DNA of 64,000 bases. Origin: Bacteroidales bacterium (GTDB lineage Bacteria; Bacteroidota; Bacteroidia; Bacteroidales; P3). Shown here piece after piece: positions 1 to 64,000 of the stretch. The first letter of the stretch is position 1; the number at the start of each line of letters is the position of its first letter. Where the stretch lies: NCBI GenBank assembly GCA_017483575.1, contig JAFUWF010000006.1:43303-107302 (forward strand), read 5' to 3'. The notes below the pieces were generated by a model, which saw only the letters and a program-made list of their open reading frames with translations, made no database searches and was not told the origin of the DNA. The position numbers were made by a program, and so were the translations under genes.

Positions 1-296
1 AAAATGATTATATCGCCATACAGTTTTTTGATGGGGCGATAAAAGTAGTGGAAAGCAATAATGGTGAGACACTCAATGAATTTAAAAACCGCGTGGATAG
101 AGTAATAAAATCAAGATCAAAGATAGAAAAGCAGAAAAAACTTTCAAAAGATGGGAAGGTTGTATTTTCTGATATTGATTTTGACTTTGGATTGAGTTAT
201 TATACTTTTTCAAAATCTTATAAAGAACTAGAGACATTATTTGAAATGGGTTACGAAAGTTTTGGCTCAAAGTATAAAAAAATAGCCAGTAGATAA
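1..296 (+). CDS. Hypothetical protein, 3' end only
   Basis: The reading frame is open from base 3 to the stop at 294-296, so this is the C-terminal ~97 residues of a gene that begins upstream. A GTG at 48 could be called as a start, but the open frame before it argues for a truncated longer gene. The fragment is Lys/Ser/Tyr-rich, has no membrane segment, and ends in a basic tail (SKYKKIASR). Base composition is much more AT-rich than the genes that follow, which hints at transferred DNA. I do not recognise the family. Confidence 0.6.
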   Translation, partial: NDYIAIQFFDGAIKVVESNNGETLNEFKNRVDRVIKSRSKIEKQKKLSKDGKVVFSDIDFDFGLSYYTFSKSYKELETLFEMGYESFGSKYKKIASR

Positions 297-615
297 TAAA
301 TGTGCATTTGTCACAAATGAAATGAACATGGACTGATCGCCGAGACATCGCCGTGGAATCCTGCTTGTTACTTTAGCGTTATCCTGGACCGAGGCAAAAG
401 TTTGTCAATTTTTCATTAAACGGGGAGCAAAAGATGAAGAATGAACAGGTCTTCCCGTTTTAGTCAAAACCGGAGAGGCTTGCACTAAACAAGGTGCAAG
501 CCTCTATAGATGTAAAAAAGTTTTGTCGATAATGAAGAATTGAGTATTTTTGCAGCGTGATTTGAGTAAAAATGCGATGTGATTTGAGTAATTATCATAT
601 TAAAAATGAGCATAT
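297..615. other. Intergenic region with hairpin and promoter
   Basis: This gene-free stretch holds an inverted repeat at about 474-505 (AGGCTTGCAC / GTGCAAGCCT) that may end transcription of the upstream gene, and the promoter of the following ATPase at 521-552. Two near-identical copies of GTGATTTGAGTAA follow in the leader (about 558-591). I see no coding potential. Confidence 0.5.
521..552 (+). promoter_or_regulatory. Bacteroidota promoter of DUF4143 ATPase
   Basis: TTTTG at 521-525 and TATTTTTG at 545-552 are separated by 19 bp, matching the -33/-7 elements of the Bacteroidota primary sigma factor. The start codon at 616 leaves a leader of roughly 60 nt. Confidence 0.7.
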
Positions 616-1833
616 ATGGATTATATTCGTAAGCAATTCGACACGCTGAAAAACCGCATACTAGAAACGCGTAAGTTCATGCAGGTGCTGGCGGGACCAC
701 GGCAGGTGGGCAAATCGACCCTTGTGGGGCAGGTGCTGGAGCAAGTTGACATTCCACATACGGTTGAGGTGGCGGATGCCGTGAATCCAAAGGACAGCGA
801 CTGGATTCATCGCATCTGGGAGTCTGCCCGCACAACGATGATGCTCCGTGGAGTTGCAGAGTTCCTACTAGTGATTGACGAGGTGCAGAAGATTGACAAC
901 TGGAGCGAAGTGGTGAAACGGGAATGGGATGCCGACACGCGAAACCGCGTAAACCTGAAGGTGGTTCTGCTCGGTAGCAGCCGACTGCTGTTGAAAAAAG
1001 GACTTACAGAGTCGCTGGCAGGTCGCTACGAACTAATCAGGATGCCGCACTGGAGTCTGCGGGAGATGCGCGATGCGTTTGGCGTGTCGCTTGACCAATA
1101 CATCTATTTCGGCGGCTATCCTGGCCCGGCACACATGATAAATGATGAACGGCGCTGGCGCAAATACATAAAGGACTCGCTGGTGGCTCCGGCCATTGAG
1201 AAGGATGTTATTATGACGTCAAACATCTACAAACCCGCCTTGATGAAACAACTGTTCGAACTGGGATGCAGCTACTCGGCAGAGATACTGTCGTTGACCA
1301 AGCTGATGGGGCAGTTGCAAGATGCGGGGAATGTGACGACCTTGGCCTCTTATCTGGAAATACTGGACCAGTGCGCCCTGCTGACCGCATTGCAGAAATA
1401 TGCAAAGGATGAGGCTCGTAAACGTGGTTCAATTCCCAAATATCAGGTGTATAACAATGCGCTGCTTACGGCCTACAAAGGACGCGGTTTTGTCACCGAC
1501 CGTACTGACACGCAGGCTTGGGGCCGCTGGGTGGAGAGTGCCGTGGGTGCGCATCTGCTGAGCATGGCGGATGAATTGGATTATGATTATGAAGTGTATT
1601 ATTGGCGAGAGCCGTCCAGAAACAAGGATGAAAAAGACAAAGAAGTGGATTTTGTCATCTTCAACGGTGGCGAAGTGACGGCAATAGAGGTGAAGACTGG
1701 ACGAAGGGGAATGAATGCGGGACTACCGGCGTTTGTGGAAGCCTTCCACCCCAAACGGTCGTTTGTTGTGGGGACAGGAGGTGTTAGTCTGGAGGATTTC
1801 TTGGGAAGCGAAGTGGAACAACTGGTGTTATAA
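616..1833 (+). CDS. AAA ATPase with DUF4143 C-terminal domain
   Basis: This 405-residue protein is a typical AAA_14/DUF4143 ATPase. Walker A is GPRQVGKST (27-35). Walker B is in FLLVIDEVQK (about 83-92), followed by a sensor-like LLGSSRLLL and a SLAGRYE segment. The C-terminal domain ends with EVDFVIF..AIEVKTG (343-362), the E-x-D...E-x-K signature of a restriction-endonuclease fold often seen in DUF4143. The family is common and mobile in Bacteroidota. Its function is not established, although DNA or toxin-related roles have been suggested. It has its own promoter and no obvious operon partner, and the convergent gene begins 66 bp downstream. Confidence 0.9.
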   Translation: MDYIRKQFDTLKNRILETRKFMQVLAGPRQVGKSTLVGQVLEQVDIPHTVEVADAVNPKDSDWIHRIWESARTTMMLRGVAEFLLVIDEVQKIDNWSEVVKREWDADTRNRVNLKVVLLGSSRLLLKKGLTESLAGRYELIRMPHWSLREMRDAFGVSLDQYIYFGGYPGPAHMINDERRWRKYIKDSLVAPAIEKDVIMTSNIYKPALMKQLFELGCSYSAEILSLTKLMGQLQDAGNVTTLASYLEILDQCALLTALQKYAKDEARKRGSIPKYQVYNNALLTAYKGRGFVTDRTDTQAWGRWVESAVGAHLLSMADELDYDYEVYYWREPSRNKDEKDKEVDFVIFNGGEVTAIEVKTGRRGMNAGLPAFVEAFHPKRSFVVGTGGVSLEDFLGSEVEQLVL

Positions 1834-1899
1834 TCGAAACGATTTGAATCCCGTAGGGGTGGCACATTGCTGTTTGGTGCCGCCCCTACGGAAATCCAA

Positions 1900-3327
1900 C
1901 TACTCTTCAGGGGCGAACATGGGGTCCCAGGCGGGGAGCATGATGGGTTTCTGGTCCATCATGGCGCGGATGTTGGCGGGGATGTATTTTTCCTCGAGGA
2001 CGACGCGGAACATGTACTCGTTGAACCAGTCGTTGGTCATGATGAGGTTGCCCTGGTAGCCGTAGCTGGGGCCCCAGCTGTTCTCGACCATCCACTTCAG
2101 GGGCTTGCCGTCCTTGTCGAGGTCGACGGCGCAGAGGGTCATGGCGTGCGAGGAGCCGCTGGCGTAGGTAGCCACGCGCTGCTTCTTGTCCATGCCGAAG
2201 GTGGTGCCCATGAGGCTCTCGTAGTCGTAGTTGTTCATGTCCATCAGGCCGTTGTCGCGGTTGAGGAATTTTCCGACGTCGCAGCTGAAGTACATCATGG
2301 TGCTGTCCTTGATGGAGGCGATGCACATGGGGGCGATGTCCTCCATGGGGAGGTTGAGGTAGCGCCAGTTCTGGCCGTCGTAGACGTGGCGGTCGTACTG
2401 GATTTCATACACCTTGTAGTACTCGCGTGTGGGGTCGTTCATCACCATGTAGTACTTGGAGAAGTCGGTCTTGGCGAACTTCTCGTAGAACTCCTTGGGG
2501 GTGTAGGTGGCGGTCTCCACAATCTTGCCCGAGGCGTCCTTTTGCTGCCAGGTGAACTGTGCGGGGGGCTCGCCCATGGTGAGGGCCAGCATGCGGTAGA
2601 TGGTGCCGAGCATGGCGGTCTTCTTGGCCTGCAGGTGGGCCATGGTGATGCCTTTCTGACCGGCGAGTTCGCGCAGTTGCAGGCCGTCCTCGCGGAGCTT
2701 GAGGGCGAGGAGGTTGCTGATGGAGGAGGTGTTGTTGGTGTTGTAGGTCTCGGGCATCACGTCGGAGGGTACGAGGCCGTATTTGTCGATGAGGTTGGCC
2801 ACGCCTGTGAACTGGCCGCCGTCGCCGATGGGGTTCTTGAAGAGCCACTGCACCTCTTGGTCGTCGATGGGTTTCTTGTAGGTGTCGATCATGGCCTGGA
2901 GGAAGAGGTTGCTCTTCTCCAGCTGGTCGTAGAAGAAGAGATAGGCCTGCGAGAACTGGAAGTCGGAGGGCAGGTGGTGGCGTCGGATGGCCTGGTTGCG
3001 GAGGACGTTCATGCCGGTGAACATCCAGCAGCGGCCGCTGCTCTTCTGGTCGGTGACGGCGCGGCTTTCCACGCGGTTGGAGAAGTGCGAGTCGAACTTG
3101 GTGGCGTTCTCGTAGTTCATGGCCAGCTTGGCGGGGCTCTGGTTCACCATGATGTTGCGCAGGGCCTTGTCCGAGGCTGTGCCTCCGAAGCTTTTCTTCA
3201 TCTGCTGCATCATCTCGGTGGTGATGCCGCCGTTGTAGGTGGTCTCCACCTGTTTCTTCTTCTGGGCCATGGCGCCGCCGCAAGTGAGCATGGCGGCCAT
3301 GGCGAGTACGATGTACTTTTTGTTCAT
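1900..3327 (-). CDS. pepC: Secreted aminopeptidase C / bleomycin hydrolase (peptidase C1B)
   Basis: This 475-residue papain-fold cysteine peptidase belongs to the bleomycin hydrolase family. The start at 3327 gives a clean signal peptide (MNKKYIVLAMAAMLTCGGAMAQ), so the enzyme is exported, as in other gut Bacteroidales. The catalytic triad is visible: Cys100 in QKSSGRCWMF, His394 in SSHAMTL and Asn416 in VENSWG. The family trims peptides from the N-terminus, so here it probably degrades peptides in the periplasm or outside the cell. A longer frame to 3420 exists, but its extra 31 residues overlap the promoter. The gene stands alone and is convergent with the DUF4143 ATPase. Confidence 0.93.
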   Translation of the reverse strand: MNKKYIVLAMAAMLTCGGAMAQKKKQVETTYNGGITTEMMQQMKKSFGGTASDKALRNIMVNQSPAKLAMNYENATKFDSHFSNRVESRAVTDQKSSGRCWMFTGMNVLRNQAIRRHHLPSDFQFSQAYLFFYDQLEKSNLFLQAMIDTYKKPIDDQEVQWLFKNPIGDGGQFTGVANLIDKYGLVPSDVMPETYNTNNTSSISNLLALKLREDGLQLRELAGQKGITMAHLQAKKTAMLGTIYRMLALTMGEPPAQFTWQQKDASGKIVETATYTPKEFYEKFAKTDFSKYYMVMNDPTREYYKVYEIQYDRHVYDGQNWRYLNLPMEDIAPMCIASIKDSTMMYFSCDVGKFLNRDNGLMDMNNYDYESLMGTTFGMDKKQRVATYASGSSHAMTLCAVDLDKDGKPLKWMVENSWGPSYGYQGNLIMTNDWFNEYMFRVVLEEKYIPANIRAMMDQKPIMLPAWDPMFAPEE

Positions 3328-3361
3328 ATCGGTATACGTTTTTTTGATTTCAAATGCGGTG

Positions 3362-3394
3362 CAAAGATACAAATAAAAGCCGAATCGGCCAAAA
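3362..3394 (-). promoter_or_regulatory. Promoter of pepC
   Basis: Read on the minus strand, TTTTG (3390-3394) and TATCTTTG (3362-3369) are 20 bp apart. The start codon lies 35 bp further on. This supports the start at 3327 over the longer frame. Confidence 0.7.
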
Positions 3395-3554
3395 CTTTTT
3401 TCCCACCATGTCATCGCCAAGGCACTGCCGACTTCAACAGACCTCGTATAAAAGTGGGTGTTGGCAGGGTGTTGACGAGGGTCGGGAAGGGGGTCAAAAA
3501 ATGGTTATCAACAGGCGGTGGAAATTTTATTTATTACAATTTAGAAAAAAATCG

Positions 3555-3562
3555 TATTTTTG
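3555..3562 (+). promoter_or_regulatory. -7 box immediately upstream of acyltransferase
   Basis: TATTTTTG ends only 8 nt before the ATG at 3571, so the transcript would have a leader of a few nucleotides at most. The -33 region is a T-rich stretch with no clear TTTG. Confidence 0.5.
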
Positions 3563-3570
3563 CACTTGCT

Positions 3571-4161
3571 ATGAAGAAGATTTGGATACTGATAGCGAAA
3601 ATCGGCGGATGGAAGTTCATCCTGCCGGAGAAGGGTTCGCGACCCGAGCTTGAGCGCTGCGTTTTCGCCACGGCGCCACATACGTCGATAGCTGATTATC
3701 TGGTGGGTACGGCCTACCTGTGGCAGCTCGGCGTCAACGGGCATATATTCATCAAGAAGGAGTTTTTCTGGGGTCCGTTGGGACCGATACTGCGCTACTT
3801 GGGCGCCATCAGCATCGACCGCGGAAACCGCAAGAACGACATGGTGGGGGCCGCCGTGGCGGAGTTTGCCAAGGGTGGCAGCCTCGCCCTGGCCATCACG
3901 CCCGAGGGCACACGAAAGCCTACCAAACGCTGGAAGCGCGGCTTCTGGGAGATAGCCCACCGTGCAGGGGTGCCCATCGTGCCGGCGTTCCTGGACTTCA
4001 GCAAGCGCGAGGTGCGCATCGGCGAGGCTATCTGGACCACAGACGATTGCGAAGCCGACATACTGAAAGTCCGCCGTCTCTACCGCAAGGAGATGGCCAA
4101 GCATCCGGAACAATTCATTGAGGTGGACGGTGCAAGCGCCGCCCTACAGGACGAAAAATAA
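3571..4161 (+). CDS. 1-acyl-sn-glycerol-3-phosphate acyltransferase family protein
   Basis: This 196-residue protein of the PlsC/lysophospholipid acyltransferase superfamily transfers acyl chains to a phospholipid or related acceptor at the inner membrane. The catalytic block appears as APHTSIADY (His37...Asp42, the HX4D motif) and the acceptor-binding block as TPEGTRKPTKRW (Glu-Gly-Thr-Arg, 112-115). It is shorter than PlsC proper and resembles the soluble-looking short acyltransferases of Bacteroidota. The ATG at 3571 follows a -7 box directly. A much longer frame runs in from 1867 but is antisense to pepC and is not real. purL begins 15 bp downstream, so the two may be cotranscribed. Confidence 0.85.
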   Translation: MKKIWILIAKIGGWKFILPEKGSRPELERCVFATAPHTSIADYLVGTAYLWQLGVNGHIFIKKEFFWGPLGPILRYLGAISIDRGNRKNDMVGAAVAEFAKGGSLALAITPEGTRKPTKRWKRGFWEIAHRAGVPIVPAFLDFSKREVRIGEAIWTTDDCEADILKVRRLYRKEMAKHPEQFIEVDGASAALQDEK

Positions 4162-4176
4162 GAAAAAATACAGAAT

Positions 4177-7100
4177 ATGGTTAGAAGAATCTTTGTTGAA
4201 AAGAAGGCTCCTTTCGCCGTGAAGGCCAAGGAACTGAAAACCGAAATGAGCGAATACCTCGGCATCGAGGCCGAGGAGGTGCGCGTGCTGATCCGCTACG
4301 ACATCGAGAACGTCAGCGACGAGACCTACCAGAAGGCCAAGGGCACCGTCTTCAGCGAGCCGCCGGTGGACGACCTCTACGAGGAGGAGTTCCCCCACAA
4401 GGAGAGCGACTTCTGCTTCACGGTGGAGTACCTGCCCGGCCAGTTCGACCAGCGCGCCGACAGCGCCGAGCAATGCGTGCAGCTGCTGTGCGACAGCGAG
4501 CAGCCCATCATCCGCTCGGCGACCACCTATCTGATTACTCCGAGTGCTCAGCGTAATCCGAAGGGCTTCTCCGAGGCCCAACGCAACGCCATCGTCGCCC
4601 ACTGCGTCAACCCTGTGGACAGCCGTGTGACCGACGGCCCCAAGCCCACGACCCTTGAGGACCACTTCGACGAGCCGGCCGATGTTATTGTCTTCGATGG
4701 TTTCAAGGATATGCCTGAGGACCAATTGAAGGAACTCTATGGTTCTCTCGGGCTTGCCATGACTTTCGCCGACTTCAAGCATATTCAGCGTTACTTCCAC
4801 GACGAAGAGAAGCGCAACCCCACCATGACGGAAATCCGCGTGCTTGACACCTACTGGAGCGACCACTGCCGCCACACCACCTTCGCCACCGAGCTGAAGG
4901 ATGTGCAGTTCGACGACGGCTACTACCGTCCACTCATCGAGGGCGCTTTCAAACAGTATCTGGCTGACCACAAGGAGCAGTATGCAGGCCGCACGGACAA
5001 GTATGTCTGCCTGATGGACATCGGCACCCTGGCCGCCAAGCGCATCAAGAAGATGGGCTTGCTGGACGACCAGGAGCCCAGCGATGAAATCAACGCCTGC
5101 TCCATCGTGGTGCCTGTTACCATCGACGGCAAGGAGGAGGAGTGGCTCATCAACTTCAAGAACGAGACTCACAACCACCCGACGGAGATTGAGCCCTTTG
5201 GCGGCGCCGCCACCTGCCTGGGCGGCTGCATCCGCGACCCGCTCAGTGGCCGCACCTACGTCTACCAGGCCATGCGCGTCACCGGTGCTGCCGATCCTAC
5301 GAAGCCTCTCAATGAGACCCTCGCCGGCAAACTGCCGCAGCGCAAGATTGTCACCACCGCCGCCCACGGCTACTCAAGCTACGGAAACCAGATCGGCCTT
5401 GCCACGGGCTTGGTCAACGAGGTGTACCACCCCAACTATGTGGCCAAGCGCATGGAGATTGGCGCCGTCATCGCCGCCGCCCCGCGCCGTGCCGTGAAGC
5501 GCCTGACCAGCGACCCCGGCGACATCATCATCCTGCTGGGTGGCCGCACGGGTCGCGACGGCATCGGCGGTGCCACGGGTGCCTCAAAGAGCCACACCAC
5601 CAAGAGCCTCACCACCTGCGGTGCCGAGGTGCAGAAGGGCAACGCCCCCACCGAGCGCAAGATACAGCGCCTGTTCCGCCGCGAGGAGGTCTCAAGCCTT
5701 ATAAAGAAGTGCAATGACTTCGGCGCCGGCGGCGTCAGCGTGGCCATCGGCGAGTTGGCCGACGGCCTGCAGATCAACCTCGACAAGGTTCCCAAGAAAT
5801 ATGCCGGCCTCGACGGCACCGAGCTCGCCATCAGCGAGAGCCAGGAGCGCATGGCCGTGGTGGTCGACCCCAAGGATGTGGACCAGATGCTCAAGTATGC
5901 CGACGAGGAGAACCTCGAGGCCACGGTCGTCGCCACCGTCACCAAGGAGCCGCGCATGGTCATCAGCTGGCGTGGCAAGGAGATTGTCAACCTCAGCCGC
6001 CGCTTCATCGACACCAACGGCGCCCACCAGGAGACCACTGTCCGCGTCAAGATGCCCGAGAAAATTGAAAATGGAAAATTGAAAATTGAAAATTCGCTGC
6101 CGCACCCGGATAATTCTCAATTCTCAACTCTCAATTCTCAATTGAAAGACCTCTGGCTCCAAACCCTCTCCGACCTCAACGTCTGCTCGCAGAAGGGCTT
6201 GGTGGAGATGTTCGACAGCTCCATCGGAGCCGGCAGCGTTGTGATGCCCTATGGTGGCAAGTACCAGCTGACGCCCACTCAGAGCATGATAGGCAAGCTG
6301 CCCTTGCTCGACGGCAAGTGCGACACCGTCAGCATCATGGCCTATGGCATGGATCCCTACCAGATGAGTTGGAGTCCCTTCCATGGTGCCGCCTATGCGG
6401 TGCTGAACAGTGTGGCTAAGATTGCCGCCGCCGGTGGCGATGCCAGCCGGGTGCGCCTCACCTTCCAGGAATATTTCAAGAAGCTCGGCAACGACCCTTA
6501 CCGCTGGGGCGAGCCTTTCAGCGCCCTGCTCGGCGCCTACAGCGCCCAGATGGGCCTCAAGCTGCCCAGCATCGGCGGCAAGGACTCCATGTCCGGCACC
6601 TTCAACGACATCGACGTGCCGCCCACGCTGTGCAGTTTTGCCGTGGGCATGAGTGACCTGAAGCATGTGGTCACCCCCGAGCTGAAGAAGGCTGGCAACA
6701 AACTGGTGCTCCTCGACGTCAAGGAGGCCGACTACGGCATGCCCAACTACGAGGATGCCCTCGGCCAGTACGCCGCCCTGCGCCGAGCCATCGAGGCCGG
6801 CAAGGTGTGCAGCACCTATGTCGTCGGCTTCGGCGGCCTCATCGAGGCGGTCAGCAAGATGGCCTTCGGCAACAAACTGGGTGTGAAACTCAGCGTCTCG
6901 CAAGGTCTCACGGCCAAGAACTACGGCTACATCGTGGTCGAGGTGCCTTCGGTGGACGGCTTGCCGTTCCGCTGCAAGGAGATTGGCGAGGTGACTGACA
7001 ATGCCGCCTTTGAGGTGAATGGCGAAAAGATTACCGTCGACGAGGCCCTTGCCGCATGGCAGAAGACGCTCGAAGGTGTTTTCCCCACCCGCACCAACCA

Positions 7101-7992
7101 AGCGGAAAGTGGAAAGATGAAGGTGGAAAGCCCGCTCTTCAATGCCCCCGCCGACAAACTTTCAACTTTCAACTTCCAACTTTCAACTTCGGCCAAGCCC
7201 CACGTCTTCATTCCCGCCTTCCCCGGCACTAACTGCGAGTACGACAGCGCCCGCGCGTTCAACCGCGCCGGTGCCGAGAGCGAGATCATCGTCTTCCGCA
7301 ACCAGAACGGCCAGCAGATCCGTGAGAGCGTGGACGCTTACGTCGAGGCTATTCGCCGCAGCCAGATCATCATGGTTCCCGGCGGATTCAGCGCCGGCGA
7401 TGAGCCCGAAGGCAGCGCCAAGTTCATCACCAGCGTCTTCCGCAACGCCAAGATTGCCGATGCTGTCATGGAACTCCTTAATAAGCGCGACGGTCTGATG
7501 CTTGGCATCTGCAACGGTTTCCAGGCCTTGGTGAAGTTAGGCCTCGTGCCCTACGGCGAGATTCGACCCCAGGCCGAGGATGCCCCCACGCTCACCTTCA
7601 ACACCATCGGCCGCCACCAGAGCAAGATGGCCTATACGCGCATCACCTCCAACCTCAGCCCGTGGCTGCGCAAGGCCGAGCTGGGCGCCACCTACGTCAT
7701 CCCCATCTCGCACGGCGAGGGCCGCTTTGTGGCTCCGCAGGAGTGGATTGACCGGCTGTTCAAGAACGGCCAGGTTGCCACACAGTATGTCGACCTGCAG
7801 GGCAACCCCACCATGGACGAGGAGTACAACATGAATGGCTCCTACATGGCCATCGAAGGCATCACCAGCCCCGACGGCCGCGTCTTTGGCAAGATGGGCC
7901 ACAGCGAACGCAGAAGCCTCGGTAGCGCCATGAACATCTATGGCAGCGACGACCAGCAGATATTCGAGAGCGGCGTACAATACTTCAAGTAA
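4177..7992 (+). CDS. purL: Phosphoribosylformylglycinamidine synthase (single-chain)
   Basis: This 1271-residue enzyme carries out the fourth step of purine synthesis: FGAR + ATP + glutamine to FGAM. It is the large single-chain form, with an N-terminal PurS-like region, two PurM-like ATPase halves and a C-terminal glutamine amidotransferase. The amidotransferase nucleophile is Cys1112 in MLGICNGFQ, with His in ISHGEGRF. E. coli PurL is 1295 residues, so length is normal. The gene carries two in-frame repetitive insertions, at 6061-6146 (residues ~629-657) and 7102-7190 (~976-1005). They are low-complexity (IENGKLKIEN..NSQFSTLNSQL and SGKMKVES..STFNFQLSTS) and sit in linkers, the second just before the amidotransferase domain. 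The stop overlaps the next start by one base. Confidence 0.97.
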   Translation: MVRRIFVEKKAPFAVKAKELKTEMSEYLGIEAEEVRVLIRYDIENVSDETYQKAKGTVFSEPPVDDLYEEEFPHKESDFCFTVEYLPGQFDQRADSAEQCVQLLCDSEQPIIRSATTYLITPSAQRNPKGFSEAQRNAIVAHCVNPVDSRVTDGPKPTTLEDHFDEPADVIVFDGFKDMPEDQLKELYGSLGLAMTFADFKHIQRYFHDEEKRNPTMTEIRVLDTYWSDHCRHTTFATELKDVQFDDGYYRPLIEGAFKQYLADHKEQYAGRTDKYVCLMDIGTLAAKRIKKMGLLDDQEPSDEINACSIVVPVTIDGKEEEWLINFKNETHNHPTEIEPFGGAATCLGGCIRDPLSGRTYVYQAMRVTGAADPTKPLNETLAGKLPQRKIVTTAAHGYSSYGNQIGLATGLVNEVYHPNYVAKRMEIGAVIAAAPRRAVKRLTSDPGDIIILLGGRTGRDGIGGATGASKSHTTKSLTTCGAEVQKGNAPTERKIQRLFRREEVSSLIKKCNDFGAGGVSVAIGELADGLQINLDKVPKKYAGLDGTELAISESQERMAVVVDPKDVDQMLKYADEENLEATVVATVTKEPRMVISWRGKEIVNLSRRFIDTNGAHQETTVRVKMPEKIENGKLKIENSLPHPDNSQFSTLNSQLKDLWLQTLSDLNVCSQKGLVEMFDSSIGAGSVVMPYGGKYQLTPTQSMIGKLPLLDGKCDTVSIMAYGMDPYQMSWSPFHGAAYAVLNSVAKIAAAGGDASRVRLTFQEYFKKLGNDPYRWGEPFSALLGAYSAQMGLKLPSIGGKDSMSGTFNDIDVPPTLCSFAVGMSDLKHVVTPELKKAGNKLVLLDVKEADYGMPNYEDALGQYAALRRAIEAGKVCSTYVVGFGGLIEAVSKMAFGNKLGVKLSVSQGLTAKNYGYIVVEVPSVDGLPFRCKEIGEVTDNAAFEVNGEKITVDEALAAWQKTLEGVFPTRTNQAESGKMKVESPLFNAPADKLSTFNFQLSTSAKPHVFIPAFPGTNCEYDSARAFNRAGAESEIIVFRNQNGQQIRESVDAYVEAIRRSQIIMVPGGFSAGDEPEGSAKFITSVFRNAKIADAVMELLNKRDGLMLGICNGFQALVKLGLVPYGEIRPQAEDAPTLTFNTIGRHQSKMAYTRITSNLSPWLRKAELGATYVIPISHGEGRFVAPQEWIDRLFKNGQVATQYVDLQGNPTMDEEYNMNGSYMAIEGITSPDGRVFGKMGHSERRSLGSAMNIYGSDDQQIFESGVQYFK
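6061..6146 (+). repeat. Family A inverted-repeat element inside purL (copy 1)
   Basis: The left arm is repeats of AAAATTGAAAATTG and the right arm is repeats of the complement, TTCTCAATTCTCAA, around a short GC-rich centre. The element is read through without a stop and adds about 29 residues. Confidence 0.8.
7102..7190 (+). repeat. Family A' inverted-repeat element inside purL (copy 2)
   Basis: The left arm is GGAAAGTGGAAAGATGAAGG and the right arm repeats the complement-like CTTTCAACTTTCAAC. The reading frame stays open. It is a related but distinct family from the copy at 6061. Confidence 0.75.
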
Positions 7993-8315
7993 TGGCTAGC
8001 AATCCTGATTTTGTGCAGTATATCATCGACCAGTGCAGCGGTGCCGGAAGCATCGCTGCACGGAAGATGTTCGGCGACTACGGCATGTACTGTGACGGCA
8101 AGATATTCGGCCTCGTCAGCGACAACGGCTTTTATGTGAAGCCCACGGATGAAGGCCGGGCCCTTTTACGCAGCGTGGACATGCGCCCGCCCTATGAGGG
8201 CGCTAAGCCTTACTTCTACATCGAAGATGTGGACGACCGCGATTACCTGTCGGCACTCGTCGGCGCCACCTGTGTCGCTTTGCCAGACCCCAAGCCTAAA
8301 AAGAAGAAGGCATGA
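7992..8315 (+). CDS. TfoX N-terminal domain protein
   Basis: This 107-residue protein is a stand-alone TfoX N-terminal domain. The conserved core is visible as ARKMFGDYGMYCDGKIFGLV and the FYVKPTDEGR and PYEGAKPYFYIED segments, ending in a basic PKPKKKKA tail. In gammaproteobacteria TfoX regulates competence, but stand-alone copies in Bacteroidota have no proven role. The ATG overlaps the purL stop (TAATG) and its own stop overlaps the next start (ATGA), so it is translationally coupled in the purL transcript. Confidence 0.85.
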   Translation: MASNPDFVQYIIDQCSGAGSIAARKMFGDYGMYCDGKIFGLVSDNGFYVKPTDEGRALLRSVDMRPPYEGAKPYFYIEDVDDRDYLSALVGATCVALPDPKPKKKKA

Positions 8316-8542
8316 CACAAGACGAAATCTGGCTGGCGAAGTACCATGAGTACGTCAACTTCGTCAAGGACAACCAGCGTTGCCCTTCGAAGCACTTCTT
8401 GGAGGAACACCGTTTGCATTCCTGGTGGAAGCACAATCGCCAGTTGCTTAATGCCGGAACAATGAAATTGGAACGACGGGAGATGTTTAAAAGACTGATG
8501 GCGCTGGCCGAAGACAATCGGCATGTCAACCAGTACGAATAG
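8312..8542 (+). CDS. Small protein resembling a helicase-associated (HA) domain
   Basis: This 76-residue protein reads W-x-x-x-Y-x-x-Y-V-x-F..Q-R-C-P-S-K-H..L-H-S-W-W-K-H-N-R-Q-L-L, the spacing of the helicase-associated repeat (a small helical, probably nucleic-acid-binding module). It has no helicase attached. It overlaps the TfoX-like gene by 4 bp (ATGA), and the next gene starts 4 bp after its stop, so it belongs to the same operon. The HA assignment rests on pattern resemblance only. Confidence 0.6.
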   Translation: MTQDEIWLAKYHEYVNFVKDNQRCPSKHFLEEHRLHSWWKHNRQLLNAGTMKLERREMFKRLMALAEDNRHVNQYE

Positions 8543-8546
8543 GAAT

Positions 8547-9398
8547 ATGAAACTGAACAACAACAAGATTGCAATCGAGGTCTCCCCGCACGGGGCGGAG
8601 TTGCTCAGCCTGCAGTACGCAGGGCGGGAATACATGTGGAGTGGCGATGCCGCCTTCTGGAACCGCCATGCACCGATACTCTTCCCCGCCGTGGGCAAGC
8701 CGTTCGAGAACATCATTCACATTGACGGTAAGGCCTACACCATGAAGCAACATGGCTTTGCCCGCGACAGCAAGTTCGAGGAACTGGACGACGGACGGAT
8801 GCGGATGCTGTGGAGTGCCGACACCTACCCTTACCGCTGCTCGCTCGAGGCCCGATACCGAATCATAGACAACGAAGTGGAAGTACGCTGGACGGTGACA
8901 AACCTTGACAGTAGAACCATGCATTTCCAAATCGGCGCCCATCCCGGCTTTATGCTGCCGGACTACGATGCCGCCGAGGCGGTGCACGGCTATGTGCGCT
9001 ACCTCGACCGCGACGGGAATCCCGTTGGTCCCGTTATGGTTTCGTCCTTGGAGGACGGCAACCGCGTTGGCAGAACGCCTGTCAGCTTCCCTGAGTGCAT
9101 GCCTGTCACCAACGACACCTTCGCCCACGACGCTCTCATCTTTGAGAATGGGCAGGTGGCCGAGGCTCTGCTCTGCGACAAGCAGGGTAGGGCGGTGCTC
9201 AGCGTCAGCTGTCCGCAGGCTGAGGCCTTCGGCATCTGGGCTCCGCACAAAGAGGGGTGCCCCTTCGTCTGTCTCGAACCTTGGTGCGGCATCTGCGACG
9301 CGAAAGGGTTCCGCGGCGACATCGCCGACCGCACCTACAGCCATTGCCTGGCACCTGATGAGCACTATGAATTCACTTATATAATAAAACTACTATGA
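8547..9398 (+). CDS. Aldose 1-epimerase family protein (LacX/YeaD-like)
   Basis: This 283-residue galactose-mutarotase-fold protein resembles the LacX subgroup. Recognisable segments are SPHGAELLSLQYAGREYMW, HGFARDSKFE, the IGAHPGF motif carrying a catalytic His, and the CLEPWCG block near the C-terminus. The family interconverts sugar anomers or binds hexose-6-phosphates. The substrate cannot be read from sequence. The ATG at 8547 is preferred over an upstream in-frame ATG at 8523 that overlaps the previous gene. It is the last intact gene of the purL group. Confidence 0.88.
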   Translation: MKLNNNKIAIEVSPHGAELLSLQYAGREYMWSGDAAFWNRHAPILFPAVGKPFENIIHIDGKAYTMKQHGFARDSKFEELDDGRMRMLWSADTYPYRCSLEARYRIIDNEVEVRWTVTNLDSRTMHFQIGAHPGFMLPDYDAAEAVHGYVRYLDRDGNPVGPVMVSSLEDGNRVGRTPVSFPECMPVTNDTFAHDALIFENGQVAEALLCDKQGRAVLSVSCPQAEAFGIWAPHKEGCPFVCLEPWCGICDAKGFRGDIADRTYSHCLAPDEHYEFTYIIKLL

Positions 9399-9565
9399 CG
9401 GACCTCCCTTTATGCTTCGCTCTCGCGGCCATGCCGGGCAACTTCGTCATCGACAGCGCCCGCAACGGCCTCTACGAAATCCAGCCCCTACGCCAAGCGT
9501 CTCTTCGACCCTGGCAGCTACCTGCCCAAAGATACGGACAAATGATCGACGAATTAACAAATTGA
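9395..9565 (+). pseudogene. Short gene remnant with frameshift
   Basis: An ATG overlapping the previous stop opens a 56-codon frame that reads plausibly for ~30 residues (MTDLPLCFALAAMPGNFVID) and then turns into nonsense. A +1 shift near 9480 restores a protein-like tail (PYAKRLFDPGSYLPKDTDK) ending in TGA at about 9544. This looks like the two ends of a decayed or internally deleted gene. I cannot name the family. Confidence 0.45.
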
Positions 9566-9583
9566 CAAATTAACGAATTAACG
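9551..9583 (+). repeat. AATTAAC/AATTGAC short repeat
   Basis: Alternating GAATTAACAAATTGAC and AAATTAACGAATTAAC units fill the space between the remnant and the next start codon. They serve as the 5' leader of the CobW-family gene. Confidence 0.6.
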
Positions 9584-9585
9584 AC

Positions 9586-10848
9586 ATGAACAATACCATC
9601 CCCGTGCTGCTGCTGACAGGCTACCTCGGCAGCGGCAAGACGACCCTCCTCAACCGCATACTGAACAACAAGCGCGGCATCCGCTTCGCTGTCATCGTCA
9701 ACGACATCGGCGAGGTGAACATCGACGCCGACCTCATCGAGAAGGGTGGCATCGTGGGCCAGAAGGAGGAGAGCCTCGTGGCCCTCCAGAACGGCTGCAT
9801 CTGCTGCACGCTGAAGATGGACCTCGTGGAGCAGCTGCGCGACATCACGTCGCAGCGCCGTTTCGACTACATCGTCATCGAGGCCAGCGGCATCTGCGAG
9901 CCCGCGCCCATAGCTCAAACAATTGAAAGTTTAAAATTGAAAATTGAAAATTCGGCTGACGCGACCGATAATTCTCAATTCTCAATTTTCAATTCTCAAT
10001 TACCCATTCTGGACAGCATCGTCACCGTCGTCGACGCCCTGCGCATGAAGGACGAGTTCGGCAGCGGCCACAACCTCCTCAAGCCCGGCCTGGCCGAGGA
10101 CGACATCGAAAACCTCGTCATCCAGCAGATCGAGTTCTGCAACATCATCCTCCTCAACAAAGCCTCCATGGTCAGCTCCGACGAGCTGGAGCGCATCCGC
10201 CAGATTATCCGCGCCATCCAGCCCAAGGCCGAAATCATCGACTGCGACTACTGCGACATCGACTTCGACCGCATCCTCCACACCGGCCTCTTCGACTTCG
10301 ACCGCGTGGCCACCTCCGCAGCCTGGATTAAAGAGATTGAAGGCCACCACGACGACGATGATGACGACGACGATGACGACCATTCCGAACATTCAGACCA
10401 CTCCGAGCACTCCGACCATCACCACCACGAGCACCACGAGCACCACCACGACCACGACGAGGGCGAAGCCGAGGAATACGGCATCTCCACCTTCGTCTAC
10501 TACCGCCGCGAGCCCATGAACATCGGCCGCTTCGACGAATTCGTGGCCCGCCATTGGCCCAAAGGCATCATCCGCGCCAAAGGCATCTGCTGGTTTTTGA
10601 GCGAGCCCGACACCTGCTACCTCTTCGAGCAGGCCGGCAGCCAGGTCTCCCTGCGCGACACCGGCCAGTGGTACGCCACCATGCCCGACCGCGAGCTGCA
10701 GGACTTCATGCGCCGCAACCCCGACCTCCTGCGCGACTGGGACGACACCTACGGCGACCGCATGCAGAAGCTCGTCTTCATCGGCCAGCACCTCGACCGC
10801 GCCGCCATCACCGCCGCCCTCGACGCCTGCCTCGCCAAAAGCGTCTGA
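9586..10848 (+). CDS. CobW/P47K family zinc-type GTPase with His/Asp-rich metal loop
   Basis: This 420-residue G3E-family GTPase resembles the COG0523 metallochaperones (YjiA/ZNG1 type). It has Walker A GYLGSGKTT (12-20), the metal-binding CICC (71-74) in LQNGCICCTLK, the base-recognition region LNKAS, and a C-terminal CobW_C domain. Between the two domains lies a run of ten Asp followed by a Ser/Glu/His stretch and a His-rich tail (residues ~253-292), a probable metal store or sensor. Two repeat-derived segments are in frame: a family A element (9921-10001, residues ~113-139) inside the G domain just before LDSIVTVVDA, and a HSEHSDHSEHSD stretch (10381-10420). Zinc or cobalt homeostasis is inferred, and no Zur-type operator was found. 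Confidence 0.9.
   Translation: MNNTIPVLLLTGYLGSGKTTLLNRILNNKRGIRFAVIVNDIGEVNIDADLIEKGGIVGQKEESLVALQNGCICCTLKMDLVEQLRDITSQRRFDYIVIEASGICEPAPIAQTIESLKLKIENSADATDNSQFSIFNSQLPILDSIVTVVDALRMKDEFGSGHNLLKPGLAEDDIENLVIQQIEFCNIILLNKASMVSSDELERIRQIIRAIQPKAEIIDCDYCDIDFDRILHTGLFDFDRVATSAAWIKEIEGHHDDDDDDDDDDHSEHSDHSEHSDHHHHEHHEHHHDHDEGEAEEYGISTFVYYRREPMNIGRFDEFVARHWPKGIIRAKGICWFLSEPDTCYLFEQAGSQVSLRDTGQWYATMPDRELQDFMRRNPDLLRDWDDTYGDRMQKLVFIGQHLDRAAITAALDACLAKSV
9921..10001 (+). repeat. Family A inverted-repeat element inside CobW-family gene
   Basis: AAAATTGAAAATTGAAAATT on the left is mirrored by TTCTCAATTCTCAATTTTCA on the right. The arms match the purL copy at 6061. The element is read as LKLKIENS...NSQFSIFNSQL. 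Confidence 0.8.
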
Positions 10849-10872
10849 CCGCCGCATAATGGCATAACAACA

Positions 10873-10915
10873 GCGGAAGCGCACCCTGCATTGGGGCGCG
10901 CTTCCGCTTTTTTTA
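10873..10915 (+). terminator. Rho-independent terminator after CobW-family gene
   Basis: The stem GCGGAAGCGC (10873-10882) pairs with GCGCTTCCGC (10898-10907) and is followed by a run of T. Confidence 0.85.
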
Positions 10916-11134
10916 TGCAATATCGCTGCGCAACATTGTAAAACCGTGTCGCAGTACTGAAAAGTGATTTCGCATCGCTGCAAAACGCATTTACAGCATT
11001 GTTTCATCATCTCGCATCAATGCGAGACATTTTTACGTAAAAGAGAGCTCTTCCCGCATGTGCGAAGAACATAAATGGGTCTTTGTTGAGGTATGTGCCA
11101 TGTCGCAGCTTGTTGTTGGAGAAAGAGGGTGAAA
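10916..11134. other. Intergenic region with degenerate short repeats
   Basis: The stretch contains loosely repeated units around TCGCA-n-TTGTAAAAC and CGCATCGCTGCAAAACGC (about 10920-11035) with no coding potential. I see no promoter of the expected type. Confidence 0.35.
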
Positions 11135-11941
11135 TCACATTTTTGTAAATGCCATTTCGAAGCCGTCGATTGGCAATATCAGTTGCTCACCTTCAATTTT
11201 GAAATTGCTGGTTCCAAATTGTCCCCAATTAATTACTCCATTTTTACTTTCTGGATTATAGGTATATGTAAAATTGACTATTGAATTTCCCTCTTCACCT
11301 GTCATTAAATCCGTCGTGTTATCTGTTCTTCTGCCTCTGCCTTCCCCATAAAAATCGATTATTGTCGTGAAAGCAAGTTCCTCGTTGGTATCGTGAAATA
11401 TCCACTTTGTGCCAACTATTTCATCTTCCGAATTTTCCTGTCCCCATTTGTCCTGATACACGATGGTAGCACCAATAATGCCGCCACTCGTATTTACTAT
11501 CCAATCCTTAACATACAAACGTACATAAGTATAACCAAAACCATCCCCTTTGTAGCGGATTAAGTATCCTGTACCAGGATTTACGGCTATCTGCTGCACC
11601 CACCCGGAAGTAGGTATGCTATTGATTGAGGACATCGATGCCACATTGCCAACACGTGCTATTTCACATTTAATAATGCTGTAATGTTCGAGATAAAAGT
11701 TATTAGACTTGTTTATCGCAAATTCAATGGTTGATGTTTGAATACCACCATTGGATGCAATATAACTCGCGATAAACTGCAAATAGTTGCTGCCATCATT
11801 GCTCATGTTAAATTCAATGCCAGTGTCGTCATCTGTGATGACGGGATTGTTGTTTGCACTGTTGCTGACATTTTCCTTCTCGCAGCCTACCATCAGGACT
11901 GCCGCCGATGCAAAGAGCATCAATAATCTTTTTATCTTCAT
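11135..11941 (-). CDS. Putative lipoprotein, Bacteroidota-specific
   Basis: This 268-residue exported lipoprotein has a signal peptide (MKIKRLLMLFASAAVLMVGC) with Cys20 as the likely lipidated residue, followed by an acidic low-complexity spacer. The middle resembles an Ig/BACON-like beta domain (SNYLQFIASYIASNGGIQ). The C-terminal half reads like the lipocalin-type WxF..TIIDF..NFTYTY pattern common in Bacteroidota lipoproteins. Both domain suggestions are weak. The start at 11941 is chosen because it gives the lipoprotein signal, although the frame is open for 37 codons upstream. The gene is AT-rich relative to its neighbours. Function unknown. Confidence 0.75.
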   Translation of the reverse strand: MKIKRLLMLFASAAVLMVGCEKENVSNSANNNPVITDDDTGIEFNMSNDGSNYLQFIASYIASNGGIQTSTIEFAINKSNNFYLEHYSIIKCEIARVGNVASMSSINSIPTSGWVQQIAVNPGTGYLIRYKGDGFGYTYVRLYVKDWIVNTSGGIIGATIVYQDKWGQENSEDEIVGTKWIFHDTNEELAFTTIIDFYGEGRGRRTDNTTDLMTGEEGNSIVNFTYTYNPESKNGVINWGQFGTSNFKIEGEQLILPIDGFEMAFTKM

Positions 11942-12187
11942 CTTGTTGATGTTTTTATTCGGCTCTTCCGCACCCCGTCGAGCAAATGTATTTATAACAA
12001 GAAGCGTGGCACCGTATGCCGCTTCCCGAAAGGTGGTCCTAGGAAAAACCATGAATAAAGAAGATGCAACAAGCCCACGCTATAAAAGCGAAGACCATTA
12101 CACTAATCCTGTTATTCTTGGAATTTCCTAGGTTCCCTTTCGCAGAATAAGCATAACGCTTCGACGATTTCCTTCCGAAATCGGCTG

Positions 12188-12219
12188 CAAAAATACAAAA
12201 ATAAATCGGACTGACAAAA
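12188..12219 (-). promoter_or_regulatory. Promoter, leftward
   Basis: On the minus strand TTTTG (12215-12219) and TATTTTTG (12188-12195) are 19 bp apart. The likely target is the lipoprotein gene at 11941. Confidence 0.65.
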
Positions 12220-12224
12220 ATAAA

Positions 12225-12256
12225 TTTTGCCAGTCCGAAAAATAGTTGTATTTTTG
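12225..12256 (+). promoter_or_regulatory. Promoter, rightward, no gene downstream
   Basis: TTTTG (12225-12229) and TATTTTTG (12249-12256) are 19 bp apart. The 20 bp that follow the -7 box repeat those of the pepD promoter at 12841. The only annotated gene ahead is on the opposite strand. Confidence 0.6.
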
Positions 12257-12348
12257 CAGTCGGAAATCAATAGGGGAACAGTCCAGTTCAGACGTCCACA
12301 ATTTGGCGATGACCTTCCGAGCGAGCCAGCCTGTCGATTTCTTTTTTT

Positions 12349-12756
12349 TTATGCCGTAATGGCTGTGATACAATACTGTATCTTCTCTCCCGAACGCTTG
12401 ATTCCAACCATCATTTTCACCTCGCCGATGCCCACCAGCTCGCAATGCATCTCCTGCATCTGGGTGAAGATTTCCTGGTTTTTCACTCCTTTCTTGGGCG
12501 GTTTCGGCTTGCCGAATTTGACGGAATAACGCAAAATGGTGTCCAATTGCAGCATCGCCAACGTGGATGCATAGGTCTTGGCGGCGTGACGCATCGTCTC
12601 GGTGATGGAAAGGTAGCGGATATTGATGTAGTCTTTCAGTGAGCGGTTATAGACGCGCTTGTCAGGGTTTTCCTCCGTCCAGCGGCGGTACACCTGCGAG
12701 ATTATCTCCTCGCGCTGCTTGAGTTCTTCTTTCGTGTTTCCTTGCGGTATGTCCAT
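12349..12756 (-). CDS. Conserved hypothetical protein (Bacteroidales)
   Basis: This 135-residue soluble protein has the segment YNRSLKDYINIRYLSITETM followed by HAAKTYASTLAMLQLDTIL. I recall this pattern from small Bacteroidales proteins of unknown function. The N-terminus is helical and charged (KEELKQREEIISQVYRRW) and the C-terminus is a beta-rich half (GEVKMMVGIKRSGEKIQYC). No catalytic motif is visible. The start at 12756 is chosen because the longer frame overlaps the pepD promoter region. It is divergent from pepD. Confidence 0.7.
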   Translation of the reverse strand: MDIPQGNTKEELKQREEIISQVYRRWTEENPDKRVYNRSLKDYINIRYLSITETMRHAAKTYASTLAMLQLDTILRYSVKFGKPKPPKKGVKNQEIFTQMQEMHCELVGIGEVKMMVGIKRSGEKIQYCITAITA

Positions 12757-12816
12757 TGTCTTATTGTTTGAAAGCGTGTGCAAAAATACGACATTTATTC
12801 CATTCAGCAAAATATA

Positions 12817-12848
12817 TTTTGCCAATTGCCCGAAAATGTGTAATTTTG
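12817..12848 (+). promoter_or_regulatory. Promoter of pepD
   Basis: TTTTG (12817-12821) and TAATTTTG (12841-12848) have a 19-bp spacer. The start codon lies 30 bp downstream. Confidence 0.75.
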
Positions 12849-12878
12849 CAGTCGGAAATCAATAAAAACTACATACCT

Positions 12879-14336
12879 ATGAAGAAAGACATCATGAAAG
12901 GGTTGAAGCCAGAGCGCGTCTGGTTCTATTTCGGTGAAATCATGCAGATTCCGCGTCCGTCGAAGCACGAGGAGCGCATCAGCGCCTACCTCGTCAACTG
13001 GGGCAAGGAGCACGGCCTGGAGACCAAGAGCGACAAGCTCGGCAATGTCCTGATCCGCAAGCCCGCCGCCAAAGGCTACGAGAAGAGCCCCATGGCGTGC
13101 CTGCAGGCGCACATGGACATGGTCTGCGAGAAGAACTCGGACAAGCAGTTCGACTTCATGAAGGATCCCATCCAGCCCGTGCTGGACGGTGAATGGCTCA
13201 CCGCCGACGGCACCACCCTCGGCGCCGACGACGGCATCGGCGTGGCCACCATCCTCGCCATCCTCGAGGACAAGAGCCTCAAGCACCCCGCCCTGGAAGC
13301 CCTCATCACCGTCGACGAGGAGACGGGCCTCACTGGCGCCAACGGACTCAGCAAGAGCTGGCTCAAGAGCGAGATACTGCTCAACTTCGACGACGAGGAC
13401 GAGGGCGAATATTGCATCGGCTGCGCCGGCGGCATCGACACCGTGGCCGAGATGGACTACAAAATGGTCGCCACCCCGCGCGGCCACAAGGCCTTCCGCC
13501 TGCACGTCTCCGGCATGGTGGGCGGCCACAGCGGCGACGACATCAACCGCGGCCGCGCCAACGCCAACAAGCTCATCAACCGTATCCTCTGGGAGGGCAC
13601 CTATCGGCACGCCATGCGCCTGGCCTCCATTGACGGCGGCAACCTCCGCAACGCCATCGCCCGCGAGGCCGAGGCCATCGTTACCGTGCCCGAGGACAAC
13701 GTCCGCGCCTTCAAGTCCATGGTTACCAAGATGGTCAAGGCCATGCAGTTCGAATTCCGCTCCACGGAACCCGACATGAAGTTCGAGCTCCGTGCTGTCG
13801 ACACCCCCAAGCAGGTCCTCGACAAGGATACGCAGGAACGCCTCGTCAACCTCATCTACGCCTGCGCCCACGGCGTGCTGGCCATGAGCCGCGAGATAGA
13901 GAACTTCGTTGAAACGAGCACCAACTTGGCCTCTATCAAGATGGCGGACGGCACCATCCGCATCGCCACCAGCCAACGCTCCTCCGTGGAGAGCGCCAAG
14001 ATGGCCGCCGCCGCCAAGATCGAGAGCACCTTCCGCCTCGCCGGAGCCCGTGTGAAACACAGCGACGGCTACCCCGGCTGGACGCCCAACCCCGACAGTC
14101 GCGTGCTGAAAGTCGGCGTCGACGTCTACAAGAAAATGTACGGCCGCGAGCCCCTCGTCCGCGCCATCCACGCTGGCCTCGAATGCGGTCTCATCGGCGA
14201 GAAATACCCCAACATGGACATGATCAGCTACGGCCCCACGCTCCGCGGCGTCCACAGCCCCGACGAACGCATCGAAATCAAGACCGTCGAGATGTTCTGG
14301 AACCAGACCCTCGAGATCCTGAAGAAACTGAAATAA
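12879..14336 (+). CDS. pepD: Aminoacyl-histidine dipeptidase (M20C)
   Basis: This 485-residue metallopeptidase hydrolyses Xaa-His and other dipeptides in the cytoplasm. Length and motifs match PepD: AHMDMVCEKN (zinc-ligand His and Asp), DGTTLGADDGIGVA (bridging Asp), TVDEETGLTGA (catalytic Glu-Glu), and SGMVGGHSGDDI in the lid domain. The start at 12879 follows its promoter. A longer frame from 12756 runs through the promoter and is rejected. A strong terminator follows. It probably feeds amino acids from imported dipeptides into metabolism. Confidence 0.96.
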   Translation: MKKDIMKGLKPERVWFYFGEIMQIPRPSKHEERISAYLVNWGKEHGLETKSDKLGNVLIRKPAAKGYEKSPMACLQAHMDMVCEKNSDKQFDFMKDPIQPVLDGEWLTADGTTLGADDGIGVATILAILEDKSLKHPALEALITVDEETGLTGANGLSKSWLKSEILLNFDDEDEGEYCIGCAGGIDTVAEMDYKMVATPRGHKAFRLHVSGMVGGHSGDDINRGRANANKLINRILWEGTYRHAMRLASIDGGNLRNAIAREAEAIVTVPEDNVRAFKSMVTKMVKAMQFEFRSTEPDMKFELRAVDTPKQVLDKDTQERLVNLIYACAHGVLAMSREIENFVETSTNLASIKMADGTIRIATSQRSSVESAKMAAAAKIESTFRLAGARVKHSDGYPGWTPNPDSRVLKVGVDVYKKMYGREPLVRAIHAGLECGLIGEKYPNMDMISYGPTLRGVHSPDERIEIKTVEMFWNQTLEILKKLK

Positions 14337-14361
14337 TCGTCGTCCAACGTCCAACACAGCA

Positions 14362-14403
14362 GCAACGGACCGGAACCAACCTCCCGGTCCGTTGCTCTTT
14401 TTT
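14362..14403 (+). terminator. Terminator after pepD
   Basis: GCAACGGACCGG (14362-14373) pairs with CCGGTCCGTTGC (14384-14395), followed by TCTTTTTT. Confidence 0.9.
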
Positions 14404-14445
14404 GTGCCCCGAAAGGCTGTCAATCAGCCCTATAGGTCGCCCCTT

Positions 14446-14577
14446 CTCATATAGTATGCATATAGTATTCATATAGTTCTCATATAGTATTCATATACTA
14501 TATATAAGAACTATATGAGAAGTATATGTATACTATATGTATACTATATAAGAACAGTCGAATAAAGTGCCTGTTTG
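14446..14577. repeat. AT-rich palindromic element, copy 1 (family G)
   Basis: About 130 bp of CATATAGTATTCATATAG-type units whose right part (AAGAACTATATGAGAAG, TATACTATAT) is complementary to the left. A second copy at 41838-41970 is nearly identical through the same trailing tail (AGAAC-n-GTCGAATAAAGT). Both copies are intergenic. Confidence 0.8.
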
Positions 14578-14606
14578 ACCCCTGTTTGGGACGGTTTGTC
14601 AAGGAT

Positions 14607-14656
14607 GGAAACAGGAGGGCGACGGGGCGGAAACAGGAGGGCGACGGGATGGAAAC
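14607..14656 (+). repeat. 22-bp tandem repeat
   Basis: GGAAACAGGAGGGCGACGGG begins at 14607 and again at 14629, with a partial third unit at 14651. The period is 22 bp. Confidence 0.75.
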
Positions 14657-14660
14657 AAAA

Positions 14661-14692
14661 AAGAACAGGCCGCGTTGTTGCGGCCTGTTCTT
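14661..14692 (-). terminator. Terminator of tRNA-Met
   Basis: AAGAACAGGCCGC and GCGGCCTGTTCTT form a stem. On the minus strand it is followed by a T run, directly after the tRNA 3' end. Confidence 0.8.
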
Positions 14693-14699
14693 GTTGTTT

Positions 14700-14774
<75 letters not shown>

Positions 14775-14818
14775 ATCTTGATGGATTGAGAAGCTTTTCG
14801 GTCTCTCGAAATCGGGTG

Positions 14819-14851
14819 CAAAAATACTAAGATTTTCCCAATCTACCAAAT
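14819..14851 (-). promoter_or_regulatory. Promoter of tRNA-Met
   Basis: On the minus strand ATTTG (14847-14851) and TATTTTTG (14819-14826) are 20 bp apart. The 22 bp at 14802-14823 are identical to the tRNA-Asn promoter region at 46649-46670. Confidence 0.75.
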
Positions 14852-14867
14852 TTTTTCTTCAATTTTT

Positions 14868-16739
14868 TTATTTCAGTTTGATTATACGGCGGTTATATAT
14901 GCCCGTCGAGGCGCGAATCTGCACGGTATAGGTGCCTGCAGGGAGGTCGTTGAGCGTGATTTTGGCCGTTCCGCCCATCATGTTTGGATAGTCTTCGCGC
15001 AGTACGGTGCGTCCCACGGCATCGATGACGCTGATGCTGGCGTTGTGGAAGGGGAGGGTGATGTTCACCTCGCCGGTGCTGGGGTTGGGCCACAGCTGCA
15101 CCATGTCTTCGGAGACCTCGTCGATGCTCACATCGTCGAGCCAGAGGGCGAAGTAGGCGGTGTTTTTGTTGATGTTGACGGTCTGGCCGGGGGCGTAGAT
15201 GGTGTCGTCGCCGTTGGCTTTGCTACACCAGCCTATGAAGAGTCCGCCGGGGTTGTCGAACGTGCATGCGGGGAAGGTGAAGCCCGTGGCGGGGCAGTAG
15301 CGAACCACTTTGGGTTCGTTGCCCGGGAGGTTGCTGTTGAGGAAGACCTGTTTCTGGCCGATGATTTTCAGGTGGTAGTTGAAGATGGTGTCGAGGTGGC
15401 GGAGGAGGGTGTCCATGGCTACGGCGCGGAGTTTGTACTCGTGGAAGTAGCGGTACTGCGACTGGGAGCAGATGGAGTCGTAGTAGTCGACGGTGTCGAA
15501 GGTTTCGACCATGGCGGGGCGGATGCCGAAGATGACGCCCTGGCCGCTGTTGAAGGTGTAGGTGGCGTTGCCGCCGGCGCCGCCGGCACCGGGGGCGAGG
15601 TTGTTGATGGTGTAGAAGCCGTTGCCGTAGCCGTCCCAGCCCCAGTTGAAGTGGTAGCGGCCCTCGAGGTCGGAGCCGTCGAGCACGAAGGCGTGTCCGC
15701 CGGTGCTGTCGGAGCCGTCGTAGTACATGGGCTGTCCGAGGGCGAGGTTCTGGTTGATGATGTTGCACCATTCGTCCTCGGAGTAGTGGTAGCGTTCGGC
15801 GTAGTAGAGGGAGGAGTCGTATTTGAAGTAGCGCACGAAGGCGTCGGTGGCGCAGGCCGAGGACCAGGGGCCGCAGGAGGAGTAGGCGCCGCTGCCGCCG
15901 TCGGCGGAGACGCCGTACATCATGTCTACGGCTACGCCGCAGTGGTAGGAGAGGGTGGACACGGCGTTGATCTGGTATTCGGTGCTGGTGAGGGTGAGGC
16001 GTTTGGGCATGAATTGCCAGAGGTAGGTGGTCTGGCCGAAGTCGGCAAACTGGCGGGGGATGCCGTTGCTGTGCCACATGCTTTGGGGCTGGTAGGAGTG
16101 GGTGTCCTGTCCGAAGCTGGGGTAGTTCCAGTACTTCAGGATTTGTGCCATGGCGGTGGCCACGCAGCCCACCACGGTGCGGGCTTGGCGGGTGGAATCG
16201 TAGGGGCAGAGTGTGTTGTAGGGGTCGCCTTGGTCCCACTTGGTCTGCAGCATGGCAGGCACGGCGACGAGGTTGGAGGAGGAGTCGGCGTTGTCGGCCT
16301 CGGCGTCAGGGTCGCCGTCGGTCAGTACGCCGGCCAGGGTGAGCTGTTCCCATGCGTGGAGTATGTTCTCGCGCCGGGGGTAGTTGTCGTCCTTGAGCAT
16401 GGCCACGATCTGGTCGTTGTAGCCGTGGAGCCAGTAGGCGAGGTCGCGGTTGAGGGTGGAGGGGAAGGGGTCGTCGAAGGAGTAGGCCAGGACGGGCATC
16501 ACGCGGTCGTCGGCAGCGACGATGACGAAGCCCAGGCCTTCCATGTCGAAGATGTAGAGCTGGTCCAGCTCGGGGAAGGTGAGGGCCTTGGGCGATACGT
16601 CGGCGCGGAGGTTCGCCGGCCGGTGGGCGGCCCAGAAGTTGGCGGCCACGCGGCTGGCCCAGGCGGTGGAAACCGGGGCGGCGAAGGCGTTGGCGGCCAT
16701 GGTAAAGACAACGGCTATGAATAGAACGGTCTTTTTCAT
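14868..16739 (-). CDS. C10 (streptopain-like) peptidase with T9SS sorting domain
   Basis: This 623-residue secreted cysteine protease has a signal peptide (MKKTVLFIAVVFTMAANAFA), then an inhibitory Spi-type propeptide (LDQLYIFDMEGLGFVIVAAD), then the C10 catalytic domain. The nucleophile Cys is in VVGCVATAMAQIL, the His in GGHAFVLDGSD, with YHFNWGWDGYGNGFY after it. A repeat-like linker precedes the C-terminal type IX sorting domain (WPNPSTGEVNI...LPAGTYTVQIR...IIKLK). It should be exported by Sec, carried over the outer membrane by T9SS, and activated by loss of the propeptide. It is the last gene of a four-gene operon, 21 bp after dsbD. Confidence 0.94.
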   Translation of the reverse strand: MKKTVLFIAVVFTMAANAFAAPVSTAWASRVAANFWAAHRPANLRADVSPKALTFPELDQLYIFDMEGLGFVIVAADDRVMPVLAYSFDDPFPSTLNRDLAYWLHGYNDQIVAMLKDDNYPRRENILHAWEQLTLAGVLTDGDPDAEADNADSSSNLVAVPAMLQTKWDQGDPYNTLCPYDSTRQARTVVGCVATAMAQILKYWNYPSFGQDTHSYQPQSMWHSNGIPRQFADFGQTTYLWQFMPKRLTLTSTEYQINAVSTLSYHCGVAVDMMYGVSADGGSGAYSSCGPWSSACATDAFVRYFKYDSSLYYAERYHYSEDEWCNIINQNLALGQPMYYDGSDSTGGHAFVLDGSDLEGRYHFNWGWDGYGNGFYTINNLAPGAGGAGGNATYTFNSGQGVIFGIRPAMVETFDTVDYYDSICSQSQYRYFHEYKLRAVAMDTLLRHLDTIFNYHLKIIGQKQVFLNSNLPGNEPKVVRYCPATGFTFPACTFDNPGGLFIGWCSKANGDDTIYAPGQTVNINKNTAYFALWLDDVSIDEVSEDMVQLWPNPSTGEVNITLPFHNASISVIDAVGRTVLREDYPNMMGGTAKITLNDLPAGTYTVQIRASTGIYNRRIIKLK

Positions 16740-16760
16740 TGTGTGTATTGTGTTAATGGA

Positions 16761-18815
16761 TTATTTCTTGAAATTGGCTTTGCCCTCGTTGAGCCAGGCA
16801 ATGAACTTCTGCACATCGCGGCTATATGAGTAGTTTTTGTTTGTCAACACGTTGCCTTCGCTATCAATAATCACATAATAGGGTTGTGTGTTTGTGTTGA
16901 AGGCGGACTTCTGGTAGTCAAAGTTTTTGGCGCCCAAGGTTTTCAAAATACGGCCATTGCCGTTGGTCACCCACTCGCTCTCGGGCAGGTCGATGTTGGC
17001 GTCGCAGTAGAGGGACACCATGACGTAGTCCTCGTTGAGTATGCGCTTCACCTCTTTGTCGCTCCACACGTAGTGCTCCATCTCGCGGCAGTTGGCGCAG
17101 GTCTTGCCAGTGAAGTCGATGAAGATGGGCTTGCCCTGCTCGCGGGCGTAGGCTTTGGCCTCGTCGAGGTCGAAGAAGGCTTCGAAGCCCAGGGGCATGT
17201 GCAGCTTGTCGGCAAACTTGCGGTCGGCGGGGAGTTTGCCGTGGGCCACGTCGCCGGCAGCCACCACCTGCGGCTGGTTCTCGACGACAATCTTCTCAAT
17301 GTTGAAGTCCTGGGTCTCCATCGGGGGGATGAAGCCGGAGATGCCTTTCAGCGGGGCACCCCAGAGGCCGGGAATCATGTAGACCACGAAGGCCAGGTCG
17401 AGGATGGCGAGCATCAGGCGGCCGGTGCCGAGGTGCTCGATGGGGCCGTCGCCTTTGAAGCGCAGTTTGCCCAGCAGGTAGAAGCCCAGCAGGCCGAAGA
17501 TGACAATCCAGAGGGCGAGGTAGACCTCGCGGTCCAGCAGGCCCCAGCCGCAGTAGAGGTCGGCTTGCTGCAGGAACTTCAGACCGAAGGCCAGCTCGAG
17601 GAAGGCAAAGACCACCTTGACGGTGTTGAGCCAGCCGCCGCTCTTCATGTTTTTCAGGAACTGCGGGAACATGGCCAGCAGCGTGAAGGGCAGCGCAAAG
17701 CCGATGCCGAAGCCCAGCATGGTGACCAGGCTCACCAGGCGGTTGGTCGTGCTGGTGGACAAGCCCACCAGGGCAGCGCCGATGATGGGGCCGGTGCAGG
17801 AGAAGGAGACCAGCACGGTGGTCAGGGCGATGAAGAAGGGGGCCATGAAGCCGCCCTTGTCGGCCTGCTCGTCACTGCTGTTGATCCACTTCTCGGGCAT
17901 TTTGATTTCAAAGAGGCCGAAGAAGCTCAGGGCGAAGATGAAGAAGATGACGAAGAAGATGAGGTTGGGAATCCAGTGGGTGCCCATGAGGTAGAGGGCG
18001 CGGGGGCCGAAAATGAGGGTGAGCACAGCACCCAGGAAGGCGAACAGGAACACAATGCTGAAGCCGAAGAACCAGGCCTGGCGACGGCCTTTGCGTTTGT
18101 TCTCGGCGCCGCGCATAAAGAAGTTCACCGTCATTGGTATCATCGGGAAGACGCAGGGGGTGAACATGGTGATGATGCCACCGCCGAGGGCTATCAGGAA
18201 TACCAGCAGAAGGTTCTGGTGCTCTGTTTCTTCCTCTTCGGGCGTGGCGGCAATCTCGGTGGCGGGAGCTACAGTCTTCCCGGGATTCTCGGAGACCTCT
18301 TCGCTCGCGGATTCTTCGGGGAGTTCTTCGACAGGGGCTGCAGCGGAAACCTCCTCCGCGGTGGCGCCTTTCACCTTGAAGACCATGTCGTGGTCCTCAG
18401 GGGCGATGCAGGAGCCGTCGTTGCAGAGCTGGTAGGTGAGGATGCCTTTCACGGTGAAGTCCTTGTCGGAGAGGCGTTTGATTTTCTGGCGGAAGACGAC
18501 GGTGCCGTCGAACGATTTGACCACGCAGCCGAACAGGGGGTCCATCTCCTCGTGGGGCTTGGGTTCGACGACCTTGCCCACCAGTTGGTAGTCGCTGCTG
18601 GGGTTGAACTCGAAGACTGTGGGCAGCGGGCCGTTCTCGTCGGTGTGCTGCGAGTACATGTGCCAGCCCTTGTCGAGCTTGACGGTGACGATGAGTTCGG
18701 CTTCGGTGGCTGACGTTTCTTTCACCGAGAAGCTACGTTTGGCGGGGTCGAGTTGCTGGGCGGAGACCCCGAAGGTTGCCAGAATGCAAAGGATAATTGT
18801 AAATATGCGTTTCAT
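16761..18815 (-). CDS. dsbD: Thiol:disulfide interchange protein DsbD
   Basis: This 684-residue inner-membrane protein passes electrons from cytoplasmic thioredoxin to periplasmic thiol proteins. After a signal peptide (MKRIFTIILCILATFGVSAQ) comes an N-terminal DsbD-alpha-like domain (LDKGWHMYSQH), an acidic Ala/Glu/Pro linker (~170-205), then an eight-helix CcdA-type domain with Cys in TPCVFPMIPM and SFSCTGPIIG. The C-terminal thioredoxin domain carries the CANC active site in DFTGKTCANCREM. All three cysteine pairs can be placed. It sits between two genes for T9SS-exported proteins, which suggests it keeps secreted cysteine enzymes such as the C10 peptidase reduced before export (inference). 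Confidence 0.95.
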   Translation of the reverse strand: MKRIFTIILCILATFGVSAQQLDPAKRSFSVKETSATEAELIVTVKLDKGWHMYSQHTDENGPLPTVFEFNPSSDYQLVGKVVEPKPHEEMDPLFGCVVKSFDGTVVFRQKIKRLSDKDFTVKGILTYQLCNDGSCIAPEDHDMVFKVKGATAEEVSAAAPVEELPEESASEEVSENPGKTVAPATEIAATPEEEETEHQNLLLVFLIALGGGIITMFTPCVFPMIPMTVNFFMRGAENKRKGRRQAWFFGFSIVFLFAFLGAVLTLIFGPRALYLMGTHWIPNLIFFVIFFIFALSFFGLFEIKMPEKWINSSDEQADKGGFMAPFFIALTTVLVSFSCTGPIIGAALVGLSTSTTNRLVSLVTMLGFGIGFALPFTLLAMFPQFLKNMKSGGWLNTVKVVFAFLELAFGLKFLQQADLYCGWGLLDREVYLALWIVIFGLLGFYLLGKLRFKGDGPIEHLGTGRLMLAILDLAFVVYMIPGLWGAPLKGISGFIPPMETQDFNIEKIVVENQPQVVAAGDVAHGKLPADRKFADKLHMPLGFEAFFDLDEAKAYAREQGKPIFIDFTGKTCANCREMEHYVWSDKEVKRILNEDYVMVSLYCDANIDLPESEWVTNGNGRILKTLGAKNFDYQKSAFNTNTQPYYVIIDSEGNVLTNKNYSYSRDVQKFIAWLNEGKANFKK

Positions 18816-18825
18816 AATGGGGAAA

Positions 18826-20145
18826 TTATTTCAGGTTGAACTTGATTTTCTTCTCGCCGCGGACGGTCTTCACCGACACGGTGTACATGCCCTTGGGCAT
18901 GCGGTTGATTTTGATGTGCTGGTTGTTTTTGTAGTTCTCGGCGGTTTTCACTACCTTGCCGTCCTTGTTGATGAAGGTGACGGTGGCCGAGGGGCTCTCG
19001 AAGGAGATGGTGACGTAGCCGTCCTCAAGGTGAGGGTTGATGCGGACACGCTCGTCGCTGGGGCCTACGTTGGCGGGCTCGTTGTTGTCGTTGCTGCGGT
19101 TGCCGGTGCGGGAGTTGACGGCAGGGGTGTCGTTGGCGGCCACTTCGCGCGAGGGCATGTGGAAGCCGCTGAGCTTGGCAAGGCCTTTGGCGTCGTTGCC
19201 GAACCACACGGTGCCGTGGCCGTCGCAGGCCACTTTGTAGATGTTGCCGGCGGGGAGGAGGCTGTTCTTGGAGGTGAAAGCCACCCAGTTGTCCACGCCG
19301 TCGAACACTGCGGCGCCGGCGTTGGTGGCAATCCAGAGGAGCCCGTTCTCATCGATGGCGATGTCGTTTACCTGGTCGCTGGGCAGGGGGCTGTTGCGGG
19401 TGTTCCAGACGGTCCAGCGCTGGCCGTCGTAGCGTGCCAGACCGCTGAGGGTGCCGAACCATTTGACGTTGTCCTTGTCGATGACGATGGCGGGCACGAT
19501 GTCGTCCGGCAGGCCGGAGTTGGCGGAGGTGTAGCTGGTCCAGCGGGAGCCGTTGAAGACGCTGATGCCGGCGTTGGTGGTGATCCACTTGCGGTTGGCG
19601 CGGTCCACGGCCAGGTCGAGCACGAAGTCGCTCAGCAGGTCGCAGTCGTCGGGGGTGTACTTGTCCCAGTCGTTGCCGTCGTAGCTGACGAGGCCGCCCA
19701 GGGTGACGCCGATCCAGGTTACGCCGTCCTGGTCGATGACGATTTCCTTGACGAACTTCATCTTCAGGCGTCGAGTGACGTCGGTGTGCTCGGTCCAGTT
19801 GGTGCCGTCCCACTCGATGACGCCGTGGTCGTCGGTGCCGATCCAGAGGATACCGCGTTGGTCGATCATGAGGCAGTTGACGGACTGGTCTTTTAGTTTT
19901 TCGTTGAACATGGAGAAGTCCATCCACGAGGCGCCTTTCAGGCGGCAGAGGCCTTGGTAGGTGCCGGCCCAGACGCCTTTGGCGTCGGCGGCGATGGCCG
20001 AGATGTTGTTGCCGCAGATGTCGCTCGAGCGGGTGTCGTAGACTTCCCATTTGCCGTTCTGGGCGCTTGCCGTGGATTCAGTAAGACCTATAAGAGCTAT
20101 AAGGCCTATAAGACCTATAAGGCCTATTGTCGATTTCTTTCTCAT
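18826..20145 (-). CDS. Two-component-regulator-type beta-propeller protein with T9SS sorting domain
   Basis: This 439-residue secreted protein has repeated propeller blades of the Reg_prop type, for example RGILWIGTDDHGVIEWDG, GVTWIGVTLGGLVSYDG and NVKWFGTLSGLARYDG. It ends with a T9SS-type sorting domain (NPHLEDGYVTISF...MPKGMYTVSVKT...KIKFNLK). There is no kinase domain, so it is probably a surface or secreted binding protein. The signal peptide core is GLIGLIGLIALIGL, encoded by five 9-bp repeats (20083-20128). The start ATG overlaps the stop of the upstream gene by 4 bp (ATGA), and dsbD follows 10 bp after. A longer frame to 20613 is antisense-like nonsense. Confidence 0.88.
   Translation of the reverse strand: MRKKSTIGLIGLIGLIALIGLTESTASAQNGKWEVYDTRSSDICGNNISAIAADAKGVWAGTYQGLCRLKGASWMDFSMFNEKLKDQSVNCLMIDQRGILWIGTDDHGVIEWDGTNWTEHTDVTRRLKMKFVKEIVIDQDGVTWIGVTLGGLVSYDGNDWDKYTPDDCDLLSDFVLDLAVDRANRKWITTNAGISVFNGSRWTSYTSANSGLPDDIVPAIVIDKDNVKWFGTLSGLARYDGQRWTVWNTRNSPLPSDQVNDIAIDENGLLWIATNAGAAVFDGVDNWVAFTSKNSLLPAGNIYKVACDGHGTVWFGNDAKGLAKLSGFHMPSREVAANDTPAVNSRTGNRSNDNNEPANVGPSDERVRINPHLEDGYVTISFESPSATVTFINKDGKVVKTAENYKNNQHIKINRMPKGMYTVSVKTVRGEKKIKFNLK
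20083..20128 (-). repeat. 9-bp tandem repeat encoding a signal-peptide core
   Basis: On the minus strand ATAGGCCTT / ATAGGTCTT / ATAGCTCTT units are repeated five times, each coding Ile-Gly-Leu (one Ile-Ala-Leu). Confidence 0.85.
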
Positions 20146-21416
20146 GTTTTGTGTTTTTCTTTTTTTGCTGCTGGAAACAGTATGTTGTTCAATATCAGTC
20201 GGTAGCCTGGGGAATTGGGGTAGAGGGAGAGGTCGGTCGGCGGGTCGCCGATGAAGTGGCGGTAGTCCTCGGGGTCGTGTCCGCCGAGGAAGGTCCAGGT
20301 GCCCTTGCCGTATTCGCCGTGCAGATAGCGCACCTCGCCGAGTTCCTTGTTCTCGGCAAGGATGATGCAGCTGGTTTTCACCAGGTTGCTGCGGAATGCG
20401 GTGGTCTGCCCCATGAAGCCGTGTACCACACGCGTGTGGTTCTGCGTCAGCATGGTGGGAATCCAGTCCCATTTGGCCGAGAAGTCGAAGAGGACGAAGA
20501 AGTCGTTCTTCTCGTTGACGGTGCGTTGGCGCGAACGGTCGTCGATGTCGATGGTGGAAATCTCGTATTCGGAGGGGTTGGTGCTGATGCGGAAGTCTTT
20601 GAAGGCAAAGCATTTGCTGTAGTCGAGCATCTCCTGGGCGTTGGGTTGCATGGGGTCGCCGTCGAACATGGCGTCGCAGATGTCCACGCCGTCGGCCGCC
20701 AAGGCTACGTCGTAGCTGTCAGGTGCCGAGCACATGGCAAAGAGGAAGCCGCCGCCCATGACGAAGTCCCTGATTTTCTTCACGACGGCGAGTTTCAACT
20801 GGCTTACCTTGCTATATCCCAGCTTGTTGGCTGTGGTCTCCTGCTGGCGGACGTCCTCGATGTACCATTGCTGGTTGCGGTAGCTGCCCCAGAACTTGCC
20901 GTACTGGCCCGTGAAGTCCTCGTGGTGCAGGTGCAGCCAGTCGTAGGTGGGCAGCACCCCGCTCATTACCTCCTGGTCGTAGACCACGTCGTAGGGGATC
21001 TCGGCGTAGGTGAGCACCAGCGTCACGGCGTCGTCCCACGGCAGTTTGTTTTTGGGGGAATAGACGGCAATCTTCGGGGCTTTCTGCAGCTTGACGGCGT
21101 CCATATTCACCCCCGGATCGGCGATGTGGCTGAGGATGGCGCTGCTCTGGCCGTCGGCGATGACCTCGCAGGTGACACCGCGCAGTTTGCACTCACGCTC
21201 GATGGCGTCGGCGTATTTCATCATGAAGGTGCCTCCGCGATAGTTGAGCAGCCAGGTCACCTCCACGTCGCGCTCCAGGCTCCAGTAGGCCACGCCGTAG
21301 GCCTTGAGGTGGTTCTTCTGCACCTCGTCCATGGGTAATAGAATATAATTCGCCTGCGCGTGCGCGATAAAAAAAATGGACAACAGCACCACAGGCAGCC
21401 GTTTGAATGCTGCCAC
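20142..21416 (-). CDS. Secreted protein of the 'asparagine synthetase B' family (Bacteroidota)
   Basis: This ~424-residue exported protein of a Bacteroidota-specific family is often labelled asparagine synthetase B in databases, but it shows neither an N-terminal Cys nucleophile nor the SGGxDS loop, so the label is probably wrong. Visible segments are NYILLPMDEVQKNHLKAYGV at the mature N-terminus, a glutamine-amidotransferase-like core (FVMGGGFLFAMCSAPDSYD) and a tail GKGTWTFLGGHDPEDYRHF. No ATG is available. A GTG at 21416 gives a good signal peptide (VAAFKRLPVVLLSIFFIAHAQA). A TTG at 21446 lies inside a family A' repeat. It is the first gene of the operon leading to the propeller protein, dsbD and the C10 peptidase. 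Confidence 0.75.
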   Translation of the reverse strand: MAAFKRLPVVLLSIFFIAHAQANYILLPMDEVQKNHLKAYGVAYWSLERDVEVTWLLNYRGGTFMMKYADAIERECKLRGVTCEVIADGQSSAILSHIADPGVNMDAVKLQKAPKIAVYSPKNKLPWDDAVTLVLTYAEIPYDVVYDQEVMSGVLPTYDWLHLHHEDFTGQYGKFWGSYRNQQWYIEDVRQQETTANKLGYSKVSQLKLAVVKKIRDFVMGGGFLFAMCSAPDSYDVALAADGVDICDAMFDGDPMQPNAQEMLDYSKCFAFKDFRISTNPSEYEISTIDIDDRSRQRTVNEKNDFFVLFDFSAKWDWIPTMLTQNHTRVVHGFMGQTTAFRSNLVKTSCIILAENKELGEVRYLHGEYGKGTWTFLGGHDPEDYRHFIGDPPTDLSLYPNSPGYRLILNNILFPAAKKEKHKT

Positions 21417-21429
21417 GACGCCGTTGTAT

Positions 21430-21459
21430 AATCTTTCAGCTTTCAACTTTCAACTTTGA
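21430..21459 (-). repeat. Family A' repeat half-element at the operon 5' end
   Basis: GTTGAAAGTTGAAAGCTGAA on the minus strand matches the arm of the purL copy at 7102-7190. It lies between tRNA-Leu and the first gene of the secretome operon. Confidence 0.65.
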
Positions 21460-21466
21460 TTTTTCG

Positions 21467-21548
21467 TGCGGATAGGGGGGCTCGAACCCCCACTCCTTTC
21501 GGAACAAGATCCTAAGTCTTGCGCGGCTACCAATTACGCCATATCCGC
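21467..21548 (-). tRNA. tRNA-Leu (TAG)
   Basis: An 82-nt class II tRNA: acceptor GCGGATA/TATCCGC, anticodon stem-loop CAAGA-CTTAGGA-TCTTG (anticodon TAG), short variable arm, T-loop GGGTTCGAGCCC. CCA is not encoded. A -7-like box (minus TATTTTTG, about 21570) precedes it. Confidence 0.92.
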
Positions 21549-21606
21549 GGATGGTCAAAAACGACTGCAAAAATACGCAAAAATTACGACATACAGACAA
21601 ATACGC

Positions 21607-21683
21607 TGAAATTATTTTTTAAGACACGAATTATCATGAATTTACCATTAACAATTATACGGGCCATTCGTGGCCATTCGTGT
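21607..21683. repeat. ACGAATTATCATGAATTTACC / CGTGGCCATTCGTG repeat
   Basis: An AT-rich stretch with GGCCATTCGTG twice in tandem at its right end. I recall similar intergenic repeats from other Bacteroidales genomes. It fills the gap between the tRNA-Leu promoter and the msrA 3' end. Confidence 0.45.
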
Positions 21684-21687
21684 TTTT

Positions 21688-22239
21688 TCAGTGTTGTTTG
21701 TTCGCCTGGCGGGCCATTTCGAAGAGGGCTTCGGGGAGGTGGCAGTAGCCGTCGGGGTGTTTGTCCAGGTAGTCCTGATGGTACTCTGTGGCAGGGGTGA
21801 AGGTTTCCAAGGGCTCCACTTCCACTGCCAGCGGGCTGCTGTAGCCGTGCTGTACCTCGCGATAGACGTCGTCGATGGTGCCGTAGTCTTCCGGGTCGAT
21901 GTAGTAGATGCCTGTACGATAGCGTGTTCCTTCGTCTTCGCCCTGGCGGTTGAGCGACGTGGGTTCGATGCAGAGGAAGTACAGCTCCACCAGTTTCTTC
22001 AGGGGCAGCACATCGGGGTCGTACACTACGCGCACTGTCTCGGCATAGCCTGTGCGGTCGGTGTACACCTGCTCGTAGGTGGGGTTGTCCACCACGATTC
22101 CGCCGGGGCCGCTGCGTTGTTTCGCTGTGGTGTTGCCGTTGGCAAACCCCGTCTGCGTCTCCAGTACGCCGTTGATCTGTTTCAAATAGTGCTGTGTGCC
22201 CCAAAAGCATCCGCCAGCTAGGAATATCGTTTTTGTCAT
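21688..22239 (-). CDS. msrA: Peptide-methionine (S)-S-oxide reductase
   Basis: This 183-residue cytoplasmic enzyme repairs methionine-S-sulfoxide in proteins. The nucleophile Cys is in the canonical GGCFWG motif (residues 9-14), with conserved GYxxG-like QTGFANGNT, EVVYDP-type VRVVYDPD, and HQDYL near the C-terminus. Length is normal. There is no MsrB fusion and no signal peptide. It stands alone between tRNA-Leu and a palindromic element. Confidence 0.95.
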   Translation of the reverse strand: MTKTIFLAGGCFWGTQHYLKQINGVLETQTGFANGNTTAKQRSGPGGIVVDNPTYEQVYTDRTGYAETVRVVYDPDVLPLKKLVELYFLCIEPTSLNRQGEDEGTRYRTGIYYIDPEDYGTIDDVYREVQHGYSSPLAVEVEPLETFTPATEYHQDYLDKHPDGYCHLPEALFEMARQANKQH

Positions 22240-22325
22240 GTTGTATTAACGGCGAAGTTTGCATATTATTATGTCGGTGGGAAAATCTTTGTTCTGATAT
22301 GCACAACACACGCCTCGTCTACCCT

Positions 22326-22472
22326 ACACACTCCTCAGTCAGCGCTCCGCGCTGCCAGCTCCCCTAACTTAGGGGAGCAGCCAGATAGTATTGTTTCCCT
22401 AATATAAACTATCTTCACTCCTCCCCTAAGTTAGGGGAGGTGGACGCCCGCAGGGCGGACGGAGGAGTGTGT
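22326..22472. mobile_element. Family B element, intergenic copy (147 bp)
   Basis: Perfect 11-bp terminal inverted repeats ACACACTCCTC (22326-22336) and GAGGAGTGTGT (22462-22472) enclose two further palindromes, CCCCTAACTTAGGGG and CCCCTAAGTTAGGGG. There is no ORF, so it resembles a MITE or REP-like element. Copies with the same ends lie in ispE and tex. Confidence 0.75.
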
Positions 22473-22520
22473 TGGGAAGGGACGGTCTGAAGAGAAAATA
22501 TAAGAAAAAATGCATATTTA

Positions 22521-22552
22521 TTTTGCCAGTTCGGAAAATGTTCGTATCTTTG
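22521..22552 (+). promoter_or_regulatory. Promoter of rpmE2
   Basis: TTTTG (22521-22525) and TATCTTTG (22545-22552) with a 19-bp spacer. The -33 context TTTTGCCAGTTCGGAAAA is shared with several other promoters here. Confidence 0.8.
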
Positions 22553-22625
22553 CAACACGAAATTAGTAAACGAATTATAAACAATCGTCTAATAAACAAC
22601 GGATTAGACGGCAAAAAGTAAGAAA

Positions 22626-22889
22626 ATGAAAAAAGGAATCCATCCCGAAAACTATCGCCTCGTGGTGTTTAAAGACATGTCGAACGACACGATGATCCTC
22701 ACCAAGAGCTGTGCCAACACCAAAGAGACCGTCACCTATACCGATGGTAAGGAGTATCCCGTGGTGAAACTCGAAATCTCGAACACCTCGCACCCCTTCT
22801 TCACCGGCAAGTTGAAGCTCGTTGACACCGCCGGTCGCGTCGACAAGTTCATGTCGAAGTACAAACGCTACGCCAAGAAGGCTGAGTAA
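22626..22889 (+). CDS. rpmE2: 50S ribosomal protein L31 type B
   Basis: This 87-residue ribosomal protein begins MKKGIHPENYRLVVFKDMS and has the ISNTSHPFFTGK block typical of L31. It lacks the CxxC zinc ligands of type A L31, which places it in the zinc-independent type B group. Its own promoter and a ~70-nt leader precede it. A diverged in-frame duplicate of the C-terminal codons follows the stop (22896-22928). Confidence 0.96.
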   Translation: MKKGIHPENYRLVVFKDMSNDTMILTKSCANTKETVTYTDGKEYPVVKLEISNTSHPFFTGKLKLVDTAGRVDKFMSKYKRYAKKAE

Positions 22890-22971
22890 GCCTGATTGAA
22901 GTACATCTTCAAGCAGAAGGCTGAGTAAGAAAGAAAAAGGTAATTTGTTTTAGATTTTTTTAGATCTAGAG

Positions 22972-23000
22972 ACCCTGCTTCCACGGCAGGGTTTTCTTTT
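22972..23000 (+). terminator. Terminator after rpmE2
   Basis: CCCTGC (22973-22978) pairs with GCAGGG (22986-22991), followed by TTTTCTTTT. Confidence 0.8.
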
Positions 23001-23006
23001 AGCATC

Positions 23007-23567
23007 ATGGACGAAAGCCATATCTATACTATCCGCTACAAGTTTCCGGTTGGCGAGCTGGAACTTGGCTCCATTGGCGACCGGCTGTGCTTGAGCCTTT
23101 GGCCCTACTCCACACACTATGAGGCCATCCGGCGCAGGTTGTCGAAGGGCTTTGGCGCCACGATTGTCGATGGCCAGTGGACCGATGTGCTGCACGTGGC
23201 GGTCGAGGAGTTGAGGTTCAACTTCTTCCGCGCCTACGACATGAATCCGCTGCCGCTCCGCACCTTCGGCACCGAGCTGCAACAGGAGGTGTGGCGGCAG
23301 GTGGCACGTATTCCGGTGGGTTGCACGGTAAGCTACTGCGAGCTGGCCTCCCTCGCCGGCCACCCCACGGCTGTGCGTGCTGTGGCCAGTGCCGTGGGGG
23401 CCAACGCATTGAATCTCTTTATTCCATGCCACCGCGTGTTGCCAGCCGACGGCTCTGTGGGCAACTATGCCGGACTGCCATACTGCAAGTACCGTCTGCT
23501 CCGGATGGAGGGCGTGGACATCGAGTATCACCGTCGTGTGCCGTATGGGCACAACCGAATAGAATAA
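23007..23567 (+). CDS. ogt: Methylated-DNA--protein-cysteine methyltransferase
   Basis: This 186-residue suicide enzyme removes the methyl group from O6-methylguanine. The acceptor Cys is in the conserved IPCHRV motif, preceded by the helix-turn-helix region IPVGCTVSYCELA and the arginine-finger segment TAVRAVASAVGANAL. The N-terminal ~85 residues form the usual non-catalytic domain. It lacks an AraC/Ada domain, so it is the Ogt/AGT form. It begins just beyond the L31 terminator and ends at a strong terminator. Confidence 0.94.
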   Translation: MDESHIYTIRYKFPVGELELGSIGDRLCLSLWPYSTHYEAIRRRLSKGFGATIVDGQWTDVLHVAVEELRFNFFRAYDMNPLPLRTFGTELQQEVWRQVARIPVGCTVSYCELASLAGHPTAVRAVASAVGANALNLFIPCHRVLPADGSVGNYAGLPYCKYRLLRMEGVDIEYHRRVPYGHNRIE

Positions 23568-23571
23568 AAAA

Positions 23572-23607
23572 AACGCCGTCCGGCATCATTTCGGACGGCG
23601 TTTTTTT
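23572..23607 (+). terminator. Terminator after ogt
   Basis: ACGCCGTCCG pairs with CGGACGGCGT, followed by seven T residues. Confidence 0.9.
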
Positions 23608-23614
23608 ATTATTA

Positions 23615-23646
23615 TTTTGTTGTTTTAACAAAAATTATTATATTTG
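23615..23646 (+). promoter_or_regulatory. Promoter of DUF5362-like gene
   Basis: TTTTG (23615-23619) and TATATTTG (23639-23646), 19-bp spacer, 59 bp before the ATG. Confidence 0.75.
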
Positions 23647-23705
23647 CAAAACGTATTCATTGGTTATTAGTCATGCAAATTATTAACATTTAAACACTTA
23701 AAAAT

Positions 23706-24188
23706 ATGGAAGAACAAAATCTGAAACTTCAGGACGAGGTCAAACAGTATGTCCATTCGATGGGCCGTTGGTACAAATTCTTCGGCATCCTTGCCATCGT
23801 GGGTTGTGCCCTCATGGTACTTGGCGCGCTGATGATGCTGCTTACGGGTGGCATGATGGGGAGCATCATGGAGAATGCCTCCGCTAGTGCTATGTACGAT
23901 GCTGACATCGCTGCTGCCGCAGGTATGGGTAGCATGCCTTTCTGGCTGCTGGGAATTTTTTATCTGATTGGTGCCGGGACTGAGGTGCCGATTATCATTT
24001 ATCTGCTGCGCGGCGCCAAGGCCGCCGAAACGGCCGTGGCGCTGAACAGCAATGAGGCTGCGGCGAGTTTCCTGGCCAATAGCAAGAGCTACTGGAAGTA
24101 TTACGGCATCCTGACCATCGTGGTGTTGGCGTTCTGCATCATTGTGCTGCCCATCATCATCATTGGTGCCGTTGCCGCCGCTCTCTAG
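23706..24188 (+). CDS. Membrane protein, DUF5362-like
   Basis: This 160-residue integral membrane protein has a charged amphipathic N-terminus (LQDEVKQYVHSMGRWYKFFG), then helices at about 24-48 and 75-100, a soluble Ala-rich helix (KAAETAVALNSNEAAASFLANSKSYWKYY) and a last helix at ~135-158. The layout fits DUF5362 proteins of Bacteroidota, whose role is unknown. The gene ends overlapping the 3' end of the convergent peroxidase gene by 4 bp. Confidence 0.7.
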   Translation: MEEQNLKLQDEVKQYVHSMGRWYKFFGILAIVGCALMVLGALMMLLTGGMMGSIMENASASAMYDADIAAAAGMGSMPFWLLGIFYLIGAGTEVPIIIYLLRGAKAAETAVALNSNEAAASFLANSKSYWKYYGILTIVVLAFCIIVLPIIIIGAVAAAL

Positions 24189-24838
24189 CGGAGCAATTCC
24201 TCGATGGCGTCCGTCACTGCCGACATGGGGTCGGTAGGTTCGAAGCGGCGCACCACATTGCCCTGACGGTCAATGAGGAACTTGGTGAAGTTCCACTTGA
24301 TGTCAGGGTTTTTGTCGTAGTCGGGGTCCTGCGAGCGGAACATCTGGTCCATGCGTGCGCCCATTGGGTCGGTGGTGTCGAAACCGCCGAAGGGGGCCTT
24401 CTCCTTCAGCCATGCATAGAGGGCCGTGGCGGAGTCGCCGTTGACGTCGATCTTCGACATCTGGGGGAAGGTGGTGTTGTAGGTGCCGGTGCAGAAGGCG
24501 TGGATTTCTTCGTTGCTGCCGGGGGCCTGCTGGCCGAACTGGTTGCAGGGGAAGTCGAGGATGTCGAATCCCAGGCCGTGGTAACGCTCGTAGAGCTGCT
24601 GCAGCTCCGTGTACTGGGGTGTGAAGCCGCACTCTGTGGCGGTGTTCACCACCAGCACCACCTTTCCCTCGTAGGCGCTGAGGTCGACGGTGTTGCCTTC
24701 GCCGTCGACGGCGTCGAAGGTGTAGAGGTTCTCGGTCTGGACAGGCTCCGCCTCGGCGGGGGCTTCCGTCTTCGGTTTGCATGCGCCCATCAGCAGCATC
24801 GTGGCGGCGGCGAGGGCAAAGAATCTGATCTGTTTCAT
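24185..24838 (-). CDS. Glutathione-peroxidase family lipoprotein (copy 1)
   Basis: This 217-residue thioredoxin-fold peroxidase is tethered as a lipoprotein: signal peptide ending MLLMGAC with Cys20 as the lipid site, then a Pro/Glu/Ala spacer. The peroxidatic residue is Cys (not selenocysteine) in NTATECGFTPQY, the second conserved block is DFPCNQFGQQ, and the Trp block is KWNFTKFLID. Bacterial enzymes of this type usually use thioredoxin as reductant. It is longer than its neighbour by an insert (PFGGFDTTDPMGARMDQMF). The paralogue lies 15 bp upstream on the same strand, so the two are probably cotranscribed and arose by tandem duplication. Confidence 0.92.
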   Translation of the reverse strand: MKQIRFFALAAATMLLMGACKPKTEAPAEAEPVQTENLYTFDAVDGEGNTVDLSAYEGKVVLVVNTATECGFTPQYTELQQLYERYHGLGFDILDFPCNQFGQQAPGSNEEIHAFCTGTYNTTFPQMSKIDVNGDSATALYAWLKEKAPFGGFDTTDPMGARMDQMFRSQDPDYDKNPDIKWNFTKFLIDRQGNVVRRFEPTDPMSAVTDAIEELLR

Positions 24839-24853
24839 GTTGTGTATTAAGGT

Positions 24854-25405
24854 TTAAAGTTGTTCAATGACGGCGTTTTCCACGGCACGCATCGTCGAGG
24901 TCTGGGCGTCGAAGCGGGCCACGACTTCGCCCTTGCGGTCGATGACGAACTTGGTGAAGTTCCACGGAATGTTGCCGGGTTTCTTCTCCTTCAGCCACAC
25001 GTAGAGGGGCGATGCGCTGGCTCCGTTGACGTTGATTTTGGCGAACTGGGGGAACGTGATACTGTACTCGTCGGTGCAGTATTCATGGATGTCTTCGTAG
25101 CTGCCGGGGGCCTGGCCGCCAAACTGGTTGCAGGGGAAGTCCAGCACGGTGAAGCCCTGGTCTTTGTAAGTCTGGTACATGCGCTCAAGGTCGGTGTACT
25201 GTGGCGTGTAGCCGCATTCGGTGGCGGTGTTCACCACCAGCAGCACCTGGCCTTTGTAGGCCGCGAGCGACACGCTGTCGCCCTGCCCGTCGAGCACCTT
25301 GAACTGGTAGATGTTGTCGGTGTTCTCGGGCTCGGCATCGTCTTTGCCGCAAGCGGCGGCCATGAGGGTGGCCACTGCCAGAAGGAGGATTCTGATGTGT
25401 TTCAT
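24854..25405 (-). CDS. Glutathione-peroxidase family lipoprotein (copy 2)
   Basis: This 183-residue paralogue of the adjacent gene has the same layout: lipoprotein signal (LLLAVATLMAAAC), short acidic spacer, peroxidatic Cys in NTATECGYTPQY, DFPCNQFGGQ, and PWNFTKFVID. It is the first gene of the pair and has the promoter. The start at 25405 is chosen over the in-frame ATG at 25441 because it begins the lipoprotein signal. Both enzymes should face the periplasm and detoxify peroxides. Confidence 0.92.
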   Translation of the reverse strand: MKHIRILLLAVATLMAAACGKDDAEPENTDNIYQFKVLDGQGDSVSLAAYKGQVLLVVNTATECGYTPQYTDLERMYQTYKDQGFTVLDFPCNQFGGQAPGSYEDIHEYCTDEYSITFPQFAKINVNGASASPLYVWLKEKKPGNIPWNFTKFVIDRKGEVVARFDAQTSTMRAVENAVIEQL

Positions 25406-25455
25406 GATGGTTGCTGTTTTTGGATTGTTGTAATAAATCATTTAATTTTGCGGTG

Positions 25456-25487
25456 CAAAGGTACAACTATTTTTTTGAATGGCAGTA
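25456..25487 (-). promoter_or_regulatory. Promoter of the peroxidase pair
   Basis: On the minus strand TACCTTTG (25456-25463) lies 19 bp from TACTG (25483-25487), which stands where TTTTG is usual. The surrounding A-tract matches other promoters here. Confidence 0.6.
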
Positions 25488-25553
25488 ATTATTTGTAGTG
25501 ATTCTTCCACGAAGTTCTATAGGATATTGGAAATCAGATGATTGAAAGAAATA

Positions 25554-25585
25554 TTTTGTCATGTCGTCAAAAAAGTGTATTTTTG
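25554..25585 (+). promoter_or_regulatory. Promoter of tRNA-Ser
   Basis: TTTTG (25554-25558) and TATTTTTG (25578-25585), 19-bp spacer, about 21 bp before the tRNA. Confidence 0.8.
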
Positions 25586-25606
25586 CACCCTCAAACGAAC
25601 ACGACA

Positions 25607-25691
25607 GGAGAGATGGCAGAGCGGTCGATTGCGGCGGTCTTGAAAACCGTTGACCTGCGAGGGTCCGGGGGTTCGAATCCCTCTCTCTCCG
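25607..25691 (+). tRNA. tRNA-Ser (TGA)
   Basis: An 85-nt class II tRNA: acceptor GGAGAGA/TCTCTCC, anticodon stem-loop GCGGT-CTTGAAA-ACCGT (anticodon TGA), long variable arm, T-loop GGGTTCGAATCCC. CCA is not encoded. Confidence 0.93.
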
Positions 25692-25713
25692 CACATGTTA
25701 TTAAATCTAAAAT

Positions 25714-26139
25714 ATGAAAAAGATATCTTTTTCTTTTTTTATTGCATTATGCTTTTTTTTCTGTTCATGCTCGAAGGGCAACGATGATTTGATTGTTGGC
25801 ACGTGGACAGTATCGCAGATCTCCTTTACCTCTATTGAAGACAACCAAGTTGTTGCTGACTATGATGTCCCCGGTCAAGATTGGTTGTTCTGCTTTAAGA
25901 GCAATCGCACTGGATGGGTCAAAAATCCTCCCGACAGCATTCCCTATTCCTATACGATAACAGATAATGATCTTATACTTAAAGTCCAGATTCCACTTGA
26001 TGGGCTGCGCAAATCACATGGGTACGAAGAGCTTGCATATAAAATTGACCAGCTGGACGAAAACAAGCTTGTTCTGGCAGAGGAGACGGTGTGGCACGAC
26101 GTTGAAGTCATCTATCGTCTTCATATGAGTAAAATCTAA
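25714..26139 (+). CDS. Small lipoprotein, lipocalin-like
   Basis: This 141-residue exported protein has a lipoprotein signal (FFIALCFFFCSCSKG, lipid Cys at ~18 or 20). The mature part begins LIVGTWTVSQISF, the start of many Bacteroidota lipocalin-like lipoproteins, and continues with alternating strands (TITDNDLILKVQIPL, KLVLAEETVWHDVEVIYRL). Ligand unknown. The gene is markedly AT-richer than the flanking housekeeping genes and lies directly behind tRNA-Ser, a common integration site, so acquisition by transfer is possible. It has no separate promoter of the standard type. Confidence 0.75.
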   Translation: MKKISFSFFIALCFFFCSCSKGNDDLIVGTWTVSQISFTSIEDNQVVADYDVPGQDWLFCFKSNRTGWVKNPPDSIPYSYTITDNDLILKVQIPLDGLRKSHGYEELAYKIDQLDENKLVLAEETVWHDVEVIYRLHMSKI

Positions 26140-26144
26140 CTTTG

Positions 26145-26305
26145 ATGGATAGAAAACAGATAGAAGTTGTGGCCGGCGCTATTGTGAGCGCCGGTCGTCT
26201 TTTTGCCACGGAGCGCGGCTACGACGACCTCGGCAAGAACACACCGCCGTACGCTGGCTCCCGGCGGACCTCAAAGTACTCGACACATTGAAAAAGTTTC
26301 TATAG
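26145..26305 (+). pseudogene. MutT/NUDIX remnant with internal deletion
   Basis: The frame starts as a typical small NUDIX hydrolase (MDRKQIEVVAGAIVSAGRLF..ATERGYDD) and then breaks. In another frame the end reads AVRWLPADLKVLDTLKKFL and a stop, the usual C-terminus of the MutT family. The NUDIX box in between is missing, so about 80 residues have been deleted and the frame shifted. It can no longer encode the enzyme. Confidence 0.7.
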
Positions 26306-26361
26306 GATATAATATTTTTTTATGCCTTACGTTACTTAATAAGTTTAATTTTTTTATCAAG

Positions 26362-27636
26362 ATGCTACAACTGCAATATATCAAGGATCATACCGAGGAG
26401 ATTATCTCCCGATTGAAAATCAAGAATGTACAGAATGTCGAAGAACGTATTGCCGAGATTCTGGAGCTCGACGCCCAGCGGCGCGCGCTGCAGGTGAAGG
26501 CCGACGGTGTCAAGGCCGAGCAGAACAAGACGGCCAAGGAAATCGGCATGCTGATGAAACAGGGCAAGAAGGACGAGGCCGAAGCCGCCAAGGCCCGTAC
26601 CGCCGAGCTGAAGGGCGAAGAGAAGGCCCTCAGCGAGGAGCTGGCCTCCACAGAGAAGACCCTCAACGAGAAACTCATCTCCCTGCCCAACGCGCCGCAC
26701 ATCACGGTGCCTGTGGGCAAGAGCGAGGCCGACAACGTGGTGGTCGGTGAGTTCGGCACCAAGCCGGACCTGCCCGCCGATGCGCTGCCCCACTGGGACC
26801 TCTGCGCCAAATACGACATCATCGACTTCGAGCTCGGCAACAAGGTGACCGGTGCCGGATTCCCCTTCTACAAGGGCAAGGGCGCCCGCCTGCAGCGTGC
26901 TCTCATCAACTTTTTCCTCAACGAGGCCACCGATGCCGGCTTCGTGGAGATCCAGCCGCCGCTGATGGTCAACGAAGCCAGCGGCCTCGGCACCGGCCAG
27001 CTGCCCGACAAGGAGGGCCAGATGTACGCCATCCCGTTGGACGGCTTCTACATGATTCCTACCGCCGAGGTGCCCATCACCAACATCTTCCGCGGCGAGG
27101 TGGTGGATCCGAAACAGTTCCCCATCAAACGTGTGGGCTACAGCGAGTGCTTCCGCCGCGAGGCCGGCAGCTACGGCAAGGATGTCCGCGGTCTGAACCG
27201 CCTGCACGAGTTCTCAAAAGTGGAGATTGTCGTCATCGAACACCCCGACCGTTCCTACGACATGCTGGAGGAAATGAAGAAGCACGTCGGTGGCTTGCTT
27301 GACAAACTGGGCCTGCCGTACCACATACTGAAACTCTGCGGCGGCGACATCAGCTTCACCTCCGCCATGACCTTCGACTTCGAGGTGTGGAGCGCCGCGC
27401 AGAAACGCTGGCTTGAGGTGAGCTCGGTTTCCAACTTCGAGACCTTCCAGGCCAACCGCATGAAGCTCCGTTTCAAGGACGAGAACGGCAAGATGCAGCT
27501 CTGCCACACCCTCAACGGATCGGCCCTCGCCCTGCCACGCATCGTGGCTGCTCTGCTGGAAAACAACCAGACGCCTGACGGCATCGTCATGCCCGAATGT
27601 CTGCGTCCCTACCTCGGATTCGATAAAATCGACTAA
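26362..27636 (+). CDS. serS: Serine--tRNA ligase
   Basis: This 424-residue class II synthetase charges tRNA-Ser and tRNA-Sec. The N-terminal ~110 residues form the long coiled-coil arm that contacts the tRNA variable loop. The catalytic domain shows motif 2 in FRREAGSYGKDVRGLNRLH and motif 3 in TLNGSALALPRIVAALLE, with TAEVPI and SNFETFQANR. Length is standard. The start at 26362 is the first Met of the conserved N-terminus (MLQLQYIKDH). An upstream extension to 26203 runs through the MutT remnant. It ends at a strong terminator. Confidence 0.97.
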   Translation: MLQLQYIKDHTEEIISRLKIKNVQNVEERIAEILELDAQRRALQVKADGVKAEQNKTAKEIGMLMKQGKKDEAEAAKARTAELKGEEKALSEELASTEKTLNEKLISLPNAPHITVPVGKSEADNVVVGEFGTKPDLPADALPHWDLCAKYDIIDFELGNKVTGAGFPFYKGKGARLQRALINFFLNEATDAGFVEIQPPLMVNEASGLGTGQLPDKEGQMYAIPLDGFYMIPTAEVPITNIFRGEVVDPKQFPIKRVGYSECFRREAGSYGKDVRGLNRLHEFSKVEIVVIEHPDRSYDMLEEMKKHVGGLLDKLGLPYHILKLCGGDISFTSAMTFDFEVWSAAQKRWLEVSSVSNFETFQANRMKLRFKDENGKMQLCHTLNGSALALPRIVAALLENNQTPDGIVMPECLRPYLGFDKID

Positions 27637-27668
27637 TTTTCCTCCCCCTCCGGGGAAACCCATTCCAA

Positions 27669-27707
27669 ACAGCGCCGTCGGCACCTACCGACGGCGCTGT
27701 TTTTTTT
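27669..27707 (+). terminator. Terminator after serS
   Basis: ACAGCGCCGTCGG pairs with CCGACGGCGCTGT, followed by a run of T. Confidence 0.92.
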
Positions 27708-27784
27708 ACGGTAGTAAATGGCATAAAACACTAACCAAAGCCTAACCAAACTTTACCATAACTTTACTAAAAGCTTACTACCGT
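27708..27784. repeat. Inverted repeat ACGGTAGTAA...TTACTACCGT
   Basis: Ten-bp perfect ends enclose 57 bp of TAACCAAA/CTTTACCATAAC-type units. It is an intergenic element next to the serS terminator. Confidence 0.6.
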
Positions 27785-27852
27785 GAACTTTAAGTGGTTT
27801 TTTGGTGTTCTTTTGAGTATAAAACGCCTGAATATTAATCAGTTGGATATGC

Positions 27853-27910
27853 AAAAAAGCCCGAAGGGGCGGCAGTGGGATGCTTTTCTCACTGTCGCCC
27901 CTTCGGGCTA
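27853..27910 (-). terminator. Terminator of the barrel protein gene
   Basis: AGCCCGAAGGGGCG and CGCCCCTTCGGGCT form a long stem. On the minus strand it is followed by TTTTTT, and it lies 24 bp beyond the stop of the gene at 27934. Confidence 0.9.
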
Positions 27911-27933
27911 TTGATGATGTAAAAATTTATTTT

Positions 27934-28656
27934 TTAGAAGTGGAATCCGAGACGGAGCATGACGCTGCCTACGGAGCGGCGCTCGCGGGGTAGGGCAGAG
28001 GCCGTGAGGGCGTGCTCGTCGAGGGTGTTCTCGGTGTAGTCGATGTTGTGGGTGCCGAGGCCGTAGTAGTAGAGACCGGCGCTGACGTGCTGACCGAAGT
28101 AGGCGCCGAGGCCGAGCATCCATGCAAAGGCGAAGTTGGCCTTGTAGGCGAATTCCTCGTTGAGGTTGGTGACTTTGTTGGTGCCGCCTTCGGGAGTGAT
28201 CCAGAGGAAGTCGGTGCCGATGCCGAACTCACCGTAGGCCGAGATGTCGTCCCAGGGCAGCTCGTCGTAGATGTAGCTCACGCCGGCGAGCAGGGGGATG
28301 TTGAAGTAGGTGGGGGTGGTGTAGTAGGCGTCGCTGTATTTGTCGCTCCAGCCGCCACCGATGGTGTTCCAGAGGAAGTCGATGTTGGCAAAGGGGGCCA
28401 CCTCGCCGACACCCACGTCGAAGCGGTAGCTGGCACGATAGCCGAGGCCGAAGCCCACGGAGGCGTCCTTGCCGATTTCGGTATAGGTCAGGGGCACGCC
28501 GGTGGTGGAGAGGGCGTTGGCTGATGCGGAGGAGGCGAAGTCGCCGGTGGGGATGTTGCCGTTGAGGTAGATGGACTGGCGGAACTGGGCTTGCGCCACG
28601 GTGCCGACACCCATAATCAAGGCGGTCAGGCACAAAGCTTTTACTAATCTTTTCAT
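27934..28656 (-). CDS. Outer-membrane beta-barrel protein
   Basis: This 240-residue protein has a Sec signal peptide (MKRLVKALCLTALIMGVGTVAQA) and alternating amphipathic strands typical of small OmpA/OmpW-like barrels: YLNGNIPTGDF, VGFGLGYRASYRF, PFANIDFLW, and a last strand SVGSVMLRLGFHF ending in Phe, as outer-membrane proteins do. There is no peptidoglycan-binding OmpA domain. Role unknown. It is the last gene before a strong terminator and lies 24 bp behind the acidic protein gene, so it may share its transcript. Confidence 0.8.
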   Translation of the reverse strand: MKRLVKALCLTALIMGVGTVAQAQFRQSIYLNGNIPTGDFASSASANALSTTGVPLTYTEIGKDASVGFGLGYRASYRFDVGVGEVAPFANIDFLWNTIGGGWSDKYSDAYYTTPTYFNIPLLAGVSYIYDELPWDDISAYGEFGIGTDFLWITPEGGTNKVTNLNEEFAYKANFAFAWMLGLGAYFGQHVSAGLYYYGLGTHNIDYTENTLDEHALTASALPRERRSVGSVMLRLGFHF

Positions 28657-28680
28657 TGTTTTCGGTATTTGTTGTTTTTA

Positions 28681-29334
28681 TTATTCGCTTTTTTTCTTGC
28701 GGCCACGTTTCTTGGGTTCGGGTTTGACCATTTCCTCTTCGGGGATGGTGGCGTCGAGGGGCGGGTTTTCGGCTTCGAAGTATTCCTCCTCGATGCCGCG
28801 GATGTCCTCGTCGGAGGGTTCGAAGTCGTCGTCGTCGGGTTCGTCGTCGTCGCCGATTTTCTCGTAGCTGTCGAGCTCTTCAACCTCGTCGTCGCCGAAG
28901 GCGGCGCGGATTTCCTCCTTGTTGATGCCGAGGGTGAGTTTCTTTTTGCGCTTCTCGTCTTCCTCGATGTTGGTCTCGAAGTCGCCGTGGCGGAGGACGC
29001 GTTCTTTATGTGCGGGGTCGATTTCCTCTTTTTCGAGGGCTTCGCTCAGGGGGGCGAACTCGTCTTCCTTGCCGCTGTCGTCGTCGTCGTCGAAGAGTGC
29101 TTTGTCGAGGTCTTCGCCGAGGGTGTCGATGACCACCTCGAATTTTACCATATAGTTGGTGTCGTCGGTCTCAAAGGGGACGATAAAAATTGTTTCTCCG
29201 TTGGGCTTGACGAAGCGTTGCAAGTAGTTGTTATAGCCGTCGGGATATGCTTCTTTGAACATTTCCTTCAGGTTTTCAGTCAGGTTTTTGTAACTGACTA
29301 TCAGGTTCTTTTTGTGTTTTTTGGTAGTTGCCAT
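28681..29334 (-). CDS. Conserved acidic protein linked to parE
   Basis: This 217-residue cytoplasmic protein begins MATTKKHKKNLIVSYKNL, followed by a compact beta domain (ETIFIVPFETDDTNYMVKFEVVI), a long Asp/Glu-rich middle (DDDDDSGKEDEF..., DDDEPDDDDFEPSDED) and a basic tail (KPKKRGRKKKSE-like) resembling an AT-hook. I recall the same gene beside topoisomerase genes in other Bacteroidales, but its function is not known to me. The start at 29334 is preferred over 29355 because the family begins MATTKK. It has its own promoter in the 56-bp gap after parE. Confidence 0.72.
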   Translation of the reverse strand: MATTKKHKKNLIVSYKNLTENLKEMFKEAYPDGYNNYLQRFVKPNGETIFIVPFETDDTNYMVKFEVVIDTLGEDLDKALFDDDDDSGKEDEFAPLSEALEKEEIDPAHKERVLRHGDFETNIEEDEKRKKKLTLGINKEEIRAAFGDDEVEELDSYEKIGDDDEPDDDDFEPSDEDIRGIEEEYFEAENPPLDATIPEEEMVKPEPKKRGRKKKSE

Positions 29335-29352
29335 AGTTGTTGGATTTTGTTG

Positions 29353-29385
29353 CAATAATAGGAAGTTATTTTGATATGGCCAAAT
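29353..29385 (-). promoter_or_regulatory. Promoter of the acidic protein gene
   Basis: Minus-strand ATTTG (29381-29385) and TATTATTG (29353-29360), 20-bp spacer, between the parE stop and the next start. Confidence 0.6.
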
Positions 29386-29390
29386 TTTTT

Positions 29391-31301
29391 TTATGCTACC
29401 ACTATGGATTCGTCGTCTTCGACCCTCAGGTTGTCCATGATGAACTCACGTCGTTCGAGGGTGTTTTCGCCCATGTAGAAGGAGAGGACGCCTTTGGTGT
29501 CGAACTCTTTGTGCAGGATGACGGGGTCGAGGCGCATGTCTTTGCCGATGAAGTTCTTGAACTCGTCGGGGCTGATTTCGCCGAGGCCTTTGAATCGTGT
29601 GATTTCGGCCTTGGGGGTGTCGTGGATGGCGGCGATGCGCTCCTCGTCGGTGTAGCAGTAGGTGGTTTTCTGTTTGTTGCGGACGCGGAAGAGGGGAGTC
29701 TGGAGGATGTAGACGTGGCCGGTCTGGATGAGCTCGGGGTAGAAGCGGAGGAAGAAGGTGAGCAGCAGGAGGCGTATGTGCATGCCGTCGACATCGGCAT
29801 CGGTGGCGATGACGACGTTGTTGTAGCGGAGGTTCTCCATGCCGTCGTCGATGTCGAGGGCGTTGTGCAGGAGGTTGAGTTCTTCGTTCTTGTAGACGTC
29901 TACCTTGCTGATGCTGTAGGTGTTCTTGGGTTTACCGCGGAGGGAGAAGACGGCCTGGGTGTCCACGTCGCGGCTCTTGGTGATGGAGCCGGAGGCGGAG
30001 TCGCCCTCGGTGATGAAGATGGTGCTCTCCAGACGGCGGGCATGGTTGGTGTTGTAGTGCACGTGGCAGTCGCGCAGCTTTCGGTTGTTGAGGCTGGCTT
30101 TCTTGCCTGCCTCGCGGGCCACCTTCTTGATGCCGGCAATCTCCTTGCGCTCCTTTTCGTTGGCGTTGATTTTGGCCAGCAGGGCGTCGGCCGTTTCGGA
30201 GTGCATGTGGAGGTAGTCGTCGAGGTTGCGTTTGAGGATGTCGAGCACGTAGGTCTTCAGCAGGGGGCTGTCGTTGGTGCCGTCCACCTTGTTGGGTTCG
30301 AGGTGTGTGCTGCCGAGCTTGGTCTTGGTCTGGGCCTCGAAGACGGGCTCCTGTATGCGCACGCAGAGGGCGCAGACGAGGCCTTGGCGGATGACCTCGG
30401 GGGGATAGTCTTTCTTGATGAAGTCCTTCACCACGCGGGCGTAGGCCTCGCGGAAGGCGCTCTGGTGGGTGCCGCCCTCGGTGGTGTGCTGGCCGTTGAC
30501 GAAGGAGAAGTAGTAGTCGTTGCTCTGCCCGTTGACGTGGGTGAAGGCGGCCTCGAAGTCGCCCTCCTTGATGTGGATGACGGGATAGAGGGCGTCGCTC
30601 TGCAGGTTGTTCTCCAGGAGGTCCAGCAGGCCGTTCTTGGAGTAGTAGCGGCGGTCGTTGTAGTATAGCGTCAGGCCGTGGTTGAGGTAGGCGTAGTTCC
30701 AGATGCGGCGTTCGACATATTCGCTGATGAAGTGGTAGTTGCCGAAGAGTTTGCTGTCCGGGACGAACTCGACGAGGGTGCCGTTCTCGGCATTGTAGGT
30801 GTCCGGGACGATGCCGCTGTCGTTGGTGAGCTTGCCGTCGCAGAATTCGGCGATGCGGGTCTTGCCTTCGCGGATGGACTGGACCTTGAAGTAGCTGCTC
30901 AGGGCGTTGACGGCCTTGGTACCCACGCCGTTCAGGCCCACCGACTTCTGGAAGACCTTGCTGTCGTATTTGGCGCCGGTGTTCAGTTTGCTGACGGCTT
31001 CGACCAGCTTGCCCAGGGGGATGCCGCGGCCGTAGTCGCGGATGCTCACGTGGCGTTCGCCGAAGTTTATTTTCACTTCGATCTTCTTGCCGAAGCCCGA
31101 GGTGAACTCGTCGATGGCGTTGTCTATCACCTCTTTGATGAGCACATAGATGCCGTCGTCGTGGCTCGAGCCGTCGCCCAGCTTGCCGATGTACATTCCC
31201 GGACGCAGGCGGATGTGCTCCATGTCTTCCAGGTGCACAATGCTGTCGTCGTTGTAGTCTACAGGGTTGGTGGTGTTCAGTATGTCTGTCTGTTGTTCCA
31301 T
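29391..31301 (-). CDS. parE: DNA topoisomerase IV subunit B
   Basis: This 636-residue ATPase subunit of a type IIA topoisomerase decatenates and relaxes chromosomes together with ParC. The GHKL ATPase domain is seen in [20 protein letters not shown] and DYGRGIPLG, with [15 protein letters not shown] as the lid. The TOPRIM domain has [11 protein letters not shown] and [12 protein letters not shown]. Length fits ParE, being shorter than GyrB of many phyla. parC is not in this window. The gene follows the DUF748 gene by 7 bp in one operon. Confidence 0.93.
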
Positions 31302-31308
31302 AGTATTC

Positions 31309-33315
31309 TCATTCCATTTTCATTTCCGAGCCGATGGCGTAGCCTGTGCGCTCGCCGTCGGCGGTGGGTTCGCCGGAGGTGATGTTGAGTTGGCTCTCGT
31401 CGACGCCCTGCTCCTGCATATAGCGCTGAATGATGTTGTTCCACATGGTGTAGCGGAAGGCGACGGAGTCGTTGGCGGGTGCGGGCATGCGTTGTTCGAG
31501 GGTGATGACCACCAGGGAGTCGCTCTTGGCGATGGTGGCGAGGTCGGAGAGGGTGTGGTAGTTCTCCGAGGTCAGGCCGTGCTGGCCGGGGGCAATGGCC
31601 ATGAAGTCGAGGTTGTCGCTGCCCATTCCGAGGGCGTTGCCGAGGGCCCGAACGGGCGAGGTGGCCACCTTCACCAGCAGGTTGCCGAGGGTCTTCCATA
31701 CGAGCTTCATGTAGTTGAACTCCGGGCTGTCCACATTGCCTTTGATGGGCAGGTCGATGAGTATCTTGTCGTCCTTGTCGCGCAGGATGTAGAGGGCGGT
31801 CTTGAGGGGTACCTTCATCTCGGGGTCCACGTCCTTGCGGCGGCTGCCGACGCGGGCCTTGAAGATGTCGATTTTGTTCTGGTTGTCGAGCTGGCTGTTG
31901 TTGATGTTGAGGCGTGTGGAGAGGCCGAAGATGCCGTCCTCGATGGGTTGGGCTGTATAGGCCACGGCCCAGGGGCTGAGCTGGGTCATGTCGAGGCCCT
32001 TGATGGAGAGGAAGAGGTCCTGATGACGCTTCCAGTCGTCGAGGTCGCCTTTCCAGTTCACCATCAGGTGGCCGCCGCCGGGCAGCGTGGCACGCAGCTT
32101 GGCGTTGTTGCCGCCCGCCAGGGTGAGGTCGCTGGCCTCGGCGCTGAGGTTGGTCACCGGGAAGTGGAAGGGGTCGGGGAGGGTGTAGTCGGAGTAGGTG
32201 ACGTTGCAGTCCTTGATGGAGAGCTGGCCCACATGGAGCTTCATGGGAGTGGAGTTGTCGGAATTCTTGGAGTTTTCAGAGTTTTCTGAGTTTTCGGATG
32301 ACTCCGAGGATTCCGATTCTTTCGATGCCAGCAGCTCGTCGAGCGTGCTGTGGTCGGTCCATTGCTCGTAGTGGGCTTGCAGCCCCTCGAGGGTCACCTC
32401 CTGGATGTCGTAACTGTTGGCATCGAGGTTGATGTTGTTGATCAATACCTCCAGTTTGCGCAGCTGCGCCATGGGCTCAGCACCCTTCTTTTCGAGGCTC
32501 ACGCCGTTGAGCGTCAGCGAGCCGCCGATGTAGCTCTTCAGTATCTCGCTGATGGTGCCCTCGGCCTTCACGCCGGCGTTGAGGGTGCCGCCCAGGCGGT
32601 CCACCGTCAGGATGTCCTCCGTCAGCGGCTGCAGGTTCTGCAGGGCGAAGTTCTCGAGCTGGGCGATGAGCTGGTAGCTGCCGCGGTGGCTGTCGTAGTT
32701 GCCGTCGATGGAGAGCCGTCCGCCTTCGGCAAAGCCTATGCGCAGGCCGCCCTCGCTCTGCTCCTCGCCGCCGAGGACGAAGCCCGGTACGCGCAGGCCG
32801 ATGTGGGGAAGGTGCCATTGTTTGCCCGATTGGGCGTCGAGGTAGTTCACCTGGGCATGGCTGAGGCGAATGTTGTAGAATTTCAGCACCCAGTCGCTGG
32901 GTGTGGTGTCGGTGTCCACTTCTGTGGTGTCGCTGGCGAAGTGGTCTATGATGCTCTGGAAATTGAAGGTCTCGCCGTTCTGTATCAGGTTGACCTTCAG
33001 GCCTGCCAGGGTGATGTGCTTCAGGTGTACGGTGTGGCTGAGCAGTTTCAGCAGGCTGGCTTTGACGTCGAGGGTGTCGAAACTGGCGAAGACATCGGAG
33101 CCGTTGTCCTCGTAGAGGCTGAGGCCGTGGATGGCCACATGGCCAGTGTACACGTTGAGCTTCAACTCCTCGACGTTCACCTTGCGGCCCACGAGCTCTT
33201 CGCCGTGCTTGTTGATGTAGCTTTTGGCCACCGGCGCGGCAATGAGGGTGGCAACGAAAACGATTGCCAGCAGGATGCCAATCACCCATAGTGTTATCTT
33301 CAAACCACGTTTCAT
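31309..33315 (-). CDS. AsmA/DUF748-like envelope protein
   Basis: This 668-residue protein has one N-terminal transmembrane helix ([22 protein letters not shown]) and then a long beta-rich periplasmic region of the DUF748/AsmA type ([46 protein letters not shown]). Such proteins are thought to act in lipid transport between the membranes or in outer-membrane assembly. A Ser/Glu/Asn run ([18 protein letters not shown], from 32251-32322) interrupts the beta domain and is a repeat insertion. The start at 33315 is chosen because it gives a basic residue pair before the helix. Confidence 0.82.
32251..32322 (-). repeat. Family J repeat inside DUF748-like gene
   Basis: Units of TTTTCAGAG / TTTTCTGAG / TTTTCGGAT are tandemly repeated and encode Ser-Glu-Asn-type triplets. 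The same TTC-x-GA pattern occurs in the CobW-family gene (10381-10420) and both adhesins. Confidence 0.65.
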
Positions 33316-33413
33316 TTGTATATGGTATTCTTTATTATATACGGTCATAACGTGCCCTTCGCCACTTTATTGTGTGGCGACTGAAAATAAAATCACCATG
33401 CTTCCACTGGGCG

Positions 33414-33992
33414 TTAGCGCTCGTAGAAGTGCATCTCGGTAAGGTATTGGTATACAGGTTCTGTCAGCAGATAGCGCACATCTTTTTTCTCGCCGATAAG
33501 GCGGCGGATGTAGCTCGACGAGATGTCCATCATCGGCACCTCGGCCATGCTGACATGCGGGTGCGACGAGAGCTTGCAATGCTCGCTCCCCGGACGGGGG
33601 TAGACGTGGATATGATAGTGCTCGAGGATGTACTCGTAGTTGCGCCAGCGCTCGAAGGTGGCCAGGTTGTCGCTGCCCATGATGAGGCTGAAGCTGTAAT
33701 CGGGGTATTTCTCGCCCAGGGCTGCCAGGGTTACCACCGTGTAGCTCGGAATGGGCAGGTGCATCTCTATGTCGCAGGCCTTCAGGCGGTAGTTGTCGTC
33801 CACGGCCCGTCGTACCATCTGTAGCCTGTGGTGGTCGGCCAGCAGGCTGGAGCGCTCCTTCAGGGGGTTCTGCGGGCTCACCACAAACCACACTTCATCG
33901 ATGCCTTCCTGTTGCACCATGGTGTTGGCTATCACCATGTGCCCCACGTGGATAGGGTTGAACGATCCAAAGAAAAGCGCTACGTTTTTCAC
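33414..33992 (-). CDS. nadD: Nicotinate-nucleotide adenylyltransferase
   Basis: This 192-residue cytoplasmic enzyme joins nicotinate mononucleotide and ATP to give deamido-NAD. The nucleotidyltransferase signature GSFNPIHVGHM (9-19), the SPQNPLK segment and the ISSSYIRRLI motif are present. Length is standard. The start is GTG at 33992. The 38 bp before it are a short repeat (33994-34030), so there is no normal leader. It follows the hypothetical secreted protein gene on the same strand. Confidence 0.95.
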   Translation of the reverse strand: MKNVALFFGSFNPIHVGHMVIANTMVQQEGIDEVWFVVSPQNPLKERSSLLADHHRLQMVRRAVDDNYRLKACDIEMHLPIPSYTVVTLAALGEKYPDYSFSLIMGSDNLATFERWRNYEYILEHYHIHVYPRPGSEHCKLSSHPHVSMAEVPMMDISSSYIRRLIGEKKDVRYLLTEPVYQYLTEMHFYER

Positions 33993-33993
33993 C

Positions 33994-34030
33994 TCGACTC
34001 CACGACTTTACGACTCCACGACTCCACGAC
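33994..34030 (-). repeat. GTCGTGGAGTC repeat forming the nadD leader
   Basis: Read on the minus strand, GTCGTGGAGTCGTGGAGTCG and a variant GTCGTAAAGTC occupy the entire space between the upstream stop and the GTG start. Confidence 0.7.
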
Positions 34031-34627
34031 TTAATAATAGTTATACGCCGTCTCGATTTTCACATGGCGCAGGCGTGTGCCCTTGAAAGTGTAGATCTCG
34101 GCCACTTCGCCGGCACCCGATATCACCTTCAGCACCGCCACGTCGGAGGTGTACGATTTGGGATACTTCTTGAAGAACACGCGGAACACATCGTCCTTCG
34201 ACATGCCCACATGGATGCCGTTGGCCAGCACTATCTCGGGGTCGTTGATGCGTCCGCCGAGCAGTTCTACCTTGCGTGTCCAGATGGAATAGAACATGTC
34301 CAGGTAGCTGTCGTCCAGGCGTTTCATGCGGTTCACGCTCACCTCCATCGAGTCGAAGTAGCTGCGGTAGCCGCTCTCGCGGTACCAGTGCAGCTGGTTG
34401 TCGGTGATGTATTGCTCCATCGACTCCCACTCGCCGAAGGGGTAGATTACGTAGTTCGACAGCGAGTAGACCGTCATCGTGTCGGTGTACACCTTGATGT
34501 CCTTGATCATGTATTCTTCGCGGCCGAAGTTCATCATTCTCATGGCTTTGGCGCGCGATGCCACTTGCTGCGAGAAAGCCATTGTGCTGCACAGCACCAT
34601 GGCTGCTATGGTCAGTATCTTTTTCAT
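34031..34627 (-). CDS. Hypothetical secreted protein
   Basis: This 198-residue protein has a clear signal peptide (MKKILTIAAMVLCSTMAFSQ). The mature part includes YMIKDIKVYTDTMTVYSLSN and a C-terminal half GMSKDDVFRVFFKKYPKSYTSD, reminiscent of small SmpA/OmlA-like or PepSY-like folds, but no family is certain. Its stop is followed by the nadD leader repeat. The start overlaps the stop of the upstream retropepsin-like gene by 4 bp, so it may belong to the same transcript. Confidence 0.7.
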   Translation of the reverse strand: MKKILTIAAMVLCSTMAFSQQVASRAKAMRMMNFGREEYMIKDIKVYTDTMTVYSLSNYVIYPFGEWESMEQYITDNQLHWYRESGYRSYFDSMEVSVNRMKRLDDSYLDMFYSIWTRKVELLGGRINDPEIVLANGIHVGMSKDDVFRVFFKKYPKSYTSDVAVLKVISGAGEVAEIYTFKGTRLRHVKIETAYNYY

Positions 34628-35046
34628 TGTTTGTTATTTTCTATTTTGAATGTGAAAATTGTGTTTCCGTTCTGGTTTGCAAGATGAAAATCTCCCTGAG
34701 CAATGATGTCCATGCCTATCAGAATGTCCAGATGACCTATCGGACAGCACGCTGCCAGGCATTTGAATGCCCCTACGCCGTTGGGCAACACCATCTCGAC
34801 ATAATGCAATGTGGACATTACCATTCCTCCGGCTGTGTAGTTGGGTATTTGGGCCACGGTTTCAAGCCCTAACTCTTCAACCACCTTCGGGGAGATGCAA
34901 CTCTGGTATGCCCCTGTGTCCCAAATGGCATAATAAACACCGCCTTTGGACGTGTTGTTTCCTGCGATGGCTCTTACACCGCATTCTGTGACAACGGCTT
35001 CCGCTATACCGTTAAATTGCGCGTGAATAGTGCCATTTTTTTGCAT
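34624..35046 (-). CDS. Retropepsin-like aspartic protease
   Basis: This 140-residue protein has a single retroviral-type aspartic protease domain: the catalytic motif is WDTGAYQSCIS (Asp-Thr-Gly-Ala), and the second hallmark LIGMDIIAQGDF follows, as in clan AA proteases. A single Asp motif means it must act as a dimer. There is no signal peptide. It overlaps the preceding DUF5678-like gene by 35 bp, so translation is coupled. The pair is AT-rich compared with the surroundings. The substrate is unknown. Confidence 0.78.
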   Translation of the reverse strand: MQKNGTIHAQFNGIAEAVVTECGVRAIAGNNTSKGGVYYAIWDTGAYQSCISPKVVEELGLETVAQIPNYTAGGMVMSTLHYVEMVLPNGVGAFKCLAACCPIGHLDILIGMDIIAQGDFHLANQNGNTIFTFKIENNKQ

Positions 35047-35290
35047 AGTCGGATGGGTTGATGTTGGAATAGGTGTGGATGACAATGCCTCTTGACCTTG
35101 ACGAGCAGGGATGGAGGCTGAAGTGTCCTAACCCATATTTCTCTGTGGCGCTGTTGTAGGCGTCTTCCACATTGTTGTATACACCTGCCACAGCTTCATT
35201 CACGATAATCAGTACTTTGCCATCATATTTTTGCACCAATTCATCGTAATGATTTTGGTAATATAGGGAATTTTTCTTAACCTCGTCCAT
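35012..35290 (-). CDS. DUF5678-like small protein
   Basis: This 92-residue protein has the pattern SLYYQNHYDELVQKYDGKVL followed by IIVNEAVAGVYNNVEDAYN, which matches my recollection of DUF5678 (a small alpha/beta domain often encoded beside retropepsin-like proteases in bacteria). The start at 35290 is the Met before the conserved part, although the frame is open to 35326. It is the first gene of the overlapping pair. Confidence 0.68.
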   Translation of the reverse strand: MDEVKKNSLYYQNHYDELVQKYDGKVLIIVNEAVAGVYNNVEDAYNSATEKYGLGHFSLHPCSSRSRGIVIHTYSNINPSDYAKKWHYSRAI

Positions 35291-35386
35291 TATCATTTTT
35301 ATTTTTATATCAAAGTAACGCACCAACTCCCCCTTTATTGTATTTCACTCGAAAAAAAATCTTCAAGCCATTTGCGGGAAAAAATA

Positions 35387-35421
35387 AACGGAGTGCAAAG
35401 CGAACTTTGCACTCCGTTTAG
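35387..35421 (-). terminator. Terminator of the Omp28/T9SS gene
   Basis: AAACGGAGTGCAAAG pairs with CTTTGCACTCCGTTT. On the minus strand a T-rich stretch follows, 22 bp beyond the stop at 35443. Confidence 0.85.
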
Positions 35422-35442
35422 TTGTTTCGTTGTGAAAAAGGA

Positions 35443-37350
35443 TTACTTCACGATGGTCAGACGCTGGGAAGCGACACCGTTGTCGGTGGTGACGTTGATG
35501 AAGTAGACACCCTGTGCCAGGGCTCTCACATCGAGTTCGAGGGCCGTGGCGTTGAGGTTCTCGGACTGCATGACCACACGGCCAAGGGCGTCGACCATCT
35601 GGTAGCTGCGGATGGTGCTGCCGGCCTCGATGACGGCCATCTCGGTGGCGGGGTTGGGATAGGTGTTCATGCTGATGCTGGTGTTCTCAACATCCTCGAT
35701 GGCCACGTTGGTCAGGTAGCCGCTCTTGGCGCCGTTGGCGATGGTGCGGTGCATGACGTCGGTGCCGTAGTCGTTGACAAAGGCGGCCACCCAGCAGTTG
35801 TTGGGACGCCAGGTCTCGGAGACATGGAAGGTGTAGGTCTTGCTGAAGGTGCTGCCGGCGGCGGTGCTGGTGATGACACCCTCGTCGCCCCAGACATTGC
35901 TGATGCAGGCACGGAGCACATGGTTGTGGGTGTATATGCCGGTGGCACCGGACTGGGCGCCCTTGATGCCGTCTTCAAGGATGTAGGCGGTCAGGCGGGG
36001 GCTGGTGAAGGTCATCTCGCTGAGGAACTCGCCGCTGACGGTGAAGGACACGGTGCGGCTCTCGGCATTGTAGTTGAGGTCGCTGATGTTCACGTTGACG
36101 AGGGCGGGCGAGTTGATGGCGTTGGTCAGGATCTGACGGGCGTTGGTACCGGGGAAGAAAGCGGGACCGGGGTATTGGCTCTTGTTGTCAACAAAGTCGA
36201 AGTTGCGGTCGAGCATCCATGCAGGGGCAAACGTGCTGCCACCGTCGTTGAAGAAACTGAGCATCTGGTTGGACTCGTTGATGGTCATATCGTCGGTGTA
36301 GTAACCCACATGGTGGGCAATCCACACCACGCGGTCTTCCTGGCCGGCGACTGCGGCGTCGAGACGGTCATGACCGGCGGGGCAGTTGGGGCAGCGGGCG
36401 GTGGTGAAGTGCTCCATGACGGTGGTGCGCTGGGCCACGGTGCTGGGATCGTAGACGGTCATGGTGGTGCTGGCGGTGTTGTCGGAGGCATCGACATCGG
36501 TCTCGCCGTTGGGCGCGGAAACGGTCACGCTCAGGTTGTTGGCACCGAGTTCGCTGCTGCTGAGGCTGAAGGTGTAGGTGTAGCTGGCAAAGGGAGCCAC
36601 GTTGATGTTGTTGACGTTGATGGTCTGCTCGCTACCACCGTTGAGGCTGTACTCGAGGGTGAAGGAGGTGAGGGGGGCAGTACCTCTGTTGGTGACAGTC
36701 ACTTCGACGTTGAAGTTGTTGTCCTGAGGAACGTTGCTGGGCACATCGACACCGTTGCAGGCAATGGCGTTCTCCGGGAACACGGCGACGGAAATGTTGT
36801 CAATCATGGTGTAGAGACCGTCGGCAGTGGTGTTGCGGAACGCAATGTAGACGGTTTCACCGGCATAGGCGCTCAGGCTGAAAAGTTTATGGTTTTCGCC
36901 GGCAGGGAGGACGGCGGTAGCCATCAGGGTTTCGGTGAAGTCTGTTTTTTCAGTGCCCGTAGTGCTCAGCAGCACGGAAATATTTTCGTCGTACTGCGAG
37001 GCGAAAGCATCGAAAAACAGGCTGTATTCGCCGGTGGAGGGCAGGGTGATAGCGGGGGTAATCATCCAGCGGTCGCAGGCTGTGCCTTCGTTGGTGTAAG
37101 TCATACAGAAAGCGCTCTTGCCTTGCCAGCCAAATTCGTTGACGCACCAACTGTTGCCGTAACCACGGTAGTCGTAGTTCCCGTTGTTGAAGTTCGTCAG
37201 GTTGTCCTCATAAAGGGTCCAACCGGTGGGCATCGAACCGATACCATTGTCGTTGACGGTGACGTTTTCAAAATCCTCCGACCATACAGTCTGGGCGTTG
37301 GCGGCCATGCCCATCAGGGCTACAGCCAAAAATAATAAGACTTTTTTCAT
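35443..37350 (-). CDS. Omp28-type secreted protein with choice-of-anchor J and T9SS domains
   Basis: This 635-residue exported protein has a signal peptide (MKKVLLFLAVALMGMAANA) and a choice-of-anchor J/cleaved-adhesin domain (VWSEDFENVTV...WCVNEFGWQGKSAFC...RWMITPAI) at ~20-195. A CARDB-like beta domain follows (FNVEVTVTNRGTAPL), then an Omp28-related thioredoxin-like domain with CPNC in EHFTTARCPNCPAGHDRLD. The T9SS sorting domain is at the end (NTYPNPATEMAVIE...LAQGVYFINVTT). The CxxC pair suggests a redox or disulfide role on the surface, as in P. gingivalis Omp28. It has its own promoter, divergent from tex. Confidence 0.9.
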   Translation of the reverse strand: MKKVLLFLAVALMGMAANAQTVWSEDFENVTVNDNGIGSMPTGWTLYEDNLTNFNNGNYDYRGYGNSWCVNEFGWQGKSAFCMTYTNEGTACDRWMITPAITLPSTGEYSLFFDAFASQYDENISVLLSTTGTEKTDFTETLMATAVLPAGENHKLFSLSAYAGETVYIAFRNTTADGLYTMIDNISVAVFPENAIACNGVDVPSNVPQDNNFNVEVTVTNRGTAPLTSFTLEYSLNGGSEQTINVNNINVAPFASYTYTFSLSSSELGANNLSVTVSAPNGETDVDASDNTASTTMTVYDPSTVAQRTTVMEHFTTARCPNCPAGHDRLDAAVAGQEDRVVWIAHHVGYYTDDMTINESNQMLSFFNDGGSTFAPAWMLDRNFDFVDNKSQYPGPAFFPGTNARQILTNAINSPALVNVNISDLNYNAESRTVSFTVSGEFLSEMTFTSPRLTAYILEDGIKGAQSGATGIYTHNHVLRACISNVWGDEGVITSTAAGSTFSKTYTFHVSETWRPNNCWVAAFVNDYGTDVMHRTIANGAKSGYLTNVAIEDVENTSISMNTYPNPATEMAVIEAGSTIRSYQMVDALGRVVMQSENLNATALELDVRALAQGVYFINVTTDNGVASQRLTIVK

Positions 37351-37387
37351 AATGTGATGGGTTTAATTATTGTTATTTTTCAAAGTG

Positions 37388-37419
37388 CAAAAGTACATAT
37401 ATTTTTTGATATGGCAATA
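37388..37419 (-). promoter_or_regulatory. Promoter of the Omp28/T9SS gene
   Basis: On the minus strand TACTTTTG (37388-37395) and TATTG (37415-37419), 19-bp spacer. It is back to back with the tex promoter. Confidence 0.7.
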
Positions 37420-37449
37420 ATTTTTTTTCAAAAAATGTTTTATTTTTCG

Positions 37450-37457
37450 TATTTTTG
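37450..37457 (+). promoter_or_regulatory. -7 box at the tex start codon
   Basis: TATTTTTG ends 4 nt before the ATG at 37462. Initiation at the usual distance would fall on or next to the start codon, giving a leaderless mRNA. The -33 region is only T-rich. Confidence 0.6.
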
Positions 37458-37461
37458 CAGC

Positions 37462-39579
37462 ATGAATTACGCTACTGTTATTGCCAACCGACTGGAACTC
37501 AACGTTCGACAAGTCGAGAAGACCATTGAATTGCTCGAATCCGGCGCCACCGTGCCCTTCATCGCGCGCTACCGCAAGGAGGTCACCGGCTCCCTCAACG
37601 AGGTCCAGATTGCCGCCATACGCGACCTTCTGCTTCGGCTCAAGGAGCTCGACAAGCGTCGCGAGGCCATCCTCCAGTCCATCGAGGAACAAGGAAAACT
37701 GACCGACGACCTGCGTCAGGAACTCCTTGCCGCCGAGACGCTTACCGAACTCGAGGACCTCTACCTGCCCTATCGGCCCAAACGTCGCACCCGCGCCACC
37801 ATTGCCATCGAGAAAGGCCTCGAGCCCCTCGCCGATGCCATCATGAGTGGGAGGTGGAAAGATGAAAGTGGAAAGTATACAGAGGAGGACCTCCAGGGCG
37901 CCCGCGACATCATCGCCGAGCGCATCAGCGAGGACGCCGCCACGCGCAACCGCGTACGCAACGTCTTCCGCCGCCGCGCCATGCTCTCCTCGGGGCTGGC
38001 CCGCGGCGTCAAGGAGGACGACGAGCGCGTGGGCAAGTTCGAGTCCTGGATCAACTGGAAGGAGCCCATCGCCAAAGCACCCTCGCACCGTATCCTGGCC
38101 CTCTTCCGCGGCGAGGAGGCCGGCGTGCTCAAGGTGCATGTGCGGCCAGAGAAGGACGACGAGGCCATTGCCTCCATACACACTCCTCAGTCAGCACTCC
38201 GTGCTGCCATAGGGGAGCAGTGTGTCAGGCAGATTAGAATGGCCACCGAGGACGCCTACAAGCGCCTGATAGAGCCCAGTATTGAGACCGAATTCCGCAA
38301 CCAACTGAAGGAGAAGGCCGACAAGGAAGCCATCCGCGTCTTCGCCGAGAACCTGCGCCAACTGCTGCTCGCCGCCCCCATGGGGCAGAAACGCACCCTG
38401 GCCATCGACCCCGGCTTCCGCACCGGATGCAAGGTCGTCTGCCTCGACGCGCAGGGCCAACTGCTGCACAACGAGACCATCTATCCCTTCACCTCCGTGC
38501 GCGAAGAGCGCGCCGCCGTCAACAAACTGGAGGCCCTGGTGGAGGCTTTCCACATCGAGGCTATAGCCATCGGCAACGGCACCGCCGGCCGCGAGACCGA
38601 GGAGATGGTGCAGAAGTGCCATTTCAATCGCAAGGTCGTCGCCGTCAGCGTCAGCGAGGCCGGTGCCAGCGTCTACAGCGCCAGCGAGGTGGCCCGGCGC
38701 GAGTTCCCTGAATACGACATCACCGTCCGCGGCGCCGTCAGCATCGGCCGCCGCCTGATGGACCCCCTCTCCGAACTTGTCAAGATCGACCCCAAGAGCA
38801 TCGGCGTGGGTCAGTACCAGCACGATGTGGACCAGAAGCTCCTCTCCGAGAGCCTCGGCGACACCGTCGTCAGCTGCGTCAACAGCGTCGGCGTGGAACT
38901 CAACACCGCCAGCCGCGAACTCCTCAGCTACGTCAGCGGCATCGGACCGGCCCTGGCCGACAAGATTGTGGCCCACAGGAACAAGAACGGCGCCTTCGCC
39001 GACCGCGAATCGCTGAAACAAGTCAAGGGCCTCGGCGACAAGGCTTTCGAACAGTGTGCGGGCTTCCTGCGTGTACGCGAAAGCCAGAATCCCCTCGACC
39101 ACAGCGCCGTGCACCCCGAACGCTACGCCCTCGTGCAGCGCATGGCGGCCTCCGTGGGGGCCGACGTGGAGAGCCTGTGCAAGAACGCCGACCTCCGCTC
39201 GAGCATCAAGCTGGAACAGTTCGTCTCCGACGACTGCGGTCTGCCCACGCTGCACGACATCATGAAGGAACTGGAGAAACCCGGACTTGACCCCCGCGCC
39301 AAGTTCGAGGTGTTCGAATTCGACAAAAACGTCACCCGCCTGGAGGATGTGCAGGCGGGGATGGTGCTACCCGGCATCGTCACCAACATCACGGCCTTCG
39401 GGGTCTTCGTCGACATCGGGGTGCACCAGGACGGTCTGGTACATATAAGCCAAATGGCCTCGCGACGGGTCAGCGATCCGTCGGAGGTGGTGCATCTGCA
39501 TCAGCATCTGAAGGTGAAGGTTCTCGACGTGGACTTGCGTCGTCGCCGCATTAGCCTTACGCTTCGAGGGGTAGAGTAG
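37462..39579 (+). CDS. tex: RNA-binding protein Tex
   Basis: This 705-residue cytoplasmic transcription accessory factor has the standard order: N-terminal helical domain (MNYATVIANRLELN...PFIARYRKEVTGSL), YqgF-like domain (TLAIDPGFRTGCKVV), helix-hairpin-helix (YVSGIGPALADKIVAHRNKNG) and C-terminal S1 domain (GMVLPGIVTNITAFGVFVDI). Two repeat-derived insertions are in frame: SGRWKDESGKYT (37851-37880) and HTPQSALRAAIGEQCV (38178-38225), the latter a 48-bp family B element. The start at 37462 is the conserved N-terminus. The longer frame from 37354 crosses the promoter. Confidence 0.95.
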   Translation: MNYATVIANRLELNVRQVEKTIELLESGATVPFIARYRKEVTGSLNEVQIAAIRDLLLRLKELDKRREAILQSIEEQGKLTDDLRQELLAAETLTELEDLYLPYRPKRRTRATIAIEKGLEPLADAIMSGRWKDESGKYTEEDLQGARDIIAERISEDAATRNRVRNVFRRRAMLSSGLARGVKEDDERVGKFESWINWKEPIAKAPSHRILALFRGEEAGVLKVHVRPEKDDEAIASIHTPQSALRAAIGEQCVRQIRMATEDAYKRLIEPSIETEFRNQLKEKADKEAIRVFAENLRQLLLAAPMGQKRTLAIDPGFRTGCKVVCLDAQGQLLHNETIYPFTSVREERAAVNKLEALVEAFHIEAIAIGNGTAGRETEEMVQKCHFNRKVVAVSVSEAGASVYSASEVARREFPEYDITVRGAVSIGRRLMDPLSELVKIDPKSIGVGQYQHDVDQKLLSESLGDTVVSCVNSVGVELNTASRELLSYVSGIGPALADKIVAHRNKNGAFADRESLKQVKGLGDKAFEQCAGFLRVRESQNPLDHSAVHPERYALVQRMAASVGADVESLCKNADLRSSIKLEQFVSDDCGLPTLHDIMKELEKPGLDPRAKFEVFEFDKNVTRLEDVQAGMVLPGIVTNITAFGVFVDIGVHQDGLVHISQMASRRVSDPSEVVHLHQHLKVKVLDVDLRRRRISLTLRGVE
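37851..37880 (+). repeat. Family A' half-element inside tex
   Basis: GGTGGAAAGATGAAAGTGGA matches the left arm of the purL insertion at 7102. It is read as GRWKDESGK. Confidence 0.55.
38178..38225 (+). mobile_element. Family B element inside tex (48 bp)
   Basis: ACACACTCCTC (38178-38188) and GAGCAGTGTGT (38215-38225) are inverted ends with one mismatch. The length is 16 codons, read in frame without a stop. Confidence 0.75.
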
Positions 39580-39605
39580 TCTCTACCCCCTTTTTGGCGT
39601 TCTTC

Positions 39606-39809
39606 TTATTCGGCACGATATTCCAAAATGTCGCCGGGCTGACAGTCGAGGGCTTGGCAAATGGCATTCAGCGTGGTGAACCTGACGGCGCGTGCCTTTC
39701 CGGTTTTCAGAATGCTCATGTTGGCCATTGTGATTCCCACGCGCTCGCTGAGCTCGGTGAGTGACATTTTGCGTTTGGCCATCATCACATCAAGGTTTAC
39801 GATAATCAT
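39606..39809 (-). CDS. XRE-family HTH regulator (small, YozG-like)
   Basis: This 67-residue protein is little more than a Cro/CI-type helix-turn-helix: MAKRKMSLTELSERVGITMANMSILK..RFTTLNAICQALDCQPGDIL. It matches the minimal HTH_26 regulators, which often sit beside a small membrane protein, but none is adjacent here. The target is unknown. Its promoter lies 33 bp upstream of the ATG. Confidence 0.9.
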   Translation of the reverse strand: MIIVNLDVMMAKRKMSLTELSERVGITMANMSILKTGKARAVRFTTLNAICQALDCQPGDILEYRAE

Positions 39810-39841
39810 AAGCGTTTATTCTTGGTTTTTAAAATAATTTG

Positions 39842-39873
39842 CAAAAGTACAACTTTTTCTGAAACTTACAATA
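39842..39873 (-). promoter_or_regulatory. Promoter of the HTH gene
   Basis: On the minus strand TACTTTTG (39842-39849) and TATTG (39869-39873), 19-bp spacer. Confidence 0.65.
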
Positions 39874-39916
39874 AATTTTTTTCATTGCCAGCAGCAGAAT
39901 CGTCGTTTCCCTTGTA

Positions 39917-41743
39917 TTATTCGGCCACGAGGACGAATGGCACTCTTGCCTGCACCCCCTCGCTGTGGGCTACAAAGAGCAGGTCCTGCTCCAGTTTCGA
40001 GAGCGTTTTTTGGCTCTTCGAGGCTGTCTTCCAGCGGTAGGCAATCCAGCCTTTGGCCAGGAGGTTCAGGTCGCTGTCCGGGGCATCGCCGAGGAGTTCC
40101 TGCAGCTGTGTCCACACATCCTTCTCGGCGGGATAGGTCCTGACGGCGTATTTGTCGATGCCGGCCTTCTCGGCGGCAATGCTCAGGGCCAGGTCCATGC
40201 CGCCCAGGGTGTCCACCAGGCCGATGCGTTTGGCATCAACGCCGGTCCACACACGGCCGCGGGCAATCTGGTGCACAGCGTCATAGCTCATACCGCGGCC
40301 CTCGGCCACGCGGCCCACGAAGACCTTGTAGAAGTCCTCCACGTTGCGCTCCATCATGGCCATGGCGGCCGGGCTCAGCGGACGCATGATGCTCAGGCCG
40401 TTGGCGTTGCGGTTGGTGCTGACGGTGTCGGGGTGCAGCCCCAGCTTTTGGTTGAGCAGCTTGCCCACGTTGGGCAGGGTGCCGAAGACACCGATGGAGC
40501 CCGTGATGGTGGTAGGCTGGGCCACGATGACGTCGGCCATGCAGCTCATCTCGTAGCCCGCCGAGGCGGCGAGGTCGCCCATGCTGACGATGACGGGCTT
40601 CTTCTCGCGGGCCTGCATGACGGCATGGGTCATGCTCTCGCTGGCCGTGGCCTGGCCACCGGGCGAGTTGACGCGCAACACGATGGCTTTCACCGTCTTG
40701 TCCTCTGCGGCCTGACACAGGGCTTTCACGATATCGTCGCCGTAGACCCCCTGGTCCATGCCGCGGGCGCTGCCGTCCACAACGTTGCCTTCGGCGTAGA
40801 TGACGGCTATCTTGTCCTTGGCCGCACGGTTGGCGGAGGCAAGGTTGAAGTTCTTCGCATACTCCTCCAGGGGCAGCAACTGCTTGCCGTCGTGCTTGTC
40901 CTTAAGCTCCTGGCGCACATCTGCTTCGAAACGCAGGGCGTCGACAAGGCCGTTCCGTTGGGCATCCTCGGCCAGGTAGCCGCTCAGGTTGTCGGCAATG
41001 GCATTGAGCTGCGACACCTCCATCTTGCGACTGGCGGCGATGGCCTGGGTGGCGGTACTCCAAATACTTGATATATAGGCGCGTATCTGCTCGCGGTTGG
41101 CGGCGGACATGTGGTTGAGGGTGTACACCTCGCCGGCACTCTTGTAGGCACAGCTCTCGGGACGGATGAGCTGCATCTCCACGCCCAGCTTGTCCAGCAG
41201 GTCCTTGTAGTACATCACCTCGCCGCCCATGCCGCGGAAGTCCACCATGCCGCTGGGGTGCAGGCACACGCGGTCGGCCACGGAGGCCACGTAGTAGCCG
41301 CCCTGCGACCACGCGGTGGCGTAGGCCACGATGGTCTTCCCGCTCGCGCGGTAGTCGTCCAGGGCTGCGCGCAACTCGGTGAGCGACCCCCACGAGAGGT
41401 CCGAGAGGCCGTCGTCGGTGAGGTAGATGAGGTTGATACGGTCGTCGTTGGCGGCATGGTGGATGGCGCAAACGGCATCCATCAGGCCCACGGTCTTGCC
41501 GCCCCCGAGCGACATGCTGAGGCCACTCTGCGTTCGGTCGCCGCTGATGCGGCCCAGGTCCACTTTCAGCACCGAGCCGGCGCGCACGGGCACCAGCTCC
41601 TTGCTGTCCATCTTGGCCACCGAGGCCACCATCAACATCATCATGGCGAACATCACAATTCCTGCAACAATCGAAACAATCACCATGCCCAGCGCCGAGG
41701 CCAGCATGGTCATTCCAAAGGATAACGGTTTCTTCATTTTCAA
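39917..41743 (-). CDS. sppA: Signal peptide peptidase SppA, 67K type
   Basis: This 608-residue inner-membrane serine protease degrades cleaved signal peptides. One N-terminal helix (about residues 8-43) is followed by two tandem ClpP-fold halves, as in the long E. coli form. The catalytic Lys is in the first half (CAYKSAGE) and the catalytic Ser in the second (MGDLAASAGYEMS), with RVNSPGGQATASE as the oxyanion region. AASAGY replaces the usual xASGGY, a conservative change. The gene is monocistronic, flanked by the HTH gene and an AT-rich palindromic element. Confidence 0.93.
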   Translation of the reverse strand: MKMKKPLSFGMTMLASALGMVIVSIVAGIVMFAMMMLMVASVAKMDSKELVPVRAGSVLKVDLGRISGDRTQSGLSMSLGGGKTVGLMDAVCAIHHAANDDRINLIYLTDDGLSDLSWGSLTELRAALDDYRASGKTIVAYATAWSQGGYYVASVADRVCLHPSGMVDFRGMGGEVMYYKDLLDKLGVEMQLIRPESCAYKSAGEVYTLNHMSAANREQIRAYISSIWSTATQAIAASRKMEVSQLNAIADNLSGYLAEDAQRNGLVDALRFEADVRQELKDKHDGKQLLPLEEYAKNFNLASANRAAKDKIAVIYAEGNVVDGSARGMDQGVYGDDIVKALCQAAEDKTVKAIVLRVNSPGGQATASESMTHAVMQAREKKPVIVSMGDLAASAGYEMSCMADVIVAQPTTITGSIGVFGTLPNVGKLLNQKLGLHPDTVSTNRNANGLSIMRPLSPAAMAMMERNVEDFYKVFVGRVAEGRGMSYDAVHQIARGRVWTGVDAKRIGLVDTLGGMDLALSIAAEKAGIDKYAVRTYPAEKDVWTQLQELLGDAPDSDLNLLAKGWIAYRWKTASKSQKTLSKLEQDLLFVAHSEGVQARVPFVLVAE

Positions 41744-41837
41744 AAATTTTTCCCCAATAACGCAGCAATTCCTTTTTTATTGTATAAAAAATATTTGTCC
41801 CAAACCCCGACCCCATAGGTGTTTTCTTCGACCTATG

Positions 41838-41970
41838 TCATACAGTATTCATATAGTATACATATAGTTCTCATATAGTATTCATATACTGTATATAAGA
41901 AGTATATGAGAAGTATATGTATACTATATGTATACTATATAAGAACGGTCGAATAAAGTACCTGTTTGGT
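41838..41970. repeat. AT-rich palindromic element, copy 2 (family G)
   Basis: It is nearly identical to 14446-14577, including the same internal order of CATATAG units and the tail AGAACGGTCGAATAAAGT. Both copies have an ATAGGT sequence shortly upstream. Confidence 0.8.
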
Positions 41971-41997
41971 CTGGTTTTGAGGAGGTTGCGGAAGGGG

Positions 41998-42042
41998 GTG
42001 AAAAAAAGGTCGGCGGCGAGCCGTATGGCTCGCCGCCGACCG
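41998..42042 (-). terminator. Terminator of fba
   Basis: GGTCGGCGGCGAGCC pairs with GGCTCGCCGCCGACC. On the minus strand seven T residues follow. Confidence 0.92.
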
Positions 42043-42066
42043 TGGAAGTCGTTGTCTGCGTGATGG

Positions 42067-43065
42067 TTAGAGCTTGTCGTTCGAACCCAGGACGTTGACA
42101 ATCTTGTGGATGTACATCTTCTTCATGCTCTCGCGGGCGGGTTTGAGGTACTGGCGAGGGTCGAAGTGGTCGGGGTGTTCGGCCATGTGTTTGCGGATGG
42201 CGGCGGTCATGGCCAGGCGGCTGTCGCTGTCGATGTTGATCTTGCAGACGGCGCTCTTGGCGGCCTTGCGCAGCTGTTCCTCGGGGATGCCGACGGCGGC
42301 CTTCAGGGCGCCACCGTTGGCGTTGATGGTGTCCACCTCGTCCTGGGGCACGGAGCTGGAGCCGTGGAGCACGATGGGGAAGCCGGGGAGCTTCTTCTCG
42401 ACGGCCTCGAGGACGTCGAAGGCCAGGGGAGGAGGCACGAGGCGGCCTGTCTGCGGGTCGACGGTGCACTGCTCGGGTTTGAACTTGTAGGCGCCGTGGC
42501 TCGTTCCGATGCTGATGGCCAGGGAGTCGCAGCCCGTGCGGGTGGCGAAGTCGATGACCTCTTCGGGCTTGGTGTAGTGGCTCACCTCGGAGGAGACCTC
42601 GTCCTCGACGCCGGCCAGCACGCCGAGTTCGCACTCGACGGTGACGTCGTACTGGTGGGCGTATTCAACGACCTGGCGGGAGATGCGGATGTTCTCCTCG
42701 TAAGGCAGGGCGCTGCCGTCGTACATCACCGAGCTGAAGCCCATGTCGATGCAGCTTTTGCAGGTCTCGAAGCTGTCGCCGTGGTCCAGGTGCAGCACAA
42801 TCTGGGGGTTGGGGCAGCCGAGTTCCTTGGCGTACTCCACGGCACCTTCGGCCATGTAGCGCAGCAGGGTGGGGTTGGCGTACTCGCGTGCGCCCTTGCT
42901 GACCTGCAGGATGACGGGGCTCTTGGTTTCGACGGCGGCCATGATGATGGCCTGCATCTGCTCCATGTTGTTGAAGTTGAAGGCGGGGATGGCGTAGCCG
43001 CCGTTGACTGCTTTGCGGAACATCTCTCGGGTGTTCACCAGTCCTATTTTTTTGTAGTCTACCAT
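42067..43065 (-). CDS. fba: Fructose-bisphosphate aldolase, class II
   Basis: This 332-residue zinc enzyme of glycolysis and gluconeogenesis cleaves fructose-1,6-bisphosphate. Zinc ligands and signatures are visible: HLDHGDSFE, VECELGVLAGVED, SIGTSHGAYKF and the phosphate-binding VLHGSSSVP with NINIDSD-type KINIDSDSR. It is the type usual in Bacteroidales. It has its own promoter (43105-43137), which abuts the stop of ispE, and a strong terminator. Confidence 0.96.
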   Translation of the reverse strand: MVDYKKIGLVNTREMFRKAVNGGYAIPAFNFNNMEQMQAIIMAAVETKSPVILQVSKGAREYANPTLLRYMAEGAVEYAKELGCPNPQIVLHLDHGDSFETCKSCIDMGFSSVMYDGSALPYEENIRISRQVVEYAHQYDVTVECELGVLAGVEDEVSSEVSHYTKPEEVIDFATRTGCDSLAISIGTSHGAYKFKPEQCTVDPQTGRLVPPPLAFDVLEAVEKKLPGFPIVLHGSSSVPQDEVDTINANGGALKAAVGIPEEQLRKAAKSAVCKINIDSDSRLAMTAAIRKHMAEHPDHFDPRQYLKPARESMKKMYIHKIVNVLGSNDKL

Positions 43066-43104
43066 GATGTTATTGTTTTATGTTTTAATGCTTGAATAAT
43101 TTTG

Positions 43105-43137
43105 CAAAAGTACACATTATATTTCACATGGCCAAAT
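43105..43137 (-). promoter_or_regulatory. Promoter of fba
   Basis: On the minus strand ATTTG (43133-43137) and TACTTTTG (43105-43112), 20-bp spacer. The -33 box touches the ispE stop codon. Confidence 0.75.
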
Positions 43138-44151
43138 TTATTTTCGGAAGATGCCGAAGACGGCGGCGCCGCTGCCGGTCATGGAGGCGTAGAGGGCGCC
43201 GCGGCGGTACATGTCGTCCTTGAGGGCGGCGATGGCGGGGTGGGCGGGGAAGACGGAGGCCTCGAAGTCGTTGACGATAAGGTGGCGCCAGTGCTCTATG
43301 GGTTCTTTTATGGCCTGGCGGAGGTCTGGTCTGCGGGGTTGACACACTCCTCCGTCAGCGCTTCGCGCTGCCACCTCCCCTAACTTAGGGGAGGAGCTGC
43401 TGACGCGGTCTGTGCTATCCGGTTGTTCTCCTAACTTAGGGGAGGAGCTGCTGACGCGGTCTGTGCTATCTGGCAGCTCCCCTAAGTTAGGGGAGCTGTC
43501 TGCCGTCAGGCTGACTGAGGAGTGTGTAGGGTCAAGTTTCAGCCCCGCGTAGGCCTCTTTGGTGCTCACATGCTCGCCTTCCGGTATCTCGATTTGGATT
43601 GAAAACAGAGAATTGAGGATTGGGAATTCTATCGGCTCCAGCACGTCGCCGATGCCGGTGGCGTAGGCGGGCTGGTTGCGGATGAAGAAGGCACAGTCGG
43701 CACCGAGGCGGGCGGCGCGGCGCTCGAGGTCGGCGTCGGATAGGCCCAGGGAGAACATGGAGTTGAGCATCTTCAGCGTGAAGGCGGCGTCGCTGCTGCC
43801 GCCGCCGAGGCCGGCGCCGAAGGGGATGTTCTTCTTGAGGCGTATGTGGACGGCGGGGATGGCGAACTCGTCGTGCAGCAGGCGGTAAGCCCGCATGCAG
43901 AGGTTGTCGTCGGGGTTGCCGTCGAGGGCGATGCCCTGCACCGTGAGGGTGCATTCCGGTTGCTCCCCTAAGTCAGGGGAGCAGGCAACCGCTTGCGGTT
44001 GACTGAGGAGTGTGTCGATGGTTGTTATCTCCAGCTCGTCGCACATGTCGTGCACCGGCAGGAAGAGGGTCTCCAGGTCGTGGTAGCCGTCGGGACGTCG
44101 ACCCACGACGTGCAGGCCGAGGTTGATTTTACAATTGGGATAGGTTATCAT
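43138..44151 (-). CDS. ispE: 4-diphosphocytidyl-2-C-methyl-D-erythritol kinase with repeat insertions
   Basis: This 337-residue GHMP kinase of the MEP isoprenoid pathway phosphorylates CDP-methylerythritol. Motifs: [10 protein letters not shown], the ATP loop PFGAGLGGGSSDAAF, and the C-terminal MTGSGAAVFGIF. It is some 60-70 residues longer than usual because of repeat insertions: 43342-43527 (62 codons, two SSSPKLGEQPDSTDRVS units), 43951-44015 (SQPQAVACSPDLGEQPE) and 43594-43630 (FPILNSLFSIQ). All are in frame and the catalytic motifs are untouched. The ATG at 44151 is preferred, with a GTG at 44157 as alternative. It overlaps phoH by 23 bp and should be cotranscribed with it. Confidence 0.92.
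   Translation of the reverse strand: MITYPNCKINLGLHVVGRRPDGYHDLETLFLPVHDMCDELEITTIDTLLSQPQAVACSPDLGEQPECTLTVQGIALDGNPDDNLCMRAYRLLHDEFAIPAVHIRLKKNIPFGAGLGGGSSDAAFTLKMLNSMFSLGLSDADLERRAARLGADCAFFIRNQPAYATGIGDVLEPIEFPILNSLFSIQIEIPEGEHVSTKEAYAGLKLDPTHSSVSLTADSSPNLGELPDSTDRVSSSSPKLGEQPDSTDRVSSSSPKLGEVAARSADGGVCQPRRPDLRQAIKEPIEHWRHLIVNDFEASVFPAHPAIAALKDDMYRRGALYASMTGSGAAVFGIFRK
43342..43527 (-). mobile_element. Family B element inside ispE (186 bp)
   Basis: ACACACTCCTC (43342-43352) and GAGGAGTGTGT (43517-43527) are perfect inverted ends. Within it a 51-bp unit beginning TAACTTAGGGGAGGAGCTGC is repeated (43381 and 43432). The whole is 62 codons without a stop. Confidence 0.85.
43594..43630 (-). 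repeat. Family A half-element inside ispE
   Basis: GGATTGAAAACAGAGAATTG and GAGGATTGGGAATTC resemble the AATTGA arms of the purL and nnrD copies. Confidence 0.5.
43951..44015 (-). mobile_element. Family B partial element inside ispE
   Basis: It carries one end, GAGGAGTGTGT (44005-44015), and the inner palindrome CCCCTAAGTCAGGGG. The other end is missing or diverged. Confidence 0.65.
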
Positions 44152-45130
44152 AGGCACGTATAATATCGGTCACCAGCCGGTGGCGGATGACGTCGCTGTT
44201 GTTGAGTTCGATGACTTCGATGCCCTTCACGTCCTTCAGTATCTGTGTGGCCTGGAGGAGGCCGCTCTGCTGGTGGCGCGGGAGGTCGACTTGGGTGAGG
44301 TCGCCGGTGATGACGAACTTGGCGTTGCGGCCCATGCGTGTGAGGAACATCTTGAGCTGTGCGGAGGTGGCGTTCTGGGCCTCGTCGAGGATGACGAAGG
44401 CGTTGTCCAGCGTACGGCCGCGCATGAAGGCCAGGGGGGCTATCTCGATGGTGTTGTCCTCCCAGTAGGAGAGGAGTTTCTGTTGGGGAATCATGTCGCG
44501 CAGGGCGTCGTAGAGCGGCTGGAGGTAGGGGTCCAGCTTGTCGCGCAGGTCGCCGGGGAGGAAGCCCAGGTTCTCGCCGGCCTCGACGGCGGGGCGCGTG
44601 AGGATGATGCGGCGCACGTCCTTGTTCTTCAGGGCGCGGACGGCCATGGCCACGGCGGTGTAGGTCTTGCCGGTGCCGGCGGGGCCGATGGCGAAGACCA
44701 TGTCGTTCTCGTGCACGGCCTTGACCAGACGCTGCTGGTTGGGGGTGCGGGCTTTGATGAGGAGGCCGTTGCGGCCGTGGACGAGCACCTCGTCGCTCAC
44801 CTCGCTCTCGGGGCTGCCGCCGCTTGCCGCCCCGGGGTGGCGTTCGCTCCATTCCGTCGCGTTCTCCATGATGCCCATGATGGCGTTCTCCGTCAGGCGT
44901 CCGAACTTGTCGTAGTAGGTCCTCATGGCCTGCAGCTTGCCCTCGAACCAGGCGATGTCCTCGTCGCTGCCGATGGCTTTCAGCATGTCGCCGCGGGCGA
45001 TGAGCTTCAGTTTGGGGAAGAGCAGGCGCACAAACTCGAGCATGCGGTCGTTGGTGCCCCAAAAGCGCGAGTAGTCAATCTCTTCGAGCGAAAAAATCTT
45101 TTCTATGGGTGTGTCATTACTCACTGTCAT
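44129..45130 (-). CDS. phoH: PhoH family ATPase
   Basis: This 333-residue cytoplasmic P-loop ATPase belongs to the PhoH/PhoL group, linked to RNA metabolism. Walker A is [14 protein letters not shown], Walker B is [14 protein letters not shown], and [21 protein letters not shown] is the conserved sensor region. The N-terminal ~110 residues are the usual small alpha/beta domain. It is first in an operon with ispE (23-bp overlap). A TATCTTTG -7 box on the minus strand (45172-45179) precedes it, divergent from manC. Confidence 0.95.
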
Positions 45131-45229
45131 ATATCCATTTATAGTATGTTCGTGACTTTCAGTTTATGGTGCAAAGATACAATAAATATTGAAATGTTGC
45201 GTTAATGGAGGACAAAATATTTTTAAGAC

Positions 45230-46276
45230 ATGAAGAATCATATCGTTATCATGGCCGGCGGCATCGGTAGCCGCTTCTGGCCGCTGAGCACGCCCGAATA
45301 TCCTAAACAGTTCATCGACATCCTGGGATGCGGACGCACGCTCATACAGCTCACCGTGGACCGTTTCAAGGGCCTTTGCCCCATGGAGAACTTCTGGGTG
45401 GTGACCAATGCCGCCTATGTGGACATCGTCCGTCAGCAGTTGCCGGAGATGCCCGTGGAGCATATCCTTGCCGAGCCTGCGGCACGCAATACGGCGCCCT
45501 GCATTGCCTGGGCCTGCTGGCGCATCAAGGAGGAAGACCCCGAGGCCAATGTCGTTGTTACGCCCGCCGACGCCGTGGTGATGAATCCCGAGGAGTTCCG
45601 CCGCGTTATCGGCAACGCCCTGGCGTTCACCGAGAAGAGCGACGCCATTGTCACTATCGGCATCAAGCCCTCGCGTCCGGAGACGGGATACGGCTACGTG
45701 GAAAGCCTCACCCCCGGCCCCTCTCCAAAGGGAGAGGGGAGTGAGATATGCAAGGTCGCTTCCTTCAAGGAGAAGCCCAACCGCGAGGTGGCGGAGCAGT
45801 ATCTACAGGCAGGCAACTACCTGTGGAACGCCGGCATCTTTGTGTGGAACGTGAAGACTATCACCGACGCCATCTCCACCTACAAGCCCAACATCGCCGC
45901 CGACATGGAGCGCATGCGCACCGACAAGGACGTGCAGGAGGTGTTCCCGCAGTGCGAGAAAATCAGCATAGACTATGCCGTCATGGAGCCCGCCGCTGCC
46001 GACGGCAAAGTGTACACGCACCCCGCCGACTTCGGCTGGAGCGACCTGGGCAACTGGGCTTCGCTGCACGACAAGTTGCAGAAGGACGCCAACAGCAACG
46101 GAGCCGTGGGCCCTGTGCACCTCTACGAGTGCAGCAACTGCGTGGTCCATGCCGAGGACGCCGAGAAGGTGGTCCTCCAGGGACTGGACGGATACATCGT
46201 CAGCGCGAAAGGCGGGCGCCTGCTGGTCTGCCGCCGCAGCGAGGAGCAACGCATCAAGGAGTTCTCACAACAATAA
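45230..46276 (+). CDS. manC: Mannose-1-phosphate guanylyltransferase
   Basis: This 348-residue enzyme makes GDP-mannose for surface glycans. It has the nucleotidyltransferase signature MAGGIGSRFWPLS..PKQFIDILG, the sugar-site motif ASFKEKPN, NAGIFVWN, and the FGWSDLGNW segment. It lacks the C-terminal isomerase domain of bifunctional forms. A 39-bp repeat (45707-45745) adds LTPGPSPKGEGS between GYGYVES and EICKVASF, a surface turn in this fold. The ATG is downstream of a TATTTTTA -7-like box. Confidence 0.95.
   Translation: MKNHIVIMAGGIGSRFWPLSTPEYPKQFIDILGCGRTLIQLTVDRFKGLCPMENFWVVTNAAYVDIVRQQLPEMPVEHILAEPAARNTAPCIAWACWRIKEEDPEANVVVTPADAVVMNPEEFRRVIGNALAFTEKSDAIVTIGIKPSRPETGYGYVESLTPGPSPKGEGSEICKVASFKEKPNREVAEQYLQAGNYLWNAGIFVWNVKTITDAISTYKPNIAADMERMRTDKDVQEVFPQCEKISIDYAVMEPAAADGKVYTHPADFGWSDLGNWASLHDKLQKDANSNGAVGPVHLYECSNCVVHAEDAEKVVLQGLDGYIVSAKGGRLLVCRRSEEQRIKEFSQQ
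45707..45745 (+). mobile_element. Family C element inside manC (39 bp)
   Basis: CTCAC and GTGAG ends enclose GGCCCCTCTCC-AAA-GGGAGAGGGG, a near-perfect hairpin. The length is 13 codons, in frame. Confidence 0.75.
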
Positions 46277-46280
46277 AAAA

Positions 46281-46318
46281 AGAGGTCTGACTCGAATTTG
46301 AATCAGACCTCTTCCATT
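46281..46318 (+). terminator. Terminator after manC
   Basis: AGAGGTCTGA pairs with TCAGACCTCT; the tail is weakly T-rich on the plus strand. On the minus strand the T run (after AAAAAAAGAGG) would also terminate the small gene at 46321. Confidence 0.75.
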
Positions 46319-46320
46319 TT

Positions 46321-46497
46321 TCATTTTTTCATTTTCCCACAGGTGCAGTGGGCACAACGCCCCGTTTTGGGGTCGGCGTTGGCGCAGGGGCGCTTGAACT
46401 CTTTCTCCTTGTGCAGGAGCATCTTCATGCCCAGTCCGCCCATCATCAGCGCCAAAGTGCCAATGGCTATTGCCAGTACTATCAATATCGTTTTCAT
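46321..46497 (-). CDS. Small membrane protein with C-terminal cysteines
   Basis: This 58-residue protein has one transmembrane helix (MKTILIVLAIAIGTLALMMGGLGMKML) followed by KEKEFKRPCANADPKTGRCAHCTCGK. The KxGEFKxxC..DPKTG..C.C pattern recurs in a small Bacteroidota protein family of unknown function, and the three or four cysteines may bind a metal. The start at 46497 places the helix at the N-terminus. Confidence 0.72.
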   Translation of the reverse strand: MKTILIVLAIAIGTLALMMGGLGMKMLLHKEKEFKRPCANADPKTGRCAHCTCGKMKK

Positions 46498-46510
46498 ACC
46501 GAACCTTAAC

Positions 46511-46537
46511 AAAAAAGCCGCATCTTTGTGCGGCTTT
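46511..46537 (-). terminator. Terminator of tRNA-Asn
   Basis: AAAGCCGCAC and ATGCGGCTTTTTT on the minus strand form the stem and T run just beyond the tRNA. Confidence 0.85.
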
Positions 46538-46550
46538 CTCTTTTTTTTTG

Positions 46551-46624
46551 CTCCCCCTGAAGGACTTGAACCTTCGACCCCCTGATTAACAGTCAGGTGC
46601 TCTAACCAACTGAGCTAAGGAGGA
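46551..46624 (-). tRNA. tRNA-Asn (GTT)
   Basis: A 74-nt tRNA: acceptor TCCTCCT/AGGGGGA, D-arm TTAGCTCAGTTGGTTAGAGC, anticodon stem-loop CCTGA-CTGTTAA-TCAGG (GTT), T-loop AGGTTCAAGTCCT. CCA is not encoded. Confidence 0.93.
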
Positions 46625-46665
46625 AGTTGGGATTTCTAAGTCTTTGTCTCTCTCGAAATCGGGTG

Positions 46666-46698
46666 CAAAAGTACAACCTTTTTCCGAACTGACCAAAT
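46666..46698 (-). promoter_or_regulatory. Promoter of tRNA-Asn
   Basis: On the minus strand ATTTG (46694-46698) and TACTTTTG (46666-46673), 20-bp spacer. The following GCACCCGATTTCGAGAGA is shared with tRNA-Met. Confidence 0.8.
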
Positions 46699-46727
46699 TT
46701 TTTTTTAAATATTTTAATAATTTATTG

Positions 46728-47525
46728 CTAACAATCTGTAATGTCGGTTGATACAAGGCGAAGATTTTCTACCATATCGCTTGCGATGAGGCTTGATTCC
46801 GACTGTTTCCGCACCGCAATATCGCCAATTTTGCCATGCATCTCGACAGCTTTGCATACCATACGGAAGGGGTCTCCCCCACCCTGCGCTGCCATACCGA
46901 GCAGGATGCCCGTCAGCACGTCGCCGCTGCCGGCGGTGGCCATGCCGGCGTTGCCGGTGTGGTTGACGTAAACGCGGCCATCGGGGGCGTAGACGTGGGT
47001 GCGGTGGCTTTTCTTGACGATGATGAAATTGCATTGTTTTGATACCTCGGCAGGATCTTCTGAGCCGAACATCCGTTCATACTCCCTTGCATGTGGGGTG
47101 AGAATTGAGAGTTGAAAATTGAGAATTGAAAATTGTTCTTTCGGGAGAGTGGCCAGGATGTTGAGGGCGTCGGCGTCGAGGACGAGGGGGACGCCGGCGG
47201 GGCGGGCTTCGAGGAGATGCAACAGGGCCTGCGCGGTGTCGGGGTGGGTGCCGAGGCCTGGCCCCACGGCGATGGCTCCGTAGCGCTCCAGGTGGTCGGG
47301 CACCGTGGTGAAACGGGTGTCGCTGGGGTCGATGCTGACCATGGCTTCGGGGAAGGCGGCCTGCATAGGGTCCACGCAGCGCTGGGGCAGGTGTACGCTC
47401 ACCAGGCCGCAGCCGCTTCTCAGGGCCGCCCTCGCCGCCAAGATGGCACAGCCCATGCGGCCGTAGGCGCCGGCGATGAGCAGCGCGTGGCCGTAGTCGT
47501 GTTTGGTTGTCTCGGGGTTTCTCAT
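46728..47525 (-). CDS. nnrD: ADP-dependent NAD(P)H-hydrate dehydratase
   Basis: This 265-residue repair enzyme of the ribokinase-like fold dehydrates damaged NAD(P)H hydrate. Conserved blocks: LIAGAYGRMGCAILAARAALRSG, AVGPGLGTHPD, LDADALNIL, LTPHAREYERM and the catalytic GNAGMATAGSGDVLTGIL. The N-terminal epimerase domain (YjeF_N) often fused to it is absent. A repeat-derived insertion (47101-47137; EQFSILNFQLSI) separates LNIL from LTPHA, where the family normally has a short turn. The ATG at 47525 is preferred to 47576, which would add a non-conserved extension. Confidence 0.92.
   Translation of the reverse strand: MRNPETTKHDYGHALLIAGAYGRMGCAILAARAALRSGCGLVSVHLPQRCVDPMQAAFPEAMVSIDPSDTRFTTVPDHLERYGAIAVGPGLGTHPDTAQALLHLLEARPAGVPLVLDADALNILATLPKEQFSILNFQLSILTPHAREYERMFGSEDPAEVSKQCNFIIVKKSHRTHVYAPDGRVYVNHTGNAGMATAGSGDVLTGILLGMAAQGGGDPFRMVCKAVEMHGKIGDIAVRKQSESSLIASDMVENLRLVSTDITDC
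47101..47137 (-). repeat. Family A half-element inside nnrD
   Basis: AGAATTGAGAGTTGAAAATT followed by GAGAATTGAAAATTG. It corresponds to one arm of the purL and CobW-family insertions. Confidence 0.7.
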
Positions 47526-47627
47526 CGCCCATATTAACGCGACATCGCGCGAAATATTGTGTCCACGGCAAGCCATTCCTCACCCCACGAACATACTCTC
47601 CGGATGCCCACCGGGTGCCTCAATAAA

Positions 47628-47684
47628 CAGCAAGGGGTACCTCTTAGCGAGGCACCCCTTTGCTGCACTTATGCTGAAAAAAAG
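47628..47684 (-). terminator. Terminator/3' UTR of the OmpA-family gene
   Basis: On the minus strand the stem AGCAAAGGGGTGCC / GGTACCCCTTGCT follows a conserved TTCAGCATAAGTGCAG. Almost the same 3' UTR occurs after the adhesin at 55628. Confidence 0.75.
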
Positions 47685-49202
47685 TTACTTGAACTTCACA
47701 GTTACGCGACGGTTCTTGGCGCGGCCTTCCTTGGTGTCGTTCGGCTCCACGGGCTCCCGCTCGCCACAGGTGGCGACGGTGATGTTCTGCGCGGGAGCGC
47801 CCATTTCAGTCATCATACGCCTGACGGCAGCGGCACGACGACGGCCAATCGTCAGGTTGTTGCGCTTGGTGCCGACATTGTCGGTGTGGCCAGTGACGAC
47901 AACACGGATGTTTTCGTCTTTTTGCATGGCATCGCAAAGGTTGCGCAACTGGTTTTCGGACGACTCATCGTGTATCGGGCGGGTCACATCATAGTCGAAA
48001 TAGAACAGGATCATGGTGTCGGGGGTCAGAGCCACCGCCGCAGGCTGCTTCTGTGCGGGCCGAGGGGTTTCCTTGGGCTCGACGCGGCTGGCTTTCTGCT
48101 CGGCGAGCGACTTGCGGTATTCCGCCAAATCATTTTCGGCTTTCGAGCGGGCAGCTTCGACGCTGGCAAGTTCCTTCGCGGCCTGCTCGCGCAAAGCCTT
48201 GATGGCGGCCAGTTCCTTCTCGGCCTGCTCGCGGGCGGCATTCATGGCAGCCGTCTCGGCCTCCGTCGAGGCGGCCTTGCTTTCGACATGGGTCAGGTCG
48301 GACTCGCAGGGTGTGCGCGACCTCTGGCGTTCAATGCCGAAGTTCACGCCCAGGTTCAGGCCCACCTCGTAGTAGCCCCTCTTTTCGGCCATGGTGGATG
48401 TGGAGGGCTGCACCACCTGGTAGGTGGCGTCGGGCTGGGTGGCAAAGGCCTCGACGGCATTGTCGGTCTTGTAGGATATCGGGGCGAAGCGTCCGAAGAT
48501 TCCCACGCTGATGTTCGTGACATCTCCGACGGGGATGTTGTAGCCCACCTCGGCGGCGAGCGGCACATAGAAGGGTTTTTCCATGTTACGGTTCTTCACG
48601 CTGCCTTCAGTCTCGCCGTCAAGCGTCATCGGCACCGGCGTGGCTGGGGTGATGCCGAGGTCGGGGAGCACGGTGACTGCGCAGGTGGGATCGGTGTAGC
48701 TGTAGTCGGCGGTGGCGTTGAGGGCCTTGGCCAACGAGAGGCCGAGGTTAACGTACACCTGGTTGAACCTCATGGCCAGAAGCAGGGGTATCTCGACAAA
48801 GGTGTACTGCTGCTCCTCCTGCACGGAGGTGGCGGTGGCGCTGAGGTTGACCGTGGTCATGCCGCTGCCTCCGGGGAGGCCGAGGCTGCTCAGAGGCAGG
48901 GACGAGGAAAACGGCATGTTGAAGTTGCTGATTTCCTGGTTGTGCGACAGGAGGTTCACCCTCACTCCGGACCGGACGCCGAAGTGGGTGCTGAACCAGT
49001 AGGTGTACCCCAGGTTGAAACCGAGGCTGAGGCCGGGCTGGTCGTTCCACGAGGTAGTGCCATTGAATGGTGTAGAGCCGAGTCCCAGGCCCTGGAATGA
49101 CGCCGACACCTCGTGTCGGGGGGCGGCATTCTGAGCCTGCAGCGCGCTGCCGCATGCCGCTATGGCCATAAAGCTTATGAGTAATCTCTTTGTGTGTGTC
49201 AT
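47685..49202 (-). CDS. OmpA-family outer-membrane protein
   Basis: This 505-residue protein has a signal peptide (RLLISFMAIAACGSALQA), an eight-strand-like barrel (HEVSASFQGLGLGS to about residue 310), an Ala/Glu-rich coiled coil (~325-385, ALREQAAKELASVEAAR) and a C-terminal OmpA peptidoglycan-binding domain (FDYDVTRPIHDE...VTGHTDNVGTKRNN...GRRRAAAVRRMM...NRRVTVKF). It should anchor the outer membrane to peptidoglycan. The downstream terminator resembles that of the T9SS adhesin. Upstream lies a hairpin repeat (49245-49322). Confidence 0.92.
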   Translation of the reverse strand: MTHTKRLLISFMAIAACGSALQAQNAAPRHEVSASFQGLGLGSTPFNGTTSWNDQPGLSLGFNLGYTYWFSTHFGVRSGVRVNLLSHNQEISNFNMPFSSSLPLSSLGLPGGSGMTTVNLSATATSVQEEQQYTFVEIPLLLAMRFNQVYVNLGLSLAKALNATADYSYTDPTCAVTVLPDLGITPATPVPMTLDGETEGSVKNRNMEKPFYVPLAAEVGYNIPVGDVTNISVGIFGRFAPISYKTDNAVEAFATQPDATYQVVQPSTSTMAEKRGYYEVGLNLGVNFGIERQRSRTPCESDLTHVESKAASTEAETAAMNAAREQAEKELAAIKALREQAAKELASVEAARSKAENDLAEYRKSLAEQKASRVEPKETPRPAQKQPAAVALTPDTMILFYFDYDVTRPIHDESSENQLRNLCDAMQKDENIRVVVTGHTDNVGTKRNNLTIGRRRAAAVRRMMTEMGAPAQNITVATCGEREPVEPNDTKEGRAKNRRVTVKFK

Positions 49203-49244
49203 TGTTTTTTTCTTTTTTGCAAAGGTTAAGGAATAAAGTTTAGG

Positions 49245-49322
49245 TTAGTGGTTATGGGTTATAGAGGGTAGCCGTGTCATGGACTGCGCAAGCATCTATA
49301 ACCCATAACCTATAACCACTAA
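49245..49322. repeat. GGTTATGGGTTATAG hairpin element
   Basis: TTAGTGGTTATGGGTTATAG (49245-49264) is mirrored by CTATAACCCATAACC..ACCACTAA (49296-49322). It lies between the stop of the sorting-domain ORF and the OmpA gene and may act as a terminator for the former. Confidence 0.7.
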
Positions 49323-49326
49323 TCGT

Positions 49327-49812
49327 TTATCTGACGATCAGACGTTTCACCGTGCTGCGGCCGTCGCTCAGCGTCAGACGCACCATGTACATGCCCGAGG
49401 CGAGGTTGGCCTCGAAGCGGTCGGTGTTCTTCAGGCTGATAACAAGGCGGCCCTGGGCGTCGTAGACATGGATCTCGGAGCCTTGGAGCTCGCTATTGCC
49501 GGCCTCGGTGCTGACGGTCACCATGCTGCCATGGGACACGGGGTTGGGGGCCAGGACAAAGCTGAGTTCCTTGACGTCGTCGATGCCTTCGATGCCGATG
49601 CAGACTTCGTTTGAACGCACCCAGTACATCATGCTCTCGTCGGTGGCCACCTCGAGGTAGTAGCAGCCGTGGAGGCGGTTGCCGTTCTCGCTGTAGCTGT
49701 CCTTATCGGGGCCTTCGAGCACGAGCTCGCCGTTGCGATACCAGCGGTACCAGACATACTGCAGGTCTTCCAGACCTTCCTCGTTGTGGTTGATGGTGAG
49801 CATAACATCCAT
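49327..49812 (-). CDS. Detached T9SS sorting domain (3' part of the interrupted adhesin)
   Basis: This 161-codon frame has no signal peptide. It starts with an Ig-like module (YVWYRWYRNGELVLEGPDKDSY...YLEVATDES) and ends in a complete T9SS type A sorting domain (VLAPNPVSHGSMVTVS...EIHVYDAQGRLVIS...LASGMYMVRLTL). It is in the same frame as the adhesin ORF upstream, from which it is separated by a single TAA (49825-49827) and four sense codons. It was therefore the C-terminus of that adhesin. On its own it would not be exported. Confidence 0.85.
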   Translation of the reverse strand: MDVMLTINHNEEGLEDLQYVWYRWYRNGELVLEGPDKDSYSENGNRLHGCYYLEVATDESMMYWVRSNEVCIGIEGIDDVKELSFVLAPNPVSHGSMVTVSTEAGNSELQGSEIHVYDAQGRLVISLKNTDRFEANLASGMYMVRLTLSDGRSTVKRLIVR

Positions 49813-49824
49813 GAGGTTGTAGAG

Positions 49825-52800
49825 TTAGGGCATCACAAAGCCTTCAGGCAGGATAGACAGGGTGAGGGTCACCGTGCTGTCGCAACCTGTGGCGGTGGTC
49901 AGCACACGCTCGTAGACACCGCTCTCGGTGAACACTTCGCCGTTCCACTCTATTGAGCCTTGACCCTGCATGAAGAGGGCTGTGTCGGCGCTGTGGTTAA
50001 CGGTGAGGGTCAGGGTCACGGTGCTGTCGCAACCACTGATGGTGGTGAAGTGCTGGACATACTCTCCGCTGACGGTATATGTCCGGTCGTTCCAATCATA
50101 GTAGTCGCAGGCAGTCTCGCTTACGGCCACTTCCACAGCCTGGCTGATGGTGAGGGTGAGGGTGGTCACGCTGTCGCAGCCGTTGGCGGCGGTGGTGGTG
50201 TAGGTGTAGTTACCGCTCTCGGTATAGGTCTCGCCGTTCCAGGTGTAGCTGTCGCAAGCGGTCTCGCTAACGGCATTGGTTACAGGCTGGTTGATGGTGA
50301 GGTTGAGGGTAATCACACTGTCGCATCCAGCGGCGTTGGTGACGGTGTAGGTAGCAGTGCTGTTGTTGGCGGTATAGGTCTCGCCGTCGATCCAGGTGTA
50401 GCTGCCGCAAGCCTCCTGCACGTCGATGCCAGTGGTGGCATTACGCACGGTCAGTTGCAGGGTGGTCACGCTGTCGCAGCCGTTGCTGCCGGTGGTGGTG
50501 TAGGTGTAGTCGCCGCTCTCGGTGTAGGTCTCGCCGTTCCAGATGTAGCTGTCGCAAGCGGTGGCGGTGACGATGGCCGTCTTGGGTTGTTTGACGGTGA
50601 GGGTCAGGGTCACGGTGCTGTCGCAGCCGTTGCTGCTGGTGAAGGTCTGGGTGTAAGCACCAGAAGCAGCATACTCAACATTGTTCCAGGTGTAGCTGCC
50701 GCAAGCGGTCTCGCTAACGGTGGTGGTTACAGTCTGGTTGACGGTGAGGGTCAGAGTCACAACCGAGTCGCAGCCGTTGGCGGCGGTGTAGGTCTTGTTG
50801 TAGTTTCCACTTACATTGTAGTAGGTGCCGTCCCAGATGTAGTAGCTGCAGGCGGCGTCAGCAATGTTGTTCTCAACACGGTTGTTGATGGTCAGGTTGA
50901 GGGTGGTAACCAGGTCGCAGCCGTTGGCACCGGTGCTGGTGTAGGTAGCGGTGTTGTTGTTGGCAGTGTAGGTAGTGCCATGCCAAGTGTAGCTGTCGCA
51001 AGCGGTGACGGTCTCAATGGCAGTAGAGCTGTTGTTCACAGTCAGCTGCAGGGTGGTCACGCTGTCGCAGCCGTTGGCGGCGGTGGTGGTGTAGGTGTAG
51101 TTGCCGCTCGTGGTATAGGTCTCGCCGTTCCAGGTGTAGCTGTCGCAAGCGGTGGCGGTGACGATGGCCGTCTTGGGTTGTTTGACGGTGAGGGTCAGGG
51201 TCACGGTGCTGTCGCAGCCGTTGGCGGCGGTGAATGTTTGGTTGTAGACACCAGTGGTAGTATACTCAACATCGTTCCAGGTGTAGCTGCCGCAAGAGCT
51301 CTCGCTGATGGCATTGGTTACAGGCTGGTTGACGGTGAGGGTCAGAGTCACAACCGAGTCGCAGCCATTGGCGGCGGTGTAGGTCTTGGTGTAGTCTCCG
51401 CTCTCGTTGTAGTAGTTGCCGTCCCAGATGTAGTAGCCGCAGGCAGCGTCGGCAATGTTGTTCTGAACGCTGCTGTTGATGGTCAGGTTGAGGGTCACAA
51501 CGGTGTTGCAGTTGCCATTGGCTACGGTGTAGGTAGCGGTGTTGTTGCTGGCGCTGTAGGTCACACCGTCAATCCAAGTGTATCTGTCGCAAGCGGTGAC
51601 AGTGTCTACGCTGGTGCCGGTAGTGAGGATGGAGAGCTGCAGAGTGGTCACGCTGTCGCAGCCGTTGCTGCCAGTGGTGGTGTAGGTGTAGGTGCCGCTC
51701 TCGGTGTAGGTCTCGCCGTTCCAGGTGTAGCTGTCGCAAGCGGCAGCGGTGACGGTAGCACTGGTGGGCTGGTTGACGGTGAGGGTCAGGGTCACGGTGC
51801 TGTCGCAGCCGTCAACAGACTGGTAGGTCTTGCTGTAGGCGCCGCTGGCAGCGTAGGTAGTGCCGTCCCAGGTGTAGCTGCCGCAAGCGGTCTCGCTAAC
51901 GGTGGTGGTTACAGTCTGGTTGACGGTGAGGGTCAGAGTCACAACCGAGTCGCAGCCGTTGGCGGCGGTGTAGGTCTTGGTGTAGTCTCCGCTCTCGTTG
52001 TAGTAGTTGCCGTCCCAGATGTAGTAGCTGCAGGTGCTGGCGATGATAGCGTTGGTCACATTGTGGTTGACGGTGAGGTCAAGGGTGACGGTGCTGTCGC
52101 AGCCAGTGCTGAGCTGGTACACGTAGGTCGGAGTGTTGGTGCTCTCGGTATAGGTATTGCTGTCAATCCAAGTGAAGCTCTCGCAAGCGGTCTGGACATC
52201 GGTAGAGGCCAGGCTGTTGCTGATGGTCAGAAGGAGGATGGCGGTACTGTCGCAACCATTAGCGGCGCCGCCTACATAGGTGTAGGTAACACTGCTGTCG
52301 AGCTGGCTCTCGGTGTAGGTCTCGCCGTTGTCCCAGGTGAAGCTCTCGCAGGCTTGACGTTCGTCAATGCCGGTGAAGGTGTGGTTCAGGGTCAGGTTCA
52401 GAGTGGCGGTGCTGTCGCAGCCGTACTGGTTGGTGGTGTGGTAGATGCCAAGGGTCGAGGTGGTGTAGTGGAAGCCGTTCCAATCGTACATGGTGTCGCA
52501 GGTGACGACGGTCTCCGTGCTCTCGCTGCTGTAGTTGACAGTGAGGTTGAGCTGGGCGGTGCTGTCGCAACCCACGGCGTTGTGGTCATAGTAGAAGGCG
52601 GTGGTGGTGCGGAAGTAGTCAACATCGTTCCAGTTGAACTGCTCGCAGACCGTGGTGTCGAGGACGCTGATGGTGCTCTTCTTGACGGTCAGGTGCAGCG
52701 TGACGGTGCTGTCGCAGCCGTACTGGTTGGCGCCGGCGAAGAGGTGCGTCAGGGTGTCGACGCTCTCGGTGATGGCCTGGTGCTCGTACCAGTTCATGGT

Positions 52801-54171
52801 GTCGCAGACCACGGCAGTGGTGTCACCGGTGCTCTTGTAGTTGACAGTGAGCTTGAGTGTCACAGTGCTGTCGCAAGCCGCGGCGTTGGCACCGGCGAAG
52901 ACGTGCTTCAGGGTGTCGACGCTGGCGGTGATGCCGGTGTGCTCGTACCAGTCGAAGCTGTCGCAAACCACGGCGGTGGTGTCGCTGGTGGTGGCGTGAC
53001 GGATGGTCAGGTTCAGGGTCACCGTGCTGTCGCAACCGTTGGCGTTCTTATAGGTATAGGTGGGAGCCACGGCGGGAGTCACGGTGTAGGTGCTGTCGTG
53101 CCAGGTGAACTGGTCGCAGACGTCAACCGTGGTGTCGCCGGTGTAGATGTTGAGGTCGAAGTTGGCAACAAGGAGGGTGTCGCTCACAGGCGAGACGGTG
53201 AGGGTATCGTCGGTGCTCACCACATTGCCAAGGGTGTCGGTCCAGCTCACGAAGTGGTAGCACGGGGTGGCCTCGGCGATGACGGTGTAGTTGGCGAAGT
53301 GGCGGGCGACGCTGTCGCTGCCGCTCACGGTGCCGCAGTTGTCGCAGCTATCCATCACGCGGACGGCGAGCTGGTAGTGGTTGGTGTCGAAGACGGCTTT
53401 GACCGTGCTGTCGCTCACAGCCACAATCTCCAGGGTGTCGGCGGTGCCGAGCATCAGGCCGGTGGTGTCTTCCCAGTTCACGAAGTGGTAACCGGTGCCG
53501 GCCACGGCACGGAGGACGACGGCGTCGAGGTAATCGACGGTGTCGCTACCCGCCACGCTGCCCATGTGCTCGGCCTGGGGCTGGCCCACGATGGCGTACT
53601 GGTTCACGGTGAAGCGGGCCTCGAAGGCGGTGTCGCTCACGGGGCTGAACACAAAGGTGTCGGCAGTGCTGGCAAGCACGGTGTCGGCATACCATCCGGC
53701 GAAGGTGTATCCGTAGACGGTCTCGACGGTCAGCGTGTCGTTCAGGAAGTGCTTGTGCTGTCCGGCGAGGCTTGCGGTACCCATAGCCTGGGTGCTGTCG
53801 CGCGGGTCGTTCTGCACGGTGTAGGTAACATTATAGATATTGGTGTCGAAGCTGACGCTGACGGTGCTGTCCATGGTCATGGTGACCAGCACGGTGTCGT
53901 TGGTCAGATCATTCGGATTACTCGGAGTATTCTGATTACTCTGAGCATTCTCCCAGCTGGTGACATGGTAGCCTTCGGCGGCGGTGGCCACGATGGTCAC
54001 GGTGCTGTCGGCCATGACGGTGTAGGTGCCGTCGGCATTCTCGGCCACGAACACGGCGCTGTCGGCAGCGATGGTGCCCATCGCCTCGTCGGCCTCAAGG
54101 GTCAGCGTGTAGGGGTTGTGCAGGAAGTTGGCCACCAGGTGGGTGTTGTAGCGGATTGCGGTGTCAATCAC
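49825..54171 (-). CDS. Repeat adhesin, truncated at both ends
   Basis: About 1450 codons of surface-adhesin-like sequence. The N-terminal third has divergent InlB-type beta repeats (NPYTLTLEADEAMG, GYHFVNWEDTTG). The rest is 22 units of ~49 residues, each with two Cys, of the form CDSYTWNGETYxxSGxYxxT..NGCDSVTTLxLTV. A four-unit superrepeat (~0.6 kb) occurs three times between about 52040 and 50240. The C-terminal sorting domain is cut off by TAA at 49825. The N-terminus has no signal peptide: beyond ~54175 the frame runs antisense into a symporter fragment and stays open to 54360 by chance. A GTG at 54171 is the first start inside the native part. Probably a pseudogene unless the join is an assembly artefact. 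Confidence 0.75.
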   Translation of the reverse strand: MIDTAIRYNTHLVANFLHNPYTLTLEADEAMGTIAADSAVFVAENADGTYTVMADSTVTIVATAAEGYHVTSWENAQSNQNTPSNPNDLTNDTVLVTMTMDSTVSVSFDTNIYNVTYTVQNDPRDSTQAMGTASLAGQHKHFLNDTLTVETVYGYTFAGWYADTVLASTADTFVFSPVSDTAFEARFTVNQYAIVGQPQAEHMGSVAGSDTVDYLDAVVLRAVAGTGYHFVNWEDTTGLMLGTADTLEIVAVSDSTVKAVFDTNHYQLAVRVMDSCDNCGTVSGSDSVARHFANYTVIAEATPCYHFVSWTDTLGNVVSTDDTLTVSPVSDTLLVANFDLNIYTGDTTVDVCDQFTWHDSTYTVTPAVAPTYTYKNANGCDSTVTLNLTIRHATTSDTTAVVCDSFDWYEHTGITASVDTLKHVFAGANAAACDSTVTLKLTVNYKSTGDTTAVVCDTMNWYEHQAITESVDTLTHLFAGANQYGCDSTVTLHLTVKKSTISVLDTTVCEQFNWNDVDYFRTTTAFYYDHNAVGCDSTAQLNLTVNYSSESTETVVTCDTMYDWNGFHYTTSTLGIYHTTNQYGCDSTATLNLTLNHTFTGIDERQACESFTWDNGETYTESQLDSSVTYTYVGGAANGCDSTAILLLTISNSLASTDVQTACESFTWIDSNTYTESTNTPTYVYQLSTGCDSTVTLDLTVNHNVTNAIIASTCSYYIWDGNYYNESGDYTKTYTAANGCDSVVTLTLTVNQTVTTTVSETACGSYTWDGTTYAASGAYSKTYQSVDGCDSTVTLTLTVNQPTSATVTAAACDSYTWNGETYTESGTYTYTTTGSNGCDSVTTLQLSILTTGTSVDTVTACDRYTWIDGVTYSASNNTATYTVANGNCNTVVTLNLTINSSVQNNIADAACGYYIWDGNYYNESGDYTKTYTAANGCDSVVTLTLTVNQPVTNAISESSCGSYTWNDVEYTTTGVYNQTFTAANGCDSTVTLTLTVKQPKTAIVTATACDSYTWNGETYTTSGNYTYTTTAANGCDSVTTLQLTVNNSSTAIETVTACDSYTWHGTTYTANNNTATYTSTGANGCDLVTTLNLTINNRVENNIADAACSYYIWDGTYYNVSGNYNKTYTAANGCDSVVTLTLTVNQTVTTTVSETACGSYTWNNVEYAASGAYTQTFTSSNGCDSTVTLTLTVKQPKTAIVTATACDSYIWNGETYTESGDYTYTTTGSNGCDSVTTLQLTVRNATTGIDVQEACGSYTWIDGETYTANNSTATYTVTNAAGCDSVITLNLTINQPVTNAVSETACDSYTWNGETYTESGNYTYTTTAANGCDSVTTLTLTISQAVEVAVSETACDYYDWNDRTYTVSGEYVQHFTTISGCDSTVTLTLTVNHSADTALFMQGQGSIEWNGEVFTESGVYERVLTTATGCDSTVTLTLSILPEGFVMP
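53911..53952 (-). repeat. Family J repeat inside the adhesin
   Basis: ATTCGGATTACTCGGAGTAT and TCTGATTACTCTGAGCATTC; read as NAQSNQNTPSNPND. Same pattern as 57592-57640 and 32251-32322. Confidence 0.55.
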
Positions 54172-54345
54172 GGCGTCGACGACCGCTTCGTGCCCTACAT
54201 CGCCATCGCTTCGCCCGTCATCTGCTACTTCCTCAAACTCTTCTCGCCCACATGGTTCGGCTACACCTTCGGCTTCGAAATCCTCCTCCTCAACGGCCTC
54301 ATCACCTTCCTCCTCCTGCTCCTTGCCAAACCCAAACACGAATAA
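54172..54345 (+). pseudogene. C-terminal remnant of a sodium/solute symporter
   Basis: The plus frame reads DRFVPYIAIASPVICYFLKL and then FSPTWFGYTFGFEILLLNGLITFLLLLLA before the stop at 54345. This is the last-helix region of Na+/solute symporters (SSS family) in Bacteroidota. Upstream of ~54172 the plus strand is antisense to the adhesin, so the first ~450 residues are missing. Confidence 0.7.
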
Positions 54346-54589
54346 CGACAATGCAGACAACGACTTTAACGGCGAATTACTCTGATTCTGCGCGGCTTAA
54401 TAAACGGCGAATTACTCGAATTATGCGAATGCTACGCAGGGCAATGAGCGGCGAATTACTCGAATGCTCCAATGCAAACCGCATGTTGCGGTTTGCAAGT
54501 TGTCCCTGTTGTCTCCGTTGTCGTAAAAAAAAGAATCTGTAGCCGTTAACGAATTTTTAATTTTTAATTATTAATTTTTAATTGATAAA
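54346..54589. other. Intergenic repeats upstream of rnz
   Basis: CGGCGAATTACTCGAAT-type units occur three times (about 54371, 54414, 54450), then a hairpin GCAAACCGCA/TGCGGTTTGC (54475-54497), then an AT-rich TTTTTAATTTTTAATTATTA repeat (54552-54583) that forms the rnz leader. No gene. Confidence 0.5.
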
Positions 54590-55510
54590 GTGAACTTCTT
54601 CGTCACCATCCTCGGTTCGGGCGCCGCCCTGCCCACCGGACGCCGCCGCTGCAGCGCCCAGGTCGTTAACATCAACGGATTCAAGATGCTGCTGGACTGC
54701 GCCGAAGGCACCCAGGACCGCATACGCCAGCACCACCTCAAGCTCCAGAGCCTTGGCACCATCCTCATCTCGCACCTCCACGGCGACCACTTCTTCGGCC
54801 TCCCCGGCCTCCTCTCCACCATGCACCTCTGCGGCCGCACGGAGCCCGTCACCGTCGTGGCCCCCAAGGGCGCCAGGCAGGTCATCGAGACCACCTTCGA
54901 CCTCACCGGCAACCACATAGGCTATCCCATCAACTTCGTCGAGATGGACTTTGCCGAAGGCCTCCACCGCGTCTTCGAAAGTCCGCGCTGCACCGTCGAC
55001 GCTTTCCCCATCCTCCATTCCGTGCCCACCTACGGCTTCCGCATCACCGAAGTGCCTAGGAGTGGAGAGCGGAGAGTTGAGAGTGGAGAACGGAGAGTGG
55101 AGAACGGAGAGTGGAGAGCGGAGAGCGGAGAACGGCGAGCGGAGAACAAGCTTGCGCAATCAGGCGCTCTCCACTCTCCACTCTCCACTCTCCGCTCCCC
55201 CCGGGTCTACACCTACTGCTGCGACACGGAATACAACGAGAGCCCCGTGCCCTACATGCAGGGCGCCGACCTCCTGTGTCTGGAGTGTACCTTCGCTGAC
55301 GACCTTGCCGACCTCGCCCGCCAACGCCAGCACCTCACCGCCGGCCAGGCCGGCCAACTTGCCGCCCTGGCGCAGCCCAAACAGCTGCTGCTCACCCACA
55401 TCAGCGCACGCTACCACGAGCCCGACCTCCTCCTCCAGCAAGCCACGGCCCACTTCCCCCACACCCTCCTCGCCTCCGACGGCCTCGTGGTCCCAATAGA
55501 AAAAGGGTAG
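54590..55510 (+). CDS. rnz: Ribonuclease Z with in-frame repeat insertion
   Basis: This 306-residue metallo-beta-lactamase-fold endonuclease matures tRNA 3' ends. The N-terminus VNFFVTILGSGAALPT, the zinc motif ISHLHGDHFFGLPGLL, and CDTEYNESPV and LTHISARYHEP are conserved. A purine-rich repeat of ~140 bp (55060-55200) adds about 47 residues of Arg/Glu/Ser-rich sequence (SGERRVESGERRVENGEW) between YGFRITE and YTYCCDTEY. The core motifs remain intact. The start is GTG at 54590, matching the family N-terminus. Confidence 0.93.
   Translation: MNFFVTILGSGAALPTGRRRCSAQVVNINGFKMLLDCAEGTQDRIRQHHLKLQSLGTILISHLHGDHFFGLPGLLSTMHLCGRTEPVTVVAPKGARQVIETTFDLTGNHIGYPINFVEMDFAEGLHRVFESPRCTVDAFPILHSVPTYGFRITEVPRSGERRVESGERRVENGEWRAESGERRAENKLAQSGALHSPLSTLRSPRVYTYCCDTEYNESPVPYMQGADLLCLECTFADDLADLARQRQHLTAGQAGQLAALAQPKQLLLTHISARYHEPDLLLQQATAHFPHTLLASDGLVVPIEKG
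55060..55200 (+). repeat. Family D inverted-repeat element inside rnz
   Basis: The left arm is GGAGAGCGGAGAGTTGAGAG with many variants; the right arm is CTCTCCACTCTCCACTCTCC. The arms are complementary around a short centre (AAGCTTGCGCAATCAGG). No stop in the gene's frame. Confidence 0.8.
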
Positions 55511-55567
55511 GGCGCCCCTGGAGGGGTAAATCGGACCCTTACTGACGCACTCAGCAGCCAGCAAAAA

Positions 55568-55627
55568 CAGCAAGGGATGCCCCATGACGGAGCATCCCTT
55601 TACTGTACTTATGCTGAAAAAGTGGGG
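55568..55627 (-). terminator. Terminator/3' UTR of the giant adhesin
   Basis: On the minus strand TTCAGCATAAGTACAG is followed by the stem AAAGGGATGC / GCATCCCTT. Same layout and sequence as 47628-47684. Confidence 0.75.
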
Positions 55628-58600
55628 TTACCGAATCATCACGATTCTACGGGCGGCGTGGTTGCCGATCTTCACCAGGTAGGCTCCGCTGGCCGGGATG
55701 TCGAAGCGCAGGGGCAGGCCCTCGTCCTGACGGCGGGCCAGGATGCGGCCGTTGACGTCGAAGAGGATTACCTCGTTGAAGTCGGCTCCCTCAACTACAA
55801 TCTGACCGTTGTTGCCGTAAATCTTGGCGTCGAGGGCGTCGACACCCTCGATGCCGACGAAGATGGTGTCGTGGATGAAGATGGTGTCGTGGACAATCAC
55901 GGTCACCTCGACGGTGTCGTGGATGTACTCATACTCCGTCACCGTGGTGGTGTCGTGCACCGGCACCTCGACGACGGTGGTGTCGTAGACCGTGGTGGTG
56001 TCGTACACGTAGACGGGCACCTGGACCTCGATGGTGGTGGTGTCGTGGACGTAGACAGGCACCTGGACCTCGACGGTGGTGGTGTCGTGGACGTAGACAG
56101 GCACCTGGACCTCGATGGTGGTGGTGTCGTGGACGTAGACGTTGACGGGCACCTCGACCGTGGTGGTGTCGTGGACGTAGATGATGGTGCCATCGCTGAC
56201 ATACACCGTGTCGTGGACAGGCACGTTGACAAACGTGGTGTCGTGGACATACTCGGTCACCGTGACGGTGGTGGTGTCGTGGACATACTCGGTCACCGTG
56301 ACGGTGGTGGTGTCGTGCACATAGACGGGCACCTCGACGATGGTGGTGTCGTGGACATGGACGGTGACGTCGATGCTGTCGTGGATGTCGATGTAGGTGG
56401 TGTCGTGGACGGTGACGGTCTCCGTGACGGTCACGGTGTCATGAATCTCGACGGTTTCGACGACCGCGGGGCGGAAGAAGGCGGTGTAGCTCATCTCGCC
56501 GGTCACCTGGAAGGTGATGGTGCTCTCGGTGGACTCATTGCTCCAGTGGTCGAAGAGGTAGCCGCAGGCGGGCTCAGCCGTCAGCATGGCGTTGCTGAGG
56601 TAGGCATAGCTGCCCGAGCCCGTCACCGAACCCTGGCCCTGGTCGGCAAGGCCGGTCACAGTGTACTTGTCGGGAGCAAAGTAGGCACGGTAGGTGGCGT
56701 TGGCCGTCACCGTCACGGTGCGCGGGTTCTGCATGTTGCCGTCCTCCCACTGCTCGAAGTGGTAGTGCTCGTTGGCCGTGGCGCTGATCTCAACATCGGT
56801 CAGGTAGTCCACCGTGGTGGTGCCGCTGACGCTGCCGCGGGTGGCGTCGCCGGTGACAACGGTGACGGTGTACTGGTTCTTGGCAAACATGGCGGTGAAG
56901 CTGTAGTCATGCTCCTCGTTGATGGTCACGGTGCGGGGGTTGGCGGTGTTGCCGTCGTTCCACCGCACGAAGTGGTAGCCGTAGTTGGCCGTGGCGCTGA
57001 TCTCGGTGCTGGCCTGCCATTCCACGCTCTCCTGGCTGCCGCTGACGGTGCCCATCGTCTCGTCGGCACTGGCCACGCTGACGCTGTAGGGCACATGCTT
57101 GAAGTTGGCCACTATCTCGGCATCCTCGGTGATGGTCACGGTGATAACGTTGGTGGTCTGGCCGGTGCTCCAGTGGTCGAGCATATGGTGCTCGGCGGGC
57201 GAGGCCGTCAGGTTGAACTGGGTGCCGTAGCTGCCCTGCAGACGCGGGATGGGGTTGCCGGTGGTGTGGTTGTCGTAGGGTCCCACCACGTGGCCCATCG
57301 TCTCGTCGTTCGAGCTCCATTCCACGATGAAGCGGTCGATGGCAAACTCGGCCTCGTGGCTCTCCTCGCCGGTCACGTCGATGATGCGGGGGTTCTGCGT
57401 GTTGCCGTCCTCCCAGCGCACGAAGTGGTAGTGCTCGATGGGCAGGGCCGTGAGGGTGGCCGTGGTGAAGTGGCGGTATTCGCCGCTGCCGGTCACGCTG
57501 CCCCATTCCGTGCTGCCCTCGGCCACGCTGCCGCCAATCTGGTAGCTGTTGGTGTCGAAGGTGGCGGTGTAGCTGCCGGCCTCGGTGACGGTCAGAGGAT
57601 TCTGAGTATTCAGAGCACTCTGGGTATTCAGATTATCCATCCAGCCCACGAAGTGATAGCCGGGGTCGGTGGCCGTGGCGGTGAGGGTGCTGGTGCTGCC
57701 GCCCTGGGCGGTGGCCTCGGCGCTGGCGCCGGCGGCGGTGGTCTGGCCAGCGCCGTCGATGTCGGTATAGGCTATCGCGACGGTGCCGCGCACGTCGTCG
57801 CTCTCGGCAACGCTGGCGCTGACGTCATAGCTGTTGATGCCGAAGAGGGCGCGGGCCGTGGTGTCGCCGGTCACGGTGAGGGTCAGGGCGCTCTTGGCGG
57901 GGAAGAGGTTCTCCGGCTCGGTGATGAAGTAGTCGCTGTAGGTTGCGCCGGTCAGCTCGGTGCCGTTCTGGTCCTGCCAGCCCTGCACATGGTGCAGCGC
58001 GGTGGCGTCGGCGGTGACGGTCACCTCGGTGCCGTAGTCCACGCGGTAGGTGTTGTTGGTCAGCTGCTCAACGCCGCTGCCGCGGATGAACTTAATCTGG
58101 GTGATGTAGAAATCGTCGGCGTTGGTGATGGTGACGCTCTGCGCGTTGCCTTCCCACACGGCCACGCCGTTCGCGCAGGTCCACTCGTTGGCGGGTTCCA
58201 GGTTGGTGCCAGCCGTGTAGGTCATCTCGATGCGGGTGAAGTTGTCGCCTGCCGAGGTGAAGGTGACAAATGAATTGTTGTCGGCGTTTCTGTCCAAGAG
58301 CAGCTTGCCGTAACTGTAGTAGCAATAGAAGTTGTATTTGTTGATGGTGATGTCGCCAATGGTTTGGGGGAATGTGGCGTTGAAGTAATCCCAGCTGCCC
58401 CAGACCTGGTTGTTCCAGACGACGGGGCCATTGACGCTCACCGTGCCCCAGCTCTCGTTCTGGGCGAGGGTGAGCACGGGCTTGGCGGTGAAGGTGGCCT
58501 CAGCGGTGGTGAGGGCGGCGGTCAGGGGGCCGTAGGTCTTCTCGACAGCCACGTTGCTGTTGGTGTCGTCATCGGTGTCGAAGCGCACGAGGTAGGTGGT

Positions 58601-61600
58601 GTCGCTGGGCGTGGCCTTGACGGTGACGTCGGTGCCGTAGTCTATATAATAGGTATTAGGCTCGGCAGTGGCGGTCACGTTGCTGGGGGTAACGCCGGTG
58701 GTGATGTATAAAGTGCCTGCACTTGCCATGTCGTAGAAACCACCAGGACTGAAGAGGCTTTCATCATTTCCAGTCAATCTTCCGTCATTGAAACTCAAGT
58801 AATAGAAGGTTTCCCCATCAATGTCATAGACCAGCGTGATCTCGCCGGATGCGGGAACGCCCGTCCAGGCTGCGGCTGCGGCCTGATCGACGGCCACGAA
58901 GCCCAATCCTGCCGGCAGGTCATTCTCCGAGAGAGTACCACCATAGAGAGATTCCCAGAGGTCGATCTGGTAGGTGAGGGGTACGATGGCAGTCACGCCG
59001 CCAGCGGGCACAATCTCCATCTCGCCGCCGTCGTTCTGGGCGAGGGTGAGGGTGGGCTTGGTGGCGAAGTTGGCGGTGAGGGTGGCAGGGGCGGTGCCCA
59101 TGGTGAGGGTCTTCTCGACGGCGGTGTTGCTGTTGCGGGCGGTCTCCTCATCCCAGTTGACGAAGTAGTGGGCCGAATCCGGCGTGGCGGTGACGGTCAC
59201 CTCGGTGCCGGGCAGGACGAGGTAGTTGCCGTAACCAGCGTAGGCCACGACGCCTTCGGGCATGATGGGTAAGCCCTCAACGGCCCTGCAGAAGATGGGT
59301 TTGGCGCCCCCACCGTGTTCATCATTATAAAAGTACCCGTACTCAATCGTTCTGCCTCCACCGTAGGACTCGCTGATGGTGATGTCGGCGCTGTTGCCAT
59401 TTTGTTCGGCGCTCAAAGGATTTTGGTCGAAAGCATCCACCGACTCGAGGCCTTCGTGGAGGAAGACCGTGGTGTGGAAGGGGAAGCTGACGTTGGTGTA
59501 GGTGTCGCCGCCTTCGATGGTGATGTCGTAGGTCGTCGGGCCGGGGGTCACGCCGTCGAGCTCAACGGTGCCCCACTCGCTGTTGTTGCTGGCGAGGGTG
59601 AGGACGGGGATTTCGTTGAAGGTGGCGGTGAGGGTGGCCTGGGTGGCGGGCATGGTGTAGGGGTGGCTGCTGCCGAGGCGGGCGTTGCCCTCGACGGGCT
59701 CGGTCTGGTCGCTCCACTGGGCGAGGTAGCTGCCCTCCCCGGGGGTGGCGGTGACGCTCAGCTGGGTGCCGGGCAGGACGCGGTAGGTGTTGTCACCGGT
59801 CTTGGTGATGCCGTTGGGGGTCACGGGGCCGGTGCCGGTCGTGCAGGAGATGGTCCAATCGTCGCTATCTCCCCCTTCAAGTTCGCACGAATAATAGCCG
59901 CCGTATTCGAAGGGACCGCTGATGCGGACAGTGACCGTATGGTGGTCGTCGCCATGGGTGATCATGCTCACGCCTTCGCCCGCTTGGTCGTATGCATGGG
60001 CAAAGGTGATATTGGCATTATAGCTGAAGGTGGTGTCGTAGGGCAGGCGGTTGGCGGGGATGGTAATAGCCCTGTCGTCTTCGGAGTTGCCTGAATGCTC
60101 GAAGGTGAAGGTGTAGACGGTGCCAATGCTATCGCCGTCGAGGCTCACGGTGCCGCCGTTGTTGCTGGCGAGGGTGAGCAGGGGGTTCTGGGCGAAGGTG
60201 GCGGTGAGGTTCATGCTCCCGCTGACGGTGATGGTGTTGGTGTCGGAGGTGTAGTGCTGGGGCTGGCGGTTGTCGCTCCAGGCCTGGACGTAGTTGCCGT
60301 CCTGAGCCTCGGCCACGACCTGGACCTGGGTGCCGGGGATGACGAGGTATTTGCCTTCCTGGCCTACGAGGGCCACGATGTCGGTGCCGCCGGTGGTGTA
60401 GTAGATGGCAGTACCACTTTCCTCACAGGCATAGAATGCTTGTTTTGCCAGGTTAGTTAGTTTTGGGCTGTAGGAGTCATTATTGCGGATGATATAGTAC
60501 CATCTGTCATCGCTGTCCTGGTCGTATATCACTATGGCCATGTTGTCAGAGACACCAGTGGCTAAGGCCATGGCCTCTTCCTGTGTCGTGGCCAGGAAGC
60601 CGGGGAAGTCTTCGGTGGTGGGATATTCCGTGTCTTGCCCGTTCCAATCGGCGGGGGCGTGGAACTGCGTGGCGTTGCCGCCCAGCAGGGCGCTGACGGT
60701 GCCGTTGCCGTTGGCGGCGAGGGTGAGGGTGTCGGGGTCGAGGATGTTGACGGTGAAGTAGGCGGAGTCGTACAGGAAGTCGTCGTCGCCGTCGAAGACT
60801 GCGTAGAGGGTGGCTGTGCCGGCGCCGACGGCCTGGGCGTGGCCGTTGGCGTCGATGGTCACGACGCTCGGGTCACTGCTGCCGTAGCGCAGGGTGGCGC
60901 TGCCGGCGGTGGTGTAGTAGTATTCGGGGCCGTAGCTGACGTGTAAGTCATACACATCACCCCGTTGCAATGTATAAGTAGAGGGGTAATTGTCAAAGGA
61001 ACCACTTTCATATAAAAGATACGTCCATTGGGAATTATCTGCATTATAGGCGTAAAGCAGCTTGCCATGGCCCGTGGCGGGAACGCCGGTCCAGGCTTTT
61101 GCCTCGGCCTCGGTCATGGGCTGGAAGCCGGGGAGGTCGGAAGGTGTAATGAGAGTTTCCTGGCCAGCCCACGAGGTGGGGATGTCGAAGTGAGTCACGT
61201 CGCCGCCGAAGTGGGCTGCGAAGGCGGAGTTCATCTGCAGCTGGAGGCCGGCGAAGAAGGCCGAGTCGAAGCCGCGGTAGGCCGTCAGGCCCTCGGCGGG
61301 CATGTCGGCGGAGTTGTAGGTCCATGCCAGGTCCGGCTGCGAGTAGTAGGTCACGTTGAGCGCGGCGTTGTAGCCGGGCATGGTGAAGCCCCACGAGCCG
61401 TCGGTGTTGTGCGTCACCGTCGAGGCGTCGGCCGCGTAGCCGTAGACCTCGATGTTGGTGATGCCAACAGAGCCTAATTGCGTAGATATATCATTAGCCA
61501 ATACCCTATTCCCTTCAAGGGCGACTTCAAAACTGCTACCCTCAAATTCGATAGGGTCAGTGGCGCTGAAGTATAACATGTAGCCGGTGACGGTGACACC

Positions 61601-61834
61601 ATTGACGGGGGCGACCTCCACAGAATGCGGCGAGCCCGGGCAGTACCAACCATAGTTGGCACTATAAGATACTTCGTCTAACGTCACGGTGACGATGTTG
61701 TCGAACGTCTGTGTGCCGTTCGTGAAGCCACTACTGGCGTTGATGGTCGTCAGCAGCACCTCCTGTTGCGCCCAGGCCCCGAGGCTCATGGCCAGGGCGA
61801 GCGCCAAAATCATGAAATGTTTAATTCTGTTCAT
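55628..61834 (-). CDS. Giant T9SS surface adhesin with InlB-type repeats
   Basis: This 2068-residue secreted protein has a signal peptide (FMILALALAMSLGAWA), a ~350-residue N-terminal region (with NPDTLTLAANGNGTVSALLG-like units), about a dozen divergent InlB B-repeat-like modules (GYHFVGWMDN, HYHFVRWEDGNTQNPR, YSFTAMFAKNQYTV) and a low-complexity stalk of VHDTTTVEV-type repeats (55850-56450, unit ~13-14 residues). The T9SS sorting domain is at the end (KIYGNNGQIVVEG...EVILFDVNGRILARR...PASGAYLVKIG). It should be displayed on the cell surface. A family J insertion (57592-57640) is in frame. Ligand unknown. Confidence 0.9.
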   Translation of the reverse strand: MNRIKHFMILALALAMSLGAWAQQEVLLTTINASSGFTNGTQTFDNIVTVTLDEVSYSANYGWYCPGSPHSVEVAPVNGVTVTGYMLYFSATDPIEFEGSSFEVALEGNRVLANDISTQLGSVGITNIEVYGYAADASTVTHNTDGSWGFTMPGYNAALNVTYYSQPDLAWTYNSADMPAEGLTAYRGFDSAFFAGLQLQMNSAFAAHFGGDVTHFDIPTSWAGQETLITPSDLPGFQPMTEAEAKAWTGVPATGHGKLLYAYNADNSQWTYLLYESGSFDNYPSTYTLQRGDVYDLHVSYGPEYYYTTAGSATLRYGSSDPSVVTIDANGHAQAVGAGTATLYAVFDGDDDFLYDSAYFTVNILDPDTLTLAANGNGTVSALLGGNATQFHAPADWNGQDTEYPTTEDFPGFLATTQEEAMALATGVSDNMAIVIYDQDSDDRWYYIIRNNDSYSPKLTNLAKQAFYACEESGTAIYYTTGGTDIVALVGQEGKYLVIPGTQVQVVAEAQDGNYVQAWSDNRQPQHYTSDTNTITVSGSMNLTATFAQNPLLTLASNNGGTVSLDGDSIGTVYTFTFEHSGNSEDDRAITIPANRLPYDTTFSYNANITFAHAYDQAGEGVSMITHGDDHHTVTVRISGPFEYGGYYSCELEGGDSDDWTISCTTGTGPVTPNGITKTGDNTYRVLPGTQLSVTATPGEGSYLAQWSDQTEPVEGNARLGSSHPYTMPATQATLTATFNEIPVLTLASNNSEWGTVELDGVTPGPTTYDITIEGGDTYTNVSFPFHTTVFLHEGLESVDAFDQNPLSAEQNGNSADITISESYGGGRTIEYGYFYNDEHGGGAKPIFCRAVEGLPIMPEGVVAYAGYGNYLVLPGTEVTVTATPDSAHYFVNWDEETARNSNTAVEKTLTMGTAPATLTANFATKPTLTLAQNDGGEMEIVPAGGVTAIVPLTYQIDLWESLYGGTLSENDLPAGLGFVAVDQAAAAAWTGVPASGEITLVYDIDGETFYYLSFNDGRLTGNDESLFSPGGFYDMASAGTLYITTGVTPSNVTATAEPNTYYIDYGTDVTVKATPSDTTYLVRFDTDDDTNSNVAVEKTYGPLTAALTTAEATFTAKPVLTLAQNESWGTVSVNGPVVWNNQVWGSWDYFNATFPQTIGDITINKYNFYCYYSYGKLLLDRNADNNSFVTFTSAGDNFTRIEMTYTAGTNLEPANEWTCANGVAVWEGNAQSVTITNADDFYITQIKFIRGSGVEQLTNNTYRVDYGTEVTVTADATALHHVQGWQDQNGTELTGATYSDYFITEPENLFPAKSALTLTVTGDTTARALFGINSYDVSASVAESDDVRGTVAIAYTDIDGAGQTTAAGASAEATAQGGSTSTLTATATDPGYHFVGWMDNLNTQSALNTQNPLTVTEAGSYTATFDTNSYQIGGSVAEGSTEWGSVTGSGEYRHFTTATLTALPIEHYHFVRWEDGNTQNPRIIDVTGEESHEAEFAIDRFIVEWSSNDETMGHVVGPYDNHTTGNPIPRLQGSYGTQFNLTASPAEHHMLDHWSTGQTTNVITVTITEDAEIVANFKHVPYSVSVASADETMGTVSGSQESVEWQASTEISATANYGYHFVRWNDGNTANPRTVTINEEHDYSFTAMFAKNQYTVTVVTGDATRGSVSGTTTVDYLTDVEISATANEHYHFEQWEDGNMQNPRTVTVTANATYRAYFAPDKYTVTGLADQGQGSVTGSGSYAYLSNAMLTAEPACGYLFDHWSNESTESTITFQVTGEMSYTAFFRPAVVETVEIHDTVTVTETVTVHDTTYIDIHDSIDVTVHVHDTTIVEVPVYVHDTTTVTVTEYVHDTTTVTVTEYVHDTTFVNVPVHDTVYVSDGTIIYVHDTTTVEVPVNVYVHDTTTIEVQVPVYVHDTTTVEVQVPVYVHDTTTIEVQVPVYVYDTTTVYDTTVVEVPVHDTTTVTEYEYIHDTVEVTVIVHDTIFIHDTIFVGIEGVDALDAKIYGNNGQIVVEGADFNEVILFDVNGRILARRQDEGLPLRFDIPASGAYLVKIGNHAARRIVMIR
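55850..56450 (-). repeat. Tandem repeats of the adhesin stalk
   Basis: Repeats of GTGGTGTCGTGGACGTAGAC-type units (minus sense: YVHDTTT-IEVQVPV) of 36-45 bp, partly near identical, so prone to slippage and length change. Confidence 0.8.
57592..57640 (-). repeat. Family J repeat inside the giant adhesin
   Basis: GAGGATTCTGAGTATTCAGA and GCACTCTGGGTATTCAGATT; read as NLNTQSALNTQNPL within a beta repeat. Confidence 0.6.
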
Positions 61835-61869
61835 TGTTATTGATGTTTAATTTTAATTGTTTTACTTCT

Positions 61870-62060
61870 TTAATGGGGTCGCTTCGCGAGAAATCTTACA
61901 AATTTATCCAAATCTTTCTTTTCTTTTGAGTCGCTTCGCGAGAAATCCTTCAAATCAATTCAAATCTTTCAAATCTTCATTTTATTTGTTTGATTTGTTC
62001 AGATTTGTTGGATTTCTGCACGCAGTGCACTGGATTTCTGCCCGCAGGGCACTCCTTTGG
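61870..62060. repeat. Family E repeats, left of the GxxExxY gene
   Basis: GTCGCTTCGCGAGAAATC occurs twice, followed by CAAATCTTTCAAATCTTC and TTTGTTTGATTTGTT and ending GGATTTCTGCCCGCAGGGCA. Two incomplete units. Confidence 0.75.
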
Positions 62061-62063
62061 CAC

Positions 62064-62489
62064 TCAAATCAGTTTTATTTTGTCTATCTCGCCGGTGCGG
62101 CTGTCTCGCTCGTACCATTCGGAGTAGAGACCGTCGGGGCTGAAGTTGACAAGCATGCCATAAGGAAGGTGCGTCAGGTTCATGTAGTTCCACAACTGGC
62201 GGCGATGGGGCGTGTCGATGTGGTTGACAGCTTTGAGCTCCATGATGATGTCGTCGTCCACGACCAAGTCCATGCGATAGGTCTGGTCGAGCTGGACATC
62301 GTCCCAATAGATGGGGAGCATCACCTGGCGTTCCACCTTGTAGCCTTCCTTCTCAAGCAGGTACTTGAGGGCGGCCTCGTAGGCGCTTTCCAGCAGTCCG
62401 CCACGGAATTTGCGATGCACCTGCATTGCCACTCCCGTTATCTCGTGGAAGAACATGTACCGTTCGTTATACTCCTTGATTAAGTCCAT
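62064..62489 (-). CDS. GxxExxY protein
   Basis: This 141-residue protein of the GxxExxY family has the name motif GGLLESAYEAAL, with the restriction-endonuclease-like core following (KVERQVMLPIYW...RMDLVVDDDIIMELKAV, Asp...Glu-x-Lys) and a C-terminal LWNYMNLTHLPYGMLVNFS. Members of this family are short PD-(D/E)XK-fold proteins of unknown function, common in Bacteroidota. The ATG at 62489 is chosen since the upstream extension is translated repeat. The gene is framed on both sides by family E repeats, which suggests it moves or spreads with them. Confidence 0.88.
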   Translation of the reverse strand: MDLIKEYNERYMFFHEITGVAMQVHRKFRGGLLESAYEAALKYLLEKEGYKVERQVMLPIYWDDVQLDQTYRMDLVVDDDIIMELKAVNHIDTPHRRQLWNYMNLTHLPYGMLVNFSPDGLYSEWYERDSRTGEIDKIKLI

Positions 62490-62507
62490 GATAAAGATTT
62501 GTTCTTT

Positions 62508-62812
62508 TGAGTCGCTTCGCGAGAAATCTTTCAAATCTGTTCAAATCTTTCAAATCTTCATTTTATTTGTTCGATTTGTTAAGATTTGTTGGATTTCTGC
62601 CCGCAGGGCACTTCTTAAACTATCATTTGTTTGATTTGTTAAGATTTGTAGTCGCTTCGCGAGAAATCTTTCAAATCTGTCCAAATCTTTCAAATCTTCA
62701 TTTTATTTGTTTGATTTGTTCAGATTTGTTGGATTTCTGCCGTCAGGCACTCCTTTTAATCATTATTTGTTTGATTTGTTAAGATTTGTTGGATTTCTGC
62801 ACGTCAGTGCAC
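62508..62812. repeat. Family E repeats, right of the GxxExxY gene
   Basis: Two units of ~130 bp: GTCGCTTCGCGAGAAATC, CAAATCTTTCAAATCTTCAT, TTTGTT(T/C)GATTTGTT, GGATTTCTGCC(C)G-CAGGGCAC, plus one further right half up to 62812. The ends GTCGCTTCGCGAGAAATC and GGATTTCTGCCCGCAGGGCA are imperfect inverted repeats, each with its own small hairpin. Confidence 0.75.
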
Positions 62813-63283
62813 TCAGCCTTCGTCCCCGCCGCCGTCGGGTGTGGGCGTGGGTGTCGGCGTGTCGCCGCCGTCGCTCTCCGGCGCGTCGGCGCGCTCCCAG
62901 CGGATGTCGTCGCTCACCAGCACGGGCACCTGCAGCGCCTTGCCGCCGCCGCCCACGCGCTTTTTCTGCGCCGTGAAGCGCACGTTGACGCGGTTGATCT
63001 GCTGCGCGCTCACCTCGGCCTCGGTGGCCACGCCGTTGCCGCTGGCGTCGGCCATGAGGTAGAAGGTGCCGATGTTGTCGAGCTTCACCTTGTCGCCGTC
63101 GCTCAGGTGGCCGCGCATGGCGTCGCTCAGGGCGCGGAGCACTGCCGCCACGTCGGCCGGGGCCACGGTGCTGGCGCCCGCCACCTCGTCCATCAGGCGC
63201 GCGGTGGTGATGGTCTTCCCGCTGCTGATGCTGCGGGGGAACCATTTCTGGACTTTTCCGTTGTAATGAGCTATGTATTTCAT
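62813..63283 (-). CDS. HU-family DNA-binding protein (Bacteroidota HU-related type)
   Basis: This 156-residue histone-like protein has the N-terminal HU-like fold of the Bacteroidota HU_rel group (MKYIAHYNGKVQKWFPRSIS, ITTARLMDEVAGASTV, VLRALSDAMRGHLSDGDKVKL) with NIGTFYLMADASG as the beta arm and VRFTAQKKR after it. The C-terminal ~50 residues include a low-complexity tail (DGGDTPTPTPTPDGGG). These proteins bind DNA without clear sequence preference. Location directly next to long repeat tracts is notable. The start at 63283 matches the family. Confidence 0.88.
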   Translation of the reverse strand: MKYIAHYNGKVQKWFPRSISSGKTITTARLMDEVAGASTVAPADVAAVLRALSDAMRGHLSDGDKVKLDNIGTFYLMADASGNGVATEAEVSAQQINRVNVRFTAQKKRVGGGGKALQVPVLVSDDIRWERADAPESDGGDTPTPTPTPDGGGDEG

Positions 63284-63340
63284 ATCTTTATGTATTTATT
63301 TGTTTTGTTTTTCGTGAAAGGTTATTGGGTTGCCCCGGAA

Positions 63341-63419
63341 TCGTATCACGATTTGTGAATTTCGTATCACGATTTGTGAATTTCGTATCACGATTTTTCA
63401 GAATCGTATCACGATTTTC
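63341..63419. repeat. Four 21-bp tandem repeats
   Basis: TCGTATCACGATTT begins at 63341, 63362, 63383 and 63404, exactly 21 bp apart. Inside each unit TCGTATCACGA is close to a palindrome. There are no spacers, so it is not a CRISPR array. The stop codon of the gene at 63409 lies within the last unit. Confidence 0.85.
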
Positions 63420-64000
63420 GGGCCCCTCCGCGGGGGGGGTATTGTAGTTGCCAATGATAGTTCGACTGTTGGGCGGGGACGTATGGGTCGGATGTATAAA
63501 CCTCACCGCCAAGATCTAATACTCCTCGTCCGATTGCTGCTACCACACCATCATAGTCCTCTAACACGCCGGGGTTGCGGGCGATGATGTCGGCCCATGT
63601 GGTGCAGCCCGTGATGTCGAGGGTGATGCCGTCGATGGTGACGGTCTGCACCGCCGGGACCTCCACCAGCGTCACGCTCTTCACCAGCGGCTTGTCCTCG
63701 GGCGAGGGGATAAGCAGCACCGGCTGGCCGGCCGCGATGGAATAGGAGCCGTCGGCGTTGGAATCCACGCCGGTCAGCGGGTCGCCGGCCTGCACCGTCC
63801 ATCCCTGCGGCACGCCGGTGAGGGTGCGCACCTGCGGGCCGGCGGGGACGTCCTGCTCGAAGTTGGCATACACCTGATACTGTCCGTTCTGCTCGCAGGT
63901 GACGTTGATGCTGGCATCGGTGCCGAGCACTTCGCCGCCGGCTCCCTTCGTCCAGTTCTTGAACTTGTAGCCGCTGGCGGGGGTGGCGGTGAAGGTGTAG
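63409..64000 (-). CDS. Secreted InlB-repeat-type protein, C-terminal part
   Basis: The frame is open to the window edge, so the start is outside. The visible ~197 residues contain an InlB B-repeat-like module (YTFTATPASGYKFKNWTKGA), then a beta-rich segment (VRTLTGVPQGWTVQAGDPL, GSYSIAAGQPVLLIPS) and a disordered end (YPPRGGARKS). No T9SS sorting domain is present, in contrast to the other surface proteins here. The last codons and the stop come from the 21-bp repeat array, so the original end may have been replaced. Confidence 0.6.
   Translation of the reverse strand, partial: YTFTATPASGYKFKNWTKGAGGEVLGTDASINVTCEQNGQYQVYANFEQDVPAGPQVRTLTGVPQGWTVQAGDPLTGVDSNADGSYSIAAGQPVLLIPSPEDKPLVKSVTLVEVPAVQTVTIDGITLDITGCTTWADIIARNPGVLEDYDGVVAAIGRGVLDLGGEVYTSDPYVPAQQSNYHWQLQYPPRGGARKS

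What the first reader, a model, noticed from the sequence alone, without database searches (positions are those of the whole stretch)
6061..55200. In-frame repetitive elements inside many housekeeping genes
At least eight conserved genes (purL, the CobW-family gene, tex, ispE, manC, nnrD, rnz, the DUF748 gene) contain short repetitive elements that keep the frame open and lie between conserved motifs, apparently in surface loops. Several families are involved (A, A', B, C, D, J), most with inverted-repeat arms, and some also occur between genes. This resembles the Rickettsia palindromic elements that insert into proteins. I do not know of a description of such a multi-family system in Bacteroidales. 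It suggests a mechanism that spreads short hairpin DNA and is tolerated when length is a multiple of three.
Basis: partly seen in the sequence, partly recalled or inferred. Interest (0 to 1): 0.92.

Follow-up and report, generated by a model that had tools for sequence, protein, structure and literature searches.

The report
Palindromic DNA inserts inside housekeeping genes
An uncultured gut bacterium and its relatives carry families of short palindromic DNA, one of them a 27-codon unit, that sit in frame inside loops of housekeeping proteins, so that unrelated genes encode the same foreign peptide.

Summary
Upheld and sharpened. In the window purL (two sites), CobW/ZigA, rnz, ispE (two sites) and tex carry in-frame palindromic inserts that most relatives lack or fill differently; nnrD and manC carry smaller ones; the DUF748 case is a nonamer-built Ser/Asn loop. 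The chief family ('A') is a palindrome of 81 nt (27 codons): two 32-nt arms of 7-nt units around a 17-nt apex, without target duplication. 27 distinct coding copies at 22 gene sites in 15 genomes (PurL, CobW, HSP90, BipA, LeuRS editing domain, HPPK and others) read IENxKLKIENSADAxxNSQFSILNSQ or near it. The arm's one in-frame TGA is lost in every coding copy counted, through three different substitutions; most non-coding copies keep it. A MITE-like CTCCCC family (at least 11 of 25 loci genic) and a GCCGGCG REP family (7 of 19) do the same. The same loops hold different repeats in different species. It works like Rickettsia palindromic elements; descent from them was not tested. The mover of A is unknown: Y1 transposase and reverse transcriptase counts do not track copy number. 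In one relative a DUF559 gene lies in frame between palindromes of CTCCCC design in the same ispE loop, a lead to a mover of that family.

The parts
4177..7992 (+). purL (FGAM synthase), host gene with two inserts
   Evidence: TIGR01857, 1774.7 bits
6063..6143 (+). family A element, 81 nt: 32-nt heptad arm, 17-nt apex CGCTGCCGCACCCGGAT, 32-nt arm; encodes IENGKLKIENSLPHPDNSQFSTLNSQ
   Evidence: 2 of the 28 sequences printed (own and G012) have it, 26 do not; G007 and G348 were not printed
7104..7190 (+). second heptad palindrome, in the purL linker (GGAAAGT arm / AACTTTC arm)
   Evidence: shared with several congeners, other contents in the rest
9552..9585 (+). 8-nt tandem array directly 5' of the CobW start
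9586..10848 (+). CobW/ZigA-type GTPase gene, host gene
   Evidence: NF038288 3e-105, below its curated cut-off; Pfam cobW and CobW_C
9921..10001 (+). family A element, 81 nt, apex CGGCTGACGCGACCGAT
   Evidence: of 29 other loci printed, two (G001, G012) hold other repeats in this loop and 27 an ordinary loop
22326..22472 (.). CTCCCC-type MITE-like element between genes, ends ACACACTCCTCAGTC / GACGGAGGAGTGTGT
31309..33348 (-). DUF748/AsmA gene with a loop of 9-nt units at about 32255-32325
   Evidence: Pfam DUF748
37354..39579 (+). tex, host gene (reading frame; the true start lies further in)
   Evidence: Pfam Tex domains
37854..37876 (+). remnant of a GAAAGTG-type heptad array in tex (WKDESGKY)
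38178..38225 (+). compact CTCCCC-type element in tex (HTPQSALRAAIGEQ), ACACACTCCTCAGTC .. GAGCAGTGTGT
   Evidence: absent from G024
43138..44157 (-). ispE, host gene, 339 aa
   Evidence: TIGR00154, 159.1 bits
43342..43528 (-). CTCCCC-type element in ispE, about 61 extra residues
   Evidence: absent from the 24 others aligned; G346 (L185, not in that alignment) has a different, longer insert there
43593..43629 (-). decayed heptad array in ispE coding ILNSLFSI; similar peptide in several congeners
43955..44016 (-). second CTCCCC-type element in ispE, also at this site in one of the 24 others aligned (L184)
45709..45745 (+). CCCCTCTCC..GGAGAGGGG palindrome in manC
   Evidence: not compared with congeners
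47100..47136 (-). one-armed heptad array in nnrD (EQFSILNFQLSI)
54551..54584 (+). AATTTTT heptad array directly 5' of rnz
54590..55510 (+). rnz (ribonuclease Z), host gene
   Evidence: NF000801, 257.8 bits, cut-off 252
55061..55199 (+). GGAGARY heptad palindrome in rnz, 42-43 extra residues
   Evidence: absent from a paralogue in the same genome (L179) and from 19 congener loci aligned, one of which (G350) has another heptad array there

Best explanation
These are several families of short, non-autonomous, palindromic mobile DNA that enter genes as well as intergenic DNA in one genus of gut Bacteroidales. Shown: family A has a fixed 81-nt design with arms of 7-nt units; copies lie in unrelated genes, in one frame, at sites where other species have no such element; coding copies have lost the in-frame stop. 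Inferred: new copies arise through a foldback (single-stranded hairpin) copy that is joined at a target without duplicating it, often with loss of target bases, by an enzyme supplied in trans. For family A I could not identify it; for the CTCCCC type one DUF559 gene between such palindromes is a lead. Most insertions in genes are lost; those survive that fall in a protein loop and, with one base change in the arm, translate as a 27-residue loop. The 7-nt arms then change by slippage and by conversion between arms and between copies, which gives new heptads on the same apex and lets one loop be refilled by another element.
For: Fixed design: with the apex as anchor, the left end 32 nt away is AATT in 15 of 18 and the right end in 17 of 18 coding copies. 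28 coding copies (27 distinct; L069 repeats the window's purL) at 22 gene sites in 15 genomes give the same or nearly the same peptide; hosts include HSP90, BipA, LeuRS editing domain, HPPK, ThiF, CinA and GH94. Selection on the frame, genes called from flanks alone on both strands: 16 of 16 copies with a gene across them are stop-free in the joining frame, always with the GAAAATT arm first; 0 of 16 keep TTGA at the third junction, against 8 of 16 of the rest, P=0.0024. The change is TTCA in 8, TGGA in 8, TTTA in 2 of 18. Gain: CobW, purL, rnz and ispE sites without the element in relatives, rnz also in a paralogue of the same genome. Other families: CTCCCC 11 of 25 loci genic by rule, each in the one open frame of three; GCCGGCG 7 of 19. 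Refilling: CobW loop by three kinds in three species, purL loop by many, rnz by two, ispE by two.
Against: No enzyme is tied to family A. Heptad counts do not follow Y1_Tnp (rho 0.12, P=0.28) or RVT_1 (rho -0.15, P=0.18) over 79 genomes. No consistent target duplication: longest abutting match 6 nt in 1 of 28, 3 nt in 2 of 28, so the chemistry is open. The nearest sequences compared are 80-95% identical, so loss of target bases at insertion cannot be told from later loop change. Coding copies were found by protein searches, which favours open frames; 6 of the 10 non-coding copies come from one genome (G331). In 3 coding copies (L342, L349, L353) the apex is inverted relative to the arms, so orientation is not as fixed as the arms suggest. 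Spread by gene conversion from a few old copies, without transposition, is not excluded.
Confidence: 0.72

Rival explanations
1. Local replication slippage: 7-, 8-, 9- and 11-nt arrays arise in place in unconstrained loops and between genes, without any mobile element.
For: Heptanucleotides are reported as the most abundant class of long simple repeats in most genomes, and polymerase slippage was proposed (Mrazek 2007 as cited in a passage of PMC4679880). Many arrays here have one arm only and many different heptads occur. Nonamer loops in purL differ between species.
Against: Slippage does not put a like 17-nt apex, two complementary arms and the same length into 22 gene sites, nor explain the core GCTGNCGCA between palindromic arms: 15 of 87 sites, against 13 of 1500 random places, 0 of 180 sites of five shuffled cores and 7 of 224 sites of GCTGNCGC followed by C, G or T.
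Confidence: 0.15
2. REP-type spread: Y1 (RAYT-like) transposases of the host move all these palindromes.
For: The genome has three Y1_Tnp matches; by reading L031-L033 each is flanked by palindromes of its own, one of them the GCCGGCG repeat that also sits in genes. No target duplication fits this chemistry.
Against: In L031-L033 no Y1 gene is flanked by a pair of family A or CTCCCC elements; one family A copy lies near one of them, inside another reading frame. 9 of 25 heptad-rich genomes have no Y1_Tnp match and counts do not correlate, though several of these genomes are incomplete.
Confidence: 0.12
3. A DUF559 endonuclease-like protein moves the CTCCCC-type elements (and perhaps others).
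For: In ispE of G346 (L185, 589 aa) a DUF559 domain (PF04480, 96.1 bits) lies in frame between inverted copies of a palindrome of the same design as the CTCCCC element, with tandem copies 78 nt apart (26 codons), at the loop where this window's ispE has its CTCCCC element.
Against: A single case. It may be a passenger.
Confidence: 0.15
4. The peptide is a functional protein module spread by recombination between genes, with the palindrome a by-product.
For: Same frame and peptide in the coding copies; a heptad peptide takes the place of a conserved segment in ispE of several species.
Against: Non-coding copies exist with stops; apex codons vary, and other families give different peptides in the same loops.
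Confidence: 0.05
5. Assembly artefact of metagenome bins.
For: The genomes used are drafts.
Against: Same element at the same site in separate bins: purL in G000 and G012; the RapZ/APH gene in G000, G019 and G367, and by reading G362; the A2M gene in G017 and G021; the GH2 gene in G359 and G015. Frames are kept.
Confidence: 0.02

Closest known systems
Rickettsia palindromic elements (RPE); Ogata 2000 and 2002 recalled, description seen in a passage of the review PMC10969869
   Same: Short palindromes, several families, in frame in unrelated genes, conserved peptide, also found outside genes
   Different: Other phylum; 81 nt instead of about 150 bp; arms made of 7-nt tandem units around an apex; the same loop refilled by different families in different species. 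Sequence relation was not tested.
Heptamer repeats of bacteria: TAACTGA repeats (PMC4679880, abstract and passages), GGGAATC repeats of Xanthomonas and Nostoc (PMC4692102, passages), cyanobacterial STRR (recalled)
   Same: 7-nt tandem units, patchy distribution, often just 5' of start codons (here 12 of 29 non-genic arrays against 79 of 1000 random non-genic segments); some inverted arrangements are reported for GGGAATC
   Different: Those are described as mainly intergenic direct repeats; here two complementary arms with a fixed apex form a unit inside genes
REP/BIME with RAYT (Y1) transposases (recalled; listings of PMC3733652 seen)
   Same: Short palindromes in many copies; one such family beside a Y1 gene is in this genome
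   Different: REPs are by name extragenic; no link of family A to Y1 genes was seen
MITEs
   Same: The CTCCCC family has inverted ends ACACACTCCTC / GAGGAGTGTGT
   Different: No target duplication or parent transposon was shown; the DUF559 case is a lead only

Membership tests
Rickettsia palindromic elements | palindromic element of fixed design, in frame inside unrelated protein genes | tested here: met
Rickettsia palindromic elements | multiple families in one genome, some also outside genes | tested here: met
Rickettsia palindromic elements | length about 150 bp | tested here: not met
   81 nt for family A; RPE length from the passage of PMC10969869
Rickettsia palindromic elements | sequence homology to an RPE family | not tested
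   no RPE sequence was fetched
REP with RAYT | flanks or accompanies a Y1 transposase gene | tested here: not met
   family A and CTCCCC do not pair around the three Y1 genes by reading; copy number not correlated. Seen only for the GCCGGCG repeat
REP with RAYT | mainly extragenic | tested here: inconclusive
   11 of 25 CTCCCC (ispE copies missed by the rule) and 7 of 19 GCCGGCG loci genic, 708 of 1455 random segments genic by the same rule
MITE | target-site duplication at the ends | tested here: not met
   family A: none consistent in 28 copies; not tested for the CTCCCC family
MITE | terminal inverted repeats | tested here: met
   CTCCCC family, read and exact at six places of the window
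heptamer simple repeats / STRR | tandem 7-nt units | tested here: met
heptamer simple repeats / STRR | plain direct-repeat array without fixed design | tested here: not met
   two-armed family A has apex and length; met for one-armed arrays

The most novel reading that the evidence does not exclude
A class of protein-coding palindromic mobile elements whose apex is kept while the 7- or 9-nt units of the arms are rewritten over time, copied into genes through a hairpin intermediate by an enzyme not yet recognised in this role (a DUF559 protein is one candidate) without target duplication, so that loops of essential proteins act as exchangeable cassettes across a genus.
Probability: 0.35. Interest if true: 0.9.

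Novelty: new variant of a known kind. Interest (0 to 1): 0.82.

Why it matters
Mobile DNA tolerated inside essential proteins is known to me mainly from Rickettsia. Here it is found in a genus of rumen and gut Bacteroidales with many species, clear empty sites, hit counts from 0 to 401 between congeners, and a stop-codon signature of selection. That makes the old question of how such elements spread, and whether they feed new sequence into old folds, open to test by comparing strains. It also matters for annotation: the same peptide in unrelated proteins gave false homology hits here.

Tried and rejected
Reverse transcriptase as maker of the heptads (telomerase-like copying): not needed; no RVT_1 match in this incomplete genome and none in 16 of 25 heptad-rich genomes. 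Y1 transposase as common mover: see rivals. GCTGNCGCAAGC as a genus-wide marker: weak; 13 hits against 2 reversed in this genome, but many hits elsewhere are repeats 147-153 nt apart that look like coding repeats. Phage or plasmid vehicle: two exact patterns gave 0 stretches in viral contigs; tblastn of the 27-residue peptide gave no match in plasmids or phages, with the low-complexity filter on. Rfam: four tRNAs in the window. Papers: none holds the element peptides or REP DNA searched; two are C. elegans papers by title; word searches gave nothing on such elements in Bacteroidales by their listings; (DUF559 with palindromic and repeat) lists two papers with all terms, unrelated by title. Length divisible by three: heptad totals of 10 are commonest in both classes (11 of 19 coding, 6 of 10 non-coding). 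The Fisher test (0 of 18 against 8 of 10, P=1.4e-5) is partly circular, as coding was defined by an open frame; one search repeats it from flanks only. One search used a wrong register for the junction and was dropped. I first judged tex to hold no element; one search showed that wrong. Dropped rows: one search leaves out copies that failed the 17-nt apex pattern (for instance L325, L331), L148, the duplicate L323 and 4 reverse-strand views; one search found 32 of 33 typed copies; the ispE alignment leaves out 5 of 29 loci (L185, L197, L203, L208, L211); the rnz alignment leaves out 11 of 29 congener loci, a type about 50% identical and of similar length to the window's rnz by nature, and adds G024; the purL print leaves out G007 and G348. 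Three cyanobacterial DUF559 regions were looked at for annotated neighbours only; palindromes were not tested there.
Full report
What was checked. The window is 64 kb of a draft genome of 1.96 Mb in 30 contigs, 77.7% complete. Its PurL is nearest, among the records listed (which may leave out its own or very near records), to uncultured rumen and gut Bacteroidales bins (UBA3684, 89%); Candidatus Colimorpha pelethequi has 76%.

The repeats are real. In 457,331 nt (the window and 20 stretches, most of them chosen because they hold a hit) there are 71 arrays of period 7 against 0 in one Markov replicate; other periods are rare. A looser rule gives 51 heptad elements with many different units (GAGAATT, GGAGAGT, GAGTTAT, CAGTGGT, GAGGTCG and others), 16 of them with two arrays close together. 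Samples of four congeners show periods 7, 8 and 11 in differing numbers. Between the arms a core GCTGNCGCA recurs: 15 of 87 occurrences lie between palindromic arms, against 13 of 1500 random places, 0 of 180 occurrences of five shuffled cores, and 7 of 224 of the core with another last base.

They lie inside genes. By a rule that asks for coding signal in one frame on both sides, 22 of 51 heptad elements are genic, none of the 22 with a stop in that frame. The same rule of 1455 random 80-nt segments genic, so the elements show little avoidance of genes. The chance that all 22 are open with a random frame on the same strand is 10^-3.57. Of 29 non-genic arrays, 12 have a start codon within -6 to +15 nt, against 79 of 1000 random non-genic segments.

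Family A has a fixed design. Anchored on the apex, copies share an arm like AATTGAAAATxxAAAATTGAAAATTGAAAATT (32 nt), a 17-nt apex and an arm like AATTCTCAATTCTCAATTCTCAATTCTCAATT (32 nt), 81 nt or 27 codons. The 81-nt body was cut at fixed offsets; the support for sharp ends is that AATT stands there in 15 of 18 (left) and 17 of 18 (right) coding copies and that flanks differ unless the host gene is the same. Non-coding copies are less regular at the right end. No consistent target duplication is seen in 28 copies. The arms mostly pair with one mismatch in each 7 nt, GAAAATT against the complement of GAGAATT or GAAAGTT; since perfect long palindromes are unstable in bacteria (general knowledge) this may help the unit persist (inference).

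Same peptide in unrelated proteins. A scan of fetched loci gave 28 coding copies, 27 distinct, at 22 gene sites in 15 genomes, reading IENxKLKIENSADAxxNSQFSILNSQ or near it. That script looked only at the strand on which the GAAAATT arm comes first; one search looked at both strands and found the stop-free joining frame on that strand in 16 of 16. In L342, L349 and L353 the apex is inverted. Pfam names for hosts: ThiF, a GH20b/Fn3-associated protein, a RapZ/APH protein, DUF2229, BipA/EF-G C-terminus, HSP90, leucyl-tRNA synthetase editing domain, GH2, tRNA methyltransferase HUP, two metallo-beta-lactamase folds, GH94, radical SAM, periplasmic binding protein, glycosyltransferase 2, MoCF/CinA, A2M, peptidase M3, HPPK, cobW. 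The copies came largely from protein searches, so the set leans to open frames. In the 457-kb sample of this genome, 8 of 8 two-armed A copies lie in open frames.

Selection keeps the frame. One junction of the left arm, the third from the apex, would put TGA in frame. In 18 coding copies it reads TTCA (8), TGGA (8) or TTTA (2), while the first two junctions stay TTGA in 17 of 18; of 10 non-coding copies 8 keep TTGA. As 'coding' was there defined by an open frame, I repeated the test with genes called from the flanks only: 16 of 16 copies with a gene across them are stop-free in the joining frame, 0 of 16 with TTGA, against 8 of 16 among the rest (P=0.0024); 6 of those 16 are in open frames. 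Three substitutions for one stop point to several rescues or several rescued lineages. Six of the ten non-coding copies are from G331.

Empty and refilled sites. CobW: of 30 loci (26 of the genus, 4 of the order) only this genome has family A; G012 has a CCCCTCTCC-type palindrome and G001 an AATTCAA heptad array in the same loop, 27 an ordinary loop. purL loop near residue 628: of 28 sequences printed, G000 and G012 have family A, G363 a CAGTGGT heptad palindrome with GGCTGACGCAAAC, G344 a heptad-like insert with GGCTGCCGCGA, G350 GAAAGTG heptads, and many others nonamers of different sequence. rnz: the gain is absent from a paralogue in the same genome and from 19 congener loci, of which G350 has another heptad array at the spot. 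ispE: 61 residues more than the 24 others aligned at one site, 16 residues shared with one at another. tex: both inserts absent from G024. nnrD: heptad-like peptides stand in the same loop in several species. Native loop residues are mostly missing where the element stands; at 80-95% identity I cannot tell whether they were lost at insertion. G000 and G012 purL share 98 identical nt over the element, while the 750-nt flanks are 89% and 83% and the nearest 60 nt 56/60 and 55/60 identical, which points to recent spread or exchange at that loop.

Other families. CTCCCC-type elements: 25 loci in the sample, 11 genic by rule, each in the one open frame of three (SSPNLGE and like peptides); the rule misses the ispE copies. 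Their inverted end ACACACTCCTC[AC]GTC occurs exactly at six places in four sites of the window (22326 and 22458; 43342 and 43513; 44001; 38178 in tex), with 7 hits in all when up to 3 substitutions are allowed, against 2 in the reversed window. The ispE peptide of this family recurs in at least 13 other reading frames of 229 residues or more in this genome. GCCGGCG repeats: 19 loci, 7 genic; CCCCTCTCC: 2 loci, both genic.

A lead to a mover. In ispE of G346 (L185) the loop that holds the CTCCCC insert in this window holds five direct copies of a palindrome of the same design (CTCCCCCTCTAAGATAGAGGGGG TGGACG..CGGACGGGGGCGTATG), three of them 78 nt apart, an inverted copy, and between them a DUF559 domain, all in one reading frame of 589 residues. 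That DUF559 proteins are endonuclease-like is recalled, and is how some plasmid records name them.

Distribution. The pattern (GARARYK)x4 is in 67 of 79 genomes sampled from the genus, 0 to 401 hits, in 51 of 295 sampled from the order, and in 0 of 3 of another genus of the family. The close relative G024 has 0. The reversed control pattern is also frequent in some genomes of the order, which I read as other heptads.

Mechanism and limits. Mobility of family A rests on like copies in unrelated places and empty sites. How it moves is open: no duplication, no link to Y1 or reverse transcriptase counts, no phage or plasmid carrier found. A hairpin intermediate is inferred from the palindrome and the lack of duplication. 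In rnz the insert lies where B. subtilis RNase Z (1y44) aligns with a longer segment; that this is the enzyme's flexible arm is recalled.

Comparison. The closest known case is the Rickettsia palindromic element; I saw one review passage and recall the original papers. It works like one; descent was not tested. Heptamer repeats as such are known, also near start codons.

Noticed in passing
window 14408-14590 and 41797-41979: Two intergenic palindromes with 11-nt tandem units (CATATAGTATT), 78% complementary to each other; period-11 arrays also in congeners.
   Followed up: partly
L185:2089-3072 (G346 ispE): DUF559 gene in frame inside ispE between palindromic repeats, with 78-nt tandem copies.
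   Followed up: partly
L066:2442-10187: A 2581-residue GH94-type protein with about six different short repeat inserts, heptad and nonamer, in one reading frame.
   Followed up: partly
L031, L032, L033: Three Y1_Tnp genes, each flanked by a different short palindrome of its own.
   Followed up: partly
L179 (G000:C23:16019-16804): A second rnz in the same genome, about 85% identical and without the insert.
   Followed up: yes
window 49825-54360 and 55628-61834, minus strand: Two large reading frames with 147-nt and 36-42-nt coding repeats.
   Followed up: no
window 12182-12262 and family D17: TGCAAA..TAC motifs at several places look like the Bacteroidota promoter (recalled TAnnTTTG); at 12182-12262 two of them form an inverted pair.
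   Followed up: no
purL loop of G004, G025, G340, G351, G360 (L075, L072, L095, L087, L084): Nonamer arrays whose unit holds a 6-nt or 9-nt palindrome (ACTAGT, TCCGGA, TCTAGA, GCTAGC, ATTCAGAAT); why is unexplained.
   Followed up: no
purL near residue 119 in G012, G025, G363, G350, G360: A further short segment like SGVxSGKWKVESEW, probably another heptad-derived loop.
   Followed up: no
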